Origin: Alphaproteobacteria bacterium | Lineage (GTDB): Bacteria; Pseudomonadota; Alphaproteobacteria; Rhodobacterales; Rhodobacteraceae | Length of the DNA stretch: 46,810 nucleotides | Assembly (NCBI GenBank): GCA_030425145.1 | Contig: JAUHVK010000010.1 | Location: 85,362 to 132,171 of the forward strand | Reading direction: 5' to 3' | Part shown: positions 1-46,810 of the stretch, in pieces | Layout of the letters: each line of letters opens with the position of its first letter | Numbering within the stretch: the first letter of the stretch is position 1 | Translations under genes and position numbers: made by a program | The notes under the pieces: generated by a model | What the model was told of the DNA's origin: nothing | Seen by the model: the letters and a program-made list of their open reading frames with translations, nothing else | Database searches by the model: none

Positions 1-62
1 GAAGTGGAAACAGCCGCGCATTTCCCAATGACAACCCTGGGTGTCCGGCTTTGCCTAACGCC

Positions 63-892
63 ATGAATTCAGGTGATTGGTCAGATGCGGAAAACGATGC
101 TGTCGTAGCGACTTACTTCGCGATGCTCAGCGACGAGCTGTCGGGGCGCTCATACAACAAAGCGGCTCAGAACAGATTTCTCCAAGATCGGATCGGTCGA
201 GGTAGAGGGTCGATTGAGTTCAAGATGTGCAATGTGTCAGCCGTCTTTCGGGGGTTCGGGCTGCCGGTGATCGTCGGATATCAGCCCGGTTCAATTATCA
301 GACTTCCCTCGAAGAAGCTGTGTCCAGGTGCCTGGCGAAGCATCCGGAATGGGAGTTGGCGCTGCATGCGAAAACACCAAAGTGTATGGCGGAACCCGAC
401 GCACTGTATGTCGGCGCGGCACCAACCCTGAAAAACACACCACCACCGGAAGAGTTGGGTCAGATGCAGCGCGTGGCCCGGCATTTCGATGTTGCAGGGC
501 GCGATGAACGCAATCGCGCCCTGGGCCGCGCTGGTGAAGAACGGGTCCTGCAACACGAACGCGCCCAGCTGCGGCAGAATGGTCGTGACGACCTGGCGCA
601 TCAGGTCCAGTGGGTCTCTGAGGAAATTGGCGATGGCGAGGGCTATGATATTGCCAGTTTCACTCCTGATGGCCGGGACCGCCTGATTGAAGTGAAGACG
701 ACCAACGGCTGGGAGCGCACGCCGTTCTACATCTCGCGTAATGAACTGGCGGTTGCAGAGGAGCGACGGGAAAGTTGGTGCCTGTTCCGCCTTTATGAAT
801 TTGCGCGTGTGCCCAAGGCTTTCGAGCTACGACCCCCGCTGGAGGCACATGTGTCACTGACGGCAACGGCGTTTCAGGCAAGCTTTCAATGA
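63..892 (+). pseudogene. DUF3883-domain protein, disrupted by a frameshift
   Basis: The reading from ATG 63 (MNSGDWSDAENDAVVATYF) has the usual N-terminus of a restriction-associated or unknown-function family. It goes out of frame near 285-287. The sequence then continues in frame +2 (NYQTSLEEAVSRCLAKHPEW) to the stop at 892. The C-terminal half has the DUF3883 core, with the acidic-Lys pattern LIEVKTTNG and FYISRNEL, a nuclease-like fold. Adding one base to the CCC run at 285-287 would join the halves as one protein of about 277 residues. Either the gene is inactivated or one base is missing from the assembly. A TTG at 51 is an alternative start. The role of the family is not established. 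No neighbour explains it. Confidence 0.7.
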
Positions 893-1460
893 TGGGCACG
901 TCCCGCAAGTTCGAGCGCCCGATTGGCTTCCACTACTCTGGTGCCGAAACAGGCAAGCGCGCTCAGGAAGGGCAAATACTGGATTCAATTGCCATCATTT
1001 CGCAGCGATGGAATGACTGAGTGGGACCGCCCGCGTGGTCCACTTGAAGACTTCAGGGTTCCTCTGCGCTAGGTTGGCTAAATCTCACCGGAACCTCAAA
1101 CACAGCTACGTACATACAATTAGGGTAGCAGACTCCTGTGCCGCGATGTGGCACCAAGTTCGGTTATAGCTGGCGGGATTGCAGGCATTCGGTGCCTGTG
1201 CGAGGGTTCTCTTGCCGGCAAGCTAGATGACCTTCATTGTCAGTGCCCACAAGAAACAGCCAAAGCGGCAGTCCGGAGTTTGTGCGGTTGGATGGTCGAT
1301 TGCCTCGCCAGAAGAAAGAACTTCCTGATTCGACACAGATAGGGATTCCTTCGAAGGACCTGAGCCCCAGTCGATCTTTGTTTCCCTTCGCGGTTCCACC
1401 AACTCTCTAGAACTCCGACCTTTTTCCATGTGAGGCTTCAGAACGGCGCGGATCTTGACG
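893..1460. other. Gene-poor stretch upstream of the lacI-type gene
   Basis: About 570 bases without a convincing gene. A 42-codon reading from ATG 892 overlaps the stop of the DUF3883 gene, but it has no ribosome binding site and no recognised similarity. The rest shows no RNA gene or transposase remnant that I can identify. The right end (1380-1460) presumably holds the promoter of the lacI-type gene. Confidence 0.5.
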
Positions 1461-1489
1461 GTTAAACGTTTTACTGTTAATCGTTTAAC
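1461..1489. promoter_or_regulatory. Two tandem LacI-family operator-like sites
   Basis: GTTAAACGTTTTAC (1461-1474) and GTTAATCGTTTAAC (1476-1489) are each near-perfect palindromes around a central CG, the hallmark of LacI/GalR-family operators. Their centres are 15 bases apart. They lie 32 bases before the ATG of the LacI-type regulator, so autoregulation is likely. The same sites may control the polyol operon behind it if that is read from this promoter. Confidence 0.7.
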
Positions 1490-1520
1490 AGAGCCGTCAA
1501 AGAGCGGTCTGGGAGGAAAC

Positions 1521-2591
1521 ATGGCCAAGCGCCCGACATCCATCAAACAAGTAGCGGATGCTGCTGGCGTGTCGACAGCGACTGTATCCAACGTCTTTTC
1601 GGGCAAGAAACCTGTCAAACCCGAACTGGCTGCAAAGGTGCGCGAAACCGCAAAGCGACTGGGGTATCACGTCAACAGAGCCGCATCCAACCTGCGCTCG
1701 GGTCAAAGCCGCATCGTGCCAGTCATGGTGCCGGACTTGTCGGACCCGTTTTTCACCTCGCTTATCACGGAAATAGAAGCGCTCGCAGAGGCGGACGATT
1801 TTGACATTATCGTCGCCAGTTCGAAGGATGACGCCGAGACTGAGAAGCGCCGCATCGCTGCCCTTTTGTCTTGGCAGCCAGCTGGCATGATCATTGTTCC
1901 GAGTTCTGACGCTGTGCCTCAGGCGCTCGTCGCTGCGCGAGACAGCATGCCGATTATCCTGACAGACCGCGGGGTCGGAGCCGAAGGTTTCGATATCGTT
2001 TTGCCGGACAATCTTGATGCTGGCCGGCAAGCCGGCGCACATTTGGCAGGACTGGGCCACCGCCGGGTGCTGATCGCCGCTTCCGACCTCGGGCTGCAAG
2101 CCATTCAAGATCGCTGCGACGGAGTTACGGAGCAGATCGAAGCCGCGGGTGGGACAACCGATGTGATAGCAGTGGGGCCCAAGCCTGCGATCGGCGCTGC
2201 GCGCCTTGGCGAGTGGCTCGACGCCAACCCGATGCCAAGCGCAGTGTTCGCCACCACTGACATGACGACGCTATCGCTTCTGAGCTGTCTCGCAGAGCGC
2301 GGGATCGATGTTGGCAGCGACGTTTCCGTTGTTGGGTTCGATGACTATCCTTGGATGTCGGCACGGCGGACGCCGATTACGGCCGTGCGCCAGCCCGTCG
2401 AAGGTATGGCTGAGGCGATCTGGGCGACGTTGAGGAGTCGGCTGACAGGGCTGGAACCTGCATCGGCTACCGCAAACCTTAAATGCACTTTGCTTGTCCG
2501 GGCGTCGACTCGGCCAGTGCAAGATGCGCGACACGAGTCGCTAAACGGAACTGCTGGCACGAGGGAGGCTCAACACCGGGCTAGCGGATAA
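1521..2591 (+). CDS. LacI-family transcriptional regulator of the polyol operon
   Basis: A 356-residue DNA-binding repressor. The N-terminus carries the LacI helix-turn-helix (SIKQVADAAGVSTATVSNVF) and hinge (LGYHVNRAASNLRSGQS). The rest is a periplasmic-binding-protein-like effector domain that begins VPVMVPDLSDPFF and includes VVGFDDYPWMS near the end, as is typical of the family. ATG 1521 is chosen over the upstream in-frame GTG 1455 because GGGAGGA lies 4-10 bases before it and because the family starts just before the HTH. Two operator-like palindromes precede the gene. The downstream transporter and catabolic genes suggest that it senses the polyol or a derived ketose. The effector cannot be read from sequence. 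Confidence 0.9.
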   Translation: MAKRPTSIKQVADAAGVSTATVSNVFSGKKPVKPELAAKVRETAKRLGYHVNRAASNLRSGQSRIVPVMVPDLSDPFFTSLITEIEALAEADDFDIIVASSKDDAETEKRRIAALLSWQPAGMIIVPSSDAVPQALVAARDSMPIILTDRGVGAEGFDIVLPDNLDAGRQAGAHLAGLGHRRVLIAASDLGLQAIQDRCDGVTEQIEAAGGTTDVIAVGPKPAIGAARLGEWLDANPMPSAVFATTDMTTLSLLSCLAERGIDVGSDVSVVGFDDYPWMSARRTPITAVRQPVEGMAEAIWATLRSRLTGLEPASATANLKCTLLVRASTRPVQDARHESLNGTAGTREAQHRASG

Positions 2592-2605
2592 CCAAGAAAA
2601 ATCTT

Positions 2606-2666
2606 GCGTCAGGCAAAACAGAAACGCGACCAAATCGGCCGCGAAGGGATTTGCTTTGCCTGACGC
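2606..2666. repeat. 12-bp perfect inverted repeat before the solute-binding gene
   Basis: GCGTCAGGCAAA (2606-2617) and TTTGCCTGACGC (2655-2666) are exact reverse complements separated by 37 bases. They lie between the regulator stop (2591) and the solute-binding-protein gene (2707). This could be a stem-loop in the leader or the end of the lacI transcript. It could instead be two half-sites for a looping regulator. No T-run follows, so it is not a classical terminator. Confidence 0.55.
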
Positions 2667-2706
2667 CTGACCAAACCACGGCAAGGTTCAATCAGAGGAG
2701 GATATT

Positions 2707-4050
2707 ATGAACCATATGAAAACCATCGCCAAGGGGGTGTCGGCGCTGGCGCTGACCATGGCCTTGGGCACTTCAGCCAGTGCGCAGGACTGGTCAGCCG
2801 AACTTGGCGATCACGACGGCACAACCATTCGCGTGCAATCAATTGCAGACCCTTTCATCGACGCGTTTCGCGAGGTTAGCCCAGCATTTACCGAACTGAC
2901 AGGCGCAGAGGTTACACTCGACAGCTTCGGGTATGATCCACTGCACGAAAAGCAGATCCTGTCTTGTTCGCAGGGCAGCGATGAATATGACGTTCTGTTC
3001 ATCGATGGGATCTGGGTTGGAGAATTCGCAGAAGCGGGATGTCTCGAGCCGGTCGAAGAACGTGTCGCAGCCGCCAATCCGGATGTGATGGCGATGGATG
3101 ACTATATCGACAGCTTCAAGGGACAGGCGATCTGGGACGGGCAGCTTCAGTGCCTTCCAATTGCAGGCTACTGGCACATGCTTCACTACCGCAAGGACCT
3201 GTTCGAAAAGCACGGTCTGGAGGTGCCCAAGACCTTCGACGAGTTGATGCAAGTGGCCAAGTTTTTCGCCGAAGATGACGGAGATCCCGATGTCGCCGGC
3301 ATGGCGATGAACTTCCAGCGTGGCTCTGCGGCAGGCCAGCAGTTCTTCGAGTGGATCTATTCCGCCGGTGGCAAGCCGTGGGAATCCAATTATCCGGGGT
3401 CGGATGATCCTTATGCGGATCAAACGCCGCTGTTCAACTCGCCGGAAGCCGTCGAGATGATCGAGTTCTTCAAAGCGATGGTCCCCTATGGTCCTCCGGG
3501 TGTGGAACAGTTTGCCTGGGATGAGCGGGCAAACGCCTTCACCCAAGGCAAGGTCGCGATGATCAACAACTGGTCTGTGCGAACGCCGCTGTTCACTGAC
3601 CCGGATATCTCGAAAGTGACCGATGCCTTCGACGTCGCGATGTTCCCCCACGCCGACGGCGCGTCTTCGGTTCCGCCGGTCGGCGGCTGGATCATGTGCC
3701 TGAACGCCCATGGTCAGCAGAAGGACGCCGCATGGGACTTCATGCAGTGGTTTGCCAGCCCCGAGGTCCACAAGGATTTCGTTCTCGCTGGTGGCCCGCC
3801 CAGCCGCCATTCGGCCATGCAGGATGAAGAGATCATCGCCGCCCAGCCATGGGTGCCGACGCTCTATGAATCGGCCAAGGCAGCCTGGCAGGAAGGCCGT
3901 CCGCGTCATGCGATGACCTTCGAGATGATCGACGCGATCGGTCTTCAAGTAAACCGGGCGATCGTCGGGGACGCCACCGCCCAAGAGGCGATGGACGAGG
4001 CCAACGAAACCATCACGCAGATGCTGACCCGCGCCGGCTACCTGAAATAG
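2707..4050 (+). CDS. ABC transporter solute-binding protein (CUT1 type), polyol operon
   Basis: A 447-residue periplasmic binding protein of the family 1 extracellular solute-binding group. The signal peptide is clear: KTIAKGVSALALTMALG followed by an AxA-type cleavage near SASAQ. The mature part has the usual two-lobe features (YDVLFIDGIWVGEFAEAG, RKDLFEKHGLEVPKTFDEL, GKVAMINNW). ATG 2707 has GAGGAGG directly upstream. It is the first gene of the transporter set and is followed by a GNRA-loop hairpin before the permeases. The dehydrogenase and kinase downstream point to a sugar alcohol such as ribitol as ligand. The ligand itself is inferred, not visible. Confidence 0.88.
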   Translation: MNHMKTIAKGVSALALTMALGTSASAQDWSAELGDHDGTTIRVQSIADPFIDAFREVSPAFTELTGAEVTLDSFGYDPLHEKQILSCSQGSDEYDVLFIDGIWVGEFAEAGCLEPVEERVAAANPDVMAMDDYIDSFKGQAIWDGQLQCLPIAGYWHMLHYRKDLFEKHGLEVPKTFDELMQVAKFFAEDDGDPDVAGMAMNFQRGSAAGQQFFEWIYSAGGKPWESNYPGSDDPYADQTPLFNSPEAVEMIEFFKAMVPYGPPGVEQFAWDERANAFTQGKVAMINNWSVRTPLFTDPDISKVTDAFDVAMFPHADGASSVPPVGGWIMCLNAHGQQKDAAWDFMQWFASPEVHKDFVLAGGPPSRHSAMQDEEIIAAQPWVPTLYESAKAAWQEGRPRHAMTFEMIDAIGLQVNRAIVGDATAQEAMDEANETITQMLTRAGYLK

Positions 4051-4095
4051 AGAACCTCCCCCCACGCGTCCTTTCAGGGCGTGTGCATCAAGGGT

Positions 4096-4115
4096 GGGAA
4101 GGGGAGACCCTTCCC
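4096..4115 (+). promoter_or_regulatory. Intercistronic hairpin between binding-protein and permease genes
   Basis: GGGAAGGG (4096-4103), loop GAGA (4104-4107), CCCTTCCC (4108-4115): a perfect 8-bp stem with a GNRA tetraloop. It lies 45 bases after the binding-protein stop and 45 bases before the permease start. It probably protects the 3' end of the upstream message or partly terminates transcription, so that the binding protein is made in excess. Confidence 0.7.
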
Positions 4116-4159
4116 GCCGCTCCCACCGATTTGTCCAACGCAGCGAGATGAGAGGCGTC

Positions 4160-5083
4160 ATGGCCGAGATAACGAATACCGGCACCAAGGTTTTTGCCAG
4201 GGCCAGGCCCGAAGAAAGCGACCGGGCGATCAAGCTCTTCTTCATTGCCCCTGCCGTCATCTACCTGCTGTTGCTCAGCGTTTTTCCGTTCATCTATTCC
4301 GTCTATCTGAGCCTCTATGACGCAAAGCTCACGCGGATGGACCGCAAGTGGTTTGTCGGGTTCGAGAATTACGAACGGCTTCTGAGCGATCCGCTTTTCC
4401 TCAAGGCGATGCAGAATACGGTGGTTCTGACCGTGTCCTCCATCATCCTCGAAGTCATCTTCGGCTTTCTGTGCGCCAAGGTCTTTCTGTCGCTGCGCGA
4501 GATGCGTACCGGGCAGGTGCTGCGCTCAATTGCGATCCTGCCGATGATGATCACACCCATCTGCGTTGGCCTGATGTTCAGCTATATCCTGAACCCGACG
4601 CTGGGGATCATGAACTACCTTTTGTCAGGCGTGGGCATCGAAGGCCCGTCCTGGTTCGGCAACCCGACATTCGCCCTGCCGACGGTGATCTTCATCAATG
4701 CCTGGCAATGGACGCCTTTCATGATGCTCCTGATGCTTGCGGGCCTGGTGTCCATTCCGGACTCTCTCTACGAGGCGGCCGAGCTTGAGAATGCCAAATG
4801 GTATCATATCGCCCGCTATATTGAGCTGCCGGCGATCCGTGACGTGATCCTGATCGGGATCATTCTTCGGGTGATCGACAATCTGAAACTGTTCGACCTC
4901 GTCTATGTCACCACGCGTGGCGGACCGGGCGACAGTACCGAATTGCTGACCTTCTTTGCCTATCGCCAGGACTTTCGGTTCTTCCAGGTCGGCTACGGGT
5001 CTGCGGCCGCGGTGATCATCCTGTTGATTTCCATCGTCGTGACCACCGTGGCCGTCGCCTATCTCAGAAAGGTGCAGAAATGA
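4160..5083 (+). CDS. ABC transporter permease 1 (CUT1, MalF-type), polyol operon
   Basis: A 307-residue inner-membrane permease with about six membrane segments, the first at LFFIAPAVIYLLLLSVFPFIYSV (split here only by the N-terminal leader). The EAA loop that contacts the ATPase is YEAAELENAKWYHIARYIELP. ATG 4160 is chosen because AGAGG lies four bases upstream. The in-frame ATG 4148 and the earlier start at 4094 have no such site, and the latter would run through the hairpin. The end overlaps the next permease by ATGA, showing translational coupling. The substrate is inferred from the operon. Confidence 0.87.
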   Translation: MAEITNTGTKVFARARPEESDRAIKLFFIAPAVIYLLLLSVFPFIYSVYLSLYDAKLTRMDRKWFVGFENYERLLSDPLFLKAMQNTVVLTVSSIILEVIFGFLCAKVFLSLREMRTGQVLRSIAILPMMITPICVGLMFSYILNPTLGIMNYLLSGVGIEGPSWFGNPTFALPTVIFINAWQWTPFMMLLMLAGLVSIPDSLYEAAELENAKWYHIARYIELPAIRDVILIGIILRVIDNLKLFDLVYVTTRGGPGDSTELLTFFAYRQDFRFFQVGYGSAAAVIILLISIVVTTVAVAYLRKVQK

Positions 5084-5892
5084 CGAAATCCGTTCGCTGG
5101 CAACTTGTTGCCGCCGTTGTCATCACTTTTGTCTTCGTTGCGCCGATCCTCTGGATGGTTCTGGCCGCTTTCAAGACGATCAATGACATCTATGCCATCC
5201 CGCCGGTCTGGGTGCCCGATTTCACCTATCTCGACAACTTCAAGCTGCTCTTGTCGGAAAACTGGCCGTTCCTGCTGAACTCGACCATCGTGACGCTGTC
5301 GGCCACGGCGCTGTGCCTTGCCTTTGCGCTGCCTTGTGCCTTTGGGTTGGTGTATTTCCAGTTTGGCGCCAAGAACTTCCTTGCCGACTGGATTCTCTCC
5401 ACCCGCATGATGCCGCCCATCGCCGCCGCCGTTCCGCTCTACATGGTGTTCAACGGCGCAGGGATGCTGGATACCATGCCGGCGCTGATCATCGCCTATG
5501 CCGGGTTCAACTTGCCCTTTGCGGTCTGGGTGGCGATGTCGTTCTTCCGCAATATCCCCAAGGAAATCATCGAGGCCGCCCGAATCGAGGGCTGCGGCTG
5601 GTTCCAGACATTCCGCATCGTGGCCCTGCCACTGGCAAAGAGCGGGATCGCGACGGTGGCCACCTTCGTCTTCATCTTTGCCTGGAACGAGCTGCTGCTG
5701 GCGCTGTTCCTGACCACGCGCGAGGCCAAGACCTTTCCGGTCGTGATCTCGTCCTTCTCGACAGTGACCAAGACCTATTGGGAGCTGATTTCGGCAGCGA
5801 CGATCATCCAGATCCTGCCACCGGTTATCTTCACCATCCTCATGCAACGCCACATCGTCTCGGGACTGACGATGGGCGCGGTCAAGAACTAA
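5080..5892 (+). CDS. ABC transporter permease 2 (CUT1, MalG-type), polyol operon
   Basis: A 270-residue inner-membrane permease. The first membrane segment is near residues 9-30 (VAAVVITFVFVAPILWMVL). The EAA loop is IIEAARIEGCGWFQTFRIVALP, with the conserved Gly. The C-terminus GLTMGAVKN is the standard ending of MalG-type permeases (usually GLTxGAVKG). The start overlaps the stop of permease 1 (ATGA at 5080-5083). It forms the heterodimeric channel with permease 1 and is powered by the ATPase at 6819. The epimerase gene sits between it and the ATPase gene. Confidence 0.88.
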   Translation: MTKSVRWQLVAAVVITFVFVAPILWMVLAAFKTINDIYAIPPVWVPDFTYLDNFKLLLSENWPFLLNSTIVTLSATALCLAFALPCAFGLVYFQFGAKNFLADWILSTRMMPPIAAAVPLYMVFNGAGMLDTMPALIIAYAGFNLPFAVWVAMSFFRNIPKEIIEAARIEGCGWFQTFRIVALPLAKSGIATVATFVFIFAWNELLLALFLTTREAKTFPVVISSFSTVTKTYWELISAATIIQILPPVIFTILMQRHIVSGLTMGAVKN

Positions 5893-5905
5893 AGGAGCGC
5901 CAACA

Positions 5906-6826
5906 ATGGCTTTCGGACAAAACCCCCTTGGCATCCACGCGCTGTGCAGTGTCGGAAGTTGGAGCGAAGCAGACGCTCGCCGAGCAATCTCCTCTGCTGC
6001 CCAGATCGGTTATGACCTGATCGAGATCCCGATGCTTGATCCCGACAGGATCGACGTTGCCATGACGGCGCGACTTCTGGAGGAATTCGGTATCGGGGCG
6101 ACGATCTCGCTGGGTCTGGAACCGGCAACGGACCTGTCCTCTGAAGATCCTGAGGTCTCTGCCAGGGGCGAGGCGCTTTTGTCCAAGGTCGTCAGTATCG
6201 GCCGGGACATCGGGGCAACCCATCTGTGCGGCGTCATCTATTCCGCCATGACAAAATACAGTCGGCCAGCGACCCGCAAAGGGCTGGATCACAGCGTGGC
6301 AGCCTTGCGCCGCATCTGCGATCAGGCGGCGGCCAGCGATCTCACCGTCGGCGTCGAGGTGGTGAACCGATACGAGACCAACATCGCCAACACCGCCGCC
6401 GAGGGGGTGGCCCTGTGCAAGATGATCGGCGCGCCGAATACCCGGGTCCATCTGGACAGCTATCACATGAACATCGAAGAGGCAGACATGGCCCGCGCCA
6501 TTGTCGAGACCGGCGATTACCTCGGATATTTTCACTTCGGGGAATGCCATCGCGGATATCTGGGTACCGGGTCCATCGAATTCGAGCCGGTCTTCAAGGC
6601 GCTTGCGCAAATCGATTATGGCGGGCCGCTGGTTTTCGAAAGTTTTTCTTCCGAAGTGGTGGATCCGCAGCTCTCCAACATCCTCGGTATCTGGCGAAAC
6701 CTCTGGACGAATGGCGACGATCTGATCGCCCATGCGCGGGATTTCATGAACGCCCAGATCAAAGCGGCGCTACAGGCCGAAGGCCTTGCCCGTCCGAACT
6801 TCAAGGGAGACACGCGATATGGGTGA
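5906..6826 (+). CDS. Sugar epimerase, D-tagatose/D-allulose 3-epimerase family
   Basis: A 306-residue TIM-barrel enzyme of the xylose isomerase-like superfamily. The four metal ligands of 3-epimerases of free ketoses are visible: E151 ([12 protein letters not shown]), D184 (VHLDSYHMN), H210 ([10 protein letters not shown]) and E245 (VFESFSS). Their order and spacing fit the ketose 3-epimerases, which interconvert for example D-fructose and D-allulose, or D-ribulose and D-xylulose. An upstream GGAG site supports ATG 5906. Its place between permease and ATPase genes ties it to the imported compound. It could link a ketose made by the neighbouring dehydrogenase to a form that central metabolism accepts. 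The exact substrate is open. Confidence 0.8.
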
Positions 6827-7889
6827 GATCGTTCTGAAAGATGTTGAAAAGTCGTTCGGCGACGTTTCCGTCCTGCGTGACATCAACCTGACGATCAAGG
6901 ACGGGGAATTCGTCGTCTTCGTCGGTCCCTCGGGCTGCGGGAAATCCACGCTCTTGCGCATGATCACCGGGTTGGAAACCGTCAGCGGTGGCCAGGTCGT
7001 CATCGATGGCGAGGATATCACCCATACTAAGCCATCCTCACGCGGGCTGGCCATGGTGTTTCAGTCCTATGCCCTCTTTCCGCATATCTCGGTGCGCGAC
7101 AACATTGGTTTCGGCCTCAAGATCGCGGGTTTGCCCAAGGCCGAGATCGACGCCAAGGTGGCACAGGCTTCGGGTATTTTGGGGCTGGATGCCCTACTTG
7201 ATCGTAAGCCGCGGGAATTGTCGGGCGGACAGCAGCAGCGTGTTGCCATCGGCCGTGCGATCGTCCGCGAACCAGCGGCTTTCCTGTTTGATGAGCCACT
7301 CTCAAACCTCGATGCCGCGCTGCGGGTGCAGATGCGCATTGAACTGATCCGCCTGCATGAAAGGCTGGCCACGACGATGATCTATGTCACCCACGATCAG
7401 GTCGAAGCAATGACCATGGCCGACCGGATCGTCGTGCTGGAAGGTGGCGACATTCAGCAATTCGATACGCCCATCGCGCTTTACGACCGGCCCGTAAACA
7501 AGTTCGTGGCGGGCTTTATCGGATCGCCCAAGATGAACTTCATGGAAGCCAGCCCCGGCCCGGACGGAACTGTCCAGGTCAAGGGCGGTCCGGCGTTGAA
7601 AGTGCCGGGCCTCGACCCGGCCCGCATGACCGGGCGCATGACCGTCGGCATCCGGCCGGAACATATTCGCTATGCCCATGATGCGGGCGACCTGACCGGA
7701 AAAATCCTTGTCGAGGAACAGCTGGGCAGCGACGCGTTTCTCTATGTCGAGGTCGAAGGCATCGGCATGGTCACGGTCCGCGCCGTGGGTGAGCGGGATT
7801 TCCACAGTCATCAGACAGTGCATTTGAGCCTGCCACCCGAGACCTGCCATGTGTTCGACGAGAGCGATCTGAGGATCAACGAGAATTAA
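6819..7889 (+). CDS. ABC transporter ATP-binding protein (UgpC/MsmK type), polyol operon
   Basis: A 356-residue ATPase that powers the two permeases above. Motifs in order: Walker [10 protein letters not shown], signature LSGGQQQR, Walker [13 protein letters not shown] and the switch His in YVTHDQ. A C-terminal MalK-like TOBE/OB region follows ([10 protein letters not shown]). ATG 6819 overlaps the epimerase stop by eight bases and has GGGAG upstream. The longer in-frame reading from 6786 adds only non-conserved residues. CUT1 ATPases of this type sometimes serve several transporters. Confidence 0.9.
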
Positions 7890-7933
7890 GAAGTTAGGCT
7901 TGTAGCCGGTAGACGAAATCGGAAGGAAACAAC

Positions 7934-8662
7934 ATGACCGGGAGTTTGGACGGGAAAACCGCAGCGATTACGGGTGGCGCGTCGGGGATCGGACTGGCTT
8001 GCGCGAAGGCGCTCACGGAGGCCGGGGCCGCGGTCATTCTCGTGGATCGGGACGAGGCACAACTCGCCACTGCGATGGCGGAGCTCGGACCCAATGCCCA
8101 TGCGGTCGCCTTGGATCTTCTGGATGGCGACGCGGTATCTTCCGTTCTGCCCCGATTGCTCGATTGCACAGGGCGGCTTGATGTTTTTCACGCCAATGCA
8201 GGCGCCTATGTGGGGGGCGCTGTGCTGGACGGCAACCCGGATCAATGGGATCGGGTCATGAGCCTCAACACCAGCGCAGCCTTCCGTTCCGTCCACGCCG
8301 TTCTGCCGCATTTCGTGCAGCAAAAATCGGGTGATATCATCTTTACTTCCTCTGTGGCAGGGGTCACCCCGGTGGTGTGGGAGCCTATCTACACCGCCTC
8401 GAAATACGCCGTGCAGGCCTTTGTCCATTCCACACGCCGCCAGTTGATCCAGCATAACGTTCGTATGGGCGCGGTGCTGCCGGGGCCGGTCATCACCGCC
8501 CTTCTGGACGACTGGCCCAAGGCCAAGATGGACGAGGCGCTGGCCAGCCGCAGCCTGATGGAAGCCCGCGAAGTGGCGGATGCGGTTCTGTTCATGGTCA
8601 CCCGCCCCGAGGGCATCGTCATCCGCGATCTGACCATTCTGCCTCATGGCTGCGACATCTGA
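7934..8662 (+). CDS. rbtD: Ribitol 2-dehydrogenase-like short-chain dehydrogenase
   Basis: A 242-residue SDR enzyme. The nucleotide site is TGGASGIG, the NAG motif is in FHANAGAY, and the catalytic Ser and YxxxK are in FTSSVAG and YTASK. Internal and C-terminal segments ([46 protein letters not shown]) closely match what I remember of ribitol 2-dehydrogenase of enteric bacteria and rhizobia. The predicted reaction is ribitol + NAD+ to D-ribulose + NADH. Enzymes of this type can also oxidise allitol. AAGGAA lies before ATG 7934. The FGGY kinase immediately downstream would phosphorylate the ketose. The similarity was recalled, not computed. Confidence 0.82.
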
Positions 8663-8678
8663 TCGAGTGAGAGGCGTG

Positions 8679-10274
8679 ATGGATCACTATCTGGGGATCG
8701 ACGTCGGAACCGGCAGCGCGCGCGCAGGTGTGTTCGATGCGACCGGCAAGCTGCTTGGAACCGGCAAGCAAGATATTTCCCTTTTTGAGGGTGCTGGACA
8801 CCGGGTCGAGCAAAGCTCGGCCGAAATCTGGCAAGCCGTCTGCATTGCGACGCGGGCCGCTCTGAAGAGCTCAGGTATTGCCGCTGCGGATATCGCCGGG
8901 ATCGGATTTGACGCGACCTGTTCGCTGGTCGTGCTGGGACAGGAAGGCGCGACATTGCCAGTGGGCGACAACGCGGACCGTGACATTATCGTCTGGATGG
9001 ATCACCGGGCTACGGAACAGGCGGAGCGCATCAATGCCACCGGTCATAGAGTGCTGGACTATGTCGGCGGCATCATCTCACCCGAGATGGAAACGCCCAA
9101 GCTGTTGTGGCTCAAGGAAAACAAACCTGAGGTCTTTGACAAGGCCTGGCAATTTTTCGACCTCACCGACTTCTTGACATGGAAGGCTACCGGGTCGTTA
9201 GCACGGTCGATCTGCACCGTGACCTGCAAGTGGACCTATGTTCAGAAATCTGGTGGCTGGGATGAGAGTTTTTTCAGGAGCATCGGTCTCGCCGAGCTCG
9301 CGGACGAAGGCTTTGCCCGGATCGGCACCAAGATCGTCGAGGCAGGCACCGCCCTTGGATCGGGCCTGACGGACACGGCCGCCGCTGATCTGGGTCTTGT
9401 TCCCGGCACCCCGGTCGGTGCTGGGCTGATCGATGCACATGCAGGTGGTCTGGGCACGGTTGGGGCTGCAGGTGCTTCGCCAACTGATCGGCTGGCCTAT
9501 GTCTTCGGGACCTCGTCTTGCACTATGACCAGCACGCAAGACCCCGTATTCGTGCCGGGTGTTTGGGGCCCCTACTATTCTGCCATGGTGCCGGGGCTGT
9601 GGCTGAACGAAGGCGGCCAATCCGCAGCTGGTGCCGCCATCGCGAAATTGTTGCAGCATCATCCGGCCCATGGCGTAGCCTCGGAGAAAGCGCGCGCGAA
9701 GGCGCTTTCCCTGCCTGACTGGTTGGGTGAGCAAGCGACAAGGAATGCAGGCAGCATGGAGGCGATACTGGATAAGGCCGCAGGCCTTCATGTGGTGCCG
9801 GAGTTCCTCGGCAATCGCGCACCTTTTGCCGATCCAAACACACGTGCTGTCATTGCCGGGCTCGGGATGGAGACTGATATCAACAGCCTTGTGGCACTCT
9901 ACATCGCGGGGATATGCGGCATTGGCTATGGGTTACGCCAAATAATCGAGGCTCAGGCGGAAAGGGGCATCACAATCAAGTCGATTGTCATAAGCGGCGG
10001 GGCCGGGCGGAGCGACATGGTGCGTCAGCTTCTCGCCGATGCCACCGGTGTGCCACTCGAAGCGCCTGAAACGGAAGAGCCGGTTCTATTGGGCGCAGCC
10101 GTCCTCGGCGCTCTTGCCGGGGTGGAGGGCGTGCGGGCCACTGACATTATGGAACGGATGACTCGGGTTCATCGCGAATACCACCCAAGCAACGGATCCG
10201 TCGCAAGCACTCACGAAAAAAGACTTGCAGCTTTCAAGAACCTTCAGGAAATTGCCCGAAAGCTTGCGGACTAA
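8679..10274 (+). CDS. FGGY-family pentulose kinase (D-ribulokinase-like)
   Basis: A 531-residue sugar kinase of the actin-like ATPase superfamily. The N-terminal phosphate loop is YLGIDVGTGSARAGVFD. The family signature region is VWMDHRATEQAERIN and VLDYVGGIISPEMETPKLLWL. The catalytic Asp lies in GAGLIDAHAGGLG, and the C-terminal ATP site in SIVISGGAGRSDMV. These segments fit the FGGY pentulose kinase subgroup that includes D-ribulokinase. The likely reaction is D-ribulose + ATP to D-ribulose 5-phosphate, completing ribitol catabolism with the SDR upstream. ATG 8679 is preferred over 8646 because GAGAGG precedes it and the family starts here. It is the last gene of the operon. Confidence 0.83.
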   Translation: MDHYLGIDVGTGSARAGVFDATGKLLGTGKQDISLFEGAGHRVEQSSAEIWQAVCIATRAALKSSGIAAADIAGIGFDATCSLVVLGQEGATLPVGDNADRDIIVWMDHRATEQAERINATGHRVLDYVGGIISPEMETPKLLWLKENKPEVFDKAWQFFDLTDFLTWKATGSLARSICTVTCKWTYVQKSGGWDESFFRSIGLAELADEGFARIGTKIVEAGTALGSGLTDTAAADLGLVPGTPVGAGLIDAHAGGLGTVGAAGASPTDRLAYVFGTSSCTMTSTQDPVFVPGVWGPYYSAMVPGLWLNEGGQSAAGAAIAKLLQHHPAHGVASEKARAKALSLPDWLGEQATRNAGSMEAILDKAAGLHVVPEFLGNRAPFADPNTRAVIAGLGMETDINSLVALYIAGICGIGYGLRQIIEAQAERGITIKSIVISGGAGRSDMVRQLLADATGVPLEAPETEEPVLLGAAVLGALAGVEGVRATDIMERMTRVHREYHPSNGSVASTHEKRLAAFKNLQEIARKLAD

Positions 10275-11132
10275 ATGTCCGGTGTAGCCGGCGCAGGAGG
10301 CCGAGACTGTTACTTGTCACTCTATTCCCGCCATGCGAAGCGAGGGCCATTGGTAGACCGCGGGTTGGCGACCCCTCGGCGTTCCAGCAAGATTTGTTCC
10401 CACCACATCTGCGCTTCGCATGAGTGATGCACTTAGCTTCACGAAATCGCAAGCCCCGGGGACGGTCTGGCGATAGGCCGACACCTGCGGTTCTATTCGG
10501 CCCGGGATTCGGAGTGACCGGATCGTTCGTAGGGCAACATTTCTCCCTTCGCTCGGTTTCGCACTGCCAGCGAATGACCGCAAAGCGAGCCGTGGCTGCA
10601 GCATCGCGATCAGTTGTTGTCAGTCGGTTCAGGGCCGTTCACCTCTTCAATTGGAGGTCTTAAGCGCCTCAGAGTAGGAGCCATTTAATACTTGACCACA
10701 AGGCATGTGATCACAGCCGTCGAAGACGCCATCTTCGTCGACATACCCGCCTCAACAACTGCACGCGCGCCAGCGTTGGCTGTGGATCACTGTCATTGCT
10801 GATATCCCGGAGGAAGCGTAGCCAGGCGATCTCATTCTCCGTCAGGTCATACCCAATCCCGGGTTCGTCCAAGCTTGGAATCTTTCCTATTGTGCCTCTC
10901 TGAAACGGGTGTTGCGGGAATACTGCCTAAGGGCGTACTTGATATTCTTCAGGTGGACTGCGAAGCGCTTGTTTTGCCAGACAGAGGCGCGCCAACCCGA
11001 TCTGGTGGCAACCCGATTGCGAATTCCCTCTGTCGCTCCCAGCACAGAAAACGGGTGGCTTGATGCACATCATGGTGCGTAGTTGGTGTCGTCACTTATC
11101 TTGCCAAAGTGACTAGAGGAGAGGAGATCGCG
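10275..11132. other. Gene-poor stretch after the polyol operon
   Basis: About 850 bases with no long convincing gene. Many short readings exist on both strands, but their composition is uneven and they lack ribosome binding sites. The section around 10500-10620 has the look of decayed sequence. The only candidate gene is a short minus-strand frame at 10711-10872, described separately. No tRNA, rRNA or insertion sequence is recognised. Confidence 0.5.
10711..10872 (-). CDS. Possible small protein or gene remnant, TTG start
   Basis: A 53-codon frame that reads like true protein at its start (GYDLTENEIAWLRFLRDIS, then a segment ending LARVQLLRRV) but ends in an Arg-rich tail. TTG 10872 has AGGAAAG upstream at suitable spacing. 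An in-frame stop lies further upstream and there is no ATG. I do not recognise the family. The helix-rich first part could be the remains of a longer gene that went out of frame. Confidence 0.3.
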   Translation of the reverse strand: MDEPGIGYDLTENEIAWLRFLRDISNDSDPQPTLARVQLLRRVCRRRWRLRRL

Positions 11133-11564
11133 ATGCATAGAGCAATCGCAGCTATTGCCACGATGATGTTTGGCACGTTCGCCGTAGCAGAGGGCGTGAC
11201 ATCATACAAAACCAATGACAGCTTTGAAGATGCGACATTTGCCGTTGAGACTGCGATTGTGGGGCAGGGGTTAGTCGTCGATTACGTCAGCCACGTTGGG
11301 GAAATGCTGAATAGAACAGGGGCCGACGTCGGCAGTGATGTACAGCTTTTCGAAGCGGCAGACGTCTTCGTCTTTTGCTCGGCTGTTACATCAAGATCAG
11401 TTATGGAAGCTGATCCGACGAACATTGCGTACTGCCCGTATGGAATATTCGTCGCTGATACGGGGGAAGACGTGTTGATCGGCTTTAGAAACTACCCTGA
11501 AGGCCCGATGCAGGAAGTGCAGCTTCTGTTGGATGGGATCGCGAAAGAGGCTGCTGGGCAGTAA
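11133..11564 (+). CDS. Exported DUF302-domain protein
   Basis: A 143-residue protein with a signal peptide (HRAIAAIATMMFGTFAVA, cleavage before EG). The mature part resembles DUF302: an N-terminal strand VTSYKTNDSFEDATFAVETAI, then GLVVDYVSHVGEML, VFVFCSAVTS and a C-terminal helix. The family is small, periplasmic or membrane-associated and of unknown biochemical role. ATG 11133 is chosen because GAGGAGAGGAG lies immediately upstream; the in-frame GTG 11109 would place extra charged residues before the signal peptide. It is convergent with the Liv operon and has no obvious partner. Confidence 0.72.
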   Translation: MHRAIAAIATMMFGTFAVAEGVTSYKTNDSFEDATFAVETAIVGQGLVVDYVSHVGEMLNRTGADVGSDVQLFEAADVFVFCSAVTSRSVMEADPTNIAYCPYGIFVADTGEDVLIGFRNYPEGPMQEVQLLLDGIAKEAAGQ

Positions 11565-11603
11565 AAATTCCAACTCAACGAACCTGATCGGTAGGATTGA
11601 TTT

Positions 11604-11626
11604 CATCGTCAAACTAGCTGGCGATG
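11604..11626. terminator. Weak hairpin between convergent genes
   Basis: CATCGTCA (11604-11611) and TGGCGATG (11619-11626) pair over eight positions with one wobble or mismatch, with a 7-base loop. It lies between the DUF302 stop (11564) and the Liv ATPase stop (11646), where a shared terminator would be expected. No T-run follows on either strand, so the call is weak. Confidence 0.25.
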
Positions 11627-11645
11627 ACATCGTCCTACACCCGCG

Positions 11646-12328
<683 letters not shown>

Positions 12329-12332
<4 letters not shown>

Positions 12333-13078
12333 GCCTCTTCTCCCAGATATGCTTCGCGTACGGCGCGGCTCTGGCGGATCTCGTCGACCGTTCCGGTGGC
12401 GATCACTTGGCCGTAAACCAGTACGCTGATCCGGTCGGCAAGGGCAAAGACTGCGTCCATGTCGTGTTCCACAAGCAGGATCGGCGCTTCCGCCCGAAGT
12501 TGATCAAGGAACCCGGTCAGCAGTTTCGACCCCTCCGCGCCCAGTCCCGCCATTGGTTCGTCCATCACAAACGCCTTGGGCGACAGGGTCAGCGCAACGG
12601 CCACCTCAAGCTGACGGCGCTGCCCGTGTGATAGCTCGGCACAACGCGTGTGCCGGTGTTCGATCAACCCGACACGCTCCAGCGCCGCTTCGGCTTTGGC
12701 GGTCAGAGATGTGTCCGAAAGGGCCCGCGACCAAAATCGCCACGGATTGCCTGATGCGCCTAAAGCGCCCAGCACGACGTTCTCCAACACGCTGTCTTCC
12801 ATCGCCAGCGCCGAGATCTGAAACGTGCGCCCCAACCCGGCCCGCGCGCGCGCCTGCGTGCTGTCCGTGGTCACGTCCCGCCCCAAAAGGTGCACCGACC
12901 CCGCGTCTGGGCGCAGCCCCCCGCAGATTTGCGCGATGAGGGTCGATTTTCCCGCGCCGTTCGGGCCGATGATCGCGTGGATTTCTCCGGCGTGCAGGTC
13001 GATGGAGACATCGTCTGTCGCAGCCAACGCGCCGAAACTCTTGCGCAGATTCCGTGTCTCAAGGAGCGGCTCAGACAT
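12329..13078 (-). CDS. livG: Branched-chain-amino-acid-type ABC transporter ATPase LivG
   Basis: A 249-residue ATPase with Walker A GPNGAGKST, signature ELSHGQRRQ (the SHGQ variant common in LivG proteins), Walker B AFVMDEPMAGLG and switch His in LLVEHDMD. The C-terminal YGQVIATGTVDEIRQ and AYLGEEA is standard LivG. It overlaps livM by eight bases and livF by four, so the set is translated as a coupled unit. It forms the second nucleotide-binding subunit of the transporter. Confidence 0.88.
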
Positions 13079-14054
13079 GCGCGCCCTCCTTGCCGGTCAA
13101 AAGCCCGATGATCCCACCCCGCGCAAACAGCACGATCGCCAGCAGGATCAGGCCCAGATAGACATGCCAGAACTCGGTCAGCGCGCCCAGCCAATGTTCC
13201 AGCGCAACAAAGAGGCACGCTCCGATGACCGGGCCATACAGTCTCCCGACACCGCCAATGATAATCAGCACGATCAACTCGCCCGAAAGCTGCCAACTAA
13301 ACATGGTGGGCGACACAAAGCGGTTGAGATCGGCAAAGAGCGCTCCCGCCAAGCCGGTGATCGCGCCCGAAATGACAAACGCCACCAGCTTGAGCCGCAT
13401 CGGGTTCAGGCCCACGGTCTCAACCCGTGCAGGAACTTGCCGGGCCGCATTCAGGGCCAGTCCGAAAGGCGCGCTCTGAAGGCGGGCGTTGAGGAAGAGC
13501 ACGATGCAGAGCAGCGCAAAGCACAGGCCGAAGAACTGGATTGGTACCAGTGTGTTCAGGCCGGGAAAGCCGTTGCGCACATAGATCGACAGCCCGTCTT
13601 CACCGCCATAAGTGCTCCAGGAGATGGCGAAGTAGTAGAACATCTGCCCGAAGGCGAGGGTGATCATGATGAAATAGACACCCGAGGTCCGCAGGCTCAG
13701 CAGCCCGATGATCCAGGCGGCGAGGGCGGACACGACAACCGCCACCAGCCAGATAATCGGCATGGATTTGGTGCCAGCAAGGCTCATCCCGAAAAGGTCG
13801 AGCGAGGTGTAGGTCTGGGCGTGGTAGGCGAGAATGCCCATCGCATAGCCGCCAAGGCCAAAGAACACCGCATGACCAAGGCTGACCAGCCCGCCAATAC
13901 CAAGCGCGATGTTGAGGCCAACAGCGGCAATCGCAAGGATCACGGCGCGAGTGACAAGGGTGATGGTGAACGGCTCGTCCGCCACCATGGCCCAAAGCGG
14001 CAGCGCCAGAAGCCCCGCGAACACGATCCAGTTGACCAGACGTTCAGAGATCAT
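13071..14054 (-). CDS. livM: Branched-chain-amino-acid-type ABC transporter permease LivM
   Basis: A 327-residue multi-spanning permease. The N-terminal membrane segments are rich in Leu/Ala/Val (AVILAIAAVGLNIALGIGGLVSLGHAVFFGLGGYAMG, listed here in pieces of the family motif). The LivM hallmark is LVSLGHAVFFGLGGYA near residues 56-71. The ATPase-contact region is around LNAARQVPARVETVG. It overlaps livH by four bases and livG by eight. It forms the channel with LivH. Confidence 0.87.
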   Translation of the reverse strand: MISERLVNWIVFAGLLALPLWAMVADEPFTITLVTRAVILAIAAVGLNIALGIGGLVSLGHAVFFGLGGYAMGILAYHAQTYTSLDLFGMSLAGTKSMPIIWLVAVVVSALAAWIIGLLSLRTSGVYFIMITLAFGQMFYYFAISWSTYGGEDGLSIYVRNGFPGLNTLVPIQFFGLCFALLCIVLFLNARLQSAPFGLALNAARQVPARVETVGLNPMRLKLVAFVISGAITGLAGALFADLNRFVSPTMFSWQLSGELIVLIIIGGVGRLYGPVIGACLFVALEHWLGALTEFWHVYLGLILLAIVLFARGGIIGLLTGKEGAHV

Positions 14055-14971
14055 GCGCGCGCTCCGAACAATCCGGTGGGCCGCCAGATCAGAACAAGGC
14101 TCATCAGGATGTAGATCGCCATAGAGGCCAGCGCCGATCCGGTCTGTGTGGCCGCGCCTGGCTCCATGAACAGTTTGAAAAGTTCCGGCAGGAAGATACC
14201 GCCGAGCGTGTCGGTCAGCCCCACCAGCAACGCTCCTATAAAGGCGCCTTTGATCGACCCGATACCGCCAATGACGATCACGACGAAGGCCAGGATCAGC
14301 ACGGGCTCACCCATGCCCACCTGCACAGATTGGATCGCCCCAACCAAAGCGCCTGCCAGCCCGGCCAGTGCCGCTCCGATGGCGAAGACCAGCGTGTAGA
14401 GCAGACGGATATCCACCCCCAAGGCCGCGATCATCTCGCGGTCATTCTCGCCTGCGCGGATCTGAATTCCAATGCGGGTGCGTTCGATCAGCACCCACAG
14501 GCCAAGCCCGACCAGCAGACCTACGACGATCAGTGTCAGGCGATAGAGCGGATACTGAATGCCACCGGGAAGGGTGACTGGGCCGGACAGGTAATCGGGA
14601 ATATCAAGGAAGAGCGGGAAAGAGCCAAAGAGCCACCGCGTGCCTTCGGAAAAGATCAGGATCAGGGCAAACGTGGCGAGCACCTGATCCAAATGCGCTT
14701 TGCCGTAAAGCCGTCGGATCACCGTCATTTCGATCAGCGCCCCGGCGATGGCGGCAACGGCCAAGGCGGCGCCTAACGCCAGCACAAACGACCCGGTCGC
14801 CCCAGCGACGGCAGCCGCCGCAAACGCGCCGATCATATAGAGCGACCCGTGTGCGAGATTGATTAGGCCCATGACGCCAAAAATCAGCGTCAGACCTGCC
14901 GCCATCAAAAACAGCATGACGCCGAATTGCAGTCCGTTGAGGACCTGCTCGATGATCAGAAGTGTAGACAT
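14051..14971 (-). CDS. livH: Branched-chain-amino-acid-type ABC transporter permease LivH
   Basis: A 306-residue permease. The family hallmarks are the N-terminus LNGLQFGVMLFLMAAGL, then LIFGVMGLINLAHGSLYMIG and the conserved GGIGSIKGAFIGALLVG segment. The start at 14971 (MSTLLIIEQ) is chosen over the longer frame to 15013 because the extra residues would fall inside the hairpin at 14991-15010 and are not family-like. It is the first permease gene after the binding-protein gene, separated from it by that hairpin. Confidence 0.87.
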   Translation of the reverse strand: MSTLLIIEQVLNGLQFGVMLFLMAAGLTLIFGVMGLINLAHGSLYMIGAFAAAAVAGATGSFVLALGAALAVAAIAGALIEMTVIRRLYGKAHLDQVLATFALILIFSEGTRWLFGSFPLFLDIPDYLSGPVTLPGGIQYPLYRLTLIVVGLLVGLGLWVLIERTRIGIQIRAGENDREMIAALGVDIRLLYTLVFAIGAALAGLAGALVGAIQSVQVGMGEPVLILAFVVIVIGGIGSIKGAFIGALLVGLTDTLGGIFLPELFKLFMEPGAATQTGSALASMAIYILMSLVLIWRPTGLFGARA

Positions 14972-14990
14972 GCCTGCTAGTATGCCGATG

Positions 14991-15010
14991 TGCCGGGGCG
15001 AACCCCGGCA
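14991..15010 (-). promoter_or_regulatory. Intercistronic hairpin between Liv binding-protein and livH genes
   Basis: On the minus strand TGCCGGGG, loop TTCG, CCCCGGCA: a perfect 8-bp stem closed by a UUCG tetraloop, an unusually stable RNA hairpin. It starts 15 bases after the binding-protein stop and ends 19 bases before livH. There is no T-run after it in the operon direction. It is best read as a 3'-end stabiliser or partial terminator that sets the binding protein above the membrane parts. Confidence 0.72.
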
Positions 15011-15025
15011 CATCGTTTTATTGTC

Positions 15026-16156
15026 TTACATCTTGCAGTCGGCAGCGTAGGCATCCGCGTGGTTTTCCAACGCGACACCGATGATCTTGTTGGTAAAGAC
15101 ATCGCCCTCTTTGATGACTTCACGCGCGTAGATCGACTGGATCGGGTGGTGGTTCGAACCGAACTTGAAGTCACCCCGGGTGCTGTCGAAATCGGCGGCC
15201 CGCAGCGCGTCGCGGAAGGCATCCGCGTCCGACACTTCGGCCTTGTCCAGCGCCGACAGGATCAGGTTCGCCGTGTCAAAGCCTTGGCTCGCATAAAGCG
15301 AAGGCAGACGACCGAATTCCGCCTGGAAGCTTTCGACAAAGGCCGCATTGGTCGGATTGTCGATGTCCTTGTTCCACTGGCTGGTGTTCACCACGCCAAG
15401 GGCGGCGTCACCGACCGCTTGCAGGATGCCCTGGTCAAAGCTGAACGCCGGGCCCACGACGGGCAGATCGACGCCGCTATCGGCGTATTGCTTGAGGAAG
15501 GAAATCCCCATCCCGCCGGGCAGGAAGAAGAACACGCTGTCTGCGCCGGATGCGCGGATCTGAGCGATTTCGGCGGCGTAATCGGTCTGACCAAGCTGGG
15601 TGTACACCTCGCCTGCCAAATCCCCTTTGAACATGCGCTTGTACCCGGTCAGCGCGTCCTGACCCGCCGGGTAGTTGGGCGCGAGGATGAAGCTGTTGGA
15701 ATAGCCCGCCGAGGTCGCATAGGCGCCCGCCGCTTCGTGCAGGTTGTCGTTCTGCCATGCTACGTTGAAATAGTTTTCGTGGCAGCCCTGACCCGCCAGC
15801 GCCGAGGGGCCAGCATTGGGCGAAAGGTAGAACTTGCCTTGAGCCGTGACACTCGGGATCACCGCCATTGCGAGGTTCGACCAGATGATCCCGGTCAGTA
15901 TATCGACGCGCTCGGACTGAACCATCTTGTCCGCCAGCTGCACCGCAATGTCTGGCTTGCGCTGGTCGTCCTCGATCACGACCTCAATGTCGTCGCGGCC
16001 CGATTGTGCGATGGCCAGCATGAAGCCGTCCCGTACGTCGATGCCAAGGCCCGCGCCGCCGCCGGACAGGGTGGTGATCATCCCGATCTTGGTTTCGGCA
16101 AAGGCGGATGTCGCGCCAATCGCCAAGGCCGCGGTGGCCATCAATAGTTTTTTCAT
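15026..16156 (-). CDS. Liv-type periplasmic substrate-binding protein
   Basis: A 376-residue type 1 periplasmic binding protein with signal peptide KKLLMATAALAIGATSAFA cleaved before ETK. The mature start KIGMITTLSGGGAGLG is typical of Liv-family and related aromatic-acid- or amide-binding proteins. The ligand contact section is near FYLSPNAGPSALAGQGCHENYF. ATG 16156 is chosen because the signal peptide begins there; the longer frame to 16363 crosses the promoter region. It heads the operon and is followed by a UUCG hairpin. The ligand is not certain; leucine-type amino acids are only one possibility. Confidence 0.87.
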   Translation of the reverse strand: MKKLLMATAALAIGATSAFAETKIGMITTLSGGGAGLGIDVRDGFMLAIAQSGRDDIEVVIEDDQRKPDIAVQLADKMVQSERVDILTGIIWSNLAMAVIPSVTAQGKFYLSPNAGPSALAGQGCHENYFNVAWQNDNLHEAAGAYATSAGYSNSFILAPNYPAGQDALTGYKRMFKGDLAGEVYTQLGQTDYAAEIAQIRASGADSVFFFLPGGMGISFLKQYADSGVDLPVVGPAFSFDQGILQAVGDAALGVVNTSQWNKDIDNPTNAAFVESFQAEFGRLPSLYASQGFDTANLILSALDKAEVSDADAFRDALRAADFDSTRGDFKFGSNHHPIQSIYAREVIKEGDVFTNKIIGVALENHADAYAADCKM

Positions 16157-16359
16157 CTGGTTCTCCCCGTTGTGGTCGCCCCGTGTAATCGAACCTTGGA
16201 AATTGCCGATCTGACGGCGCAATTCTGACCCGGGACGTTTTATCTTTAAATGTGTTGAACAAAGCGGACCGAAAAACAAGGCGTTGCTACGATTAACTTG
16301 AGCCATTCGGACAGTTGGTCTGAGACTGTGGCCAATTTTACCAATTGGTAAAAAGTGGA
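16157..16359. other. Promoter region of the Liv operon
   Basis: Two hundred bases between the binding-protein start and the stop of the histidine kinase gene. It must hold the Liv promoter (minus strand). I see no clear -35/-10 pair. The notable element is the perfect palindrome at 16336-16353, listed separately. Confidence 0.5.
16336..16353. promoter_or_regulatory. Perfect 18-bp palindrome, candidate operator
   Basis: TTTTACCAATTGGTAAAA is its own exact reverse complement. It lies 7 bases beyond the kinase stop and about 180 bases before the Liv binding-protein start. The form (TTACCAATTGGTAA core) suits a dimeric GntR/FadR- or MarR-type regulator. No such regulator gene is adjacent, so its partner would be encoded elsewhere. 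With no loop it is a poor terminator. Confidence 0.5.
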
Positions 16360-17787
16360 TCACGCGCGTTGGATTCGCAGTCGCGCCTGAAGCCCTGTTG
16401 TCGAGTTCTCGAAGGACAGGGCGCCATTGTGCAGCGCCGCAATGGTGGCGACGATGGACAGGCCCAACCCGTGGCCGTTGATGTAATCGGTGTTCTCACC
16501 CCGCTCGAACGGGCCGATCAGGGCTTCGACATCCTTGGCCAACGTGTCCGAGCCCTCATCCTCGACCACAATCGTCGCGGTCTCTGCATCGGTCTCGATG
16601 GCAAGGTTGGCACTGCGCCCGTATTTGAGGGCGTTGTCGATCAGGTTGGTGATCGCGCGTTCCAGCGCTACGGGGCGGCCGGTTATGATGACTTGTCGCC
16701 CGGGTGTCACCACGCTTCGTCCGCGCCGCGACATGAACAACGACTGGCCCCCTTCGACGACCAAATCGCGCGGCGGTGCCAGCGTGACGGGGTCGCCCAC
16801 GTCCTGATAGTCGGACACGATCGTTTCAACCAGCGAGTTCAGAGACAGCTTGCGCGGCGCTTCGGCGTTCATCTCGACACGGGTATAGGTCAGGGCGCTT
16901 TCGATGATGCCGGTCATGGAGTCGATGTCCGACTCCAGCTTGCGGCGCAATTCTTCGTCCTTGATCAGTGCCGTGCGCAACCGCAGACGCGTGGCGGGAG
17001 TGCCAAGGTCGTGGCTGACACTTGAGAGAACGGCCGCCCGGTTGGCAAGTTGCATACGCTCGGCTTCAAGGAATGCGTTGAGTGAATCCACAATATCGCG
17101 CAATTCGCTTGGTCCGCGGGTCTCATAGCTGTCCGGCCCGCCGAACCGCCGATTGCGAAAGGCCTGAGCAAAGGCGTCGAAGGTTTGAGTGGTGTTGCCA
17201 ATCAGGGTGACCAATGCGGCCACGGCGACAAGCCCAAGCAGCACCGCCAGCAAACGCATATCACGCGGAGCTGCGTCGCAGCCCCAGATGCCGCTGCCGT
17301 TCACTTGTTGCCAAGGGCCGTTGCCGTACCGGGCAATCAGAATGGGATCGCTGCAATAGGTTGCAAAAAGCCGGGTCAACGCGGCCAGTTGTGCCGAAGC
17401 GGTCGGCACGACATTGGCCTGAATGTACGCCACCGGGTATTGCAGCACATCCGACACCGCCGCGAGCCGCAGCCCACCTTCGTTGTTTTGGAGAGACAGG
17501 ACAGTGACATAGGCGGGTTGCGGCATTCCGGTGATGCGTTCGAATTTACCGGTTTCAGCAAGCAGAGCGTCGGCATCGGAAAGCGGCGAGACGTGCAGAT
17601 CGGGATGCGTGTCCTGCCCGGTGCGCAAGGCTTCGTATGTCAGCAGCCCTGCGGTTTGCGCGGCAGAAAGGTGCTCGGTCCAGGATTGCGTGGAGCGCAT
17701 CCAAAGCACCGTGGCGGCGGAAGCTGACAGCATCGCAACTGCAACCCAAAGCAAGGCCAAGCTGCGCAACCGGAACCCGCGTTGCAT
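16360..17787 (-). CDS. Sensor histidine kinase, GtrS-like
   Basis: A 475-residue membrane kinase. TM1 is near residues 10-30 and TM2 near 178-197, enclosing a periplasmic sensor of about 145 residues. A HAMP-like linker follows. The phospho-acceptor His is H259 in SSVSHDLGTPATRLR. The ATP-binding part shows the N box LERAITNLIDNALKYG and the G box NGHGLGLSIVATIAALHNG. It overlaps the response-regulator gene by one base, so the pair is coupled. The divergent glucose-type transporter suggests a role like GtrS-GltR of pseudomonads, which control the Gts glucose transporter. That function is inferred from position and family. Confidence 0.85.
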   Translation of the reverse strand: MQRGFRLRSLALLWVAVAMLSASAATVLWMRSTQSWTEHLSAAQTAGLLTYEALRTGQDTHPDLHVSPLSDADALLAETGKFERITGMPQPAYVTVLSLQNNEGGLRLAAVSDVLQYPVAYIQANVVPTASAQLAALTRLFATYCSDPILIARYGNGPWQQVNGSGIWGCDAAPRDMRLLAVLLGLVAVAALVTLIGNTTQTFDAFAQAFRNRRFGGPDSYETRGPSELRDIVDSLNAFLEAERMQLANRAAVLSSVSHDLGTPATRLRLRTALIKDEELRRKLESDIDSMTGIIESALTYTRVEMNAEAPRKLSLNSLVETIVSDYQDVGDPVTLAPPRDLVVEGGQSLFMSRRGRSVVTPGRQVIITGRPVALERAITNLIDNALKYGRSANLAIETDAETATIVVEDEGSDTLAKDVEALIGPFERGENTDYINGHGLGLSIVATIAALHNGALSFENSTTGLQARLRIQRA

Positions 17788-18521
17788 CAGTCGGCCTCGG
17801 CGGTCACATCGACGGCAAAGACATAGCCGGTTCCGCGTTCCGTGCGGATCATGTCGGGGGCCTTGGGGTCGGCTTCGATCTTGGAGCGCAGACGCCCGAC
17901 CAGAACGTCAATGGCGCGGCCCGTGGCCTCGGGCTGGTCCTGATCGCCGGTCACATCCAGCGCCGTCGCTATTTCCTGTCGGGTGAGCGGGATATGCGGG
18001 TTGGCAAGCAGCACTTTCAGCAGCGCGGTTTCGCGTCGGGACAGTGTCACCTGATAGCCGTCCGGCGACCGAACTTCATCCTGTTTGCCGTCATAGACCC
18101 AGTCGCCAAAGCGGAAGGTCTGGATGCGTCGCCGATAGATCAGCGATGATGACCGACGTGCCCGCGACAGCACTGCACGCACCCGCGCGAGCAGCAATTC
18201 CGGGTTGAAGGGTTTGGCGATGTAGTCGTCCGCCCCGGTTTCATATCCCGCCATCCGCTGGTGATCGGCCGAAAGGGCAGAGACCATGATGATCGGCACT
18301 TCGTGGTCGCGCCTGAGGCTCTTGCAGATCTCCAGACCGCTTTCATCGCCGAGCATCACGTCCAACAGAACAAGGTCGATCCGGCCATCTTCGAGGTGTT
18401 GATGCACTTCGGATTCATTTGCCGCAGGCAGTGCGATGCAACCATGCTGACGCAGGTACTGGCACATCATCTGCCGCATGTCCGGGTCGTCGTCGACGAC
18501 AAGAAGTCGTGGAATCGCCAC
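17787..18521 (-). CDS. OmpR-family response regulator, GltR-like
   Basis: A 244-residue two-domain regulator. The receiver has the acidic pocket VVDDDPDM, phospho-acceptor D54 (LVLLDVMLGDESG) and K103 (YIAKPFNPELL). The C-terminal winged helix includes LSRRETALLKVLLANPHIPLTRQEI and ends in RTERGTGYVFA, the standard OmpR wing. It is phosphorylated by the adjacent kinase. The intergenic region upstream holds direct repeats (18602-18630) that could be its binding site, for itself and for the divergent transporter operon. Confidence 0.88.
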   Translation of the reverse strand: MAIPRLLVVDDDPDMRQMMCQYLRQHGCIALPAANESEVHQHLEDGRIDLVLLDVMLGDESGLEICKSLRRDHEVPIIMVSALSADHQRMAGYETGADDYIAKPFNPELLLARVRAVLSRARRSSSLIYRRRIQTFRFGDWVYDGKQDEVRSPDGYQVTLSRRETALLKVLLANPHIPLTRQEIATALDVTGDQDQPEATGRAIDVLVGRLRSKIEADPKAPDMIRTERGTGYVFAVDVTAEAD

Positions 18522-18571
18522 CTGTCGCTGTCCTCCCTGAGCGCTGCGGTTCTGCTTCGATCTCTGCTGTT

Positions 18572-18630
18572 ATGTAACAACAGGAAACGAAATCTCGTCC
18601 AGTGTAACAGCGTGTAACGAGAGGTGTAAA
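18572..18630. promoter_or_regulatory. Direct repeats, candidate response-regulator binding site
   Basis: GTGTAAC occurs at 18602-18608 and 18612-18618, and GTGTAAA at 18624-18630, at 10-12-base steps. A related ATGTAAC lies at 18572-18578. Direct repeats at about one helical turn are the usual target form of OmpR-family dimers. The cluster is 50-110 bases upstream of the regulator gene and 117-175 upstream of the divergent solute-binding gene, so it could serve both. Confidence 0.6.
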
Positions 18631-18746
18631 AATCTGCACGCGGTTTCTGGAAACCTGCCATGACGTGATTGCAATGCTAGGGGGTAATTCGCCAAAGATA
18701 GGTACCTGATGCTCGAATTGGCACAGATTTTGGGAGGACTATACAC

Positions 18747-19988
18747 ATGAAATCCGTATTTTTCGGCGCTGTCTCCGCCGCCGCTCTGATCGCATCCGCA
18801 GTCCATGCTGAACCTCAGGCAGAGGTTCTGCACTGGTGGACATCCGGCGGTGAAGCGAAGTCGGTTGCCGTGTTGCAGGAAGAGTTTGCCTCGAAAGGCG
18901 GCACCTGGACAGACATGCCCGTCGCGGGTGGTGGCGGTGACGCCGCAATGACCGCGCTGCGCGCACGCGTCCTGTCGGGCAACGCCCCGACCGCGGTTCA
19001 GCTCAAGGGCCCGGCGATCCAGGAATGGTACGAAGAAGGCGTTCTGGCGGACATCTCGTCTGTTGCAGAAGCGCAGGGCTGGGCAGACGTTCTGCCGGCA
19101 TCCATCGCAGGCCACATGAAGTGCGAAGGCACTTGGTGCGCAGCACCGGTAAACGTGCACCGCGTTGACTGGATCTGGGCAAACGCTGACGTTCTGGAAG
19201 CAAACGGCATCGAAATGCCGACCACATGGGACGAATTCAACGCGGCGGCTGAAAAACTTGCAGCGGCTGGCGTCATCCCGCTCGCCCACGGTGGTCAGGC
19301 ATGGCAGGACGCAACCGTGTTCGAAGCGGTGGCACTTGGCATCCTCGGGCCGGATGGCTTCCGCAAGGCGTTTGTCGATCTCGACATGGATACTCTGAAG
19401 TCCGACGAGATGAAGGCTGTCTTCGACCAGATGCGCACCATGCGCGGCTATGTCGACGAGAACTTCTCGGGTCGTGACTGGAACCTTGCCACAGCAATGG
19501 TCATGAACGGCGAAGCGGCGTTCCAGATCATGGGTGACTGGGCCAAGGGTGAATTCATGGCCGCTGGCAAAGTGCCGGGCGAAGACTTCCTCTGCGCCTC
19601 GGTGCCGGGTGATGGCTTCCTCTACAACGTGGACAGCTTTGCCATGTTCACCGTGGACGGCGACGACAAGAAAGCCGGTCAGGACCTGCTGGCAGAGCTG
19701 ATCGTTGGTCAGAACTTCCAGAAGGTGTTCAATCTGAACAAAGGTTCGATCCCGGCGCGCATCGACGTTCCGCTCGATGAGTTCGACAGCTGTGCGCACC
19801 TGTCCGCCAAGGACATGAGCGAAAGCTCGGACAACGGTTCGCTCCTGCCGAGCTATGCCCACGGCATGGCGCTGCGCGGCGCGCAGTCCGGTGCGATCAC
19901 CGACGTTGTGACCGCACACTTCAACTCTGACATGTCCTCGGATGAGGCCGTGAACATGCTGGCCGACGCAGTCGCCAACAGCATGTAA
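18747..19988 (+). CDS. Glucose-type ABC transporter solute-binding protein (GtsA-like)
   Basis: A 413-residue periplasmic protein. The signal peptide is KSVFFGAVSAAALIASAVHA with cleavage before EPQ. The mature protein starts EVLHWWTSGGEAKSVAVL and has MPVAGGGGDAAMTALRARV, APVNVHRVDWIW, AHGGQAWQDATVFEA and NFSGRDWNLATAMVM. These segments match what I remember of the glucose/mannose-binding proteins of pseudomonads and relatives (Gts type). GGGAGG lies before ATG 18747. The GtrS/GltR-like pair upstream supports glucose or a close hexose as ligand. A stable hairpin follows the stop. Confidence 0.87.
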   Translation: MKSVFFGAVSAAALIASAVHAEPQAEVLHWWTSGGEAKSVAVLQEEFASKGGTWTDMPVAGGGGDAAMTALRARVLSGNAPTAVQLKGPAIQEWYEEGVLADISSVAEAQGWADVLPASIAGHMKCEGTWCAAPVNVHRVDWIWANADVLEANGIEMPTTWDEFNAAAEKLAAAGVIPLAHGGQAWQDATVFEAVALGILGPDGFRKAFVDLDMDTLKSDEMKAVFDQMRTMRGYVDENFSGRDWNLATAMVMNGEAAFQIMGDWAKGEFMAAGKVPGEDFLCASVPGDGFLYNVDSFAMFTVDGDDKKAGQDLLAELIVGQNFQKVFNLNKGSIPARIDVPLDEFDSCAHLSAKDMSESSDNGSLLPSYAHGMALRGAQSGAITDVVTAHFNSDMSSDEAVNMLADAVANSM

Positions 19989-19999
19989 TACCTACATAT

Positions 20000-20028
20000 C
20001 CCGCCCCAAAGCACCCGCTTGGGGCGGG
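20000..20028 (+). promoter_or_regulatory. Intercistronic hairpin after the glucose-type binding-protein gene
   Basis: CCCGCCCCAA (20000-20009) pairs perfectly with TTGGGGCGGG (20019-20028) around a 9-base loop. A short ACTTTC follows, not a full T-run. It sits 11 bases after the binding-protein stop and 19 bases before the permease start. It likely stabilises the upstream message and lets only part of transcription continue. Confidence 0.72.
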
Positions 20029-20047
20029 ACTTTCAGGGACAGATCCA

Positions 20048-20920
20048 ATGACCAAGTGGCTTGAAGAAAACACGCCCAAATTGGTACTGGCGCCCTCGTT
20101 CATCGCAGTTCTGATCTTTGTCTATGGCTTTATTGCCTGGACCGCTTGGGTCTCGTTCACGCGATCGCGCCTGCTTCCAAGATATGACATCGAAGGGCTA
20201 ATCCAGTACGAGCGCCTATTTGCGTCTCCGCGCTGGGACACCGCGCTGAACAACCTGTTTGTGTTCGGCATCCTGTTCATCCTGATTGCGATGGTGCTTG
20301 GTCTGATCCTTGCCATCCTGCTCGATCAGAACATCCGCACCGAAGGCGCGATCCGCACGATCTACCTCTACCCGATGGCACTTTCCATGATCGTCACCGG
20401 TACTGCGTGGAAGTGGATTCTGAACCCCGGTCTTGGGATCGAGGCGATGGTCCGCGGTTGGGGCTTTGAGAGCTTCACCTTCGACTGGCTGGTGAACCCG
20501 AACATGGCGATCTACACCGTGGTGATCGCTGCGATCTGGCAAAGCTCGGGCTTTGTGATGGCGTTGTTTCTGGCCGGTCTGCGGTCGGTGGACGGCGAGA
20601 TCATCAAGGCTGCGCAGGTCGATGGAATCCCAACCTGGCGCATCTATACAGCCATCATCATCCCGTCGATGGCCCCCATCTTTCTGTCGGCTTTCATCGT
20701 GCTGTCGCACCTCGCCATCAAGAGCTTTGACCTCGTCATCGCACTCACCGGCGGTGGCCCCGGCTACGCGACCGACCTTCCGGCAACTTACATGTACGCG
20801 ATGGCGTTCTCGCGTGGCGATATCGGTCAGGCGGCAAGCTCTGCCATGATCATGATGATGGTCGTCTTCGCGATTGTGGTGCCATACCTCTATTCGGAAT
20901 TGAGGTCCAAAGATGACTGA
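20048..20920 (+). CDS. Glucose-type ABC transporter permease 1 (GtsB-like)
   Basis: A 290-residue inner-membrane permease with about six segments (first near FIAVLIFVYGFIAWTAWVSF). The EAA-type loop is IIKAAQVDGIPTWRIYTAIIIP, with the conserved Gly. The segment LTGGGPGYATDLPATYMY is typical of CUT1 sugar permeases. It overlaps the next permease gene by eight bases. With GtsC-like permease 2 and the ATPase at 21811 it forms the importer. Confidence 0.88.
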   Translation: MTKWLEENTPKLVLAPSFIAVLIFVYGFIAWTAWVSFTRSRLLPRYDIEGLIQYERLFASPRWDTALNNLFVFGILFILIAMVLGLILAILLDQNIRTEGAIRTIYLYPMALSMIVTGTAWKWILNPGLGIEAMVRGWGFESFTFDWLVNPNMAIYTVVIAAIWQSSGFVMALFLAGLRSVDGEIIKAAQVDGIPTWRIYTAIIIPSMAPIFLSAFIVLSHLAIKSFDLVIALTGGGPGYATDLPATYMYAMAFSRGDIGQAASSAMIMMMVVFAIVVPYLYSELRSKDD

Positions 20921-21806
20921 TATTTCAATGACATCCGCGCAAAGCCAAAGCCAGACGGGCAAGATCGTTCTGCGGTGGCTGCTATACATCGCGTTGGGTC
21001 TGTTTGCCCTGTTCTACCTGATGCCGCTCTTCGTGATGATAACCACATCACTCAAGAGCCTGGACGAAATCCGCACGGGCGACCTCATAGCCCTGCCAAG
21101 AGAAGTTACTTTCGACGCGTGGCGCACTGCGTGGTCGGGAGCCTGTACCGGCATCCAGTGCGAAGGTGTGCGGCCCTACTTCTGGAACTCGATCCTGATC
21201 GCCATCCCGGCGGTGGCCATCTCGACCCTGCTGGGAGCGATGAATGGCTATGTCGTGGCCCACTGGCGGTTCCGGGGTGCGAACATCATTTTCTCGCTGA
21301 TGCTCTTTGGCTGCTTCATTCCATTCCAGGTGGTGTTGTTGCCGATGGCACGGACACTGGGGATCATGGGTATCGCGGGCACCATTCCGGGGCTGATCTT
21401 TGTCCACGTGATCTACGGGCTTGGCTTCACCACGCTGTTCTTCCGTAACTATTATGTCACGATTCCGTCTGAGCTGACCAAAGCGGCCAAGGTGGACGGG
21501 GCAGGGTTCTTCCGCATCTTCTGGTCGATCTTCCTGCCGCTGTCGCTGCCGATCATCGTCGTGACCGTCATCTGGCAGTTCACGCAGATCTGGAACGACT
21601 TCCTGTTCGGCGTGTCCTTCAGTCAGGCCGGAACTCAGCCTGTGACTGTGGCTCTCAACAACATCGTCAACTCGACCACAGGCGTGAAGGAATACAACGT
21701 CGACATGGCCGCCGCCATCATTGCCGCGCTGCCGACGCTGTTCGTCTACGTCGTCGCTGGCAAGTATTTCATCCGGGGTCTAACCGCCGGTTCCGTGAAA
21801 GGATAA
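20913..21806 (+). CDS. Glucose-type ABC transporter permease 2 (GtsC-like)
   Basis: A 297-residue permease. The first segment is LLYIALGLFALFYLMPLFVMI. The EAA loop is ELTKAAKVDGAGFFRIFWSIFLP. The C-terminal GLTAGSVKG is the family end. The segment LKSLDEIRTGDLIALPRE, then CTGIQCEGVRPYFWNS, with two Cys in the periplasmic loop, also fits the glucose/mannose permease subgroup as I remember it. The start overlaps permease 1; the ATPase gene follows four bases after the stop. Confidence 0.88.
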   Translation: MTDISMTSAQSQSQTGKIVLRWLLYIALGLFALFYLMPLFVMITTSLKSLDEIRTGDLIALPREVTFDAWRTAWSGACTGIQCEGVRPYFWNSILIAIPAVAISTLLGAMNGYVVAHWRFRGANIIFSLMLFGCFIPFQVVLLPMARTLGIMGIAGTIPGLIFVHVIYGLGFTTLFFRNYYVTIPSELTKAAKVDGAGFFRIFWSIFLPLSLPIIVVTVIWQFTQIWNDFLFGVSFSQAGTQPVTVALNNIVNSTTGVKEYNVDMAAAIIAALPTLFVYVVAGKYFIRGLTAGSVKG

Positions 21807-21810
21807 ACCC

Positions 21811-22908
21811 ATGTCTCCGATCCTTGAAATCAAGAACCTCTACAAAAGCTACGGCACGACGGAGATCCTCAAGGACATCAACGTGTCGATCGAACCGGGC
21901 GATTTCCTTGTTCTCGTCGGCCCTTCTGGCTGCGGCAAGTCCACGCTGCTGAACTGCATCGCGGGTCTTGAGCCGATCACTGGAGGCTCGGTCAACATCG
22001 ACGGCAAGGACATGACCCATGTCAGCCCCAAGGACCGCGACATCGCGATGGTGTTCCAGTCCTACGCGCTTTACCCGACGATGAGCGTCGCCAAGAACAT
22101 CACCTTTGGCATGAAGGTGCGCGGCGTAGATCAGGCCACGCAGGACAAGAAACTGGCACAGGTGGCGGCGCAGTTGCAGATCGAACCGCTGCTGAACCGC
22201 CGTCCCGGTCAGCTCTCGGGTGGTCAGCGTCAGCGTGTGGCGATGGGCCGTGCTCTTGTGCGTGATCCAAAGCTGTTCCTGTTCGACGAACCCCTGTCCA
22301 ACCTCGACGCAAAGCTTCGTGTCGAAATGCGGTCTGAAATCAAATCGCTTCACCACAACCTTGGCGCCTCGATGGTCTATGTGACCCATGACCAGATCGA
22401 AGCCATGACCCTTGCCACCAAGATTGTGGTGATGAAGGGGGGCGTGATCCAACAGATTGGCTCACCGGCGGAAATCTACAACCGCCCCGCGAACCTCTTT
22501 GTGGCGGACTTCATGGGAAGCCCGGCAATGAACCTGATCCCCGCCAAAGCGCATAGCGCGGATGGGGGAACGCGGATCGAGATCACGCGCAAATCCGGTG
22601 AACCGATCGTTCTGACCGACACCAAGAACCGCGATCTTCCAGAAGACGTGATCCTTGGCGTACGGCCGGAAGACATCGCAGATCCAGATCTGCGCGGTGC
22701 AGAGGCCGCTCAGGCGGCAGAGTGCCTGATCGACATGGTCGAACCGGCCGGCGCCGATACGTTTGCGGTGATGCAACTGGGTGGCAAGCACGTCACCGCG
22801 CGCCTGCACGCGGAAACGACGGCAAAGCCGGGTCAACCTAAGCGGCTGTCCTTCGATCTGGGCAAGGTGTCGTACTTTGCGCCCGAAACCGGTCTGCGGT
22901 TGAACTGA
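21811..22908 (+). CDS. Glucose-type ABC transporter ATP-binding protein (GtsD-like)
   Basis: A 365-residue ATPase with Walker [10 protein letters not shown], signature LSGGQRQR, Walker [13 protein letters not shown] and switch His YVTHDQ. The C-terminal TOBE-type regulatory region includes LGVRPEDIADPD. It is the last gene of the operon and energises the two permeases. It is related to the ATPase at 6819 but clearly a separate gene. A strong hairpin lies seven bases after its stop, in the end of the convergent CoA-transferase gene. Confidence 0.9.
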   Translation: MSPILEIKNLYKSYGTTEILKDINVSIEPGDFLVLVGPSGCGKSTLLNCIAGLEPITGGSVNIDGKDMTHVSPKDRDIAMVFQSYALYPTMSVAKNITFGMKVRGVDQATQDKKLAQVAAQLQIEPLLNRRPGQLSGGQRQRVAMGRALVRDPKLFLFDEPLSNLDAKLRVEMRSEIKSLHHNLGASMVYVTHDQIEAMTLATKIVVMKGGVIQQIGSPAEIYNRPANLFVADFMGSPAMNLIPAKAHSADGGTRIEITRKSGEPIVLTDTKNRDLPEDVILGVRPEDIADPDLRGAEAAQAAECLIDMVEPAGADTFAVMQLGGKHVTARLHAETTAKPGQPKRLSFDLGKVSYFAPETGLRLN

Positions 22909-22914
22909 AAAAGA

Positions 22915-22945
22915 CCGGGTGGTCAGTCCTTGAGTGACCACCCGG
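22915..22945 (-). terminator. Terminator hairpin overlapping the end of the CoA-transferase gene
   Basis: CCGGGTGGTCA (22915-22925) and TGACCACCCGG (22935-22945) form a perfect 11-bp stem with a 9-base loop. In the minus direction it is followed by TCTTTTT, making a good intrinsic terminator for the catabolic operon. The stem includes the last codons and stop of the CoA-transferase gene. On the plus strand it also closes the glucose transporter operon, with A's before it and no T-run after. Confidence 0.85.
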
Positions 22946-24077
22946 ATTCACGCACCTGATCGGTATGGGCGCCCAGCTTGGGCGCGGTTCGATCCAGCGC
23001 AAGGTTCGACGTGCTGAAGGTGATCGGCGTACGAACACCCGGCACACCTTCGGGCGTGATCTTCATCCCCCGGTGCACGATCTGCGGATCGTCGAACACT
23101 TCGCCGACCGTGTTGATCGGGGACGAGGCAACCTGTTTGGCCTTCAGCGCTTCAAGCAAATCGGCTTTGGTCAGTTTCGCGGTTTCCGCCTTGAGCATTG
23201 CGATCAGTTCATCGCGGTGCTTCACCCGCCCGGCATTTGTCCGGTAGTCCGGGTTCCCGGCAATATCGGGCCGGTTCACGATCTCGCATAACCCCTGAAA
23301 CTGTCTGTCATTGCCTGACGCGATGATGATGTCACCATCGGACGCCGGGAACACCTCGTACGGCACGATGTTGGGATGCTGGTTGCCCATGCGATTGGGG
23401 GATTCCCCCGTCACGAGGAAGTTCATCGCCTGATTGACAAGACACCCTGTGCCCGCATCCAGCAGGCTCATGTCGATATGCTGGCCTTTACCGCTTGTGT
23501 CGCGTTCACGCAGAGCGGCCTGAATACCGATCACAGCGTAAAGGCCGGTGTAAATGTCCGTGACAGCAACGCCAACTTTCTGCGGCTCACCTGCCGGATC
23601 ACCCGTAATCGACATCAACCCCGACAACCCTTGCACAAGGTAGTCATAACCTGCGCGTTCGGCATAAGGGCCAGTCTGCCCGAAGCCGGTGATTGAGCAG
23701 TAGACAAGCCCTGGATTGACCTCTGACAGGCTGGCATAGTCCAGCCCATATTTCGCAAGCCCGCCGACCTTGAAGTTCTCGATCAGCACATCCGCCTCGC
23801 GGGCGAGCTCTTGCACAAAGGCGCGGCCTTCCTCGGTCGTGAGGTCTGCCGTGACCGAGTATTTGCCGCGGTTGCAGCTATAGAAATAGGCGGCTGACGG
23901 GGTGTCCTCGTCGTCGCGTTCGATGAAGGGAGGGCCCCATGTACGGGTGTCGTCGCCCTTGGGGCTTTCCACCTTGATGACAGTTGCGCCGAGGTCGGCC
24001 AGCGTCTGACCGACAATTGGCCCGGCGAGGATCCGGGCCAATTCAAGAACTTTCAAACCTTCCAGCGGTGCTGACAT
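22923..24077 (-). CDS. CaiB/BaiF-family CoA-transferase (possibly glutarate CoA-transferase)
   Basis: A 384-residue class III CoA-transferase. The N-terminus LEGLKVLELARILAGPIVGQ, the motif YFYSCNRGKYSV and the NFKVGGLAKYGLDY section are family standard. The catalytic Asp is D174 in KVGVAVTDIYTGLYA. It moves CoA from a donor such as succinyl-CoA to a carboxylic acid. Its gene is joined to the glutaryl-CoA dehydrogenase gene (one-base overlap), as in glutarate-using bacteria where this enzyme forms glutaryl-CoA. That substrate is inferred from the pair. It is the last gene of the operon and carries the terminator in its own end. Confidence 0.85.
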   Translation of the reverse strand: MSAPLEGLKVLELARILAGPIVGQTLADLGATVIKVESPKGDDTRTWGPPFIERDDEDTPSAAYFYSCNRGKYSVTADLTTEEGRAFVQELAREADVLIENFKVGGLAKYGLDYASLSEVNPGLVYCSITGFGQTGPYAERAGYDYLVQGLSGLMSITGDPAGEPQKVGVAVTDIYTGLYAVIGIQAALRERDTSGKGQHIDMSLLDAGTGCLVNQAMNFLVTGESPNRMGNQHPNIVPYEVFPASDGDIIIASGNDRQFQGLCEIVNRPDIAGNPDYRTNAGRVKHRDELIAMLKAETAKLTKADLLEALKAKQVASSPINTVGEVFDDPQIVHRGMKITPEGVPGVRTPITFSTSNLALDRTAPKLGAHTDQVRESGWSLKD

Positions 24078-25297
24078 CAGAAGAACGCCTGCAACCCTGT
24101 CTGTGCCCGGCCAAGGATAAGGGCGTGGACGTCGTGCGTGCCCTCATAGGTGTTGACCGTCTCAAGGTTCTGCGCGTGACGCATGACGTGATATTCCGCC
24201 ATGATCCCGTTGCCGCCATGCATGTCGCGGGCATTGCGCGCGATATCCAAAGCCTTGCCGCAATTGTTGCGTTTGATCAGGCTGATCGCTTCGGGCGCGG
24301 CGGTTCCAGCGTCAAGCATCCGGCCCACTTGAAGCGCGGCGTGCAAGCCCAGCGTGATCTCTGTCTGCATGTCGGCGAGTTTCTTCTGGAAAAGCTGTGT
24401 CTGCGCCAGCGGGCGACCAAACTGCGTGCGGTCCAAACCATACTGACGTGCGCGATGCCAGCTATCCTCGGCTGCGCCCATGACACCCCATGCGATGCCA
24501 TAGCGTGCACGGTTCAGACAGCCGAACGGACCTTTGAGGCCCTCAACGCCCGGCAGCAACGCGTCTTCGCCGACTTCAACGTCCTTCATGACGATCTCGC
24601 CGGTGATCGACGCGCGCAGCGACAGCTTGCCGTTGATCTTGGGGGCGCTCAGACCCTTCATGCCTTTTTCAAGAACAAAGCCGCGGATCTTGCCTTCATG
24701 CGCTTCGGACTTGGCCCAGACCACAAACACATCCGCGATCGGGCTGTTCGAGATCCACATCTTGGCGCCGTTGATGACATAGCCGCCGTCGGTTTTCTTG
24801 GCGACGGTCTTCATGCCCGCAGGGTCGGACCCAGCATCGGGTTCGGTCAGGCCAAAGCAGCCGATCAGCGTCCCTGCGGCCAGACCCGGCAGGTATTTCT
24901 TGCGCTGCTCATCGCTGCCATAGGCGTGAATCGGATACATGACGAGCGAGCTTTGCACGCTCATCATCGACCGATAGCCGCTGTCGATCCGTTCGACTTC
25001 ACGCGCGACGAGGCCGTAGCTCACATAGCCGGCGCCCAGACCACCGAACTCTTCGGGGATGGTCACGCCCAAGAGGCCCATCTCGCCCATCTCGGCGAAA
25101 ATCTCGGGGGCAACACCCTCGTTAAGGTACATGTCCGACACGCGCGGCAGCAGCTTGTCTGACGCATAAGCCGCAGCGCTGTCCGCGATCATGCGCTCTT
25201 CCTCGGACAGAGCCGCGCTCAGGCCAAGGGGATCTTGCCAGTCGAATTTGGCGAGTGAGGGTCCGTGACCCGCGTGTGACGCATCAAGCATGTCCAT
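24077..25297 (-). CDS. gcdH: Glutaryl-CoA dehydrogenase-like acyl-CoA dehydrogenase
   Basis: A 406-residue flavoenzyme. Features of decarboxylating glutaryl-CoA dehydrogenases are visible: [18 protein letters not shown], with the Arg that holds the distal carboxylate; the FAD section [32 protein letters not shown]; and the catalytic Glu E385 in [16 protein letters not shown]. The reaction is glutaryl-CoA to crotonyl-CoA + CO2, with electrons passed to ETF. The start at 25297 overlaps the FAD-protein gene by 14 bases; ATG 25291 is also possible. Together with the CoA-transferase it forms a glutarate module. A related branched dicarboxyl-CoA is possible but less likely. Confidence 0.88.
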
Positions 25298-26675
25298 GCT
25301 CCTCTTTCATGTCATTCGCCGCAGCCGATCCGGCGATATGCCCAAGAACCGTCGCTGCCAGCAGCCCATTGCCGGATAGATAACCGCTATCACCGGAACC
25401 TGAAACACCCACTGCAGCACCACCCGCCGCAAAAAGATTCGGGAAGACGCCCCCGGTGGTTCGGCAGACGCGGGCCTCTTGATCGACACGTAATCCGCCT
25501 TGGGTGTGAAACAGTGCTCCAGTCACCTTCACCGCACAGTAAGGCGGTTTCAATGGCTCGCCAAGGAAGCTGCGTCCAAAGGCGTCAGTCCCGTTGGTCG
25601 GGATTTGGGCCAGCGTCTGTTTCAAGCTGGTTTCAGGCAATCCGGTAACCTCTGCCAATTCTACTACCGAATTGGCTGTCCTGATCGCGCCGATGGCTTC
25701 GGCATCCTTGAAGTCCTGAAACTGGCGGGCGATGCCTGCAATGCGGCTGTCGAAAATCGTCCAGGCAATGCCTTCGGGCTGGGCCAGCACAGCGCGCGCG
25801 GCCTCGGAATAGCCCTGGCTTTCGTCCCAGAACCGCGCACCGTTCAGGTTCACCTGCACACCACCTTGGGTGATAACCGCCCAGGTGATCAGGATGCCCT
25901 GTGGATGCGCGACATTGCCGTGACCTTGGTATGCTCCCAGATGCAGCGTGTCTGCCCCGAGCGCCTCACCCCATGTGACGGCATCGCCCTGATTGTAGTC
26001 ATGCCCGAACCAGACCGCGTTTTCGATCTCTGGCATGAACTGGCGGACCATGGCGCGGTTGCCGCCATAGCCGTTGCAAGCAAGGATCAGGACATCGCAA
26101 CCAACATCTTCCGTACCGTTTGGACCCTCCAAACGTACGCCTTTGACGGTGTCGCCGTCCACGAAAAGCGAGGTCGCGCGGCGGTTGCAGATGATGTCGA
26201 TCCCCTGCGCCTCACAGGCGGTGCGCAGCCGGTCGATCAATTCACGCCCCGCGCGGGTGGGAAGCCCATGCATGCGACGGCGGGAATGGCCGGGATAGTC
26301 GAAATCGGTCACGACCGAGAAGGGCAGGTCGAACCTGTCCGCCAGCCATTCGATCACTTTGCCCGATTGGCCCGCCAGCAGATCGACAAGCTCCTGCGGG
26401 TTCTCGCCTTTTGCCTTTTTCTGGATGTCCTGTGCAAACAAGTCCGGAGCGTCCTCGATCCCCGCGTCCCGCTGGAACCGCGTGCCCGCTGCCGGGATCA
26501 GCCCTGCGGACAGGGCGGTGGACCCGGATGGTGCCGAATCTGCCTCGACGACCAGAACCTCGGCCCCGGCATCAGTGGCGGTCAGTGCCGCGACCAGCCC
26601 ACAGGCCCCGGCGCCGACGATCAGGATCGGCACCTCCAGATCGAACCCGGTGTCGGGGGGTGGCAGGATCGACAT
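25284..26675 (-). CDS. FAD-dependent oxidoreductase, fumarate reductase/ketosteroid dehydrogenase type
   Basis: A 463-residue flavoprotein. The dinucleotide site is [23 protein letters not shown] near residues 15-37, and the second FAD-contact motif near the end is [16 protein letters not shown] followed by [10 protein letters not shown]. The middle holds the capping domain ([16 protein letters not shown]). Family members reduce or introduce C=C bonds next to a carboxyl or keto group. In this operon it could reduce or form the double bond of an unsaturated dicarboxylate or ring intermediate. There is no haem or membrane domain, so the electron partner is unknown. The gene follows the lyase gene by three bases. 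Confidence 0.8.
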
Positions 26676-26678
26676 GGC

Positions 26679-27548
26679 TCAGTCGCGCCCGCCGGTTTCG
26701 TAGCGTTTGCCCAAGGCCAGCATCTCGTCCGTGCCAAGGCGGTCATTCAGCCCGCCGAAATCGAACATCCGGTCAGCAAAAGCGCGGTTGCTGCCGGTGG
26801 TCATCAGGCTTTGGTAATAGCTTTCAGCCGTATGCGCCAAGGCACGCACGATCCCGCCGGGGAAGATCACGATGGAGAAGCCAAGGTCGTTCAAGAACGA
26901 CGCGTTCTGGATCGGTGTCGCGCCGCCTTCGACCATGTTGACCAGCAACGGCACGCGATCCTTGAACCGCTCCGTCACTGTCTTCATCTCCTCCACGGAT
27001 CGCAGCGCTTCGATGAATAGTGCATCGGCACCTGCCTCGACATAGGCTTCGGCCCGGTCGATGGCGGCCTCAAACCCTTCGACGGCCACCGCATCGGTGC
27101 GGGCGATGATGAGTGTCTCATCGCTTGCCCGTGCATCCGCCATCGCGGCGATCTTGCCAACCATTTCGGTCGTCGGAATGATCGACTTCTCAGCCAGATG
27201 CCCGCATCGCTTCGGATAGGTCTGATCCTCGACCTGCAAGGCATTGGCCCCCGCGCGTTCGTATAGCCGCATCGTCCGCTGCGCGTTCAGCGCGTTGCCG
27301 AACCCTGTGTCGGCGTCGATGATCACCGGAATGTCCACGCGGTCGCGGATCAGGGCCATCGTGTCCGCCATCTCGCTGACCGAAGTCAGGCCAATGTCCG
27401 GCCGACCCAGCCGCGTATAGGCGACCGCCGCGCCGCTGAGATACAGCGCCTCGAACCCGGCTTGCGCCGCAAGCGCCGCCGTCAGGGCGTCGAACACGCC
27501 CGGAGCGACAAGGATCTCATCAGAGGCAAGGCGGGTTTTCAGGCTCAT
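26679..27548 (-). CDS. Isocitrate lyase/PEP mutase-family C-C lyase (dimethylmalate lyase-like)
   Basis: A 289-residue TIM-barrel enzyme. The metal site residues are in VIIDADTGFGN (D78, D80) and LQVEDQ (E107, D108). The lyase loop is KRCGH, residues 113-117, with catalytic C115, which separates C-C bond lyases from PEP mutases. Relatives include methylisocitrate lyase, oxaloacetate hydrolase and 2,3-dimethylmalate lyase. It should cleave a 2-hydroxy dicarboxylate into a 2-oxo acid plus a carboxylate. The start 27548 overlaps the isochorismatase-like stop by ATGA; the longer frame is rejected. The hydratase across the divergent promoter could make its substrate. Confidence 0.83.
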   Translation of the reverse strand: MSLKTRLASDEILVAPGVFDALTAALAAQAGFEALYLSGAAVAYTRLGRPDIGLTSVSEMADTMALIRDRVDIPVIIDADTGFGNALNAQRTMRLYERAGANALQVEDQTYPKRCGHLAEKSIIPTTEMVGKIAAMADARASDETLIIARTDAVAVEGFEAAIDRAEAYVEAGADALFIEALRSVEEMKTVTERFKDRVPLLVNMVEGGATPIQNASFLNDLGFSIVIFPGGIVRALAHTAESYYQSLMTTGSNRAFADRMFDFGGLNDRLGTDEMLALGKRYETGGRD

Positions 27549-28150
27549 GTCATGGTTTCCAGCATCTCGGCGCAAGTCACATTCGGGCAGATCGATCCGA
27601 GCGAGATCAGCGTGGCGTCGTGCACCTCTTGTTTGAAAGCGGCACATCCATCGGACAGAAGGATGGTGTGCAGGTTCCTCAGATGCGCGTCCCGGACTGT
27701 GCTGGCGACGCCACCGTTTGTGACGATCCCGCCGATGATCAACGTGTCGATATCCAGCGCCCGCAGGATGTATTCGAGCCGCGTCTGGTAGAGCGCGGAA
27801 TAGGCGACCTTTTCGACCGTGTAATCCGCCGGCGCCAAAGCATCGACCAAGTTGTGCCCGAACTTGCCGGGAGCAAAGTCGCCTTTGCCAAGGAAGGGCC
27901 GCAGCTCTTTCAGGTGCGGTGCAATGAGCGGTTCGTCATTCGGCCCCGGCACCAGCGTGAACTGCGCACTGATATAGGTGCCACCCTTGGCGCGCAGCGC
28001 GTCCACAACGGGCTTGATCCGGGCAGGCAGGGCGGAGATCGCCTCGGCAGTCTGACCGGCGCGGCCATAGGCACCTTCGGGGTGCAGAAAGTCGTTCTGC
28101 AGATCGATGGTCAGAAGGGCCGCGCGCTTTGGGTCGATGGTGTGCGCCAT
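27545..28150 (-). CDS. Isochorismatase-superfamily protein lacking the catalytic cysteine
   Basis: A 201-residue alpha/beta hydrolase-like fold. The family Asp is D16 (ALLTIDLQNDF) and the Lys is K114 (TVEKVAYSAL). At the place of the nucleophilic Cys (usually TNxCVEST) this protein has TNGGVAST, that is G147. Amidases such as nicotinamidase and maleamate amidase need the Cys. True isochorismatases, which split a vinyl ether, have a Gly there. So an amidase label is not supported. It may hydrolyse an enol or vinyl ether, or have another role. It lies three bases after hyuA and overlaps the lyase gene by four. Confidence 0.8.
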   Translation of the reverse strand: MAHTIDPKRAALLTIDLQNDFLHPEGAYGRAGQTAEAISALPARIKPVVDALRAKGGTYISAQFTLVPGPNDEPLIAPHLKELRPFLGKGDFAPGKFGHNLVDALAPADYTVEKVAYSALYQTRLEYILRALDIDTLIIGGIVTNGGVASTVRDAHLRNLHTILLSDGCAAFKQEVHDATLISLGSICPNVTCAEMLETMT

Positions 28151-28153
28151 GTC

Positions 28154-30211
28154 TTAATCCTCGTCCCGTGTGATGATGGTGTTACCGCAGGTGTCGACCC
28201 TCGCGGTCAGGCCGGGATCGACCAGAACGGTCGTGTCCGGCTGCACAAGGATCGCGGGGCCTTTGACCTCGGCCCCGACGGGCAGGGAAAGGCGGTTGTA
28301 GATCGCGGTGTCGAACCACGCATCGCCGAAATGCACCTTGCGGGTACCTGTATGTGAGGCTTCGACAGACCCGCCCTTGGGGGCAAGGGTTGTCAGATCG
28401 AACTTGGGTCGCCGCCCGATGACTGCGGTGCGCAGGTTCATCACCCGGCGCGTGCCGTTCTTGAGCAGACGTCCATAGGTGGCCTGGTAGGCGGCATCAA
28501 AGGCCGCTTCGACCTCGGCAATCGTGGGTGCCGTAACAGTGTTCCCCGTGACCGAGATTGGCAGGGGAACGGCGACCGTGTGGGTCTGCCCGACATAGGC
28601 CATGTCCAACTCGACCACGATGTCGCGCGCTTCGAACCGGGATTGTGCAGCGTCCAGCAGGGCCATGCCATCGTCAATATGCTTCTGCATCACCTCGCGC
28701 AGCGCATCGGTGTCGAGCGTCGCGGTCAGCGTGTTGATCGTTTGCACGAAATCCTGCCGCATGTCGGCAATCACACAGCCCATAGCACTGGTCACACCGG
28801 GATAGCGTGGGACAATCGCGCTTCCGATGCCGACCTCTTTCAGGATCGCGCCGGTGTGCAGCGCGCCACCGCCGCCAAAGGGCATGAAGGCGAACCGCTT
28901 GGGATCGAACCCGCGTTCGATGCTGACCAGACGGATCGCGCCCGCCATGCGCGAATTGGCGACGCGCAGAATGGCTTCGGCAGCCTCGATGGTGGTCAGG
29001 CCAAGCTTTGATCCGACATGGATGTCGATGGCCTTTGCCGCCGCATCCACATCCAGACGGCTCAGCTTTCCCCCGATGGGATTGTCGGGGTCGATGCGGC
29101 CCAGCACGACATTGGCGTCGGTCACGGTCGGCCGGTCATTGCCCTGACCATAGGCCACCGGTCCGGGTGTCGATCCGGCACTTTCAGGCCCAATGTTCAG
29201 CAAACCACCCTTGTCGACCCACGCGATGGAGCCGCCACCGGCACCAATCGTCGTGATCTCGATCATCGGGTTGCGCACCACCATGCCGAAGTCGATGGAG
29301 GTCTGCGGTGACAGCATGGACTGCCCCTTGGCAATCAGCGCTACGTCAAAGCTGGTGCCGCCCATGTCGCCCGTGATCACATTGACGAACCCAGCGGTCG
29401 TTGCGATATGCCCGGCAGCGATCACACCGGCGGCGGGGCCGGACAGAGCGGTCCGAATGGGTAAGCGGCAGGCGGTGTCGGTGCCCATGACGCCGCCATT
29501 TGACTGCACGATCATGAACTCGCCACCGAACCCGCCCTTGGTCAGGGCCTGGTCCAATCGGTTGATATAACCCGACACTTCGGGTTGCAGATAGGCGTTC
29601 AGCGCGGTGGTCGAGAAGCGTTCGAATTCGCGGATTTCCGGCAGGATTTCCGACGAACAGCTGACATGATCGTTGGGCCACATGGCGCGGACGGCTTCAA
29701 CGGCCTTGGCCTCGTTTTCCGCATTGGCATAGGCGTTCGCAAACAGGATCGCGACAGCCAGACAGCCTTCGTCGATCAATTGCTTTGCAGCGGCCTTGAC
29801 CGCGTCCAGATCGACGGGCGTGCGAATTGTGCCGTCGGCAAGTGTCCGCTCCGGCACTTCCAACCGCAGGTTTCGCGGAACAACGGGTTCGAAATCGCCA
29901 CGCAGGCCCCATGTGCGGGGTCTGTCGCGGCGGCGCATTTCAAGAACGTCGCGGAGTCCGTGAGTGGTGATCACGCCGATCTTTGCGCCTTTGCGCTCGA
30001 GCAGAGCATTGGTTCCGGCGGTGGTGCCATGCACGACCGCCGCGACAGTAGACAGGTCATCGACCTGCTGGCCAATGCCATCCAGAAATCCGCCTGACTG
30101 ATCAGGGCGTGTGGTTGGCACCTTGGCCACGTCTGCCGTGCCGGTGGCCTCGTTCAGCACGAAGACATCCGTAAACGTGCCGCCAACATCGACGCCAATC
30201 ATCTTACTCAT
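28154..30211 (-). CDS. Hydantoinase/oxoprolinase family subunit A (HyuA)
   Basis: A 685-residue ATP-binding subunit. The N-terminal actin-like ATPase loop is MIGVDVGGTFTDVFVL. The hydantoinase A core includes ALSGPAAGVIAAGHIA, GDMGGTSFDVALIAKG, TIGAGGGSIAW, TPGPVAYGQG and FMPFGGGGALH. With HyuB it forms an ATP-dependent enzyme that opens lactam, hydantoin or imide-type rings (5-oxoprolinase, N-methylhydantoinase). Some relatives carboxylate ketones instead. ATG 30211 has AGAGG upstream and overlaps the hyuB stop (ATGA). Which ring or ketone is used cannot be told from the motifs. Confidence 0.87.
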   Translation of the reverse strand: MSKMIGVDVGGTFTDVFVLNEATGTADVAKVPTTRPDQSGGFLDGIGQQVDDLSTVAAVVHGTTAGTNALLERKGAKIGVITTHGLRDVLEMRRRDRPRTWGLRGDFEPVVPRNLRLEVPERTLADGTIRTPVDLDAVKAAAKQLIDEGCLAVAILFANAYANAENEAKAVEAVRAMWPNDHVSCSSEILPEIREFERFSTTALNAYLQPEVSGYINRLDQALTKGGFGGEFMIVQSNGGVMGTDTACRLPIRTALSGPAAGVIAAGHIATTAGFVNVITGDMGGTSFDVALIAKGQSMLSPQTSIDFGMVVRNPMIEITTIGAGGGSIAWVDKGGLLNIGPESAGSTPGPVAYGQGNDRPTVTDANVVLGRIDPDNPIGGKLSRLDVDAAAKAIDIHVGSKLGLTTIEAAEAILRVANSRMAGAIRLVSIERGFDPKRFAFMPFGGGGALHTGAILKEVGIGSAIVPRYPGVTSAMGCVIADMRQDFVQTINTLTATLDTDALREVMQKHIDDGMALLDAAQSRFEARDIVVELDMAYVGQTHTVAVPLPISVTGNTVTAPTIAEVEAAFDAAYQATYGRLLKNGTRRVMNLRTAVIGRRPKFDLTTLAPKGGSVEASHTGTRKVHFGDAWFDTAIYNRLSLPVGAEVKGPAILVQPDTTVLVDPGLTARVDTCGNTIITRDED

Positions 30212-31902
30212 GTCGATGCCTCTTTCCATGCGGGGCCGTAGAGATCAGTCGCGGCATCTGGCGTCAGGTATCCAAGCGCTACATCTTGCGCGACTTCGTG
30301 TGCGTCGCGGCTGGTGGCCGGGCCGTAGCCGCCGCCTCCGGGTGTCTCAAGGCGCACAGCCTGTCCCTTGGTCAGCTTGATTCCCAGCATTTTTGACGCC
30401 AGCGGCGGGGTCTTCCACCCGTCTGCTTGTTCATAGTGAAACACGTTCATCGCGCCGTCCCCGCCGCCCTGAACACCTTGCGGGGCAAAACGACCACGTT
30501 CGCCGAACAAGAACGCCTCGGCGTTCTCCTCAAGCACTTCGATCTCATAGGTCGCGCCCAGACCACCACGATGCTGACCTGCGCCAGCGCTGTCTGGACG
30601 AAGTGCCCATTGGCGGAACATGACCGGATAAGCCGCTTCAAGGATCTCCATCGGCGGGATCGTTGCTGTGGAAATCGGCGCGTTGCCGTGGTTCAGACCG
30701 TCTGACTCGCTGCTGCCGCCATGTCCGCCGCCGTAGAAGCTGAACATCACCCAGCGTTGCCCGTTTGCCCGCTTGCCCGCAATCGACAGCGCATTGATCG
30801 TGCCATAGGCATTGGCGACAACACGATCAGGTGCCGCTTGCGATGCTGCGCTAAAGATCACGTCGATCATGCGCAGGATGGTTTCGGTATAGCCACCGAC
30901 CGGGGCCGGGAATTCGGCAGACAAAAGAGATCCGTCGGGCACGCGCACATCAATCGGGCGCATGACACCGGCATTGGCGGGCAGGTCGGGAAAGATGTGC
31001 TTGATCGCGACATAAGCCGTCGCCACTGCGGTCGGGTAGGCGATGTTCACCGGTCCAGCGGTCACAGGCGCAGTGCCCTCGAAATCCAGCACCATCCGAT
31101 CGCCCTTGATCTCAAGCGCAACCTTGATCGGCAGGGCCACATCGGTGATCCCGTCATTGTCGAGGTAATCAACAGCCTCCCAACGCCCGTCCGGCAGATC
31201 GGACAGTTCGGACCGCATGAGGGTTTCGGCCCGGTTTCCAAGCGCATCAAGCGCGGCAGAAACTGTTTCGCCCCCGTATTCGTCCAGCAATTCGTCCAGT
31301 CGTTTGACGCCCAGATCCAGCGCGCCCAACTGGCCGTTTAAATCCCCCATCGCCGATTGCGGCAGGCGGGTGTTGCGGAGCAGAATGTCGATAATGTCTT
31401 GCTGGATCACCCCTTCGCGCGCCAGCTTGACGGGTGGCAGAATGAACGCCTCCTGAAACGCCTCGGTCGCGGACGGATTATAGTTGCCGGGCACAGCACC
31501 GCCCACATCATGCCAATGACCCACACTCGCGAGGTAGCAAAACAGCTTGCCATCCCGAAAATACGGGCGCACCAGCCGCATGTCAGACAGGTGCGTGCCG
31601 CCCATATGCGCGTCGTTGAAGATATAAATGTCGCCATCAGCCAGATCACCGGCCTCGGCGGCTTTGTCGATCACCGCTTTCACGGCAAAGGCCATGACAC
31701 CAACAAAAATCGGCAGGCCTGATTTGCCCTGCACCAGCGTGTCACCGCTGTCGGCATGATAAAAGCCATGCGATGCATCATGCGCTTCGGCGATGATCGG
31801 GTTAAAGGCTGCACGGAACAGGGTCGCGTCCATCTCGTCGGCAATCTGTTCCATACGTCCGGCAAGAACGGCGAGGGTGATCGGGTCAATAGCTGCACTC
31901 AT
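30208..31902 (-). CDS. Hydantoinase/oxoprolinase family subunit B (HyuB)
   Basis: A 564-residue partner of HyuA. Typical segments are ITLAVLAGRMEQIADEMDATL, DGDIYIFNDAHMGGTHLSD, GHWHDVGGAVPG, RMDVIF-type region at ILRMIDVIFSAASQ, the Gly-rich FYGGGHGGSSESDG and the end RLETPGGGGYGPA. Family members are the catalytic partner of the ATP-using subunit. The start at 31902 (MSAAIDPITLAV) is chosen because the family begins there. It overlaps the tautomerase-fusion gene by four bases. The two subunits are encoded side by side in B-A order. Confidence 0.87.
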   Translation of the reverse strand: MSAAIDPITLAVLAGRMEQIADEMDATLFRAAFNPIIAEAHDASHGFYHADSGDTLVQGKSGLPIFVGVMAFAVKAVIDKAAEAGDLADGDIYIFNDAHMGGTHLSDMRLVRPYFRDGKLFCYLASVGHWHDVGGAVPGNYNPSATEAFQEAFILPPVKLAREGVIQQDIIDILLRNTRLPQSAMGDLNGQLGALDLGVKRLDELLDEYGGETVSAALDALGNRAETLMRSELSDLPDGRWEAVDYLDNDGITDVALPIKVALEIKGDRMVLDFEGTAPVTAGPVNIAYPTAVATAYVAIKHIFPDLPANAGVMRPIDVRVPDGSLLSAEFPAPVGGYTETILRMIDVIFSAASQAAPDRVVANAYGTINALSIAGKRANGQRWVMFSFYGGGHGGSSESDGLNHGNAPISTATIPPMEILEAAYPVMFRQWALRPDSAGAGQHRGGLGATYEIEVLEENAEAFLFGERGRFAPQGVQGGGDGAMNVFHYEQADGWKTPPLASKMLGIKLTKGQAVRLETPGGGGYGPATSRDAHEVAQDVALGYLTPDAATDLYGPAWKEAST

Positions 31903-32459
31903 TGCGCGCGCACCTCGGCCATGTCGTTCCAAACGTCCTGACGCACGATCTTGTCGCGCATGATTTCAAAGCGGTCGATAAAGCGAATGCCCTCGAACGG
32001 TGTGCCGTCCATCCATTCGCCATAAAGTGTGCCGCGCACGTAAACGACAGCAACGCCGTCGCTGTGCATCGCATCGAACCCGTCATAGGTTTTTTTCACA
32101 AAGCGATAGCGGCCCTTGGACCATTCGATCAGCTCGGACAGCTGCGTCATCGGCCCGGTCGCGGGAAACACCATCTGAAACCCGTCGCCCAGCATCGATT
32201 GCGCCTTGTCCAGATCGCGGGCCTCCATCGCGGAAAGGTAGTCGCGCACAATTTGAGTGGGATCTGGCAGCGCCGGAGCTGGTTTGCGATGCTGGCCGCC
32301 CCGCGCATACGCTTCGGATGGGTATTCGTGCAGCATCACGGTGATAGCCTCATCCGGCGCCGGCACAACAAACCGAATCGCGTCGGTCAGGGCCGAAGTG
32401 AGGCGGGATTTCTCGGTGGGGCTGTATCCTTCAAGGATGTGGGCTTCCACGATTGGCAT
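31899..32459 (-). CDS. Tautomerase-SnoaL (NTF2-like) fusion protein
   Basis: A 186-residue two-domain protein and the first gene of the catabolic operon. Residues 1 to about 62 form a 4-oxalocrotonate tautomerase-type domain; MPIVEAHILEGYSP gives the catalytic amino-terminal Pro after Met removal. After a short Pro-rich linker (RKPAPALPDP), residues about 68-180 form an NTF2/SnoaL-like domain (VRDYLSAMEARDLDKAQSML, then FDAMHSDGVAVVYVRGTL, IRFIDRFEIMRDKIVRQDVW). The first part should shift double bonds in enol/keto acids. The second often forms a hydrophobic pocket for small ligands. ATG 32459 is chosen because Pro must be residue 2. The fusion is unusual and its substrate unknown. Confidence 0.8.
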   Translation of the reverse strand: MPIVEAHILEGYSPTEKSRLTSALTDAIRFVVPAPDEAITVMLHEYPSEAYARGGQHRKPAPALPDPTQIVRDYLSAMEARDLDKAQSMLGDGFQMVFPATGPMTQLSELIEWSKGRYRFVKKTYDGFDAMHSDGVAVVYVRGTLYGEWMDGTPFEGIRFIDRFEIMRDKIVRQDVWNDMAEVRAQ

Positions 32460-32499
32460 ATGATCCTCCCCAAAATCTGCTCTTTTCGTATAACAGGTT

Positions 32500-32519
32500 T
32501 TGGTATATTGAAAGACCAA
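32500..32519. promoter_or_regulatory. Inverted repeat in the divergent promoter region, candidate GntR operator
   Basis: TTGGT (32500-32504) and ACCAA (32515-32519) are inverted around an AT-rich 10-base centre. The site lies between the tautomerase-fusion gene (minus) and the GntR/HutC-type regulator gene (plus), exactly where one operator could control both arms. The outer arms are perfect; the centre is not symmetric. The binding protein is inferred from position only. Confidence 0.4.
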
Positions 32520-32547
32520 TGAATGAAGAATCTTCGCTGGATCATCC

Positions 32548-33384
32548 ATGCGACCACGAAGATCGCCAACCAACAGGGGCCGCGCTGTCGTGACATTGAA
32601 CGCGCATTCCGGACTTCCAGAAGGCGGTAAGGCCCGCAGGGTTTACCTGTTGTTGCGCGACGAAATTTCAAACGGTGTCTTCAAAGAAGGGGCGCGGCTT
32701 CCGGGTGAGCACAAACTGGCCGAGCAGTTCGACGTGTCCCGCATCACCATCCGCCGCGCGCTCGAAGCGTTGGCCGCCGATGGATGGATTGAGAAGAAAA
32801 CTGGCGCTGGGTCGGTCGTGCGTGCGCAAGAGCAGGCTGGCCAAAGGCTGTCTGCCGATTTCGCGACACTGATCCCGCATTTGGTCGAGATGGATCGAAA
32901 GACAACCGCGCGGCTGCTGTCCTTTTCCTATGACAGCGCACCTGCGGCGGTGGCCGAGGCGTTGGGCATCCCAGAAGGGGCGGATGTGCAAAAGGCAGTG
33001 CGTGTGCGGTCCTCGGGTGGTCAGCCGTTTTCGCACCTCACCACTTATGTTCCGAAAAACATCGCCCTCAGTTACGACGAGGCCGACCTTGCAACCCAGC
33101 CGCTGTTCCGCTTGCTCGAACGCAGCGGGGTAAGCGTCGCCAGCGCGCATCAGACCGTGACCGCAGCACTTGCTACACCGGATGTGGCCGAGGCGCTGGA
33201 GGTGTCGGTCGGGTCGCCGCTGCTCTTTGTGCAAAGGATCGTGCGGGATGCAAATGGACAGGGGGTCGAACACCTGTCCGCGCTCTACCGTCCCGATCTG
33301 TTCCGGCTCGAAATGAGCCTTGCGCGGGTAGGCGCTGGCGAAGCGCGGCATTGGGAACCGGTGATCGGAGGAGCCTCCAAATGA
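32548..33384 (+). CDS. GntR-family (HutC subgroup) regulator of the divergent catabolic operons
   Basis: A 278-residue regulator from ATG 32548. The winged helix-turn-helix is near residues 30-95 (YLLLRDEISNG, KLAEQFDVSRITIRRALEAL, DGWIEKKTGAGS). The C-terminal UTRA effector domain follows (LSFSYDSAPAAVAEALGI, FSHLTTYVPKNIA, LFVQRIVRDANGQ). HutC-type regulators usually repress and are released by a pathway metabolite. The start is uncertain: GTG 32590 (15th codon) is also possible and neither has a strong ribosome site. The stop overlaps the LeuC-like gene (ATGA), so the regulator is co-translated with the hydratase. Confidence 0.85.
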   Translation: MRPRRSPTNRGRAVVTLNAHSGLPEGGKARRVYLLLRDEISNGVFKEGARLPGEHKLAEQFDVSRITIRRALEALAADGWIEKKTGAGSVVRAQEQAGQRLSADFATLIPHLVEMDRKTTARLLSFSYDSAPAAVAEALGIPEGADVQKAVRVRSSGGQPFSHLTTYVPKNIALSYDEADLATQPLFRLLERSGVSVASAHQTVTAALATPDVAEALEVSVGSPLLFVQRIVRDANGQGVEHLSALYRPDLFRLEMSLARVGAGEARHWEPVIGGASK

Positions 33385-34781
33385 CCGGTTGCCGTCTTCT
33401 CGACAAGCTGTGGGATGCGCATGAAATCCTGCGTCGTGAAGACGGAACCAGCCTGCTGTGGGTAGACCGCCATCTGGTCCACGAAGGATCGCACCACGCC
33501 TTTGCCAAGATCGCAGAGCGGGGTGTTCCGGTGGCCGAGCCGGGCCTGACCTTTGGTGTGGCCGATCACTATGCGCCGACGCGCGGCCGGCCCGCGACAG
33601 ACGCGATTGCGCGGATGATCACAACGTTGGCGGCGAACACCGAGAAACACGGGATCACCTGCTTCGGCCTCGACGATCCGCGTCAGGGCATCGTGCATGT
33701 GATCGGGCCGGAACAGGGGCTGACCCTGCCGGGGTTGCTGATCAATTGCGGCGACAGCCATACATCGACACATGGCGCCTTCGGGGCCTTAGCCTTTGGC
33801 ATTGGCGCGACCGAGGTAGCGCATGTGCTGGCGACGCAGACGGTCTGGCAGAAGAAACCCAAGGCGATGCGGATCGACGTGACCGGGCGGCTTGGGCCTG
33901 GCGTTGGCGCCAAGGATCTTGCTCTGGCTTGGATTGCCAAACTGGGCGCGGATGGCGCGCGGGGGCATGCCATTGAATATACCGGCCCTTCTGTGCGGGC
34001 GTTGTCGATGGAAGGGAGGATGACGCTCTGCAACCTCTCTATCGAAGGCGGAGCCCGGTTCGGGATGATCGCGCCGGATGAGACCACTTTTGCCTATGTC
34101 AAAGGCCGTCCTTTTGCGCCCAGCGGCGCAGACTGGGACCGTGCGGTCGGACAGTGGTCCGAACTACCGTCCGACTTGGATGCGGAGTTCGAAACCGAAG
34201 TGACGATGGACGCGTCCGAGATCGCACCCATCGTAACTTGGGGGACAACGCCGGAAGACGCATTGCCGGTGACAGCCACCATCCCGGACCCCGCGCGGAT
34301 GCAAGGCAGCGCCGCAGATCGCGCACGCAATGCGCTGGACTACATGGGCCTCACGCCGGGGCGCAAGCTGACCGAGATCGCCGTGGATCAGGTGTTTATC
34401 GGGTCCTGCACGAATGCCCGCATCGAAGACCTGCGCGCGGCGGCGGCGGTTCTGGCCGGGCGACGGGCCAAGGTTCCGGGGATTGTGTCCCCCGGTTCGC
34501 AACAGGTCAAAGCGCAGGCCGAGGCAGAGGGGCTGGACCGCATCTTTATCGACGCAGGTCTCGACTGGGTTGGCTCCGGCTGTTCGATGTGTGTGGCGAT
34601 GAACGGCGACCATGTAGAGCCGGGCAAACGCTGCGCCTCGACCACCAACCGCAACTTCCGCGGTCGTCAGGGGCGCGACGCACGCACGCATCTGATGTCG
34701 CCCGCAATGGTCGCGGCGGCTGCGGTGACCGGGCATCTCACGGATGTGCGCGAGCTTCTGAAAGAGCGGGAGGTCGCATGA
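33381..34781 (+). CDS. LeuC-type (aconitase family) hydratase, large subunit
   Basis: A 466-residue Fe-S (de)hydratase subunit. The iron-sulfur cysteines are C343 (FIGSCTNAR), C401 and C404 (SGCSMC). Other family segments are LLINCGDSHTSTHGAFGALAFGIGATEVAHV (split) and FRGRQGRDARTHLMSPAMV near the end. It would normally be called 3-isopropylmalate dehydratase. The catabolic neighbours make a related activity more likely, such as hydration of an alkylated maleate, as done by dimethylmaleate hydratase. The start 33381 overlaps the regulator stop. It is coupled by ATGA overlap to the small subunit. Confidence 0.85.
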   Translation: MTGCRLLDKLWDAHEILRREDGTSLLWVDRHLVHEGSHHAFAKIAERGVPVAEPGLTFGVADHYAPTRGRPATDAIARMITTLAANTEKHGITCFGLDDPRQGIVHVIGPEQGLTLPGLLINCGDSHTSTHGAFGALAFGIGATEVAHVLATQTVWQKKPKAMRIDVTGRLGPGVGAKDLALAWIAKLGADGARGHAIEYTGPSVRALSMEGRMTLCNLSIEGGARFGMIAPDETTFAYVKGRPFAPSGADWDRAVGQWSELPSDLDAEFETEVTMDASEIAPIVTWGTTPEDALPVTATIPDPARMQGSAADRARNALDYMGLTPGRKLTEIAVDQVFIGSCTNARIEDLRAAAAVLAGRRAKVPGIVSPGSQQVKAQAEAEGLDRIFIDAGLDWVGSGCSMCVAMNGDHVEPGKRCASTTNRNFRGRQGRDARTHLMSPAMVAAAAVTGHLTDVRELLKEREVA

Positions 34782-35425
34782 GCGGGTGGAGCAACCATAC
34801 TGGCCTTGCCGTGGCCTTGGACCGCGAAAACGTGGACACCGACCAGTTGATCCCTGCGCGGTTTATGTCGACGCCCCGGTCTGAAGGCTATGGCGATTTC
34901 CTGCTCTATGATTTCCGTAACGACGCGCACGGAAACCCGACACCGGACTTCCCATTGAATGCCGTGCCTAATGCCAGCATTCTGATGTCACGCCGCAATT
35001 TCGGCAGTGGGTCGTCGCGGGAAGCGGCGGTCTATGCGCTTGTGGATTTCGGTATCCGCGTCGTCATTGCCCCCAGTTTTGGCGACATCTTCGCCAGCAA
35101 TTCGGTCAACAACGGCCTTCTCCCGGCGCGGGTGTCGGAGGCAGAGGTCGACGCCGCCATCGCAATGCTGGCTGACGGCGCGAAAGAGGTGACGGTTGAC
35201 CTGACCGACAAGACAATTCGGCTTGGCAACACCACAATCGAGTTCACGCTGGACGATGTCTGGCAGCAGAAACTCATCAACGGGTGGGACGATATCGACC
35301 TGACCCAGAACCATAAACAGGCCATCGCGGCATTCCGGGCGCAGCACGTGCAGCGGATGCCGTGGGCCATTCCAGTCCAACAGACCAACTTCAGGAGCGC
35401 GGGGCGGGGCACCGTTTCGCAGTAG
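34778..35425 (+). CDS. LeuD-type (aconitase family) hydratase, small subunit
   Basis: A 215-residue swivel-domain partner of the LeuC-type subunit. The segment VDTDQLIPARFM, the active-site region RRNFGSGSSREAAVYAL, then DFGIRVVIAPSFGDIFASNSVNNGLLP are characteristic. The Ser-Arg of GSSRE is kept. Leucine-pathway LeuD proteins usually read NFGCGSSREHA, so Cys to Ser and His to Ala changes next to the site suggest another substrate. The start 34778 overlaps the LeuC-like stop; the longer frame upstream is a shadow. The protein ends with QTNFRSAG-type residues, normal for LeuD. Confidence 0.85.
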   Translation: MSGWSNHTGLAVALDRENVDTDQLIPARFMSTPRSEGYGDFLLYDFRNDAHGNPTPDFPLNAVPNASILMSRRNFGSGSSREAAVYALVDFGIRVVIAPSFGDIFASNSVNNGLLPARVSEAEVDAAIAMLADGAKEVTVDLTDKTIRLGNTTIEFTLDDVWQQKLINGWDDIDLTQNHKQAIAAFRAQHVQRMPWAIPVQQTNFRSAGRGTVSQ

Positions 35426-35465
35426 CACAGGCCATGACGGCCAAAGGGTGTAGGAGGAACTATCC

Positions 35466-36479
35466 ATGAATATGAACTTGCTAAAAAGCTGCGTTGCAGG
35501 TGGCGTGCTGCTCGGGTCCGTGGCCCAGGCGGAAGAGACCATCACGGCGGTTCACGCGTTTCCCGAAACGCTGATCTACACGCAAAGCTTCCTGTCCTTC
35601 GTGGACAAGGTGAACGCGGCAGGTGAAGGCGTGATCCAGATCGAAGTCCGCGGCGGCCCCGAGGCCATCGGGATGTTCCAGCAGCCCGATGCGGTGCGCG
35701 ACGGGATCGTGGACATGGTCTACACGCCGGGTTCGTTCTACGGCGGCGCGCTGCCCGAGAAAGACGCGCTTGTGGCGTCGAACCTGACCGCCATCGAAAC
35801 CCGTGAAAATGGCGGGATCGAGCTGATCGACCAGATCCATCAGGAACGCATGGGACTCAAGTATCTCGGCTGGTTCGACAGCGGTGTCTGCTACAACCTC
35901 TGGACCCGCAACGAGCCGTCCTTTGATGCCGATGGCAACCTCGAAGTGGACGGCCTGCGCCTGCGCGGCAACGCGGTCTACAACGCTTTCTTCACCAACT
36001 ACCTTCAGGCTCAGGTGATCGACCTGCCAACAGGTGAGGTGTACTCCGCGCTCCAGAATGGTGTGGTGGATGCGACAGGCTGGACTCAGATCGGCCTGAT
36101 CGACCTCAAGTGGAATGAGTTCCTTAACTACCGGATCGAGCCTTGCTTCTTCTCGACCGACCTTGGTGTGATCGTGAATCTCGACTCGTGGAACGGTCTG
36201 AGCGACGAAGCGAAGACCATCCTTCAGGACACCGCGATCCAGCACGAAATCGACAGCGTGAACGCCCTGCGCACCAAGCGGGACGAAGATTTCGCAGCCC
36301 TTGATGCCGCCGGCATGAATGTTGTTTCGCTCGAAGGTGAGGCGAAAGCCAACTACCTCGCCGCCGCCCGCGAAACAACATGGGCGCGCATGAAAGAGCT
36401 GATGGAAGCAGAGCCGCAATCCGTTGCGAGCTATGACGACGTGATCGCCAAGTTCTACGATCCGGCCGCAGACAAGTAA
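35466..36479 (+). CDS. TRAP transporter solute-binding protein (DctP family)
   Basis: A 337-residue periplasmic binding protein. The signal peptide is NLLKSCVAGGVLLGSVAQA, with cleavage before EET. The mature region includes FVDKVNAAGEGVIQIEVRGG, the ligand-facing Arg in GLRLRGNAVYNAFF, and LQNGVVDATGWTQIGLIDLKWNEF. TRAP binding proteins nearly always take organic acids, so an organic acid is likely the substrate of the pathway encoded on both sides of the regulator. AGGAGG lies before ATG 35466. A hairpin follows the stop. Confidence 0.87.
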   Translation: MNMNLLKSCVAGGVLLGSVAQAEETITAVHAFPETLIYTQSFLSFVDKVNAAGEGVIQIEVRGGPEAIGMFQQPDAVRDGIVDMVYTPGSFYGGALPEKDALVASNLTAIETRENGGIELIDQIHQERMGLKYLGWFDSGVCYNLWTRNEPSFDADGNLEVDGLRLRGNAVYNAFFTNYLQAQVIDLPTGEVYSALQNGVVDATGWTQIGLIDLKWNEFLNYRIEPCFFSTDLGVIVNLDSWNGLSDEAKTILQDTAIQHEIDSVNALRTKRDEDFAALDAAGMNVVSLEGEAKANYLAAARETTWARMKELMEAEPQSVASYDDVIAKFYDPAADK

Positions 36480-36486
36480 GACTATC

Positions 36487-36510
36487 GGGTCGGGGCACCT
36501 GTCCCGGCCC
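36487..36510 (+). promoter_or_regulatory. Intercistronic hairpin between dctP- and dctQ-type genes
   Basis: GGGTCGGG (36487-36494) pairs with CCCGGCCC (36503-36510), eight pairs with one G-U, around an 8-base loop. It lies just after the binding-protein stop (36479) and 23 bases before the small-permease start. There is no T-run after it. It is likely an mRNA stabiliser that favours the binding protein. Confidence 0.65.
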
Positions 36511-36533
36511 ACCACACTCATACGGAAGACCCC

Positions 36534-37040
36534 ATGCGCGCCGTGACCCGCGTCTATGACGCCCTGCTTTATACGATGGCTTTCATCGCAGCCGTGACTC
36601 TTGTCTGGCTCATGGTGTCGGTGGTCGTGTCCGTTCTGATGCGCAATCTGGGGCTTCAGCCCTTTGCATGGCTCTTCACCTCTGCCGAATACGGCATTCT
36701 TTACATGACGATGCTCGGCGCGCCGTGGCTGGTGCGCGAAAAGGGGCATGTGCATATCGAACTGGTGACCGCCGCCCTGCCGGGACCGCTGCGGCGGTTC
36801 GTAAGCCGTATGGTCGCTGCGCTCTGCGTGCTCGTCTGTGTAATCCTTGCATGGTACGGGTTGCAGCTTTTCCTGACAAATATCGAGCGCAACAACTATG
36901 ATGTGCGCGCCTATTACTATCCCCGTTGGCTGCTGACCGTAACCTTTCCCATCGCCTTTTCGGTGATGGCGATCGAGTTCTCGCGGTTCGTGTTCGGGTC
37001 TGACCTCATGCACTCGGGTGAAGCGGGGATTCACGAATAA
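36534..37040 (+). CDS. TRAP transporter small permease (DctQ family)
   Basis: A 168-residue membrane protein with four hydrophobic segments, as usual for the Q subunit. The first is LYTMAFIAAVTLVWLMVSVVVSV (shortened here), and then LGAPWLVREKGHVHIELV holds the family signature. It couples the binding protein to the large permease in sodium-driven uptake. The end overlaps the M-subunit start by one base (TAATGG). Confidence 0.85.
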   Translation: MRAVTRVYDALLYTMAFIAAVTLVWLMVSVVVSVLMRNLGLQPFAWLFTSAEYGILYMTMLGAPWLVREKGHVHIELVTAALPGPLRRFVSRMVAALCVLVCVILAWYGLQLFLTNIERNNYDVRAYYYPRWLLTVTFPIAFSVMAIEFSRFVFGSDLMHSGEAGIHE

Positions 37041-38350
37041 TGGAATGGTTCGAAGCCCTTGGTCTGCTGGTCGGCAGCATCATGTTCCTTATGGCAATCG
37101 GTATGCCCGTCGCGCTTGCCTTTCTTGCCGCCAATATCATCGGCGCGTGGGTGTTCATGGGGGGCGACCGTGGCGTCGTCGCGCTGCTGAACAACGGATG
37201 GGGTGCGCTGACGATCTTTGCGCTGGTGCCGATCCCGCTTTTCCTGCTCATGGGCGAGATCTTTTTCCAGACCGGGTTGGGCAGTCGCATGTTCTCGGCC
37301 ATCGACAAGCTGTTGGGCCGGCTGCCCGGGCGTCTGAGCTATGTCACCGTTCTGGGCGGCACCGGGTTTTCCACGCTGTCGGGGTCGTCGATGGGTTCAA
37401 CTGCGCTCTTGGGTTCGCTGATGGTGCCGGAAATGAACCGGCGCGGGTACAAGAGCCATATGTCCATCGGTCCGATCCTTGGGACAGGCGGTCTGGCCAT
37501 CATCATCCCGCCGTCGGCGCTTGCCGTGCTGCTGGCAACACTGGCCAAGATTGACGTGGGCGCGCTGCTGATCGCCGGGGTGATCCCCGGTCTGATCCTG
37601 GCCGCGTTCTATGTCGCCACGATCTATATCCAGACCCAGATGGACCCGGACGCCGCGCCGGCCTATGACGTGGAGCCGATGTCGGCGGGTCAGAAAATCG
37701 GCATCCTGATGCGTGATGTGGTGCCGATGATCGGCCTGATGGTCGCCATCGTCATCATGATGATCAACGGCATTGTCACCCCGTCGGAAGCCGCCGCGTT
37801 TGGCGCGCTGGGCGTGCTGATCCTTGCGGCCTTCTATCGCTGCCTGACATGGGATGCTGTCAAGAAATCCGTGCGCGGTGCGCTGCGCGTGACGCTTATG
37901 GCCTATCTGATCGTCTTTGGCTCTGCGACCTTCAGCCAGCTTCTGGCGTTTTCCGGCGCGTCCCGCGGGTTGATCAACTGGGCCACGGGTTTTGATCTGG
38001 ACCCGACGCTGATGCTCTTGGTGATGTTCGGAGTGCTGCTGCTTCTTGGAATGTTCATGGAGCAGATCTCGATCATGCTTCTGACCGTGCCGATCTTCTT
38101 CCCGCTGGCGCAGACGCTGGGGTTCGATCCGATCTGGTTCGGTCTGATCATGCTTCTGTCGTTGGAGATCAGTTTTACAACACCACCATTCGGTCTGCTT
38201 CTTTTCGTGATGAAAGGCGTGGCGCCACCGCACACCACCATGCGCGAGATTTATCGAGCGGCGATCCCGTTCATCCTGTGCTCGCTTCTTGTCGTCGCGC
38301 TTTTGATTCTGTTCCCACCGCTGGCGACATGGCTGCCGGGGCTTGGCTGA
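37040..38350 (+). CDS. TRAP transporter large permease (DctM family)
   Basis: A 436-residue membrane protein with about twelve hydrophobic segments. Family features are IPLFLLMGEIFFQTGLGSRMF, GGTGFSTLSGSSMGSTALLG, MVPEMNRRGYKSHMS, the motif IIIPPSALAVLL and, near the end, LSLEISFTTPPFGLLLFVMKGVAP (in pieces). This is the ion-coupled channel. It is the last gene of the plus-strand operon started by the GntR regulator. A small hairpin GCCCA-ATAAA-TGGGC follows some 65 bases after the stop, with TTTTT another 14 bases on. Confidence 0.87.
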   Translation: MEWFEALGLLVGSIMFLMAIGMPVALAFLAANIIGAWVFMGGDRGVVALLNNGWGALTIFALVPIPLFLLMGEIFFQTGLGSRMFSAIDKLLGRLPGRLSYVTVLGGTGFSTLSGSSMGSTALLGSLMVPEMNRRGYKSHMSIGPILGTGGLAIIIPPSALAVLLATLAKIDVGALLIAGVIPGLILAAFYVATIYIQTQMDPDAAPAYDVEPMSAGQKIGILMRDVVPMIGLMVAIVIMMINGIVTPSEAAAFGALGVLILAAFYRCLTWDAVKKSVRGALRVTLMAYLIVFGSATFSQLLAFSGASRGLINWATGFDLDPTLMLLVMFGVLLLLGMFMEQISIMLLTVPIFFPLAQTLGFDPIWFGLIMLLSLEISFTTPPFGLLLFVMKGVAPPHTTMREIYRAAIPFILCSLLVVALLILFPPLATWLPGLG

Positions 38351-38513
38351 CGATCTCGGCCAAATGGTGAGCGAAGCGGGTATTCTTGGCTAACGCGATC
38401 CCGGGAGACTGTAGCCGCCCAATAAATGGGCAACTCGCAATATTTTTGTGCGACCTGTGGCCATAACTGCGGCATCGCCTTGCACTCGGTCCGGTGCTGG
38501 GCAAGCCTGAGGT

Positions 38514-39938
38514 ATGTCTGAACATTCTGTCTTCGATGAAATGTGGGGTCGCGACGCGCAGCTTCGCGCGCCCTACAAAAATTTTTTCGATTGGTTCGAT
38601 CAGGAAGATCCCAAGCGATTGCGTGCAAAAAACCGAGAGGCGGAAGAGCTGTTTCGCCTCACGGGCATCACCTTCAACGTTTACGGCAGATCCGAAGCCG
38701 AAGAGCGTCTGATCCCCTTCGACATCATCCCCCGCATCATCTCTGGCTCTGAGTGGGCCAAGCTGTCGCGCGGGATTGAACAGCGGGTCCGTGCGATCAA
38801 CGCCTTCCTGCACGATATTTATCACACGCAGGAAATCGTTAAGGCGGGCCGTATCCCGCGCGAAATGATTTCGCAGAACGAAGCGTTTCAGCCCAAGATG
38901 ATTGGCGTCGATGTACCGGGTGGGGTGTATACCCATATCGTCGGGATCGACCTTGTCTGCACCGGGCCGGGTGAGTTCTACGTTCTCGAAGACAACGCTC
39001 GCACGCCGTCAGGTGTGAGCTATATGCTCGAGAACCGGGAAACGATGCTTCAGATGTTCCCGGAGCTGTTCTCGAAGAACCGTGTACAGCCCGTCCAGCA
39101 ATACCCGATTGACCTGCGCCGGTCGCTCGCGGCCTGCGCTCCTGCCATGGCAGAGGGCGACCCGACTGTCGCTGTGTTGACGCCGGGGATATACAATTCG
39201 GCCTATTTCGAACACGCTTTTCTTGCCGACCAGATGGGCGTCGAGCTTGTAGAGGGGCATGACCTGCGGGTGATCGACGGCCGCGTCGCAATGCGGACGA
39301 CGCATGGGTATCAGCCGATCGACGTGCTCTATCGCCGGGTCGATGATGATTTTCTCGACCCGTTGAACTTCAATCCGGAAAGCCAGTTGGGTGTGCCGGG
39401 GATCATGGATGTCTATCGCGCCGGCGGGATCACCATCGCTAATGCTCCGGGAACAGGCATTTCCGACGACAAGGCAATTTATTCCTACATGCCGGACATC
39501 GTCGAGTTCTATACCGGCGAACGGCCTTTGCTTCAGAACGTGCCGACATGGCGTTGTTCCGAACCCGATGCGCTGGCCTATGTGCTCGACAATCTCGAGG
39601 AGCTGGTGGTTAAAGAAGTGCACGGGTCTGGTGGCTACGGAATGTTGATCGGGCCGACCTCAAGCAAGAAAGAGATTTCAGCCTTCCGCAAGAAACTGAA
39701 AGCTCGGCCTAAGAACTATATCGCGCAGCCAACGCTGAGTCTGTCCACGGTTCCGATCTTCGCAAATTCGGGTCTGACCCCCCGCCATGTGGATTTGCGC
39801 CCCTATGTGCTCGTCAGCCCGGATGGCATCAAGATCACCCCGGGTGGCCTGACGCGCGTGGCGCTCAAGAAGGGGTCCTTGGTCGTGAACTCGTCGCAGG
39901 GTGGCGGTACCAAAGACACCTGGGTTCTGGAGGAATAG
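38514..39938 (+). CDS. Circularly permuted ATP-grasp protein (COG2308 type), Anbu operon
   Basis: A 474-residue protein of the circularly permuted type 2 ATP-grasp family. Recognisable segments are DEMWGRDAQLRAPYKNFFDW at the start, FYVLEDNARTPSGVSYMLENR, VELVEGHDLRVIDGRVAMR, VVKEVHGSGGYGMLIGP and the end SLVVNSSQGGGTKDTWVLEE. Family members are thought to form peptide or amide bonds. It heads the operon, 4 bases before the alpha-E gene. GAGG lies before ATG 38514. The substrate is unknown. The set with alpha-E, transglutaminase and Anbu is a known conserved neighbourhood. Confidence 0.88.
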   Translation: MSEHSVFDEMWGRDAQLRAPYKNFFDWFDQEDPKRLRAKNREAEELFRLTGITFNVYGRSEAEERLIPFDIIPRIISGSEWAKLSRGIEQRVRAINAFLHDIYHTQEIVKAGRIPREMISQNEAFQPKMIGVDVPGGVYTHIVGIDLVCTGPGEFYVLEDNARTPSGVSYMLENRETMLQMFPELFSKNRVQPVQQYPIDLRRSLAACAPAMAEGDPTVAVLTPGIYNSAYFEHAFLADQMGVELVEGHDLRVIDGRVAMRTTHGYQPIDVLYRRVDDDFLDPLNFNPESQLGVPGIMDVYRAGGITIANAPGTGISDDKAIYSYMPDIVEFYTGERPLLQNVPTWRCSEPDALAYVLDNLEELVVKEVHGSGGYGMLIGPTSSKKEISAFRKKLKARPKNYIAQPTLSLSTVPIFANSGLTPRHVDLRPYVLVSPDGIKITPGGLTRVALKKGSLVVNSSQGGGTKDTWVLEE

Positions 39939-39942
39939 CGCC

Positions 39943-40884
39943 ATGTTGGGAAAAACCGCCAATGGCCTCTTCTGGATGTATCGCTACATGGAGAGGGCCG
40001 AGAACACCGCTCGCCTGATCGAAACTGGCCAGCGCATTGCGCTCACACGGCTCAATCAAAGTGACGATGAATGGGCGTCCGTCCTGCAATCCGCGGATTG
40101 TCTGCATGGGTATCGGGCTGCTCATGACGAGATTTCGCGCGATCTGGCTGTCGACTGGATGCTGCGCAGCAAGGACAATCCGTCATCAGTTGTTGCCAGC
40201 GTAAACGCCGCCCGACAAAACGCACGTCTCGTGCGCACGGCCATCACCGGGGATGTCTGGGAGGCCGTCAACTCGGCTTACATGGCGCTGAAAAGAACCC
40301 TTGCCCGAAAGGTGACCGAACGCGATCTGCCCAGTGCGCTCCGTTTGATCCGCCACCATGCGGCCCTTGTCCGGGGGGTGACCCACGGTACCATGCTGCG
40401 CAATGACATCTACGATTTTGCGCGCCTTGGGACGTTCCTTGAACGGGCGGACAACACGGCGCGCATTCTCGATGTGAAATACTACGTTCTGCTTCCATCT
40501 GCCCGGTCGGTGGGGACCTCTCTCGACAACGTGCAATGGGAATCGATCCTGCGCTCAGTCTCGGCGAAAGGAGGGTTCCGCATGGAATACGGCGCTGGCG
40601 GTGGTCCGCGCGAAATCGCTGCCTTCCTGATCCTCGATAAGAGGATGCCCCGGTCACTGGCATTCTGCGCGGGCAAGCTCCGCGATAACCTCGACTATCT
40701 CGGAAGCGAGGAAGATGCTGGTGTCCTGTCACGGGAAAAAGTGGCGTCTTTGGAAGACCGACTGAAGTCCAAAAGCATTGACGAAATCTTCGAATACGGG
40801 TTGCATGAGTTCCTCCAAACCACGCTCGAAGACTTGTCTGGCATCTCGCGCCAGATCGAACAGGATTTCCGTTTCTATGCCTAA
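39943..40884 (+). CDS. Alpha-E domain protein (DUF403, COG2307), Anbu operon
   Basis: A 313-residue, almost all-helical protein. The start MLGKTANGLFWMYRYMERAENTARLIE is the family hallmark, and FARLGTFLERADNTARILDVKYY repeats the theme near residue 170. It is nearly always encoded next to the ATP-grasp protein and probably works with it, but its chemistry is unknown. ATG 39943 has GGAGG at good spacing; the longer frame from 39901 reads through the end of the previous gene. Confidence 0.88.
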   Translation: MLGKTANGLFWMYRYMERAENTARLIETGQRIALTRLNQSDDEWASVLQSADCLHGYRAAHDEISRDLAVDWMLRSKDNPSSVVASVNAARQNARLVRTAITGDVWEAVNSAYMALKRTLARKVTERDLPSALRLIRHHAALVRGVTHGTMLRNDIYDFARLGTFLERADNTARILDVKYYVLLPSARSVGTSLDNVQWESILRSVSAKGGFRMEYGAGGGPREIAAFLILDKRMPRSLAFCAGKLRDNLDYLGSEEDAGVLSREKVASLEDRLKSKSIDEIFEYGLHEFLQTTLEDLSGISRQIEQDFRFYA

Positions 40885-40905
40885 AGCCAATCATGCCCGG
40901 TCTGC

Positions 40906-41703
40906 ATGCGTCTGAAGATCGAACATAACACAGCGTACCGGTTCGATACTCCGGTGACTTACGGCTTGCAGCAACTGCGCAAGACGCCGAAGAGCTCGTA
41001 TAATCAATCAGTTGTGAAATGGGAGACCCTTGTTGAAGGGGGGCGCAAAGAGGTCACGTTCGAAGACCATCACCACAACACCACTGAACTGATCAGCTTT
41101 GAGCCCAATGTTACGGAATTGTCGGTTGTCAGCGTTGGTGAAGTAGAGATCACGGACAATGCCGGCATATTAGGCCCACATCGCGGGATGACGCCGTTGT
41201 GGCTCTATTCGATGGCCACTCCTAGAACCGAGACCGGGCCGGGAACGCGCGCCTTGATCAAGGGAATGGCAGCGGAACCGGGCATTCCCGACCTGCACGC
41301 ACTGTCGGAACGCATCCGCACAGAGGTGCCCTATACACTGGGTGCCTCAGCACCGGACTGGAGCGCCGAAGACGCGATCGCGGCAGGGCAGGGCGTCTGT
41401 CAGGATCACACCCATATCATGATCGCCTGCGCGCGTGCTCTTAATCTTCCGGCGCGTTATGCCAGCGGCTATCTGGTGCTGAACGACAGGACCACACAGG
41501 AGGCCATGCACGCTTGGGCGGAGGTGCATGTGGACGGGCTTGGCTGGGTCGGGTTTGACGTGTCGAACGGTGTTTCTCCAGACACACGCTACGTACGCGT
41601 TGCGACAGGGCTGGACTATTCCGATGCAGCACCGATATCTGGCACGCGGATTGGCGGCGAAAACGAAGAGCTGCACGTCAGTATCCAGGTGGTTCAGCAG
41701 TAA
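40906..41703 (+). CDS. Transglutaminase-like cysteine peptidase, Anbu operon
   Basis: A 265-residue protein. The N-terminal beta-rich part (LKIEHNTAYRFDTPVTYG) is followed by the catalytic domain, with C165 (GQGVCQDHTHIMIACARAL), H202 (MHAWAEVHV) and D218 (WVGFDVSNG) as the triad. The family includes peptidases and amidases rather than true cross-linking enzymes. It is soluble, with no signal peptide. Given the operon it may trim or hydrolyse the peptide product made by the ATP-grasp protein. Confidence 0.86.
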   Translation: MRLKIEHNTAYRFDTPVTYGLQQLRKTPKSSYNQSVVKWETLVEGGRKEVTFEDHHHNTTELISFEPNVTELSVVSVGEVEITDNAGILGPHRGMTPLWLYSMATPRTETGPGTRALIKGMAAEPGIPDLHALSERIRTEVPYTLGASAPDWSAEDAIAAGQGVCQDHTHIMIACARALNLPARYASGYLVLNDRTTQEAMHAWAEVHVDGLGWVGFDVSNGVSPDTRYVRVATGLDYSDAAPISGTRIGGENEELHVSIQVVQQ

Positions 41704-41715
41704 AGGCAGACCCAA

Positions 41716-42456
41716 GTGACATATTGCGTTGGAATGATGCTGCGCGGCGGCTTAGTCTTCATGTCGGACACGCGCACCAATGCCGGGTTGGACAATATCT
41801 CAACCTTCAAGAAGATGACTGTCTGGGAAGAACCGGGTGAACGGGTCATAACCCTGATGTCGGCGGGCAATCTTGCCACCACTCAGGCCGTGGTCAGCCT
41901 TCTGGACGAACGTAGCAAGCACCCAGAGGATCGCGCGCCGTCGCTGATGAAAGCGCCGTCGATGTTTCAGGCTGCCCGTATGGTCGGAGACACCCTGCGC
42001 GAGGTGATCGACGGCCTGAGCGACGGTGGCCAACGCGCCGACGCCTCCTTTGAGGCGACATTGATCCTTGGCGGTCAGATCGCCGGCAGCCCGCCGCGCC
42101 TGTTTCTGATCTATCCGCAAGGCAACTTCATCGAAGCTGGCGAAGATACCCCGTTCTTCCAGATCGGTGAAATCAAATATGGCCGCCCGATCCTCGTGCG
42201 CGCCTATGATCCCGACCTCAGTTTCGCGGATGCCCTCAAGCTGCTGCTGGTAAGTTTCGACTCCACCCTCAAGGCCAACCTCTCGGTCGGTGCGCCTCTG
42301 GATTACTTCTGCTACGTGACGGACAGTCTCGAGAAGGAACATGTCGGTCGCGTTGAGGCCGACAACCCGGAATTCCAGGCGATCTCGACACAATGGGGCA
42401 ATGCCCTTAAGCAGGCACTCGATACTTTGCCTGATGTGAATTTGAACACCAACTGA
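41716..42456 (+). CDS. Anbu proteasome-type peptidase
   Basis: A 246-residue Ntn-hydrolase related to the 20S beta subunit and HslV. GTG 41716 is used so that Thr is residue 2 (MTYCVGMMLRGGLVFMSDTRTNAG); after Met removal this Thr is the nucleophile. Further signatures are LDNISTFKKM and VITLMSAGNLATTQAVV. Anbu is the ancestral bacterial beta subunit and forms an open helical assembly. Its targets are not known. The gene closes the four-gene set and is followed after 23 bases by the sugar kinase gene. Confidence 0.88.
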   Translation: MTYCVGMMLRGGLVFMSDTRTNAGLDNISTFKKMTVWEEPGERVITLMSAGNLATTQAVVSLLDERSKHPEDRAPSLMKAPSMFQAARMVGDTLREVIDGLSDGGQRADASFEATLILGGQIAGSPPRLFLIYPQGNFIEAGEDTPFFQIGEIKYGRPILVRAYDPDLSFADALKLLLVSFDSTLKANLSVGAPLDYFCYVTDSLEKEHVGRVEADNPEFQAISTQWGNALKQALDTLPDVNLNTN

Positions 42457-42479
42457 ACTTATTAACCGAGAGACCTGTC

Positions 42480-43433
42480 ATGTCTGCAAGCCCCGTTATC
42501 TGCGTCGGCGGTGAAAACCTCATTGACCATGTCACCCGCGATGGAGAAGTCTCGGCCCTTGCTGGTGGTTCCCCTTTCAACGTCGCCATGGCGCTGGGCC
42601 GTCAGCAGGCCGACGTGCACTATCTCACACCGATTTCGACGGACGGCTGGGGCGATACGCTGGCGGACACGCTGGTCGCCTCGGGCGTAACGCTTGCTGG
42701 TGGTCGTGTCGATGCGCCGACAACCATCGCGCGCGTGACCGTGACCAAGGGCATCCCGTCTTACGTGTTCGAACGCGACGGTACTGCCGAACGTCATGTC
42801 ACTTCCACGTCGCTTGCTGCTGCGATGCCTGGAGCCACAGCAGCACTGCACACCGGCTCACTGGCGCTGACCGATGGTGCCGATGCCGATGCCTGGGAAG
42901 AGACCTGCAAAACGGCCTACGCCGCGGGCACGCTGGTGTCGCTCGACCCGAATGTGCGCCTGTCGGTCATCACAGACATCGACGCTTACCGCGCGCGCAT
43001 GTTCCGCATGGTCAAGGCCGCGCATGTGCTGAAACTCAGCGACGAAGACCTCGAAGGCCTGTGTCCCGACATGCCGCAGGACGCCGCCCTCGCGCATATT
43101 CGCAATGAGACATCGGCATCGCTGCTGGTAATGACTAAAGGCCCCGAGGGCGCAACCGCAATGCGCGGTGCCATCACCGTCGACATCCCTGCGCCTCCGG
43201 TGCCGGGGCTGGTCGATACGGTCGGGGCAGGCGACACGTTTATGGCGACGCTTCTGGCCGGTCTTGCGCGTACTGGCGCGTTGACACCCGCTGCGCTCGG
43301 CACTCTCGATGCCGCACAGGTCGAAGCCCTGATCCGCCGCGCGGGCATGGCCGCAGCGATCAACTGTAGCCGCGCGGGCTGCAACCCGCCGACCTTGCAG
43401 GAACTCGATGCGGCAATGGCCTCGGCCAGCTGA
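42480..43433 (+). CDS. PfkB-family carbohydrate kinase
   Basis: A 317-residue ribokinase-like kinase. The N-terminal region VICVGGENLIDHV and GGSPFNVAMALGRQ, with the GG turn, and the C-terminal motif VDTVGAGDTFMATLLAG, containing the catalytic Asp, are diagnostic. It resembles fructokinase-type members. The real substrate is not evident. The gene lies 23 bases after Anbu on the same strand and overlaps the transaldolase-family gene, so the last two may be one metabolic unit read with the Anbu operon or from an internal promoter. Confidence 0.85.
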   Translation: MSASPVICVGGENLIDHVTRDGEVSALAGGSPFNVAMALGRQQADVHYLTPISTDGWGDTLADTLVASGVTLAGGRVDAPTTIARVTVTKGIPSYVFERDGTAERHVTSTSLAAAMPGATAALHTGSLALTDGADADAWEETCKTAYAAGTLVSLDPNVRLSVITDIDAYRARMFRMVKAAHVLKLSDEDLEGLCPDMPQDAALAHIRNETSASLLVMTKGPEGATAMRGAITVDIPAPPVPGLVDTVGAGDTFMATLLAGLARTGALTPAALGTLDAAQVEALIRRAGMAAAINCSRAGCNPPTLQELDAAMASAS

Positions 43434-44097
43434 CGCCTTGGACCTTTACCTCGATACGGCTGACCGGGCCGCATGGGCTGATCTCATGCCCACAGGCCTT
43501 TTCCGTGGTATCACGACCAACCCGCTTCTGGCGCAGCGCGCCGGGCTGGAATACCCGTCGATCAACTGGACCGAGATAGCACAGCGCGCGCATGACTTGG
43601 GCGCTTTGGAACTGCATGGGCAGGTCTATGGTCCGGTGGAAACCTATCTGGACTGGGCCAAGCAGCTCTATGATGCCGGGGAAGCCGTGGGCCTGCGTAC
43701 GGTGGTCAAAATCCCGATGACACCTGAGGCTTTGCGCGCGGTGCCGTCGATCCGGGCGTTGGGTGGTCCGATCCTGCTGACCGCCGTGTACAACCCGAAA
43801 CAGGTGATCGTCGCCAAGGCGCTGCATGCCGAGTTCGTCGCGCCGTATTTTGGCCGCATGGACGAGGCGGGTCTCCCGGCACTCGACCGCCTGACCGAGA
43901 TGCAGGCCATGGCCAAGGGTACGCCCCGCATCCTTGTCGCCTCTCTGAGAAACGCGGATCAACTCGTGGCGCTTGCCGCCCGAGGTCTGGACTGTTTCAC
44001 CCTATCCCCCGACCTGGCCCGCAGCCTCTTGTCCGATCCGATGACCGAAGAAGCCGCCGCCGCGTTCGAGATCGCAGCCGCAGGTCAAACGCTATAG
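43408..44097 (+). CDS. Transaldolase-family (fructose-6-phosphate aldolase-like) protein
   Basis: A 229-residue class I aldolase fold. The start region LDLYLDTADRAAWADLMPTG and GITTNPLL are family-typical, and the Schiff-base Lys is in TVVKIPMTPE (residue 101 from this start). The size matches the short transaldolase/FSA group rather than the full-length enzyme. ATG 43408 has AGGAA upstream and overlaps the kinase by 26 bases; TTG 43438 would give a protein starting at LDLYLDTAD and is an alternative. With the kinase it suggests use of a phosphorylated sugar, product not known. Confidence 0.8.
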   Translation: MRQWPRPADALDLYLDTADRAAWADLMPTGLFRGITTNPLLAQRAGLEYPSINWTEIAQRAHDLGALELHGQVYGPVETYLDWAKQLYDAGEAVGLRTVVKIPMTPEALRAVPSIRALGGPILLTAVYNPKQVIVAKALHAEFVAPYFGRMDEAGLPALDRLTEMQAMAKGTPRILVASLRNADQLVALAARGLDCFTLSPDLARSLLSDPMTEEAAAAFEIAAAGQTL

Positions 44098-44394
44098 AGA
44101 CAAGCGCCGCTCCCGCGCTCCGCCCCGTCGCCGTGGTTTCGGCAAGGCCAGATCAAGCGGCGAAAGCGGCGCATCAATCGACGCTTTAAGCAGGGCGCAG
44201 AACTCTGCAACCGCCGGGTCTGTGTCGCGGAATGGCGCCGCGGCGATATAGGCGCACGTGGCCTCGGTCAGGTAACAGGCCTGAGCAGGCAAGCTGCCCA
44301 GCCATTGCATATAGCCCAGTTGCCCAATTTCGCGCGCACGTTCCGCCGTGCGCGGGTTGACCTGAAGCTGGGTCAGGGTTCGTTCGATCGACAT
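44092..44394 (-). CDS. Unrecognised 100-residue protein downstream of a cobalamin riboswitch
   Basis: A 100-residue, mainly helical protein: MSIERTLTQLQVNPRTAERA, a middle with YMQWLGSLPAQACYLTEATC, and a basic end (LPKPRRRGGARERRLSL). Two Cys lie in the centre. There is no signal peptide or long membrane segment. GGAGGG precedes ATG 44394. I do not recognise the family. The riboswitch 112 bases upstream on the same strand implies control by vitamin B12, so a role in cobalamin use or its replacement is possible. It ends convergently, overlapping the transaldolase-like gene by six bases. Confidence 0.75.
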   Translation of the reverse strand: MSIERTLTQLQVNPRTAERAREIGQLGYMQWLGSLPAQACYLTEATCAYIAAAPFRDTDPAVAEFCALLKASIDAPLSPLDLALPKPRRRGGARERRLSL

Positions 44395-44505
44395 GTCAGC
44401 GCCCTCCGCGCAAGGACGGGTCGCATCGAGGTCTGCTCCTGTAACGCTTTGAAGCGGCGCAAGTATCGACCTCCGGTGCACCCCGCCCGGGTTCAGTTCC
44501 AAAAT

Positions 44506-44670
44506 GATGGCAGGTCTCCTGACTCGCGGGTCGTTATGCGTTTCGCACCTTCCCAGGCCATCCGGCCCAGTGGTCTTGCGCGAAGCACTCACCGCTTACA
44601 GTTGCGGGGGCAGTCACGGATTTGCACCGTATTCCCTATTGGGACAGCGCATCACACGCTGCCCACCATC
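44506..44670 (-). ncRNA. Cobalamin (AdoCbl) riboswitch
   Basis: On the minus strand the conserved elements follow in order: GGTGCAAATCC, GACTGCCCCCGCAACTGTAA, GGTGAG, ACCACTGG, TGGGAAGG, CGACCCGCGAGTCAGGAGAC and CTGCC. The end stem pairs GATGG and CCATC. This is the classical B12 riboswitch. Downstream is the 100-residue gene at 44394. The ribosome site of that gene (GGAGG) lies in the loop of a GCGC-GGAGG-GCGC mini-hairpin, and GAGGTC/GACCTC can pair in the leader, so control of translation is plausible. Confidence 0.93.
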
Positions 44671-44903
44671 GTAAATCACTTTCACAGAAGCCGTGATTCC
44701 AAGCAATCCGGTTTGTCGGAAAACAGCCAATTCGACGCAACTGGCAGAGATGGTCACCAATCCTTAAGGGATCGGTGCCAAAACCGGGCGGCAATGGGGC
44801 AATGGCCCTGTTTTGGTCTGTTCAGGTTGGCGGAATGGTGGTCGGGTTCCTACTCCACATTGTCCGGTGGTGCCGGTCCTTCGCATGGGTGAAACTGCGC
44901 GCG
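44671..44903. other. Non-coding stretch between the riboswitch and the DUF4214 gene
   Basis: About 230 bases with no gene on either strand. It must hold the promoter of the riboswitch transcript (minus strand). A weak imperfect hairpin around 44757-44780 could follow the DUF4214 gene. No clear -35/-10 was found. Confidence 0.4.
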
Positions 44904-46810
44904 CTACATCTCGAAGGTGGTGTCGGCAGTACCCACCAATTGCATGAGAAACGCGTCAGATTCTCCGGCAAGGACCGACGCATAAACCGCATCGCTTTCG
45001 GCTCGACCTTCCACAAGACTTGCCTCAGTCCCGTCAAATCCCTGCATCACGTGCCGCGCCGCATCGACATCGGACATGCCAAGGGTCAACGCGAAATGAC
45101 TTCCCAGTGCGGCCTTGTTGGCGAGATACGCCGCGTCGTCGGCGCTGCCGGTGGCGGCCTTTGCCCCCTCCAGAACCGCCAATATGAACGCATTGGGCGT
45201 CAGTCCCGCCTCAGAACCAAGCGCGGTCAGCCAGAAATCCAGCCCCCCCGAATCCGGCGCACGGCCCAGCACGTTCTGGTACACAGCCGTGACAAACGCG
45301 GTCGGGTCCTCCAACGCGCCATAAAGGCTCCGGGTTTCAGGCTGGTCGAAAAACAGCACGGCAATCTCATCCAATCCCAATCCCTCTGCCATCTGGTTGC
45401 CCCAGTAGAACAGGCCCACCGCATCCGGCGCGCGGTTGAAATAAGCGATGTAAAGCTCGGTCAGTGCCTCAATGGCGGGTGGTGCAAGCGTGGCCATTCC
45501 GTCGAACATATCGACACTCAGGCCATCCCCACCGAACGCTGTGGTTTGCTCATCGAACCGCAGCAGTTCAATGTTCCGCAATGCAATCGGAGCCGCGCCA
45601 TCACCCCGATTCTCGATCCACACATGGTCTTCGGCGATGCGCACCGAATAGGTGCGTTGATCTCCATCCAGCAGAACGGTGTCAAACCCGCTTCCGCCAT
45701 CGAGTTCGAATGTCCTGATTTCCAACCGAAGCACATCGTCGCTATCCGTGGCCTGCGACGACACACCAGTATATTCATCGACCGACCGTTCCGAAAACGG
45801 CTCCACCAAAGGGTCGGGAAGAACGCTGATCTCCCGTGCCACCCACTGGATGATATTTTGGAAGTTCCGGGCGATTTCGGGGTGGATGGAGTTCGGGAGT
45901 TGGAGGTCTGTGTTGGGGGGTGTCCCGTAGAGTGTTGTGTAGTGGAGTGTTGCGGCGAGGAGGTAGAGGGTTGGTGTGCCGTGGCCGCCCAGATCCTGGA
46001 AGAGATCCTCTGCGGTGAGATCAGTGATGCCAAGATCGTCCAGCATCTGGATGATCTGCGGCCCGGCGCTGATCAGGCGGATGTCAAGATCGGGCCGCGA
46101 CTCGCGGATGATCTCGTGCAGCGCGACCCACCAAATGTGATAGTCGCCGGTCAGGTAGGTGAGCCAGTTGCCGAAGGCCTCGGCGCTTGGCGGGAAGCTG
46201 TCGGTAAAGGGCTCGAAGCTGGGCCATGTCTCGTAGAGATTGATCGTGGCGTCGGGCGCCTGTCCTTCGACCCAGGCGATGATACGCAGCGCGGCCTCGG
46301 CGGGCGAGGTGCTGGGATCGGCATAGTCGGGGGCGTCCGGGGACTGGTCCTGAACGAAGTTCTCTTCCGAGATGGTGATCTGGTTGAACCCGGCCTGGGC
46401 AAAGCTCTGCCCGGTTTCGGGGTCCCAGGAGGAGACGACGCCTTCGATCCACAGATGCGGATTGGGCGGCAGGTTGTCATGCAGGCTCAGCATGCCGGTC
46501 TGGATCGAGGTCGCATAGGCTGTGCCGGAAGCGCCCGCCAGCTGCCCCATCCAATGGGCGACAGAGTGTTCCGGATTGCCGTCCGCCAGCGCAAAAAGCC
46601 CGGTGCCGAAGACATATTCGCGGACTTCCTCGCGCGGCTCGGGCGCGGGCTGCGGTTGCGGTTCGGGTGTGGGTTCGGGCGTAGGTTCCGGCTGTGGCTG
46701 GGGTGTGACGACCGGCGCGTCGTCCTCGTCCTCTGCCGGGCTGGGCTCGGGCGCGGGGCCGAAGTCGAACGTGGCATTGCCGGAGATCCCGTCCTTCATC
46801 GTGGCCGGGG
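44904..46810 (-). CDS. DUF4214-domain protein with Pro/Glu linker, 5' end outside the window
   Basis: At least 631 residues. The frame stays open to the window edge (Pro-Ala-Thr before the first Met at 46799), so the gene probably continues upstream. Read from the window edge: a short GNATFDFG section, then a Pro/Glu repeat linker (PEPTPEPTPEP), then an N-terminal domain beginning FGTGLFALADGN with DLGGHGTPTLYLLAATLHY, possibly SGNH-hydrolase-like (weak). Next come beta-rich segments with Asp/Gly turns (DGGSGFDTVLLDG), and then two DUF4214 units (LYIAYFNRAPDAVGLFYWGNQM and VYQNVLGRAPDSGGLDFWL) near residues 445-560. Proteins of this type are usually secreted or surface-attached. Function unknown. 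Confidence 0.8.
   Translation of the reverse strand, partial: PATMKDGISGNATFDFGPAPEPSPAEDEDDAPVVTPQPQPEPTPEPTPEPQPQPAPEPREEVREYVFGTGLFALADGNPEHSVAHWMGQLAGASGTAYATSIQTGMLSLHDNLPPNPHLWIEGVVSSWDPETGQSFAQAGFNQITISEENFVQDQSPDAPDYADPSTSPAEAALRIIAWVEGQAPDATINLYETWPSFEPFTDSFPPSAEAFGNWLTYLTGDYHIWWVALHEIIRESRPDLDIRLISAGPQIIQMLDDLGITDLTAEDLFQDLGGHGTPTLYLLAATLHYTTLYGTPPNTDLQLPNSIHPEIARNFQNIIQWVAREISVLPDPLVEPFSERSVDEYTGVSSQATDSDDVLRLEIRTFELDGGSGFDTVLLDGDQRTYSVRIAEDHVWIENRGDGAAPIALRNIELLRFDEQTTAFGGDGLSVDMFDGMATLAPPAIEALTELYIAYFNRAPDAVGLFYWGNQMAEGLGLDEIAVLFFDQPETRSLYGALEDPTAFVTAVYQNVLGRAPDSGGLDFWLTALGSEAGLTPNAFILAVLEGAKAATGSADDAAYLANKAALGSHFALTLGMSDVDAARHVMQGFDGTEASLVEGRAESDAVYASVLAGESDAFLMQLVGTADTTFEM
46625..46700 (-). 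repeat. Pro/Glu-rich linker repeats in the DUF4214 protein
   Basis: A run of short, imperfect repeats encoding PEP, PTPEP and PQP units, read on the minus strand. It separates the N-terminal piece from the rest of the protein, and is typical of an extended linker between extracellular domains. Confidence 0.7.

Follow-up and report, generated by a model that had tools for sequence, protein, structure and literature searches.

The two divergent operons at positions 22923-38350 of the window (the whole stretch of 46,810 nucleotides analysed here, from a Marivita genome) appear to serve the breakdown of a cyclic imide with a five-membered ring, of the succinimide or maleimide type, which carries a 2-carboxyethyl side chain, a reading to which we assign a probability of about 0.52. 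We infer each reaction and substrate of this pathway, while the genes, their families, their conservation, the swaps between them and their linkage were observed. The acid would enter through the TRAP importer, and HyuAB together with a Cys-less isochorismatase-fold protein would open the ring and release ammonia, yielding a vicinal diacid. With a saturated ring, the C=C bond would be introduced by the FAD enzyme, in the manner of tricarballylate dehydrogenase, and the tautomerase may move a misplaced double bond. The LeuCD-type hydratase would then add water to give an alkylated malate, which the lyase would split into glutarate and a 2-oxo acid, the latter being pyruvate where a methyl group is the other substituent. 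CaiB would transfer CoA from succinyl-CoA to glutarate, from which GcdH would form crotonyl-CoA and CO2. The measured data fit methyl and hydrogen as the other substituent alike.

Organisation and conservation of the locus

The locus comprises 14 genes, and all those listed in the preliminary description were found, with families, order and strands checked (Table 1). From the promoter outwards, the minus-strand operon encodes the tautomerase-SnoaL fusion, HyuB, HyuA, the isochorismatase-fold protein, the lyase, the FAD enzyme, the GcdH-like protein and CaiB, and the plus-strand operon encodes, in order, GntR-UTRA, LeuC, LeuD, DctP, DctQ and DctM; most neighbouring genes of both operons overlap or abut. 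The translated tautomerase-SnoaL fusion starts with Met-Pro, and its match to PF12680 is slightly below the cut-off. A GTATN8ATAC palindrome is present in 46 of 94 divergent promoter regions of relatives (shuffled mean 0.44), and was found neither in the window's region nor in six Marivita-type regions checked.

Table 1 Features of the divergent operons in the window.
Feature	Position	Strand	Matches
CaiB family III CoA-transferase, probably succinyl-CoA:glutarate	22923..24077	-	PF02515
Glutaryl-CoA dehydrogenase (GcdH)	24077..25297	-	PDB 3gnc, 1sir
FAD enzyme, flavocytochrome c / tricarballylate dehydrogenase type	25284..26675	-	PF00890
Isocitrate lyase/PEP mutase-family lyase	26679..27548	-	PF13714, KRCGH
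Isochorismatase-fold protein, Gly in place of Cys	27545..28150	-	PF00857, RutB alignment
HyuA	28154..30229	-	PF01968, PF05378, PF19278
HyuB	30208..31902	-	PF02538
4-Oxalocrotonate tautomerase domain + SnoaL-like domain fusion	31899..32459	-	PF01361, PF12680
Divergent promoter/operator region	32460..32589	none	
GntR/UTRA (HutC-like) regulator	32590..33384	+	PF00392, PF07702
LeuC-type large hydratase subunit	33381..34781	+	PF00330, TIGR00170
LeuD-type small hydratase subunit, own substrate-recognition loop	34778..35425	+	TIGR00171
TRAP binding protein DctP	35466..36479	+	PF03480
TRAP small permease DctQ	36534..37040	+	PF04290
TRAP large permease DctM	37040..38350	+	PF06808; TIGR00786 above cut-off

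Of 394 family genomes, 74, with that of the window among them, were counted by hand as having a lyase at least 54% identical to the window's, and 183 distinct loci with the same lyase made up the comparison set. At these loci the lyase is usually accompanied by an aconitase-type hydratase, the FAD enzyme and a ring opener. The occurrence of the lyase in those 74 genomes and the recurrence of the set across the fetched loci indicate that the genes stand together beyond chance. Conservation of the whole divergent set, proposed earlier as a check, holds for this core, but CaiB and GcdH lie outside it (17 of the 183 lyase loci). The comparison supports the logic of the preliminary description, although not yet its substrate. 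MmgE/PrpD-family genes are present in some relatives' loci, and Asp/Glu/hydantoin racemase-family genes at L269 and at Tistrella-type lyase loci.

Hydratase, lyase and FAD enzyme

The same genome carries a second LeuCD, at C66, whose LeuC is 57% identical to that of the cluster. The cluster proteins score lower than this second pair with both TIGR00170 (LeuC, 632.9 against 791.6 bits) and TIGR00171 (LeuD, 184.3 against 267.5 bits); both pairs pass the cut-offs of 560.25 and 116.25, so the models cannot separate them. The substrate-recognition loop reads ARFMS in the cluster LeuD, as in 87 of 103 distinct LeuD-type relatives, and KQFLK in the other LeuD; excerpts of PMC7308503 describe this loop as deciding which substrates plant and archaeal enzymes prefer. 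Given the second, higher-scoring LeuCD and the different loop, we rejected leucine biosynthesis as the role of the cluster pair, a result in line with the preliminary description. Among relatives the same lyase is paired with two classes of aconitase-type hydratase, the alternative small subunit being of the LeuD/DmdB class, which also includes homoaconitase; a literature search on the homoaconitase loop found nothing.

The lyase carries KRCGH and is matched far better by PrpB than by isocitrate lyase models, at 294.8 bits against a prpB cut-off of 354.4. Its segment NMVEGG resembles NMIEGG of the petal death protein (common NM[IV]EGG), to which a reference title in PMC7609661 ascribes alpha-keto and alpha-hydroxy acid cleavage. 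The FAD enzyme reaches 232 bits with TIGR01813 (cut-off 285), and 165 and 109.5 bits with two TcuA models (cut-offs 369 and 372.55), scores at which it was not accepted as the curated tricarballylate dehydrogenase TcuA. We propose that it is an alkylsuccinate dehydrogenase. As in tricarballylate use, an enzyme of this broad FAD family would feed an aconitase-type hydratase, but further Tcu genes were not seen in the cluster.

The dimethylmaleate branch of nicotinate fermentation in Eubacterium barkeri consists of DmdAB and Dml, and the analogy drawn with it earlier holds, as both systems have a two-subunit aconitase-family hydratase and an isocitrate lyase-family lyase, here in one cluster. 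The present cluster differs in being tied to ring openers, CaiB and GcdH, and in lacking both B12 mutase and upstream nicotinate genes (a Pfam scan of the 40 window proteins found neither B12 mutase nor methylitaconate isomerase). By analogy, the cleavage of 2-methylisocitrate to pyruvate and succinate is a closer chemical model than dimethylmaleate, since one additional CH2 turns 2-methylisocitrate into the proposed substrate. In the lower methylcitrate branch, too, a trisubstituted maleate is hydrated and a PrpB-like lyase yields pyruvate and a dicarboxylate, but the hydratase there is AcnB/AcnD rather than of the LeuCD/HacAB type, the dicarboxylate is succinate rather than the presumed glutarate, and our lyase falls under the prpB cut-off. 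The full methylcitrate cycle was rejected because no PrpD-family gene (PF03972) was found in the one genome concerned, that of the window; the control search was positive in 7 of 14 named genomes.

Whether the second substituent is methyl bears on the strongest alternative, which we consider unlikely: the substrate would be the unmethylated homologue, 3-(2-carboxyethyl)succinimide or butane-1,2,4-tricarboxylate, converted by the FAD enzyme to cis-homoaconitate, by the hydratase to homoisocitrate and by the lyase to glyoxylate and glutarate as end products. The resemblance of the FAD enzyme to tricarballylate dehydrogenase, the glutarate module and the alternative small hydratase subunit, in a class with homoaconitase, would all suit such a route. 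The PrpB-like scores of the lyase argue against it, as does the absence of malate synthase and glyoxylate carboligase among the annotated neighbours at L268-L271 and L273, where the gene table is incomplete; moreover, we know of no abundant natural imide of the unmethylated 2-carboxyethyl kind.

The putative glutarate module

The best NCBIfam match of CaiB is NF052585, succinate-glutarate CoA-transferase (536.5 bits, below the cut-off of 750), and its best PDB match, 4ed9 (CaiB/BaiF family, E 1e-147), is followed by 9br6 (E 7e-90), which carries the name succinate-hydroxymethylglutarate CoA-transferase. GcdH matches glutaryl-CoA dehydrogenases of the PDB with E values of 5e-175 (3gnc) and 1.6e-165 (1sir), and is the sole copy in the window's genome at E<=1e-120. 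The two genes are adjacent in the window, as expected for glutarate use by CaiB and GcdH, but unlike that system they are bound to an operon of ring opener and lyase genes under GntR.

GcdH or CaiB within 11 kb of the lyase defines the 17 loci mentioned above, 14 of which belong to close Rhodobacteraceae-type relatives. Both genes are linked to the set in Rhodobacteraceae, in Tistrella, where they are located within the HyuAB-LeuCD operon, and on a plasmid of Burkholderia plantarii; L309, where a 41% CaiB lies at the end of a contig, and L199, which has CaiB but no GcdH, were left out of the full linkages. In a GcdH tree, the linked Rhodobacteraceae copies form one clade (99/95) nested among unlinked copies, for which reason the count was kept at three lineages, and the Tistrella copies are placed elsewhere (100/100). 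This topology supports separate recruitment in Rhodobacteraceae and Tistrella; the third recruitment, in B. plantarii, is read from gene order only, as unlinked burkholderial GcdH is absent from the tree. Because three lineages have added GcdH and CaiB to the set, and CaiB was found beside none of 20 unlinked GcdH genes, glutarate is probably the product of the lyase.

The presence of GcdH in a genome is by itself uninformative, since almost all genomes of the family have the gene (54 of 55 genomes holding the cluster or the isochorismatase-fold gene, and 32 of 33 from the family in which no lyase match was found), and was discarded as evidence. High-identity GcdH was likewise rejected as a cluster marker, as four genomes with no lyase match have 85-88% identical copies, unlinked and without CaiB.

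Next in order of probability, and again unlikely, GcdH and CaiB would be incidental and the core would act on another alkylated maleate or malate, with a 2-oxo acid and, for instance, propionate or succinate as products. The near-universality of GcdH and the 166 of 183 lyase loci at which neither gene is linked are in keeping with this, but the three linked lineages, the position of the Tistrella copy, the lack of CaiB at unlinked GcdH genes and a chance proximity that we estimate at about 0.5% per genome (22 kb of 4.4 Mb, for a distance of 11 kb) speak against it. The earlier worry that the glutarate module might be independent is thus weakened by the linkage in three lineages, but stands in part.

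Proposed ring opening

HyuAB and the isochorismatase-fold protein constitute the ring opener at 153 of the 183 lyase loci. At seven others an allantoinase/hydantoinase-like amidohydrolase is found, HyuAB and the isochorismatase-fold protein being absent from all seven, and at three (L273, L297 and L298) a PuuE-like pair with a Cys-bearing isochorismatase-fold protein; the PuuE-like threshold was 45%, which leaves uncounted a weaker gene (40%) in the HyuAB locus L155. The amidohydrolase is swapped in place: in operons otherwise alike, the slot between the small hydratase subunit and the FAD gene holds HyuB-HyuA and the isochorismatase-fold gene (e.g. L311) or the single amidohydrolase (e.g. L315). 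The interchange of three unrelated sets of ring hydrolases next to one and the same lyase argues that the ring of a cyclic imide or amide is opened, as had been suggested. No ring opener was found at 20 of the 183 loci, 11 of which had at least 8 kb covered on both sides and showed nothing to suggest that the cluster is split.

The replacement amidohydrolase scores with allantoinase, hydantoinase and hydantoin-5-propionate amidohydrolase models. Excerpts of PMC9863593 place imidase in the hydantoinase/dihydropyrimidinase family, and excerpts of PMC9304392 report cyclic imide hydrolases among PuuE relatives; both replacement sets thus come from families which hold imidases, as might also be the case for HyuAB. 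Hydantoin or allantoin hydrolases are also found within all three ring-opener families. HyuA and HyuB reach 510 and 313 bits with the caprolactamase alpha and beta models, below the cut-offs of 1000 in both cases, and were not accepted as the curated caprolactamase CapAB; HyuA also matches N-methylhydantoinase in the PDB (E 4e-132). Most enzymes of the HyuAB type hydrolyse lactams or hydantoins at the expense of ATP. Imides need no ATP for hydrolysis, a point against HyuAB as an imide opener.

Aligned to RutB, the isochorismatase-fold protein has Gly-Gly at the expected Cys position, and Cys was found there in none of 144 distinct sequences, the window's included. The missing Cys, listed earlier as a weak point, is therefore real and conserved, and with Gly in place of the catalytic residue the protein was rejected as a Cys hydrolase of the isochorismatase superfamily. 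Cyclic imides are degraded by an imidase and a half-amidase. The cluster resembles this system in its amidase-fold partner and, in the replacement sets, in ring openers from imidase families, but adds a hydratase and a lyase, and its main version has HyuAB with a Cys-less partner.

Use of a lactam, hydantoin or ureide, with valerolactam or hydantoin opened by HyuAB and glutarate reached via an amino acid, has little probability: HyuAB is closest to caprolactamase models, HyuA to N-methylhydantoinase structures, and the amidohydrolase scores and the racemase-family genes at L269 and Tistrella-type loci point the same way, but the window's cluster has no aminotransferase or semialdehyde dehydrogenase, and the hydratase and lyase would be left without a role. 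Slightly less probable still is a nicotinate-like route in which 6-oxotetrahydronicotinate is the substrate of a two-part enamidase made up of HyuAB and the Cys-less protein, the resulting 2-formylglutarate going on to dimethylmaleate as in E. barkeri or to glutarate by deformylation; enamidase is one amidohydrolase and would replace both components together, as the single amidohydrolase does, isochorismatase performs an enamine-type hydrolysis for which Gly in place of Cys would be suitable, and some relatives share the hydratase class of E. barkeri, but B12 mutase, methylitaconate isomerase and nicotinate hydroxylase are absent from the window's cluster, and the Cys-bearing partner of the PuuE version fits a half-amide, not an enamine.

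Candidate substrates and significance

For the proposed imide pathway, the natural substrates of best fit would be hematinic acid, to which haem and other tetrapyrroles give rise, and dihydrohematinic acid, which derives from the reduced ring of chlorophylls. A tentative extension, with the odds against it, is that the operons encode a dedicated pathway for these last tetrapyrrole fragments, converting both acids to pyruvate and glutarate with HyuAB and its Cys-less partner opening the ring. The substrate's neighbouring carboxylate may then replace the Cys in the isochorismatase-fold partner, and dihydrohematinic acid would enter through the FAD enzyme.

Searching the literature for the gene set gave no related report (one unrelated match), in keeping with the preliminary description, which knew of none, and the combination of imide opening with a glutarate-forming lyase was not found in the literature searched. 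The synthesis and destruction of haem and chlorophyll are enormous in scale. Excerpts of PMC7318184 report that hematinic acid occurs in senescent leaves and lake sediments, and according to an excerpt of PMC11442138 it is formed when ChuS cleaves haem in bacteria; the titles and abstract openings searched announce no bacterial pathway which consumes it. If our reading is correct, the operon would close this gap and could show how the last pigment fragments of haem and chlorophyll are recycled; with another side chain, it would still combine imide degradation with a lyase that yields glutarate. A dedicated tetrapyrrole pathway of this kind would be widespread in marine Rhodobacteraceae, other Alphaproteobacteria and Burkholderiales. 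Our reading would also give a function to a large group of proteins whose current annotations are leucine enzymes, 'isocitrate lyase/phosphoenolpyruvate mutase family', 'hydantoinase/oxoprolinase' and 'cysteine hydrolase'.

Distribution and layout of the catabolic unit

The cluster is a real and widespread catabolic unit. In the 4.9-Mb genome (window at 85362-132171 of the contig), all fourteen genes named in the preliminary description were recovered in two divergent operons spanning 22923-38350, with gene starts that deviate slightly from the longest ORFs. Of 394 genomes in the family, 74 (including the one that holds the window) carry a ≥54% identical form of the cluster's lyase, an isocitrate lyase/PEP mutase-family protein (counted by hand; the tool tally of 90/394 at E≤1e-60 takes in more distant lyases), and neighbourhoods were examined for 60 of the 74. 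We also scanned a genome collection, keeping the best 80 of 514 relatives, searched 385 class genomes with the isochorismatase-fold protein of the cluster (ISO; 26 matched at E≤1e-45) and 398 phylum genomes with the lyase (15 at E≤1e-85), and used the Burkholderia plantarii lyase as query against 349 genomes of family f193 (40 at E≤1e-95; 20 stretches examined). Plasmid searches gave 30 and 36 records, from which 11 regions were opened. After identical lyases, lyases below 54% identity and loci shorter than 5 kb had been dropped, and with the window itself left out, 183 loci remained (L numbers), many of them cut by contig ends or stretch limits and the sample being skewed towards close relatives of the window.

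Coordinates of cluster genes in the window
Feature	Position	Remark
Lyase	26679-27548	start refined relative to longest ORF
Isochorismatase-fold protein	27545-28150	
Tautomerase fusion	31899-32459	start refined relative to longest ORF
GntR regulator	32590-33384	start refined relative to longest ORF
LeuC	33381-34781	start refined relative to longest ORF
LeuD	34778-35425	start refined relative to longest ORF

The unit recurs across these loci, but conservation of the gene set did not extend to its glutarate genes: 17/183 had glutaryl-CoA dehydrogenase (GcdH) or the CaiB CoA-transferase no more than 11 kb away from the lyase. The flavocytochrome c/tricarballylate dehydrogenase-type enzyme (FAD) was present in 148/183, and importers were of the TRAP, Liv-type ABC or Tct type. 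Among the best 80 of 514 relatives, seven Marivita records were the nearest named ones (lyase identity 86-98%), with an eighth at 75%. Of 94 loci, 46 carry the palindrome GTATN8ATAC in the divergent region, compared with a mean of 0.44 after shuffling; it was absent from this region in the window and in six Marivita-type loci checked. A single operator may plausibly serve both operons. Elsewhere in the window, an operon at 38514-42456 resembles the known Anbu neighbourhood, encoding a circularly permuted ATP-grasp protein, an alpha-E domain, a transglutaminase-like protein and a product with weak similarity to the proteasome (Pfam E 1.6e-4), and a branched-chain amino-acid-type ABC importer at 11646-18521 adjoins a histidine kinase and a response regulator.

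Exchangeable predicted ring openers

HyuA or HyuB accompanied the lyase in 153/183 loci, an allantoinase/hydantoinase-like amidohydrolase in seven and a pair of PuuE-like proteins in three, while 20 had no ring opener within 11 kb. Five of the latter are incomplete (L132, L309, L310, L321, L325), three are Tistrella-type (L248-L250) with HyuAB elsewhere in the genome, one (L328) has a shorter side of 7.7 kb, and eleven have at least 8 kb on both sides. In f193, the order small hydratase subunit-HyuB-HyuA-ISO-FAD-lyase (L311, L319) alternates with small subunit-amidohydrolase-FAD-lyase (L296, L313, L315, L317, L324, L326), also seen in L320 but with a TctC-like frame intervening. All seven amidohydrolases keep the DAHMH metal motif, and HyuAB and ISO are absent from all seven of these loci. 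The PuuE-like loci (L297, L298 and L273, a B. plantarii plasmid) also carry an isochorismatase-fold protein, which retains its Cys in all three. PuuE kin include a cyclic imide hydrolase of P. putida and Aspergillus HxnM (PMC9304392), and imidase is grouped with dihydropyrimidinase, hydantoinase and allantoinase (PMC9863593). What the exchangeable enzymes share chemically is that they open a cyclic imide, a hydantoin or an amide, and only a five-membered imide would give the vicinal diacid needed by an aconitase-type hydratase.

Genes of the Asp/Glu/hydantoin racemase family adjoin the unit in L269 (14497-15923), L248-L250, L152, L155, L160 and L162. Small versions (L301, L302, L304, L306) probably act on the acid itself; the only recognisable genes there were those for a hydratase, the lyase and GntR, joined in two of the loci by a TctC-like one.

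The missing Cys of ISO, noted in the preliminary description, proved to be a family trait: it is absent at the catalytic place in all 144 distinct sequences, in which D16 and K114 are near-invariant. Public records label this HyuAB-tied family "cysteine hydrolase". Because half-amides of dialkylmaleic acids lose ammonia via attack by the neighbouring carboxylate, this carboxylate may expel ammonia here and the Cys could be dispensable, a proposal that fits the amidohydrolase loci, wholly without ISO. Alternatively, the protein might act in enamine hydrolysis.

Hydratase and lyase

The hydratase is LeuCD in 98/183 loci and a HacAB/DmdAB-class pair in 57, the small subunits of L268 and L273 exceeding the LeuD/DmdB cut-off; six loci have only a PrpD-family gene and 22 have no hydratase type, including at least five with at least 8 kb on both sides (L165, L272, L295, L300, L305). 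A second LeuC in the genome, 57% identical to that of the cluster, is accompanied by its own LeuD and scores better (leuC/leuD models 791.6/267.5 versus 632.9/184.3 bits), but as both pairs lie above the cut-offs the models cannot separate them. That the cluster pair (33381-35425) passes equivalog cut-offs despite a better-scoring LeuCD is a trap for automatic annotation. In plant and archaeal enzymes, the substrate-recognition loop of the small subunit sets substrate preference (PMC7308503). It reads ARFMS in the cluster LeuD versus KQFLK in the other, and among 103 distinct LeuD-type relatives ARFMS occurs in 87 and KQFLK in one. In the other small-subunit class, with a YMK-like loop, the third place is Lys in 45 of 61 distinct sequences and Arg in five. 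A positive residue at this loop position would favour substrates that carry a distal carboxylate, as work on methanogen homoaconitase reportedly indicates.

The lyase scores under all equivalog cut-offs (prpB, 294.8 of 354.4 bits). Among solved structures, those closest to it in sequence belong to carboxyphosphonoenolpyruvate mutase and methylisocitrate lyases (E 5e-56 to 3e-51), followed by petal death protein (3e-50) and 2,3-dimethylmalate lyase (3e-48). Its NMVEGG motif resembles NMIEGG of petal death protein, in contrast to EFG in the methylisocitrate lyases among the matches listed.

Linkage of the glutarate genes

Fourteen of the 17 linked loci are Rhodobacteraceae-type, twelve with both genes and two (L070, L086) with GcdH only; the others are L273, which has both, and L199 and L309, which have CaiB only (in L309 41% identical and next to a contig end). 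Besides these 17, the Tistrella loci L201, L207 and L209 have the order HyuB-HyuA-ISO-GcdH-CaiB-LeuC-LeuD, and the lyase lies on another contig (L248-L250) with GntR, Liv, FAD, PrpD-like and racemase-family genes. The evidence from GcdH is linkage, not presence: it occurs in 54/55 genomes carrying the cluster or ISO and in 32/33 family genomes with no lyase match, and we estimate the chance of finding it within 11 kb of the lyase at about 0.5% per genome. CaiB was near none of 20 unlinked GcdH loci (8-9.5 kb examined).

A tree was built from 33 GcdH proteins, omitting six Marivita-type and three duplicate short loci. Linked copies from Rhodobacteraceae fall into a single clade (99/95) amid unlinked family copies, and those of Tistrella a separate one (100/100) grouping with unlinked copies from other Alphaproteobacteria; an earlier 34-row tree was concordant for both groups. 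The B. plantarii GcdH is a long branch in the Tistrella half of this tree, which contains no unlinked burkholderial GcdH. In L273 the order is GntR-LeuC-LeuD-FAD-lyase-porin-ETF beta-ETF alpha-GcdH (67%)-CaiB (53%). This compact unit brings ETF genes of its own and is carried by plasmid p1 of B. plantarii, which is typed as conjugative; as transposase genes also flank it on either side, the pathway looks mobile.

A proposed, provisionally new pathway

A literature search in which subscription journals were mostly uncovered returned no publication combining this gene set, and the titles and abstract openings it reached announce no bacterial pathway consuming hematinic acid; given this coverage, the unit is provisionally new, no prior description having been found. 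We put the imide-to-glutarate reading of the cluster a little above even odds (about 0.52), with hematinic acid as the best single guess for its substrate.
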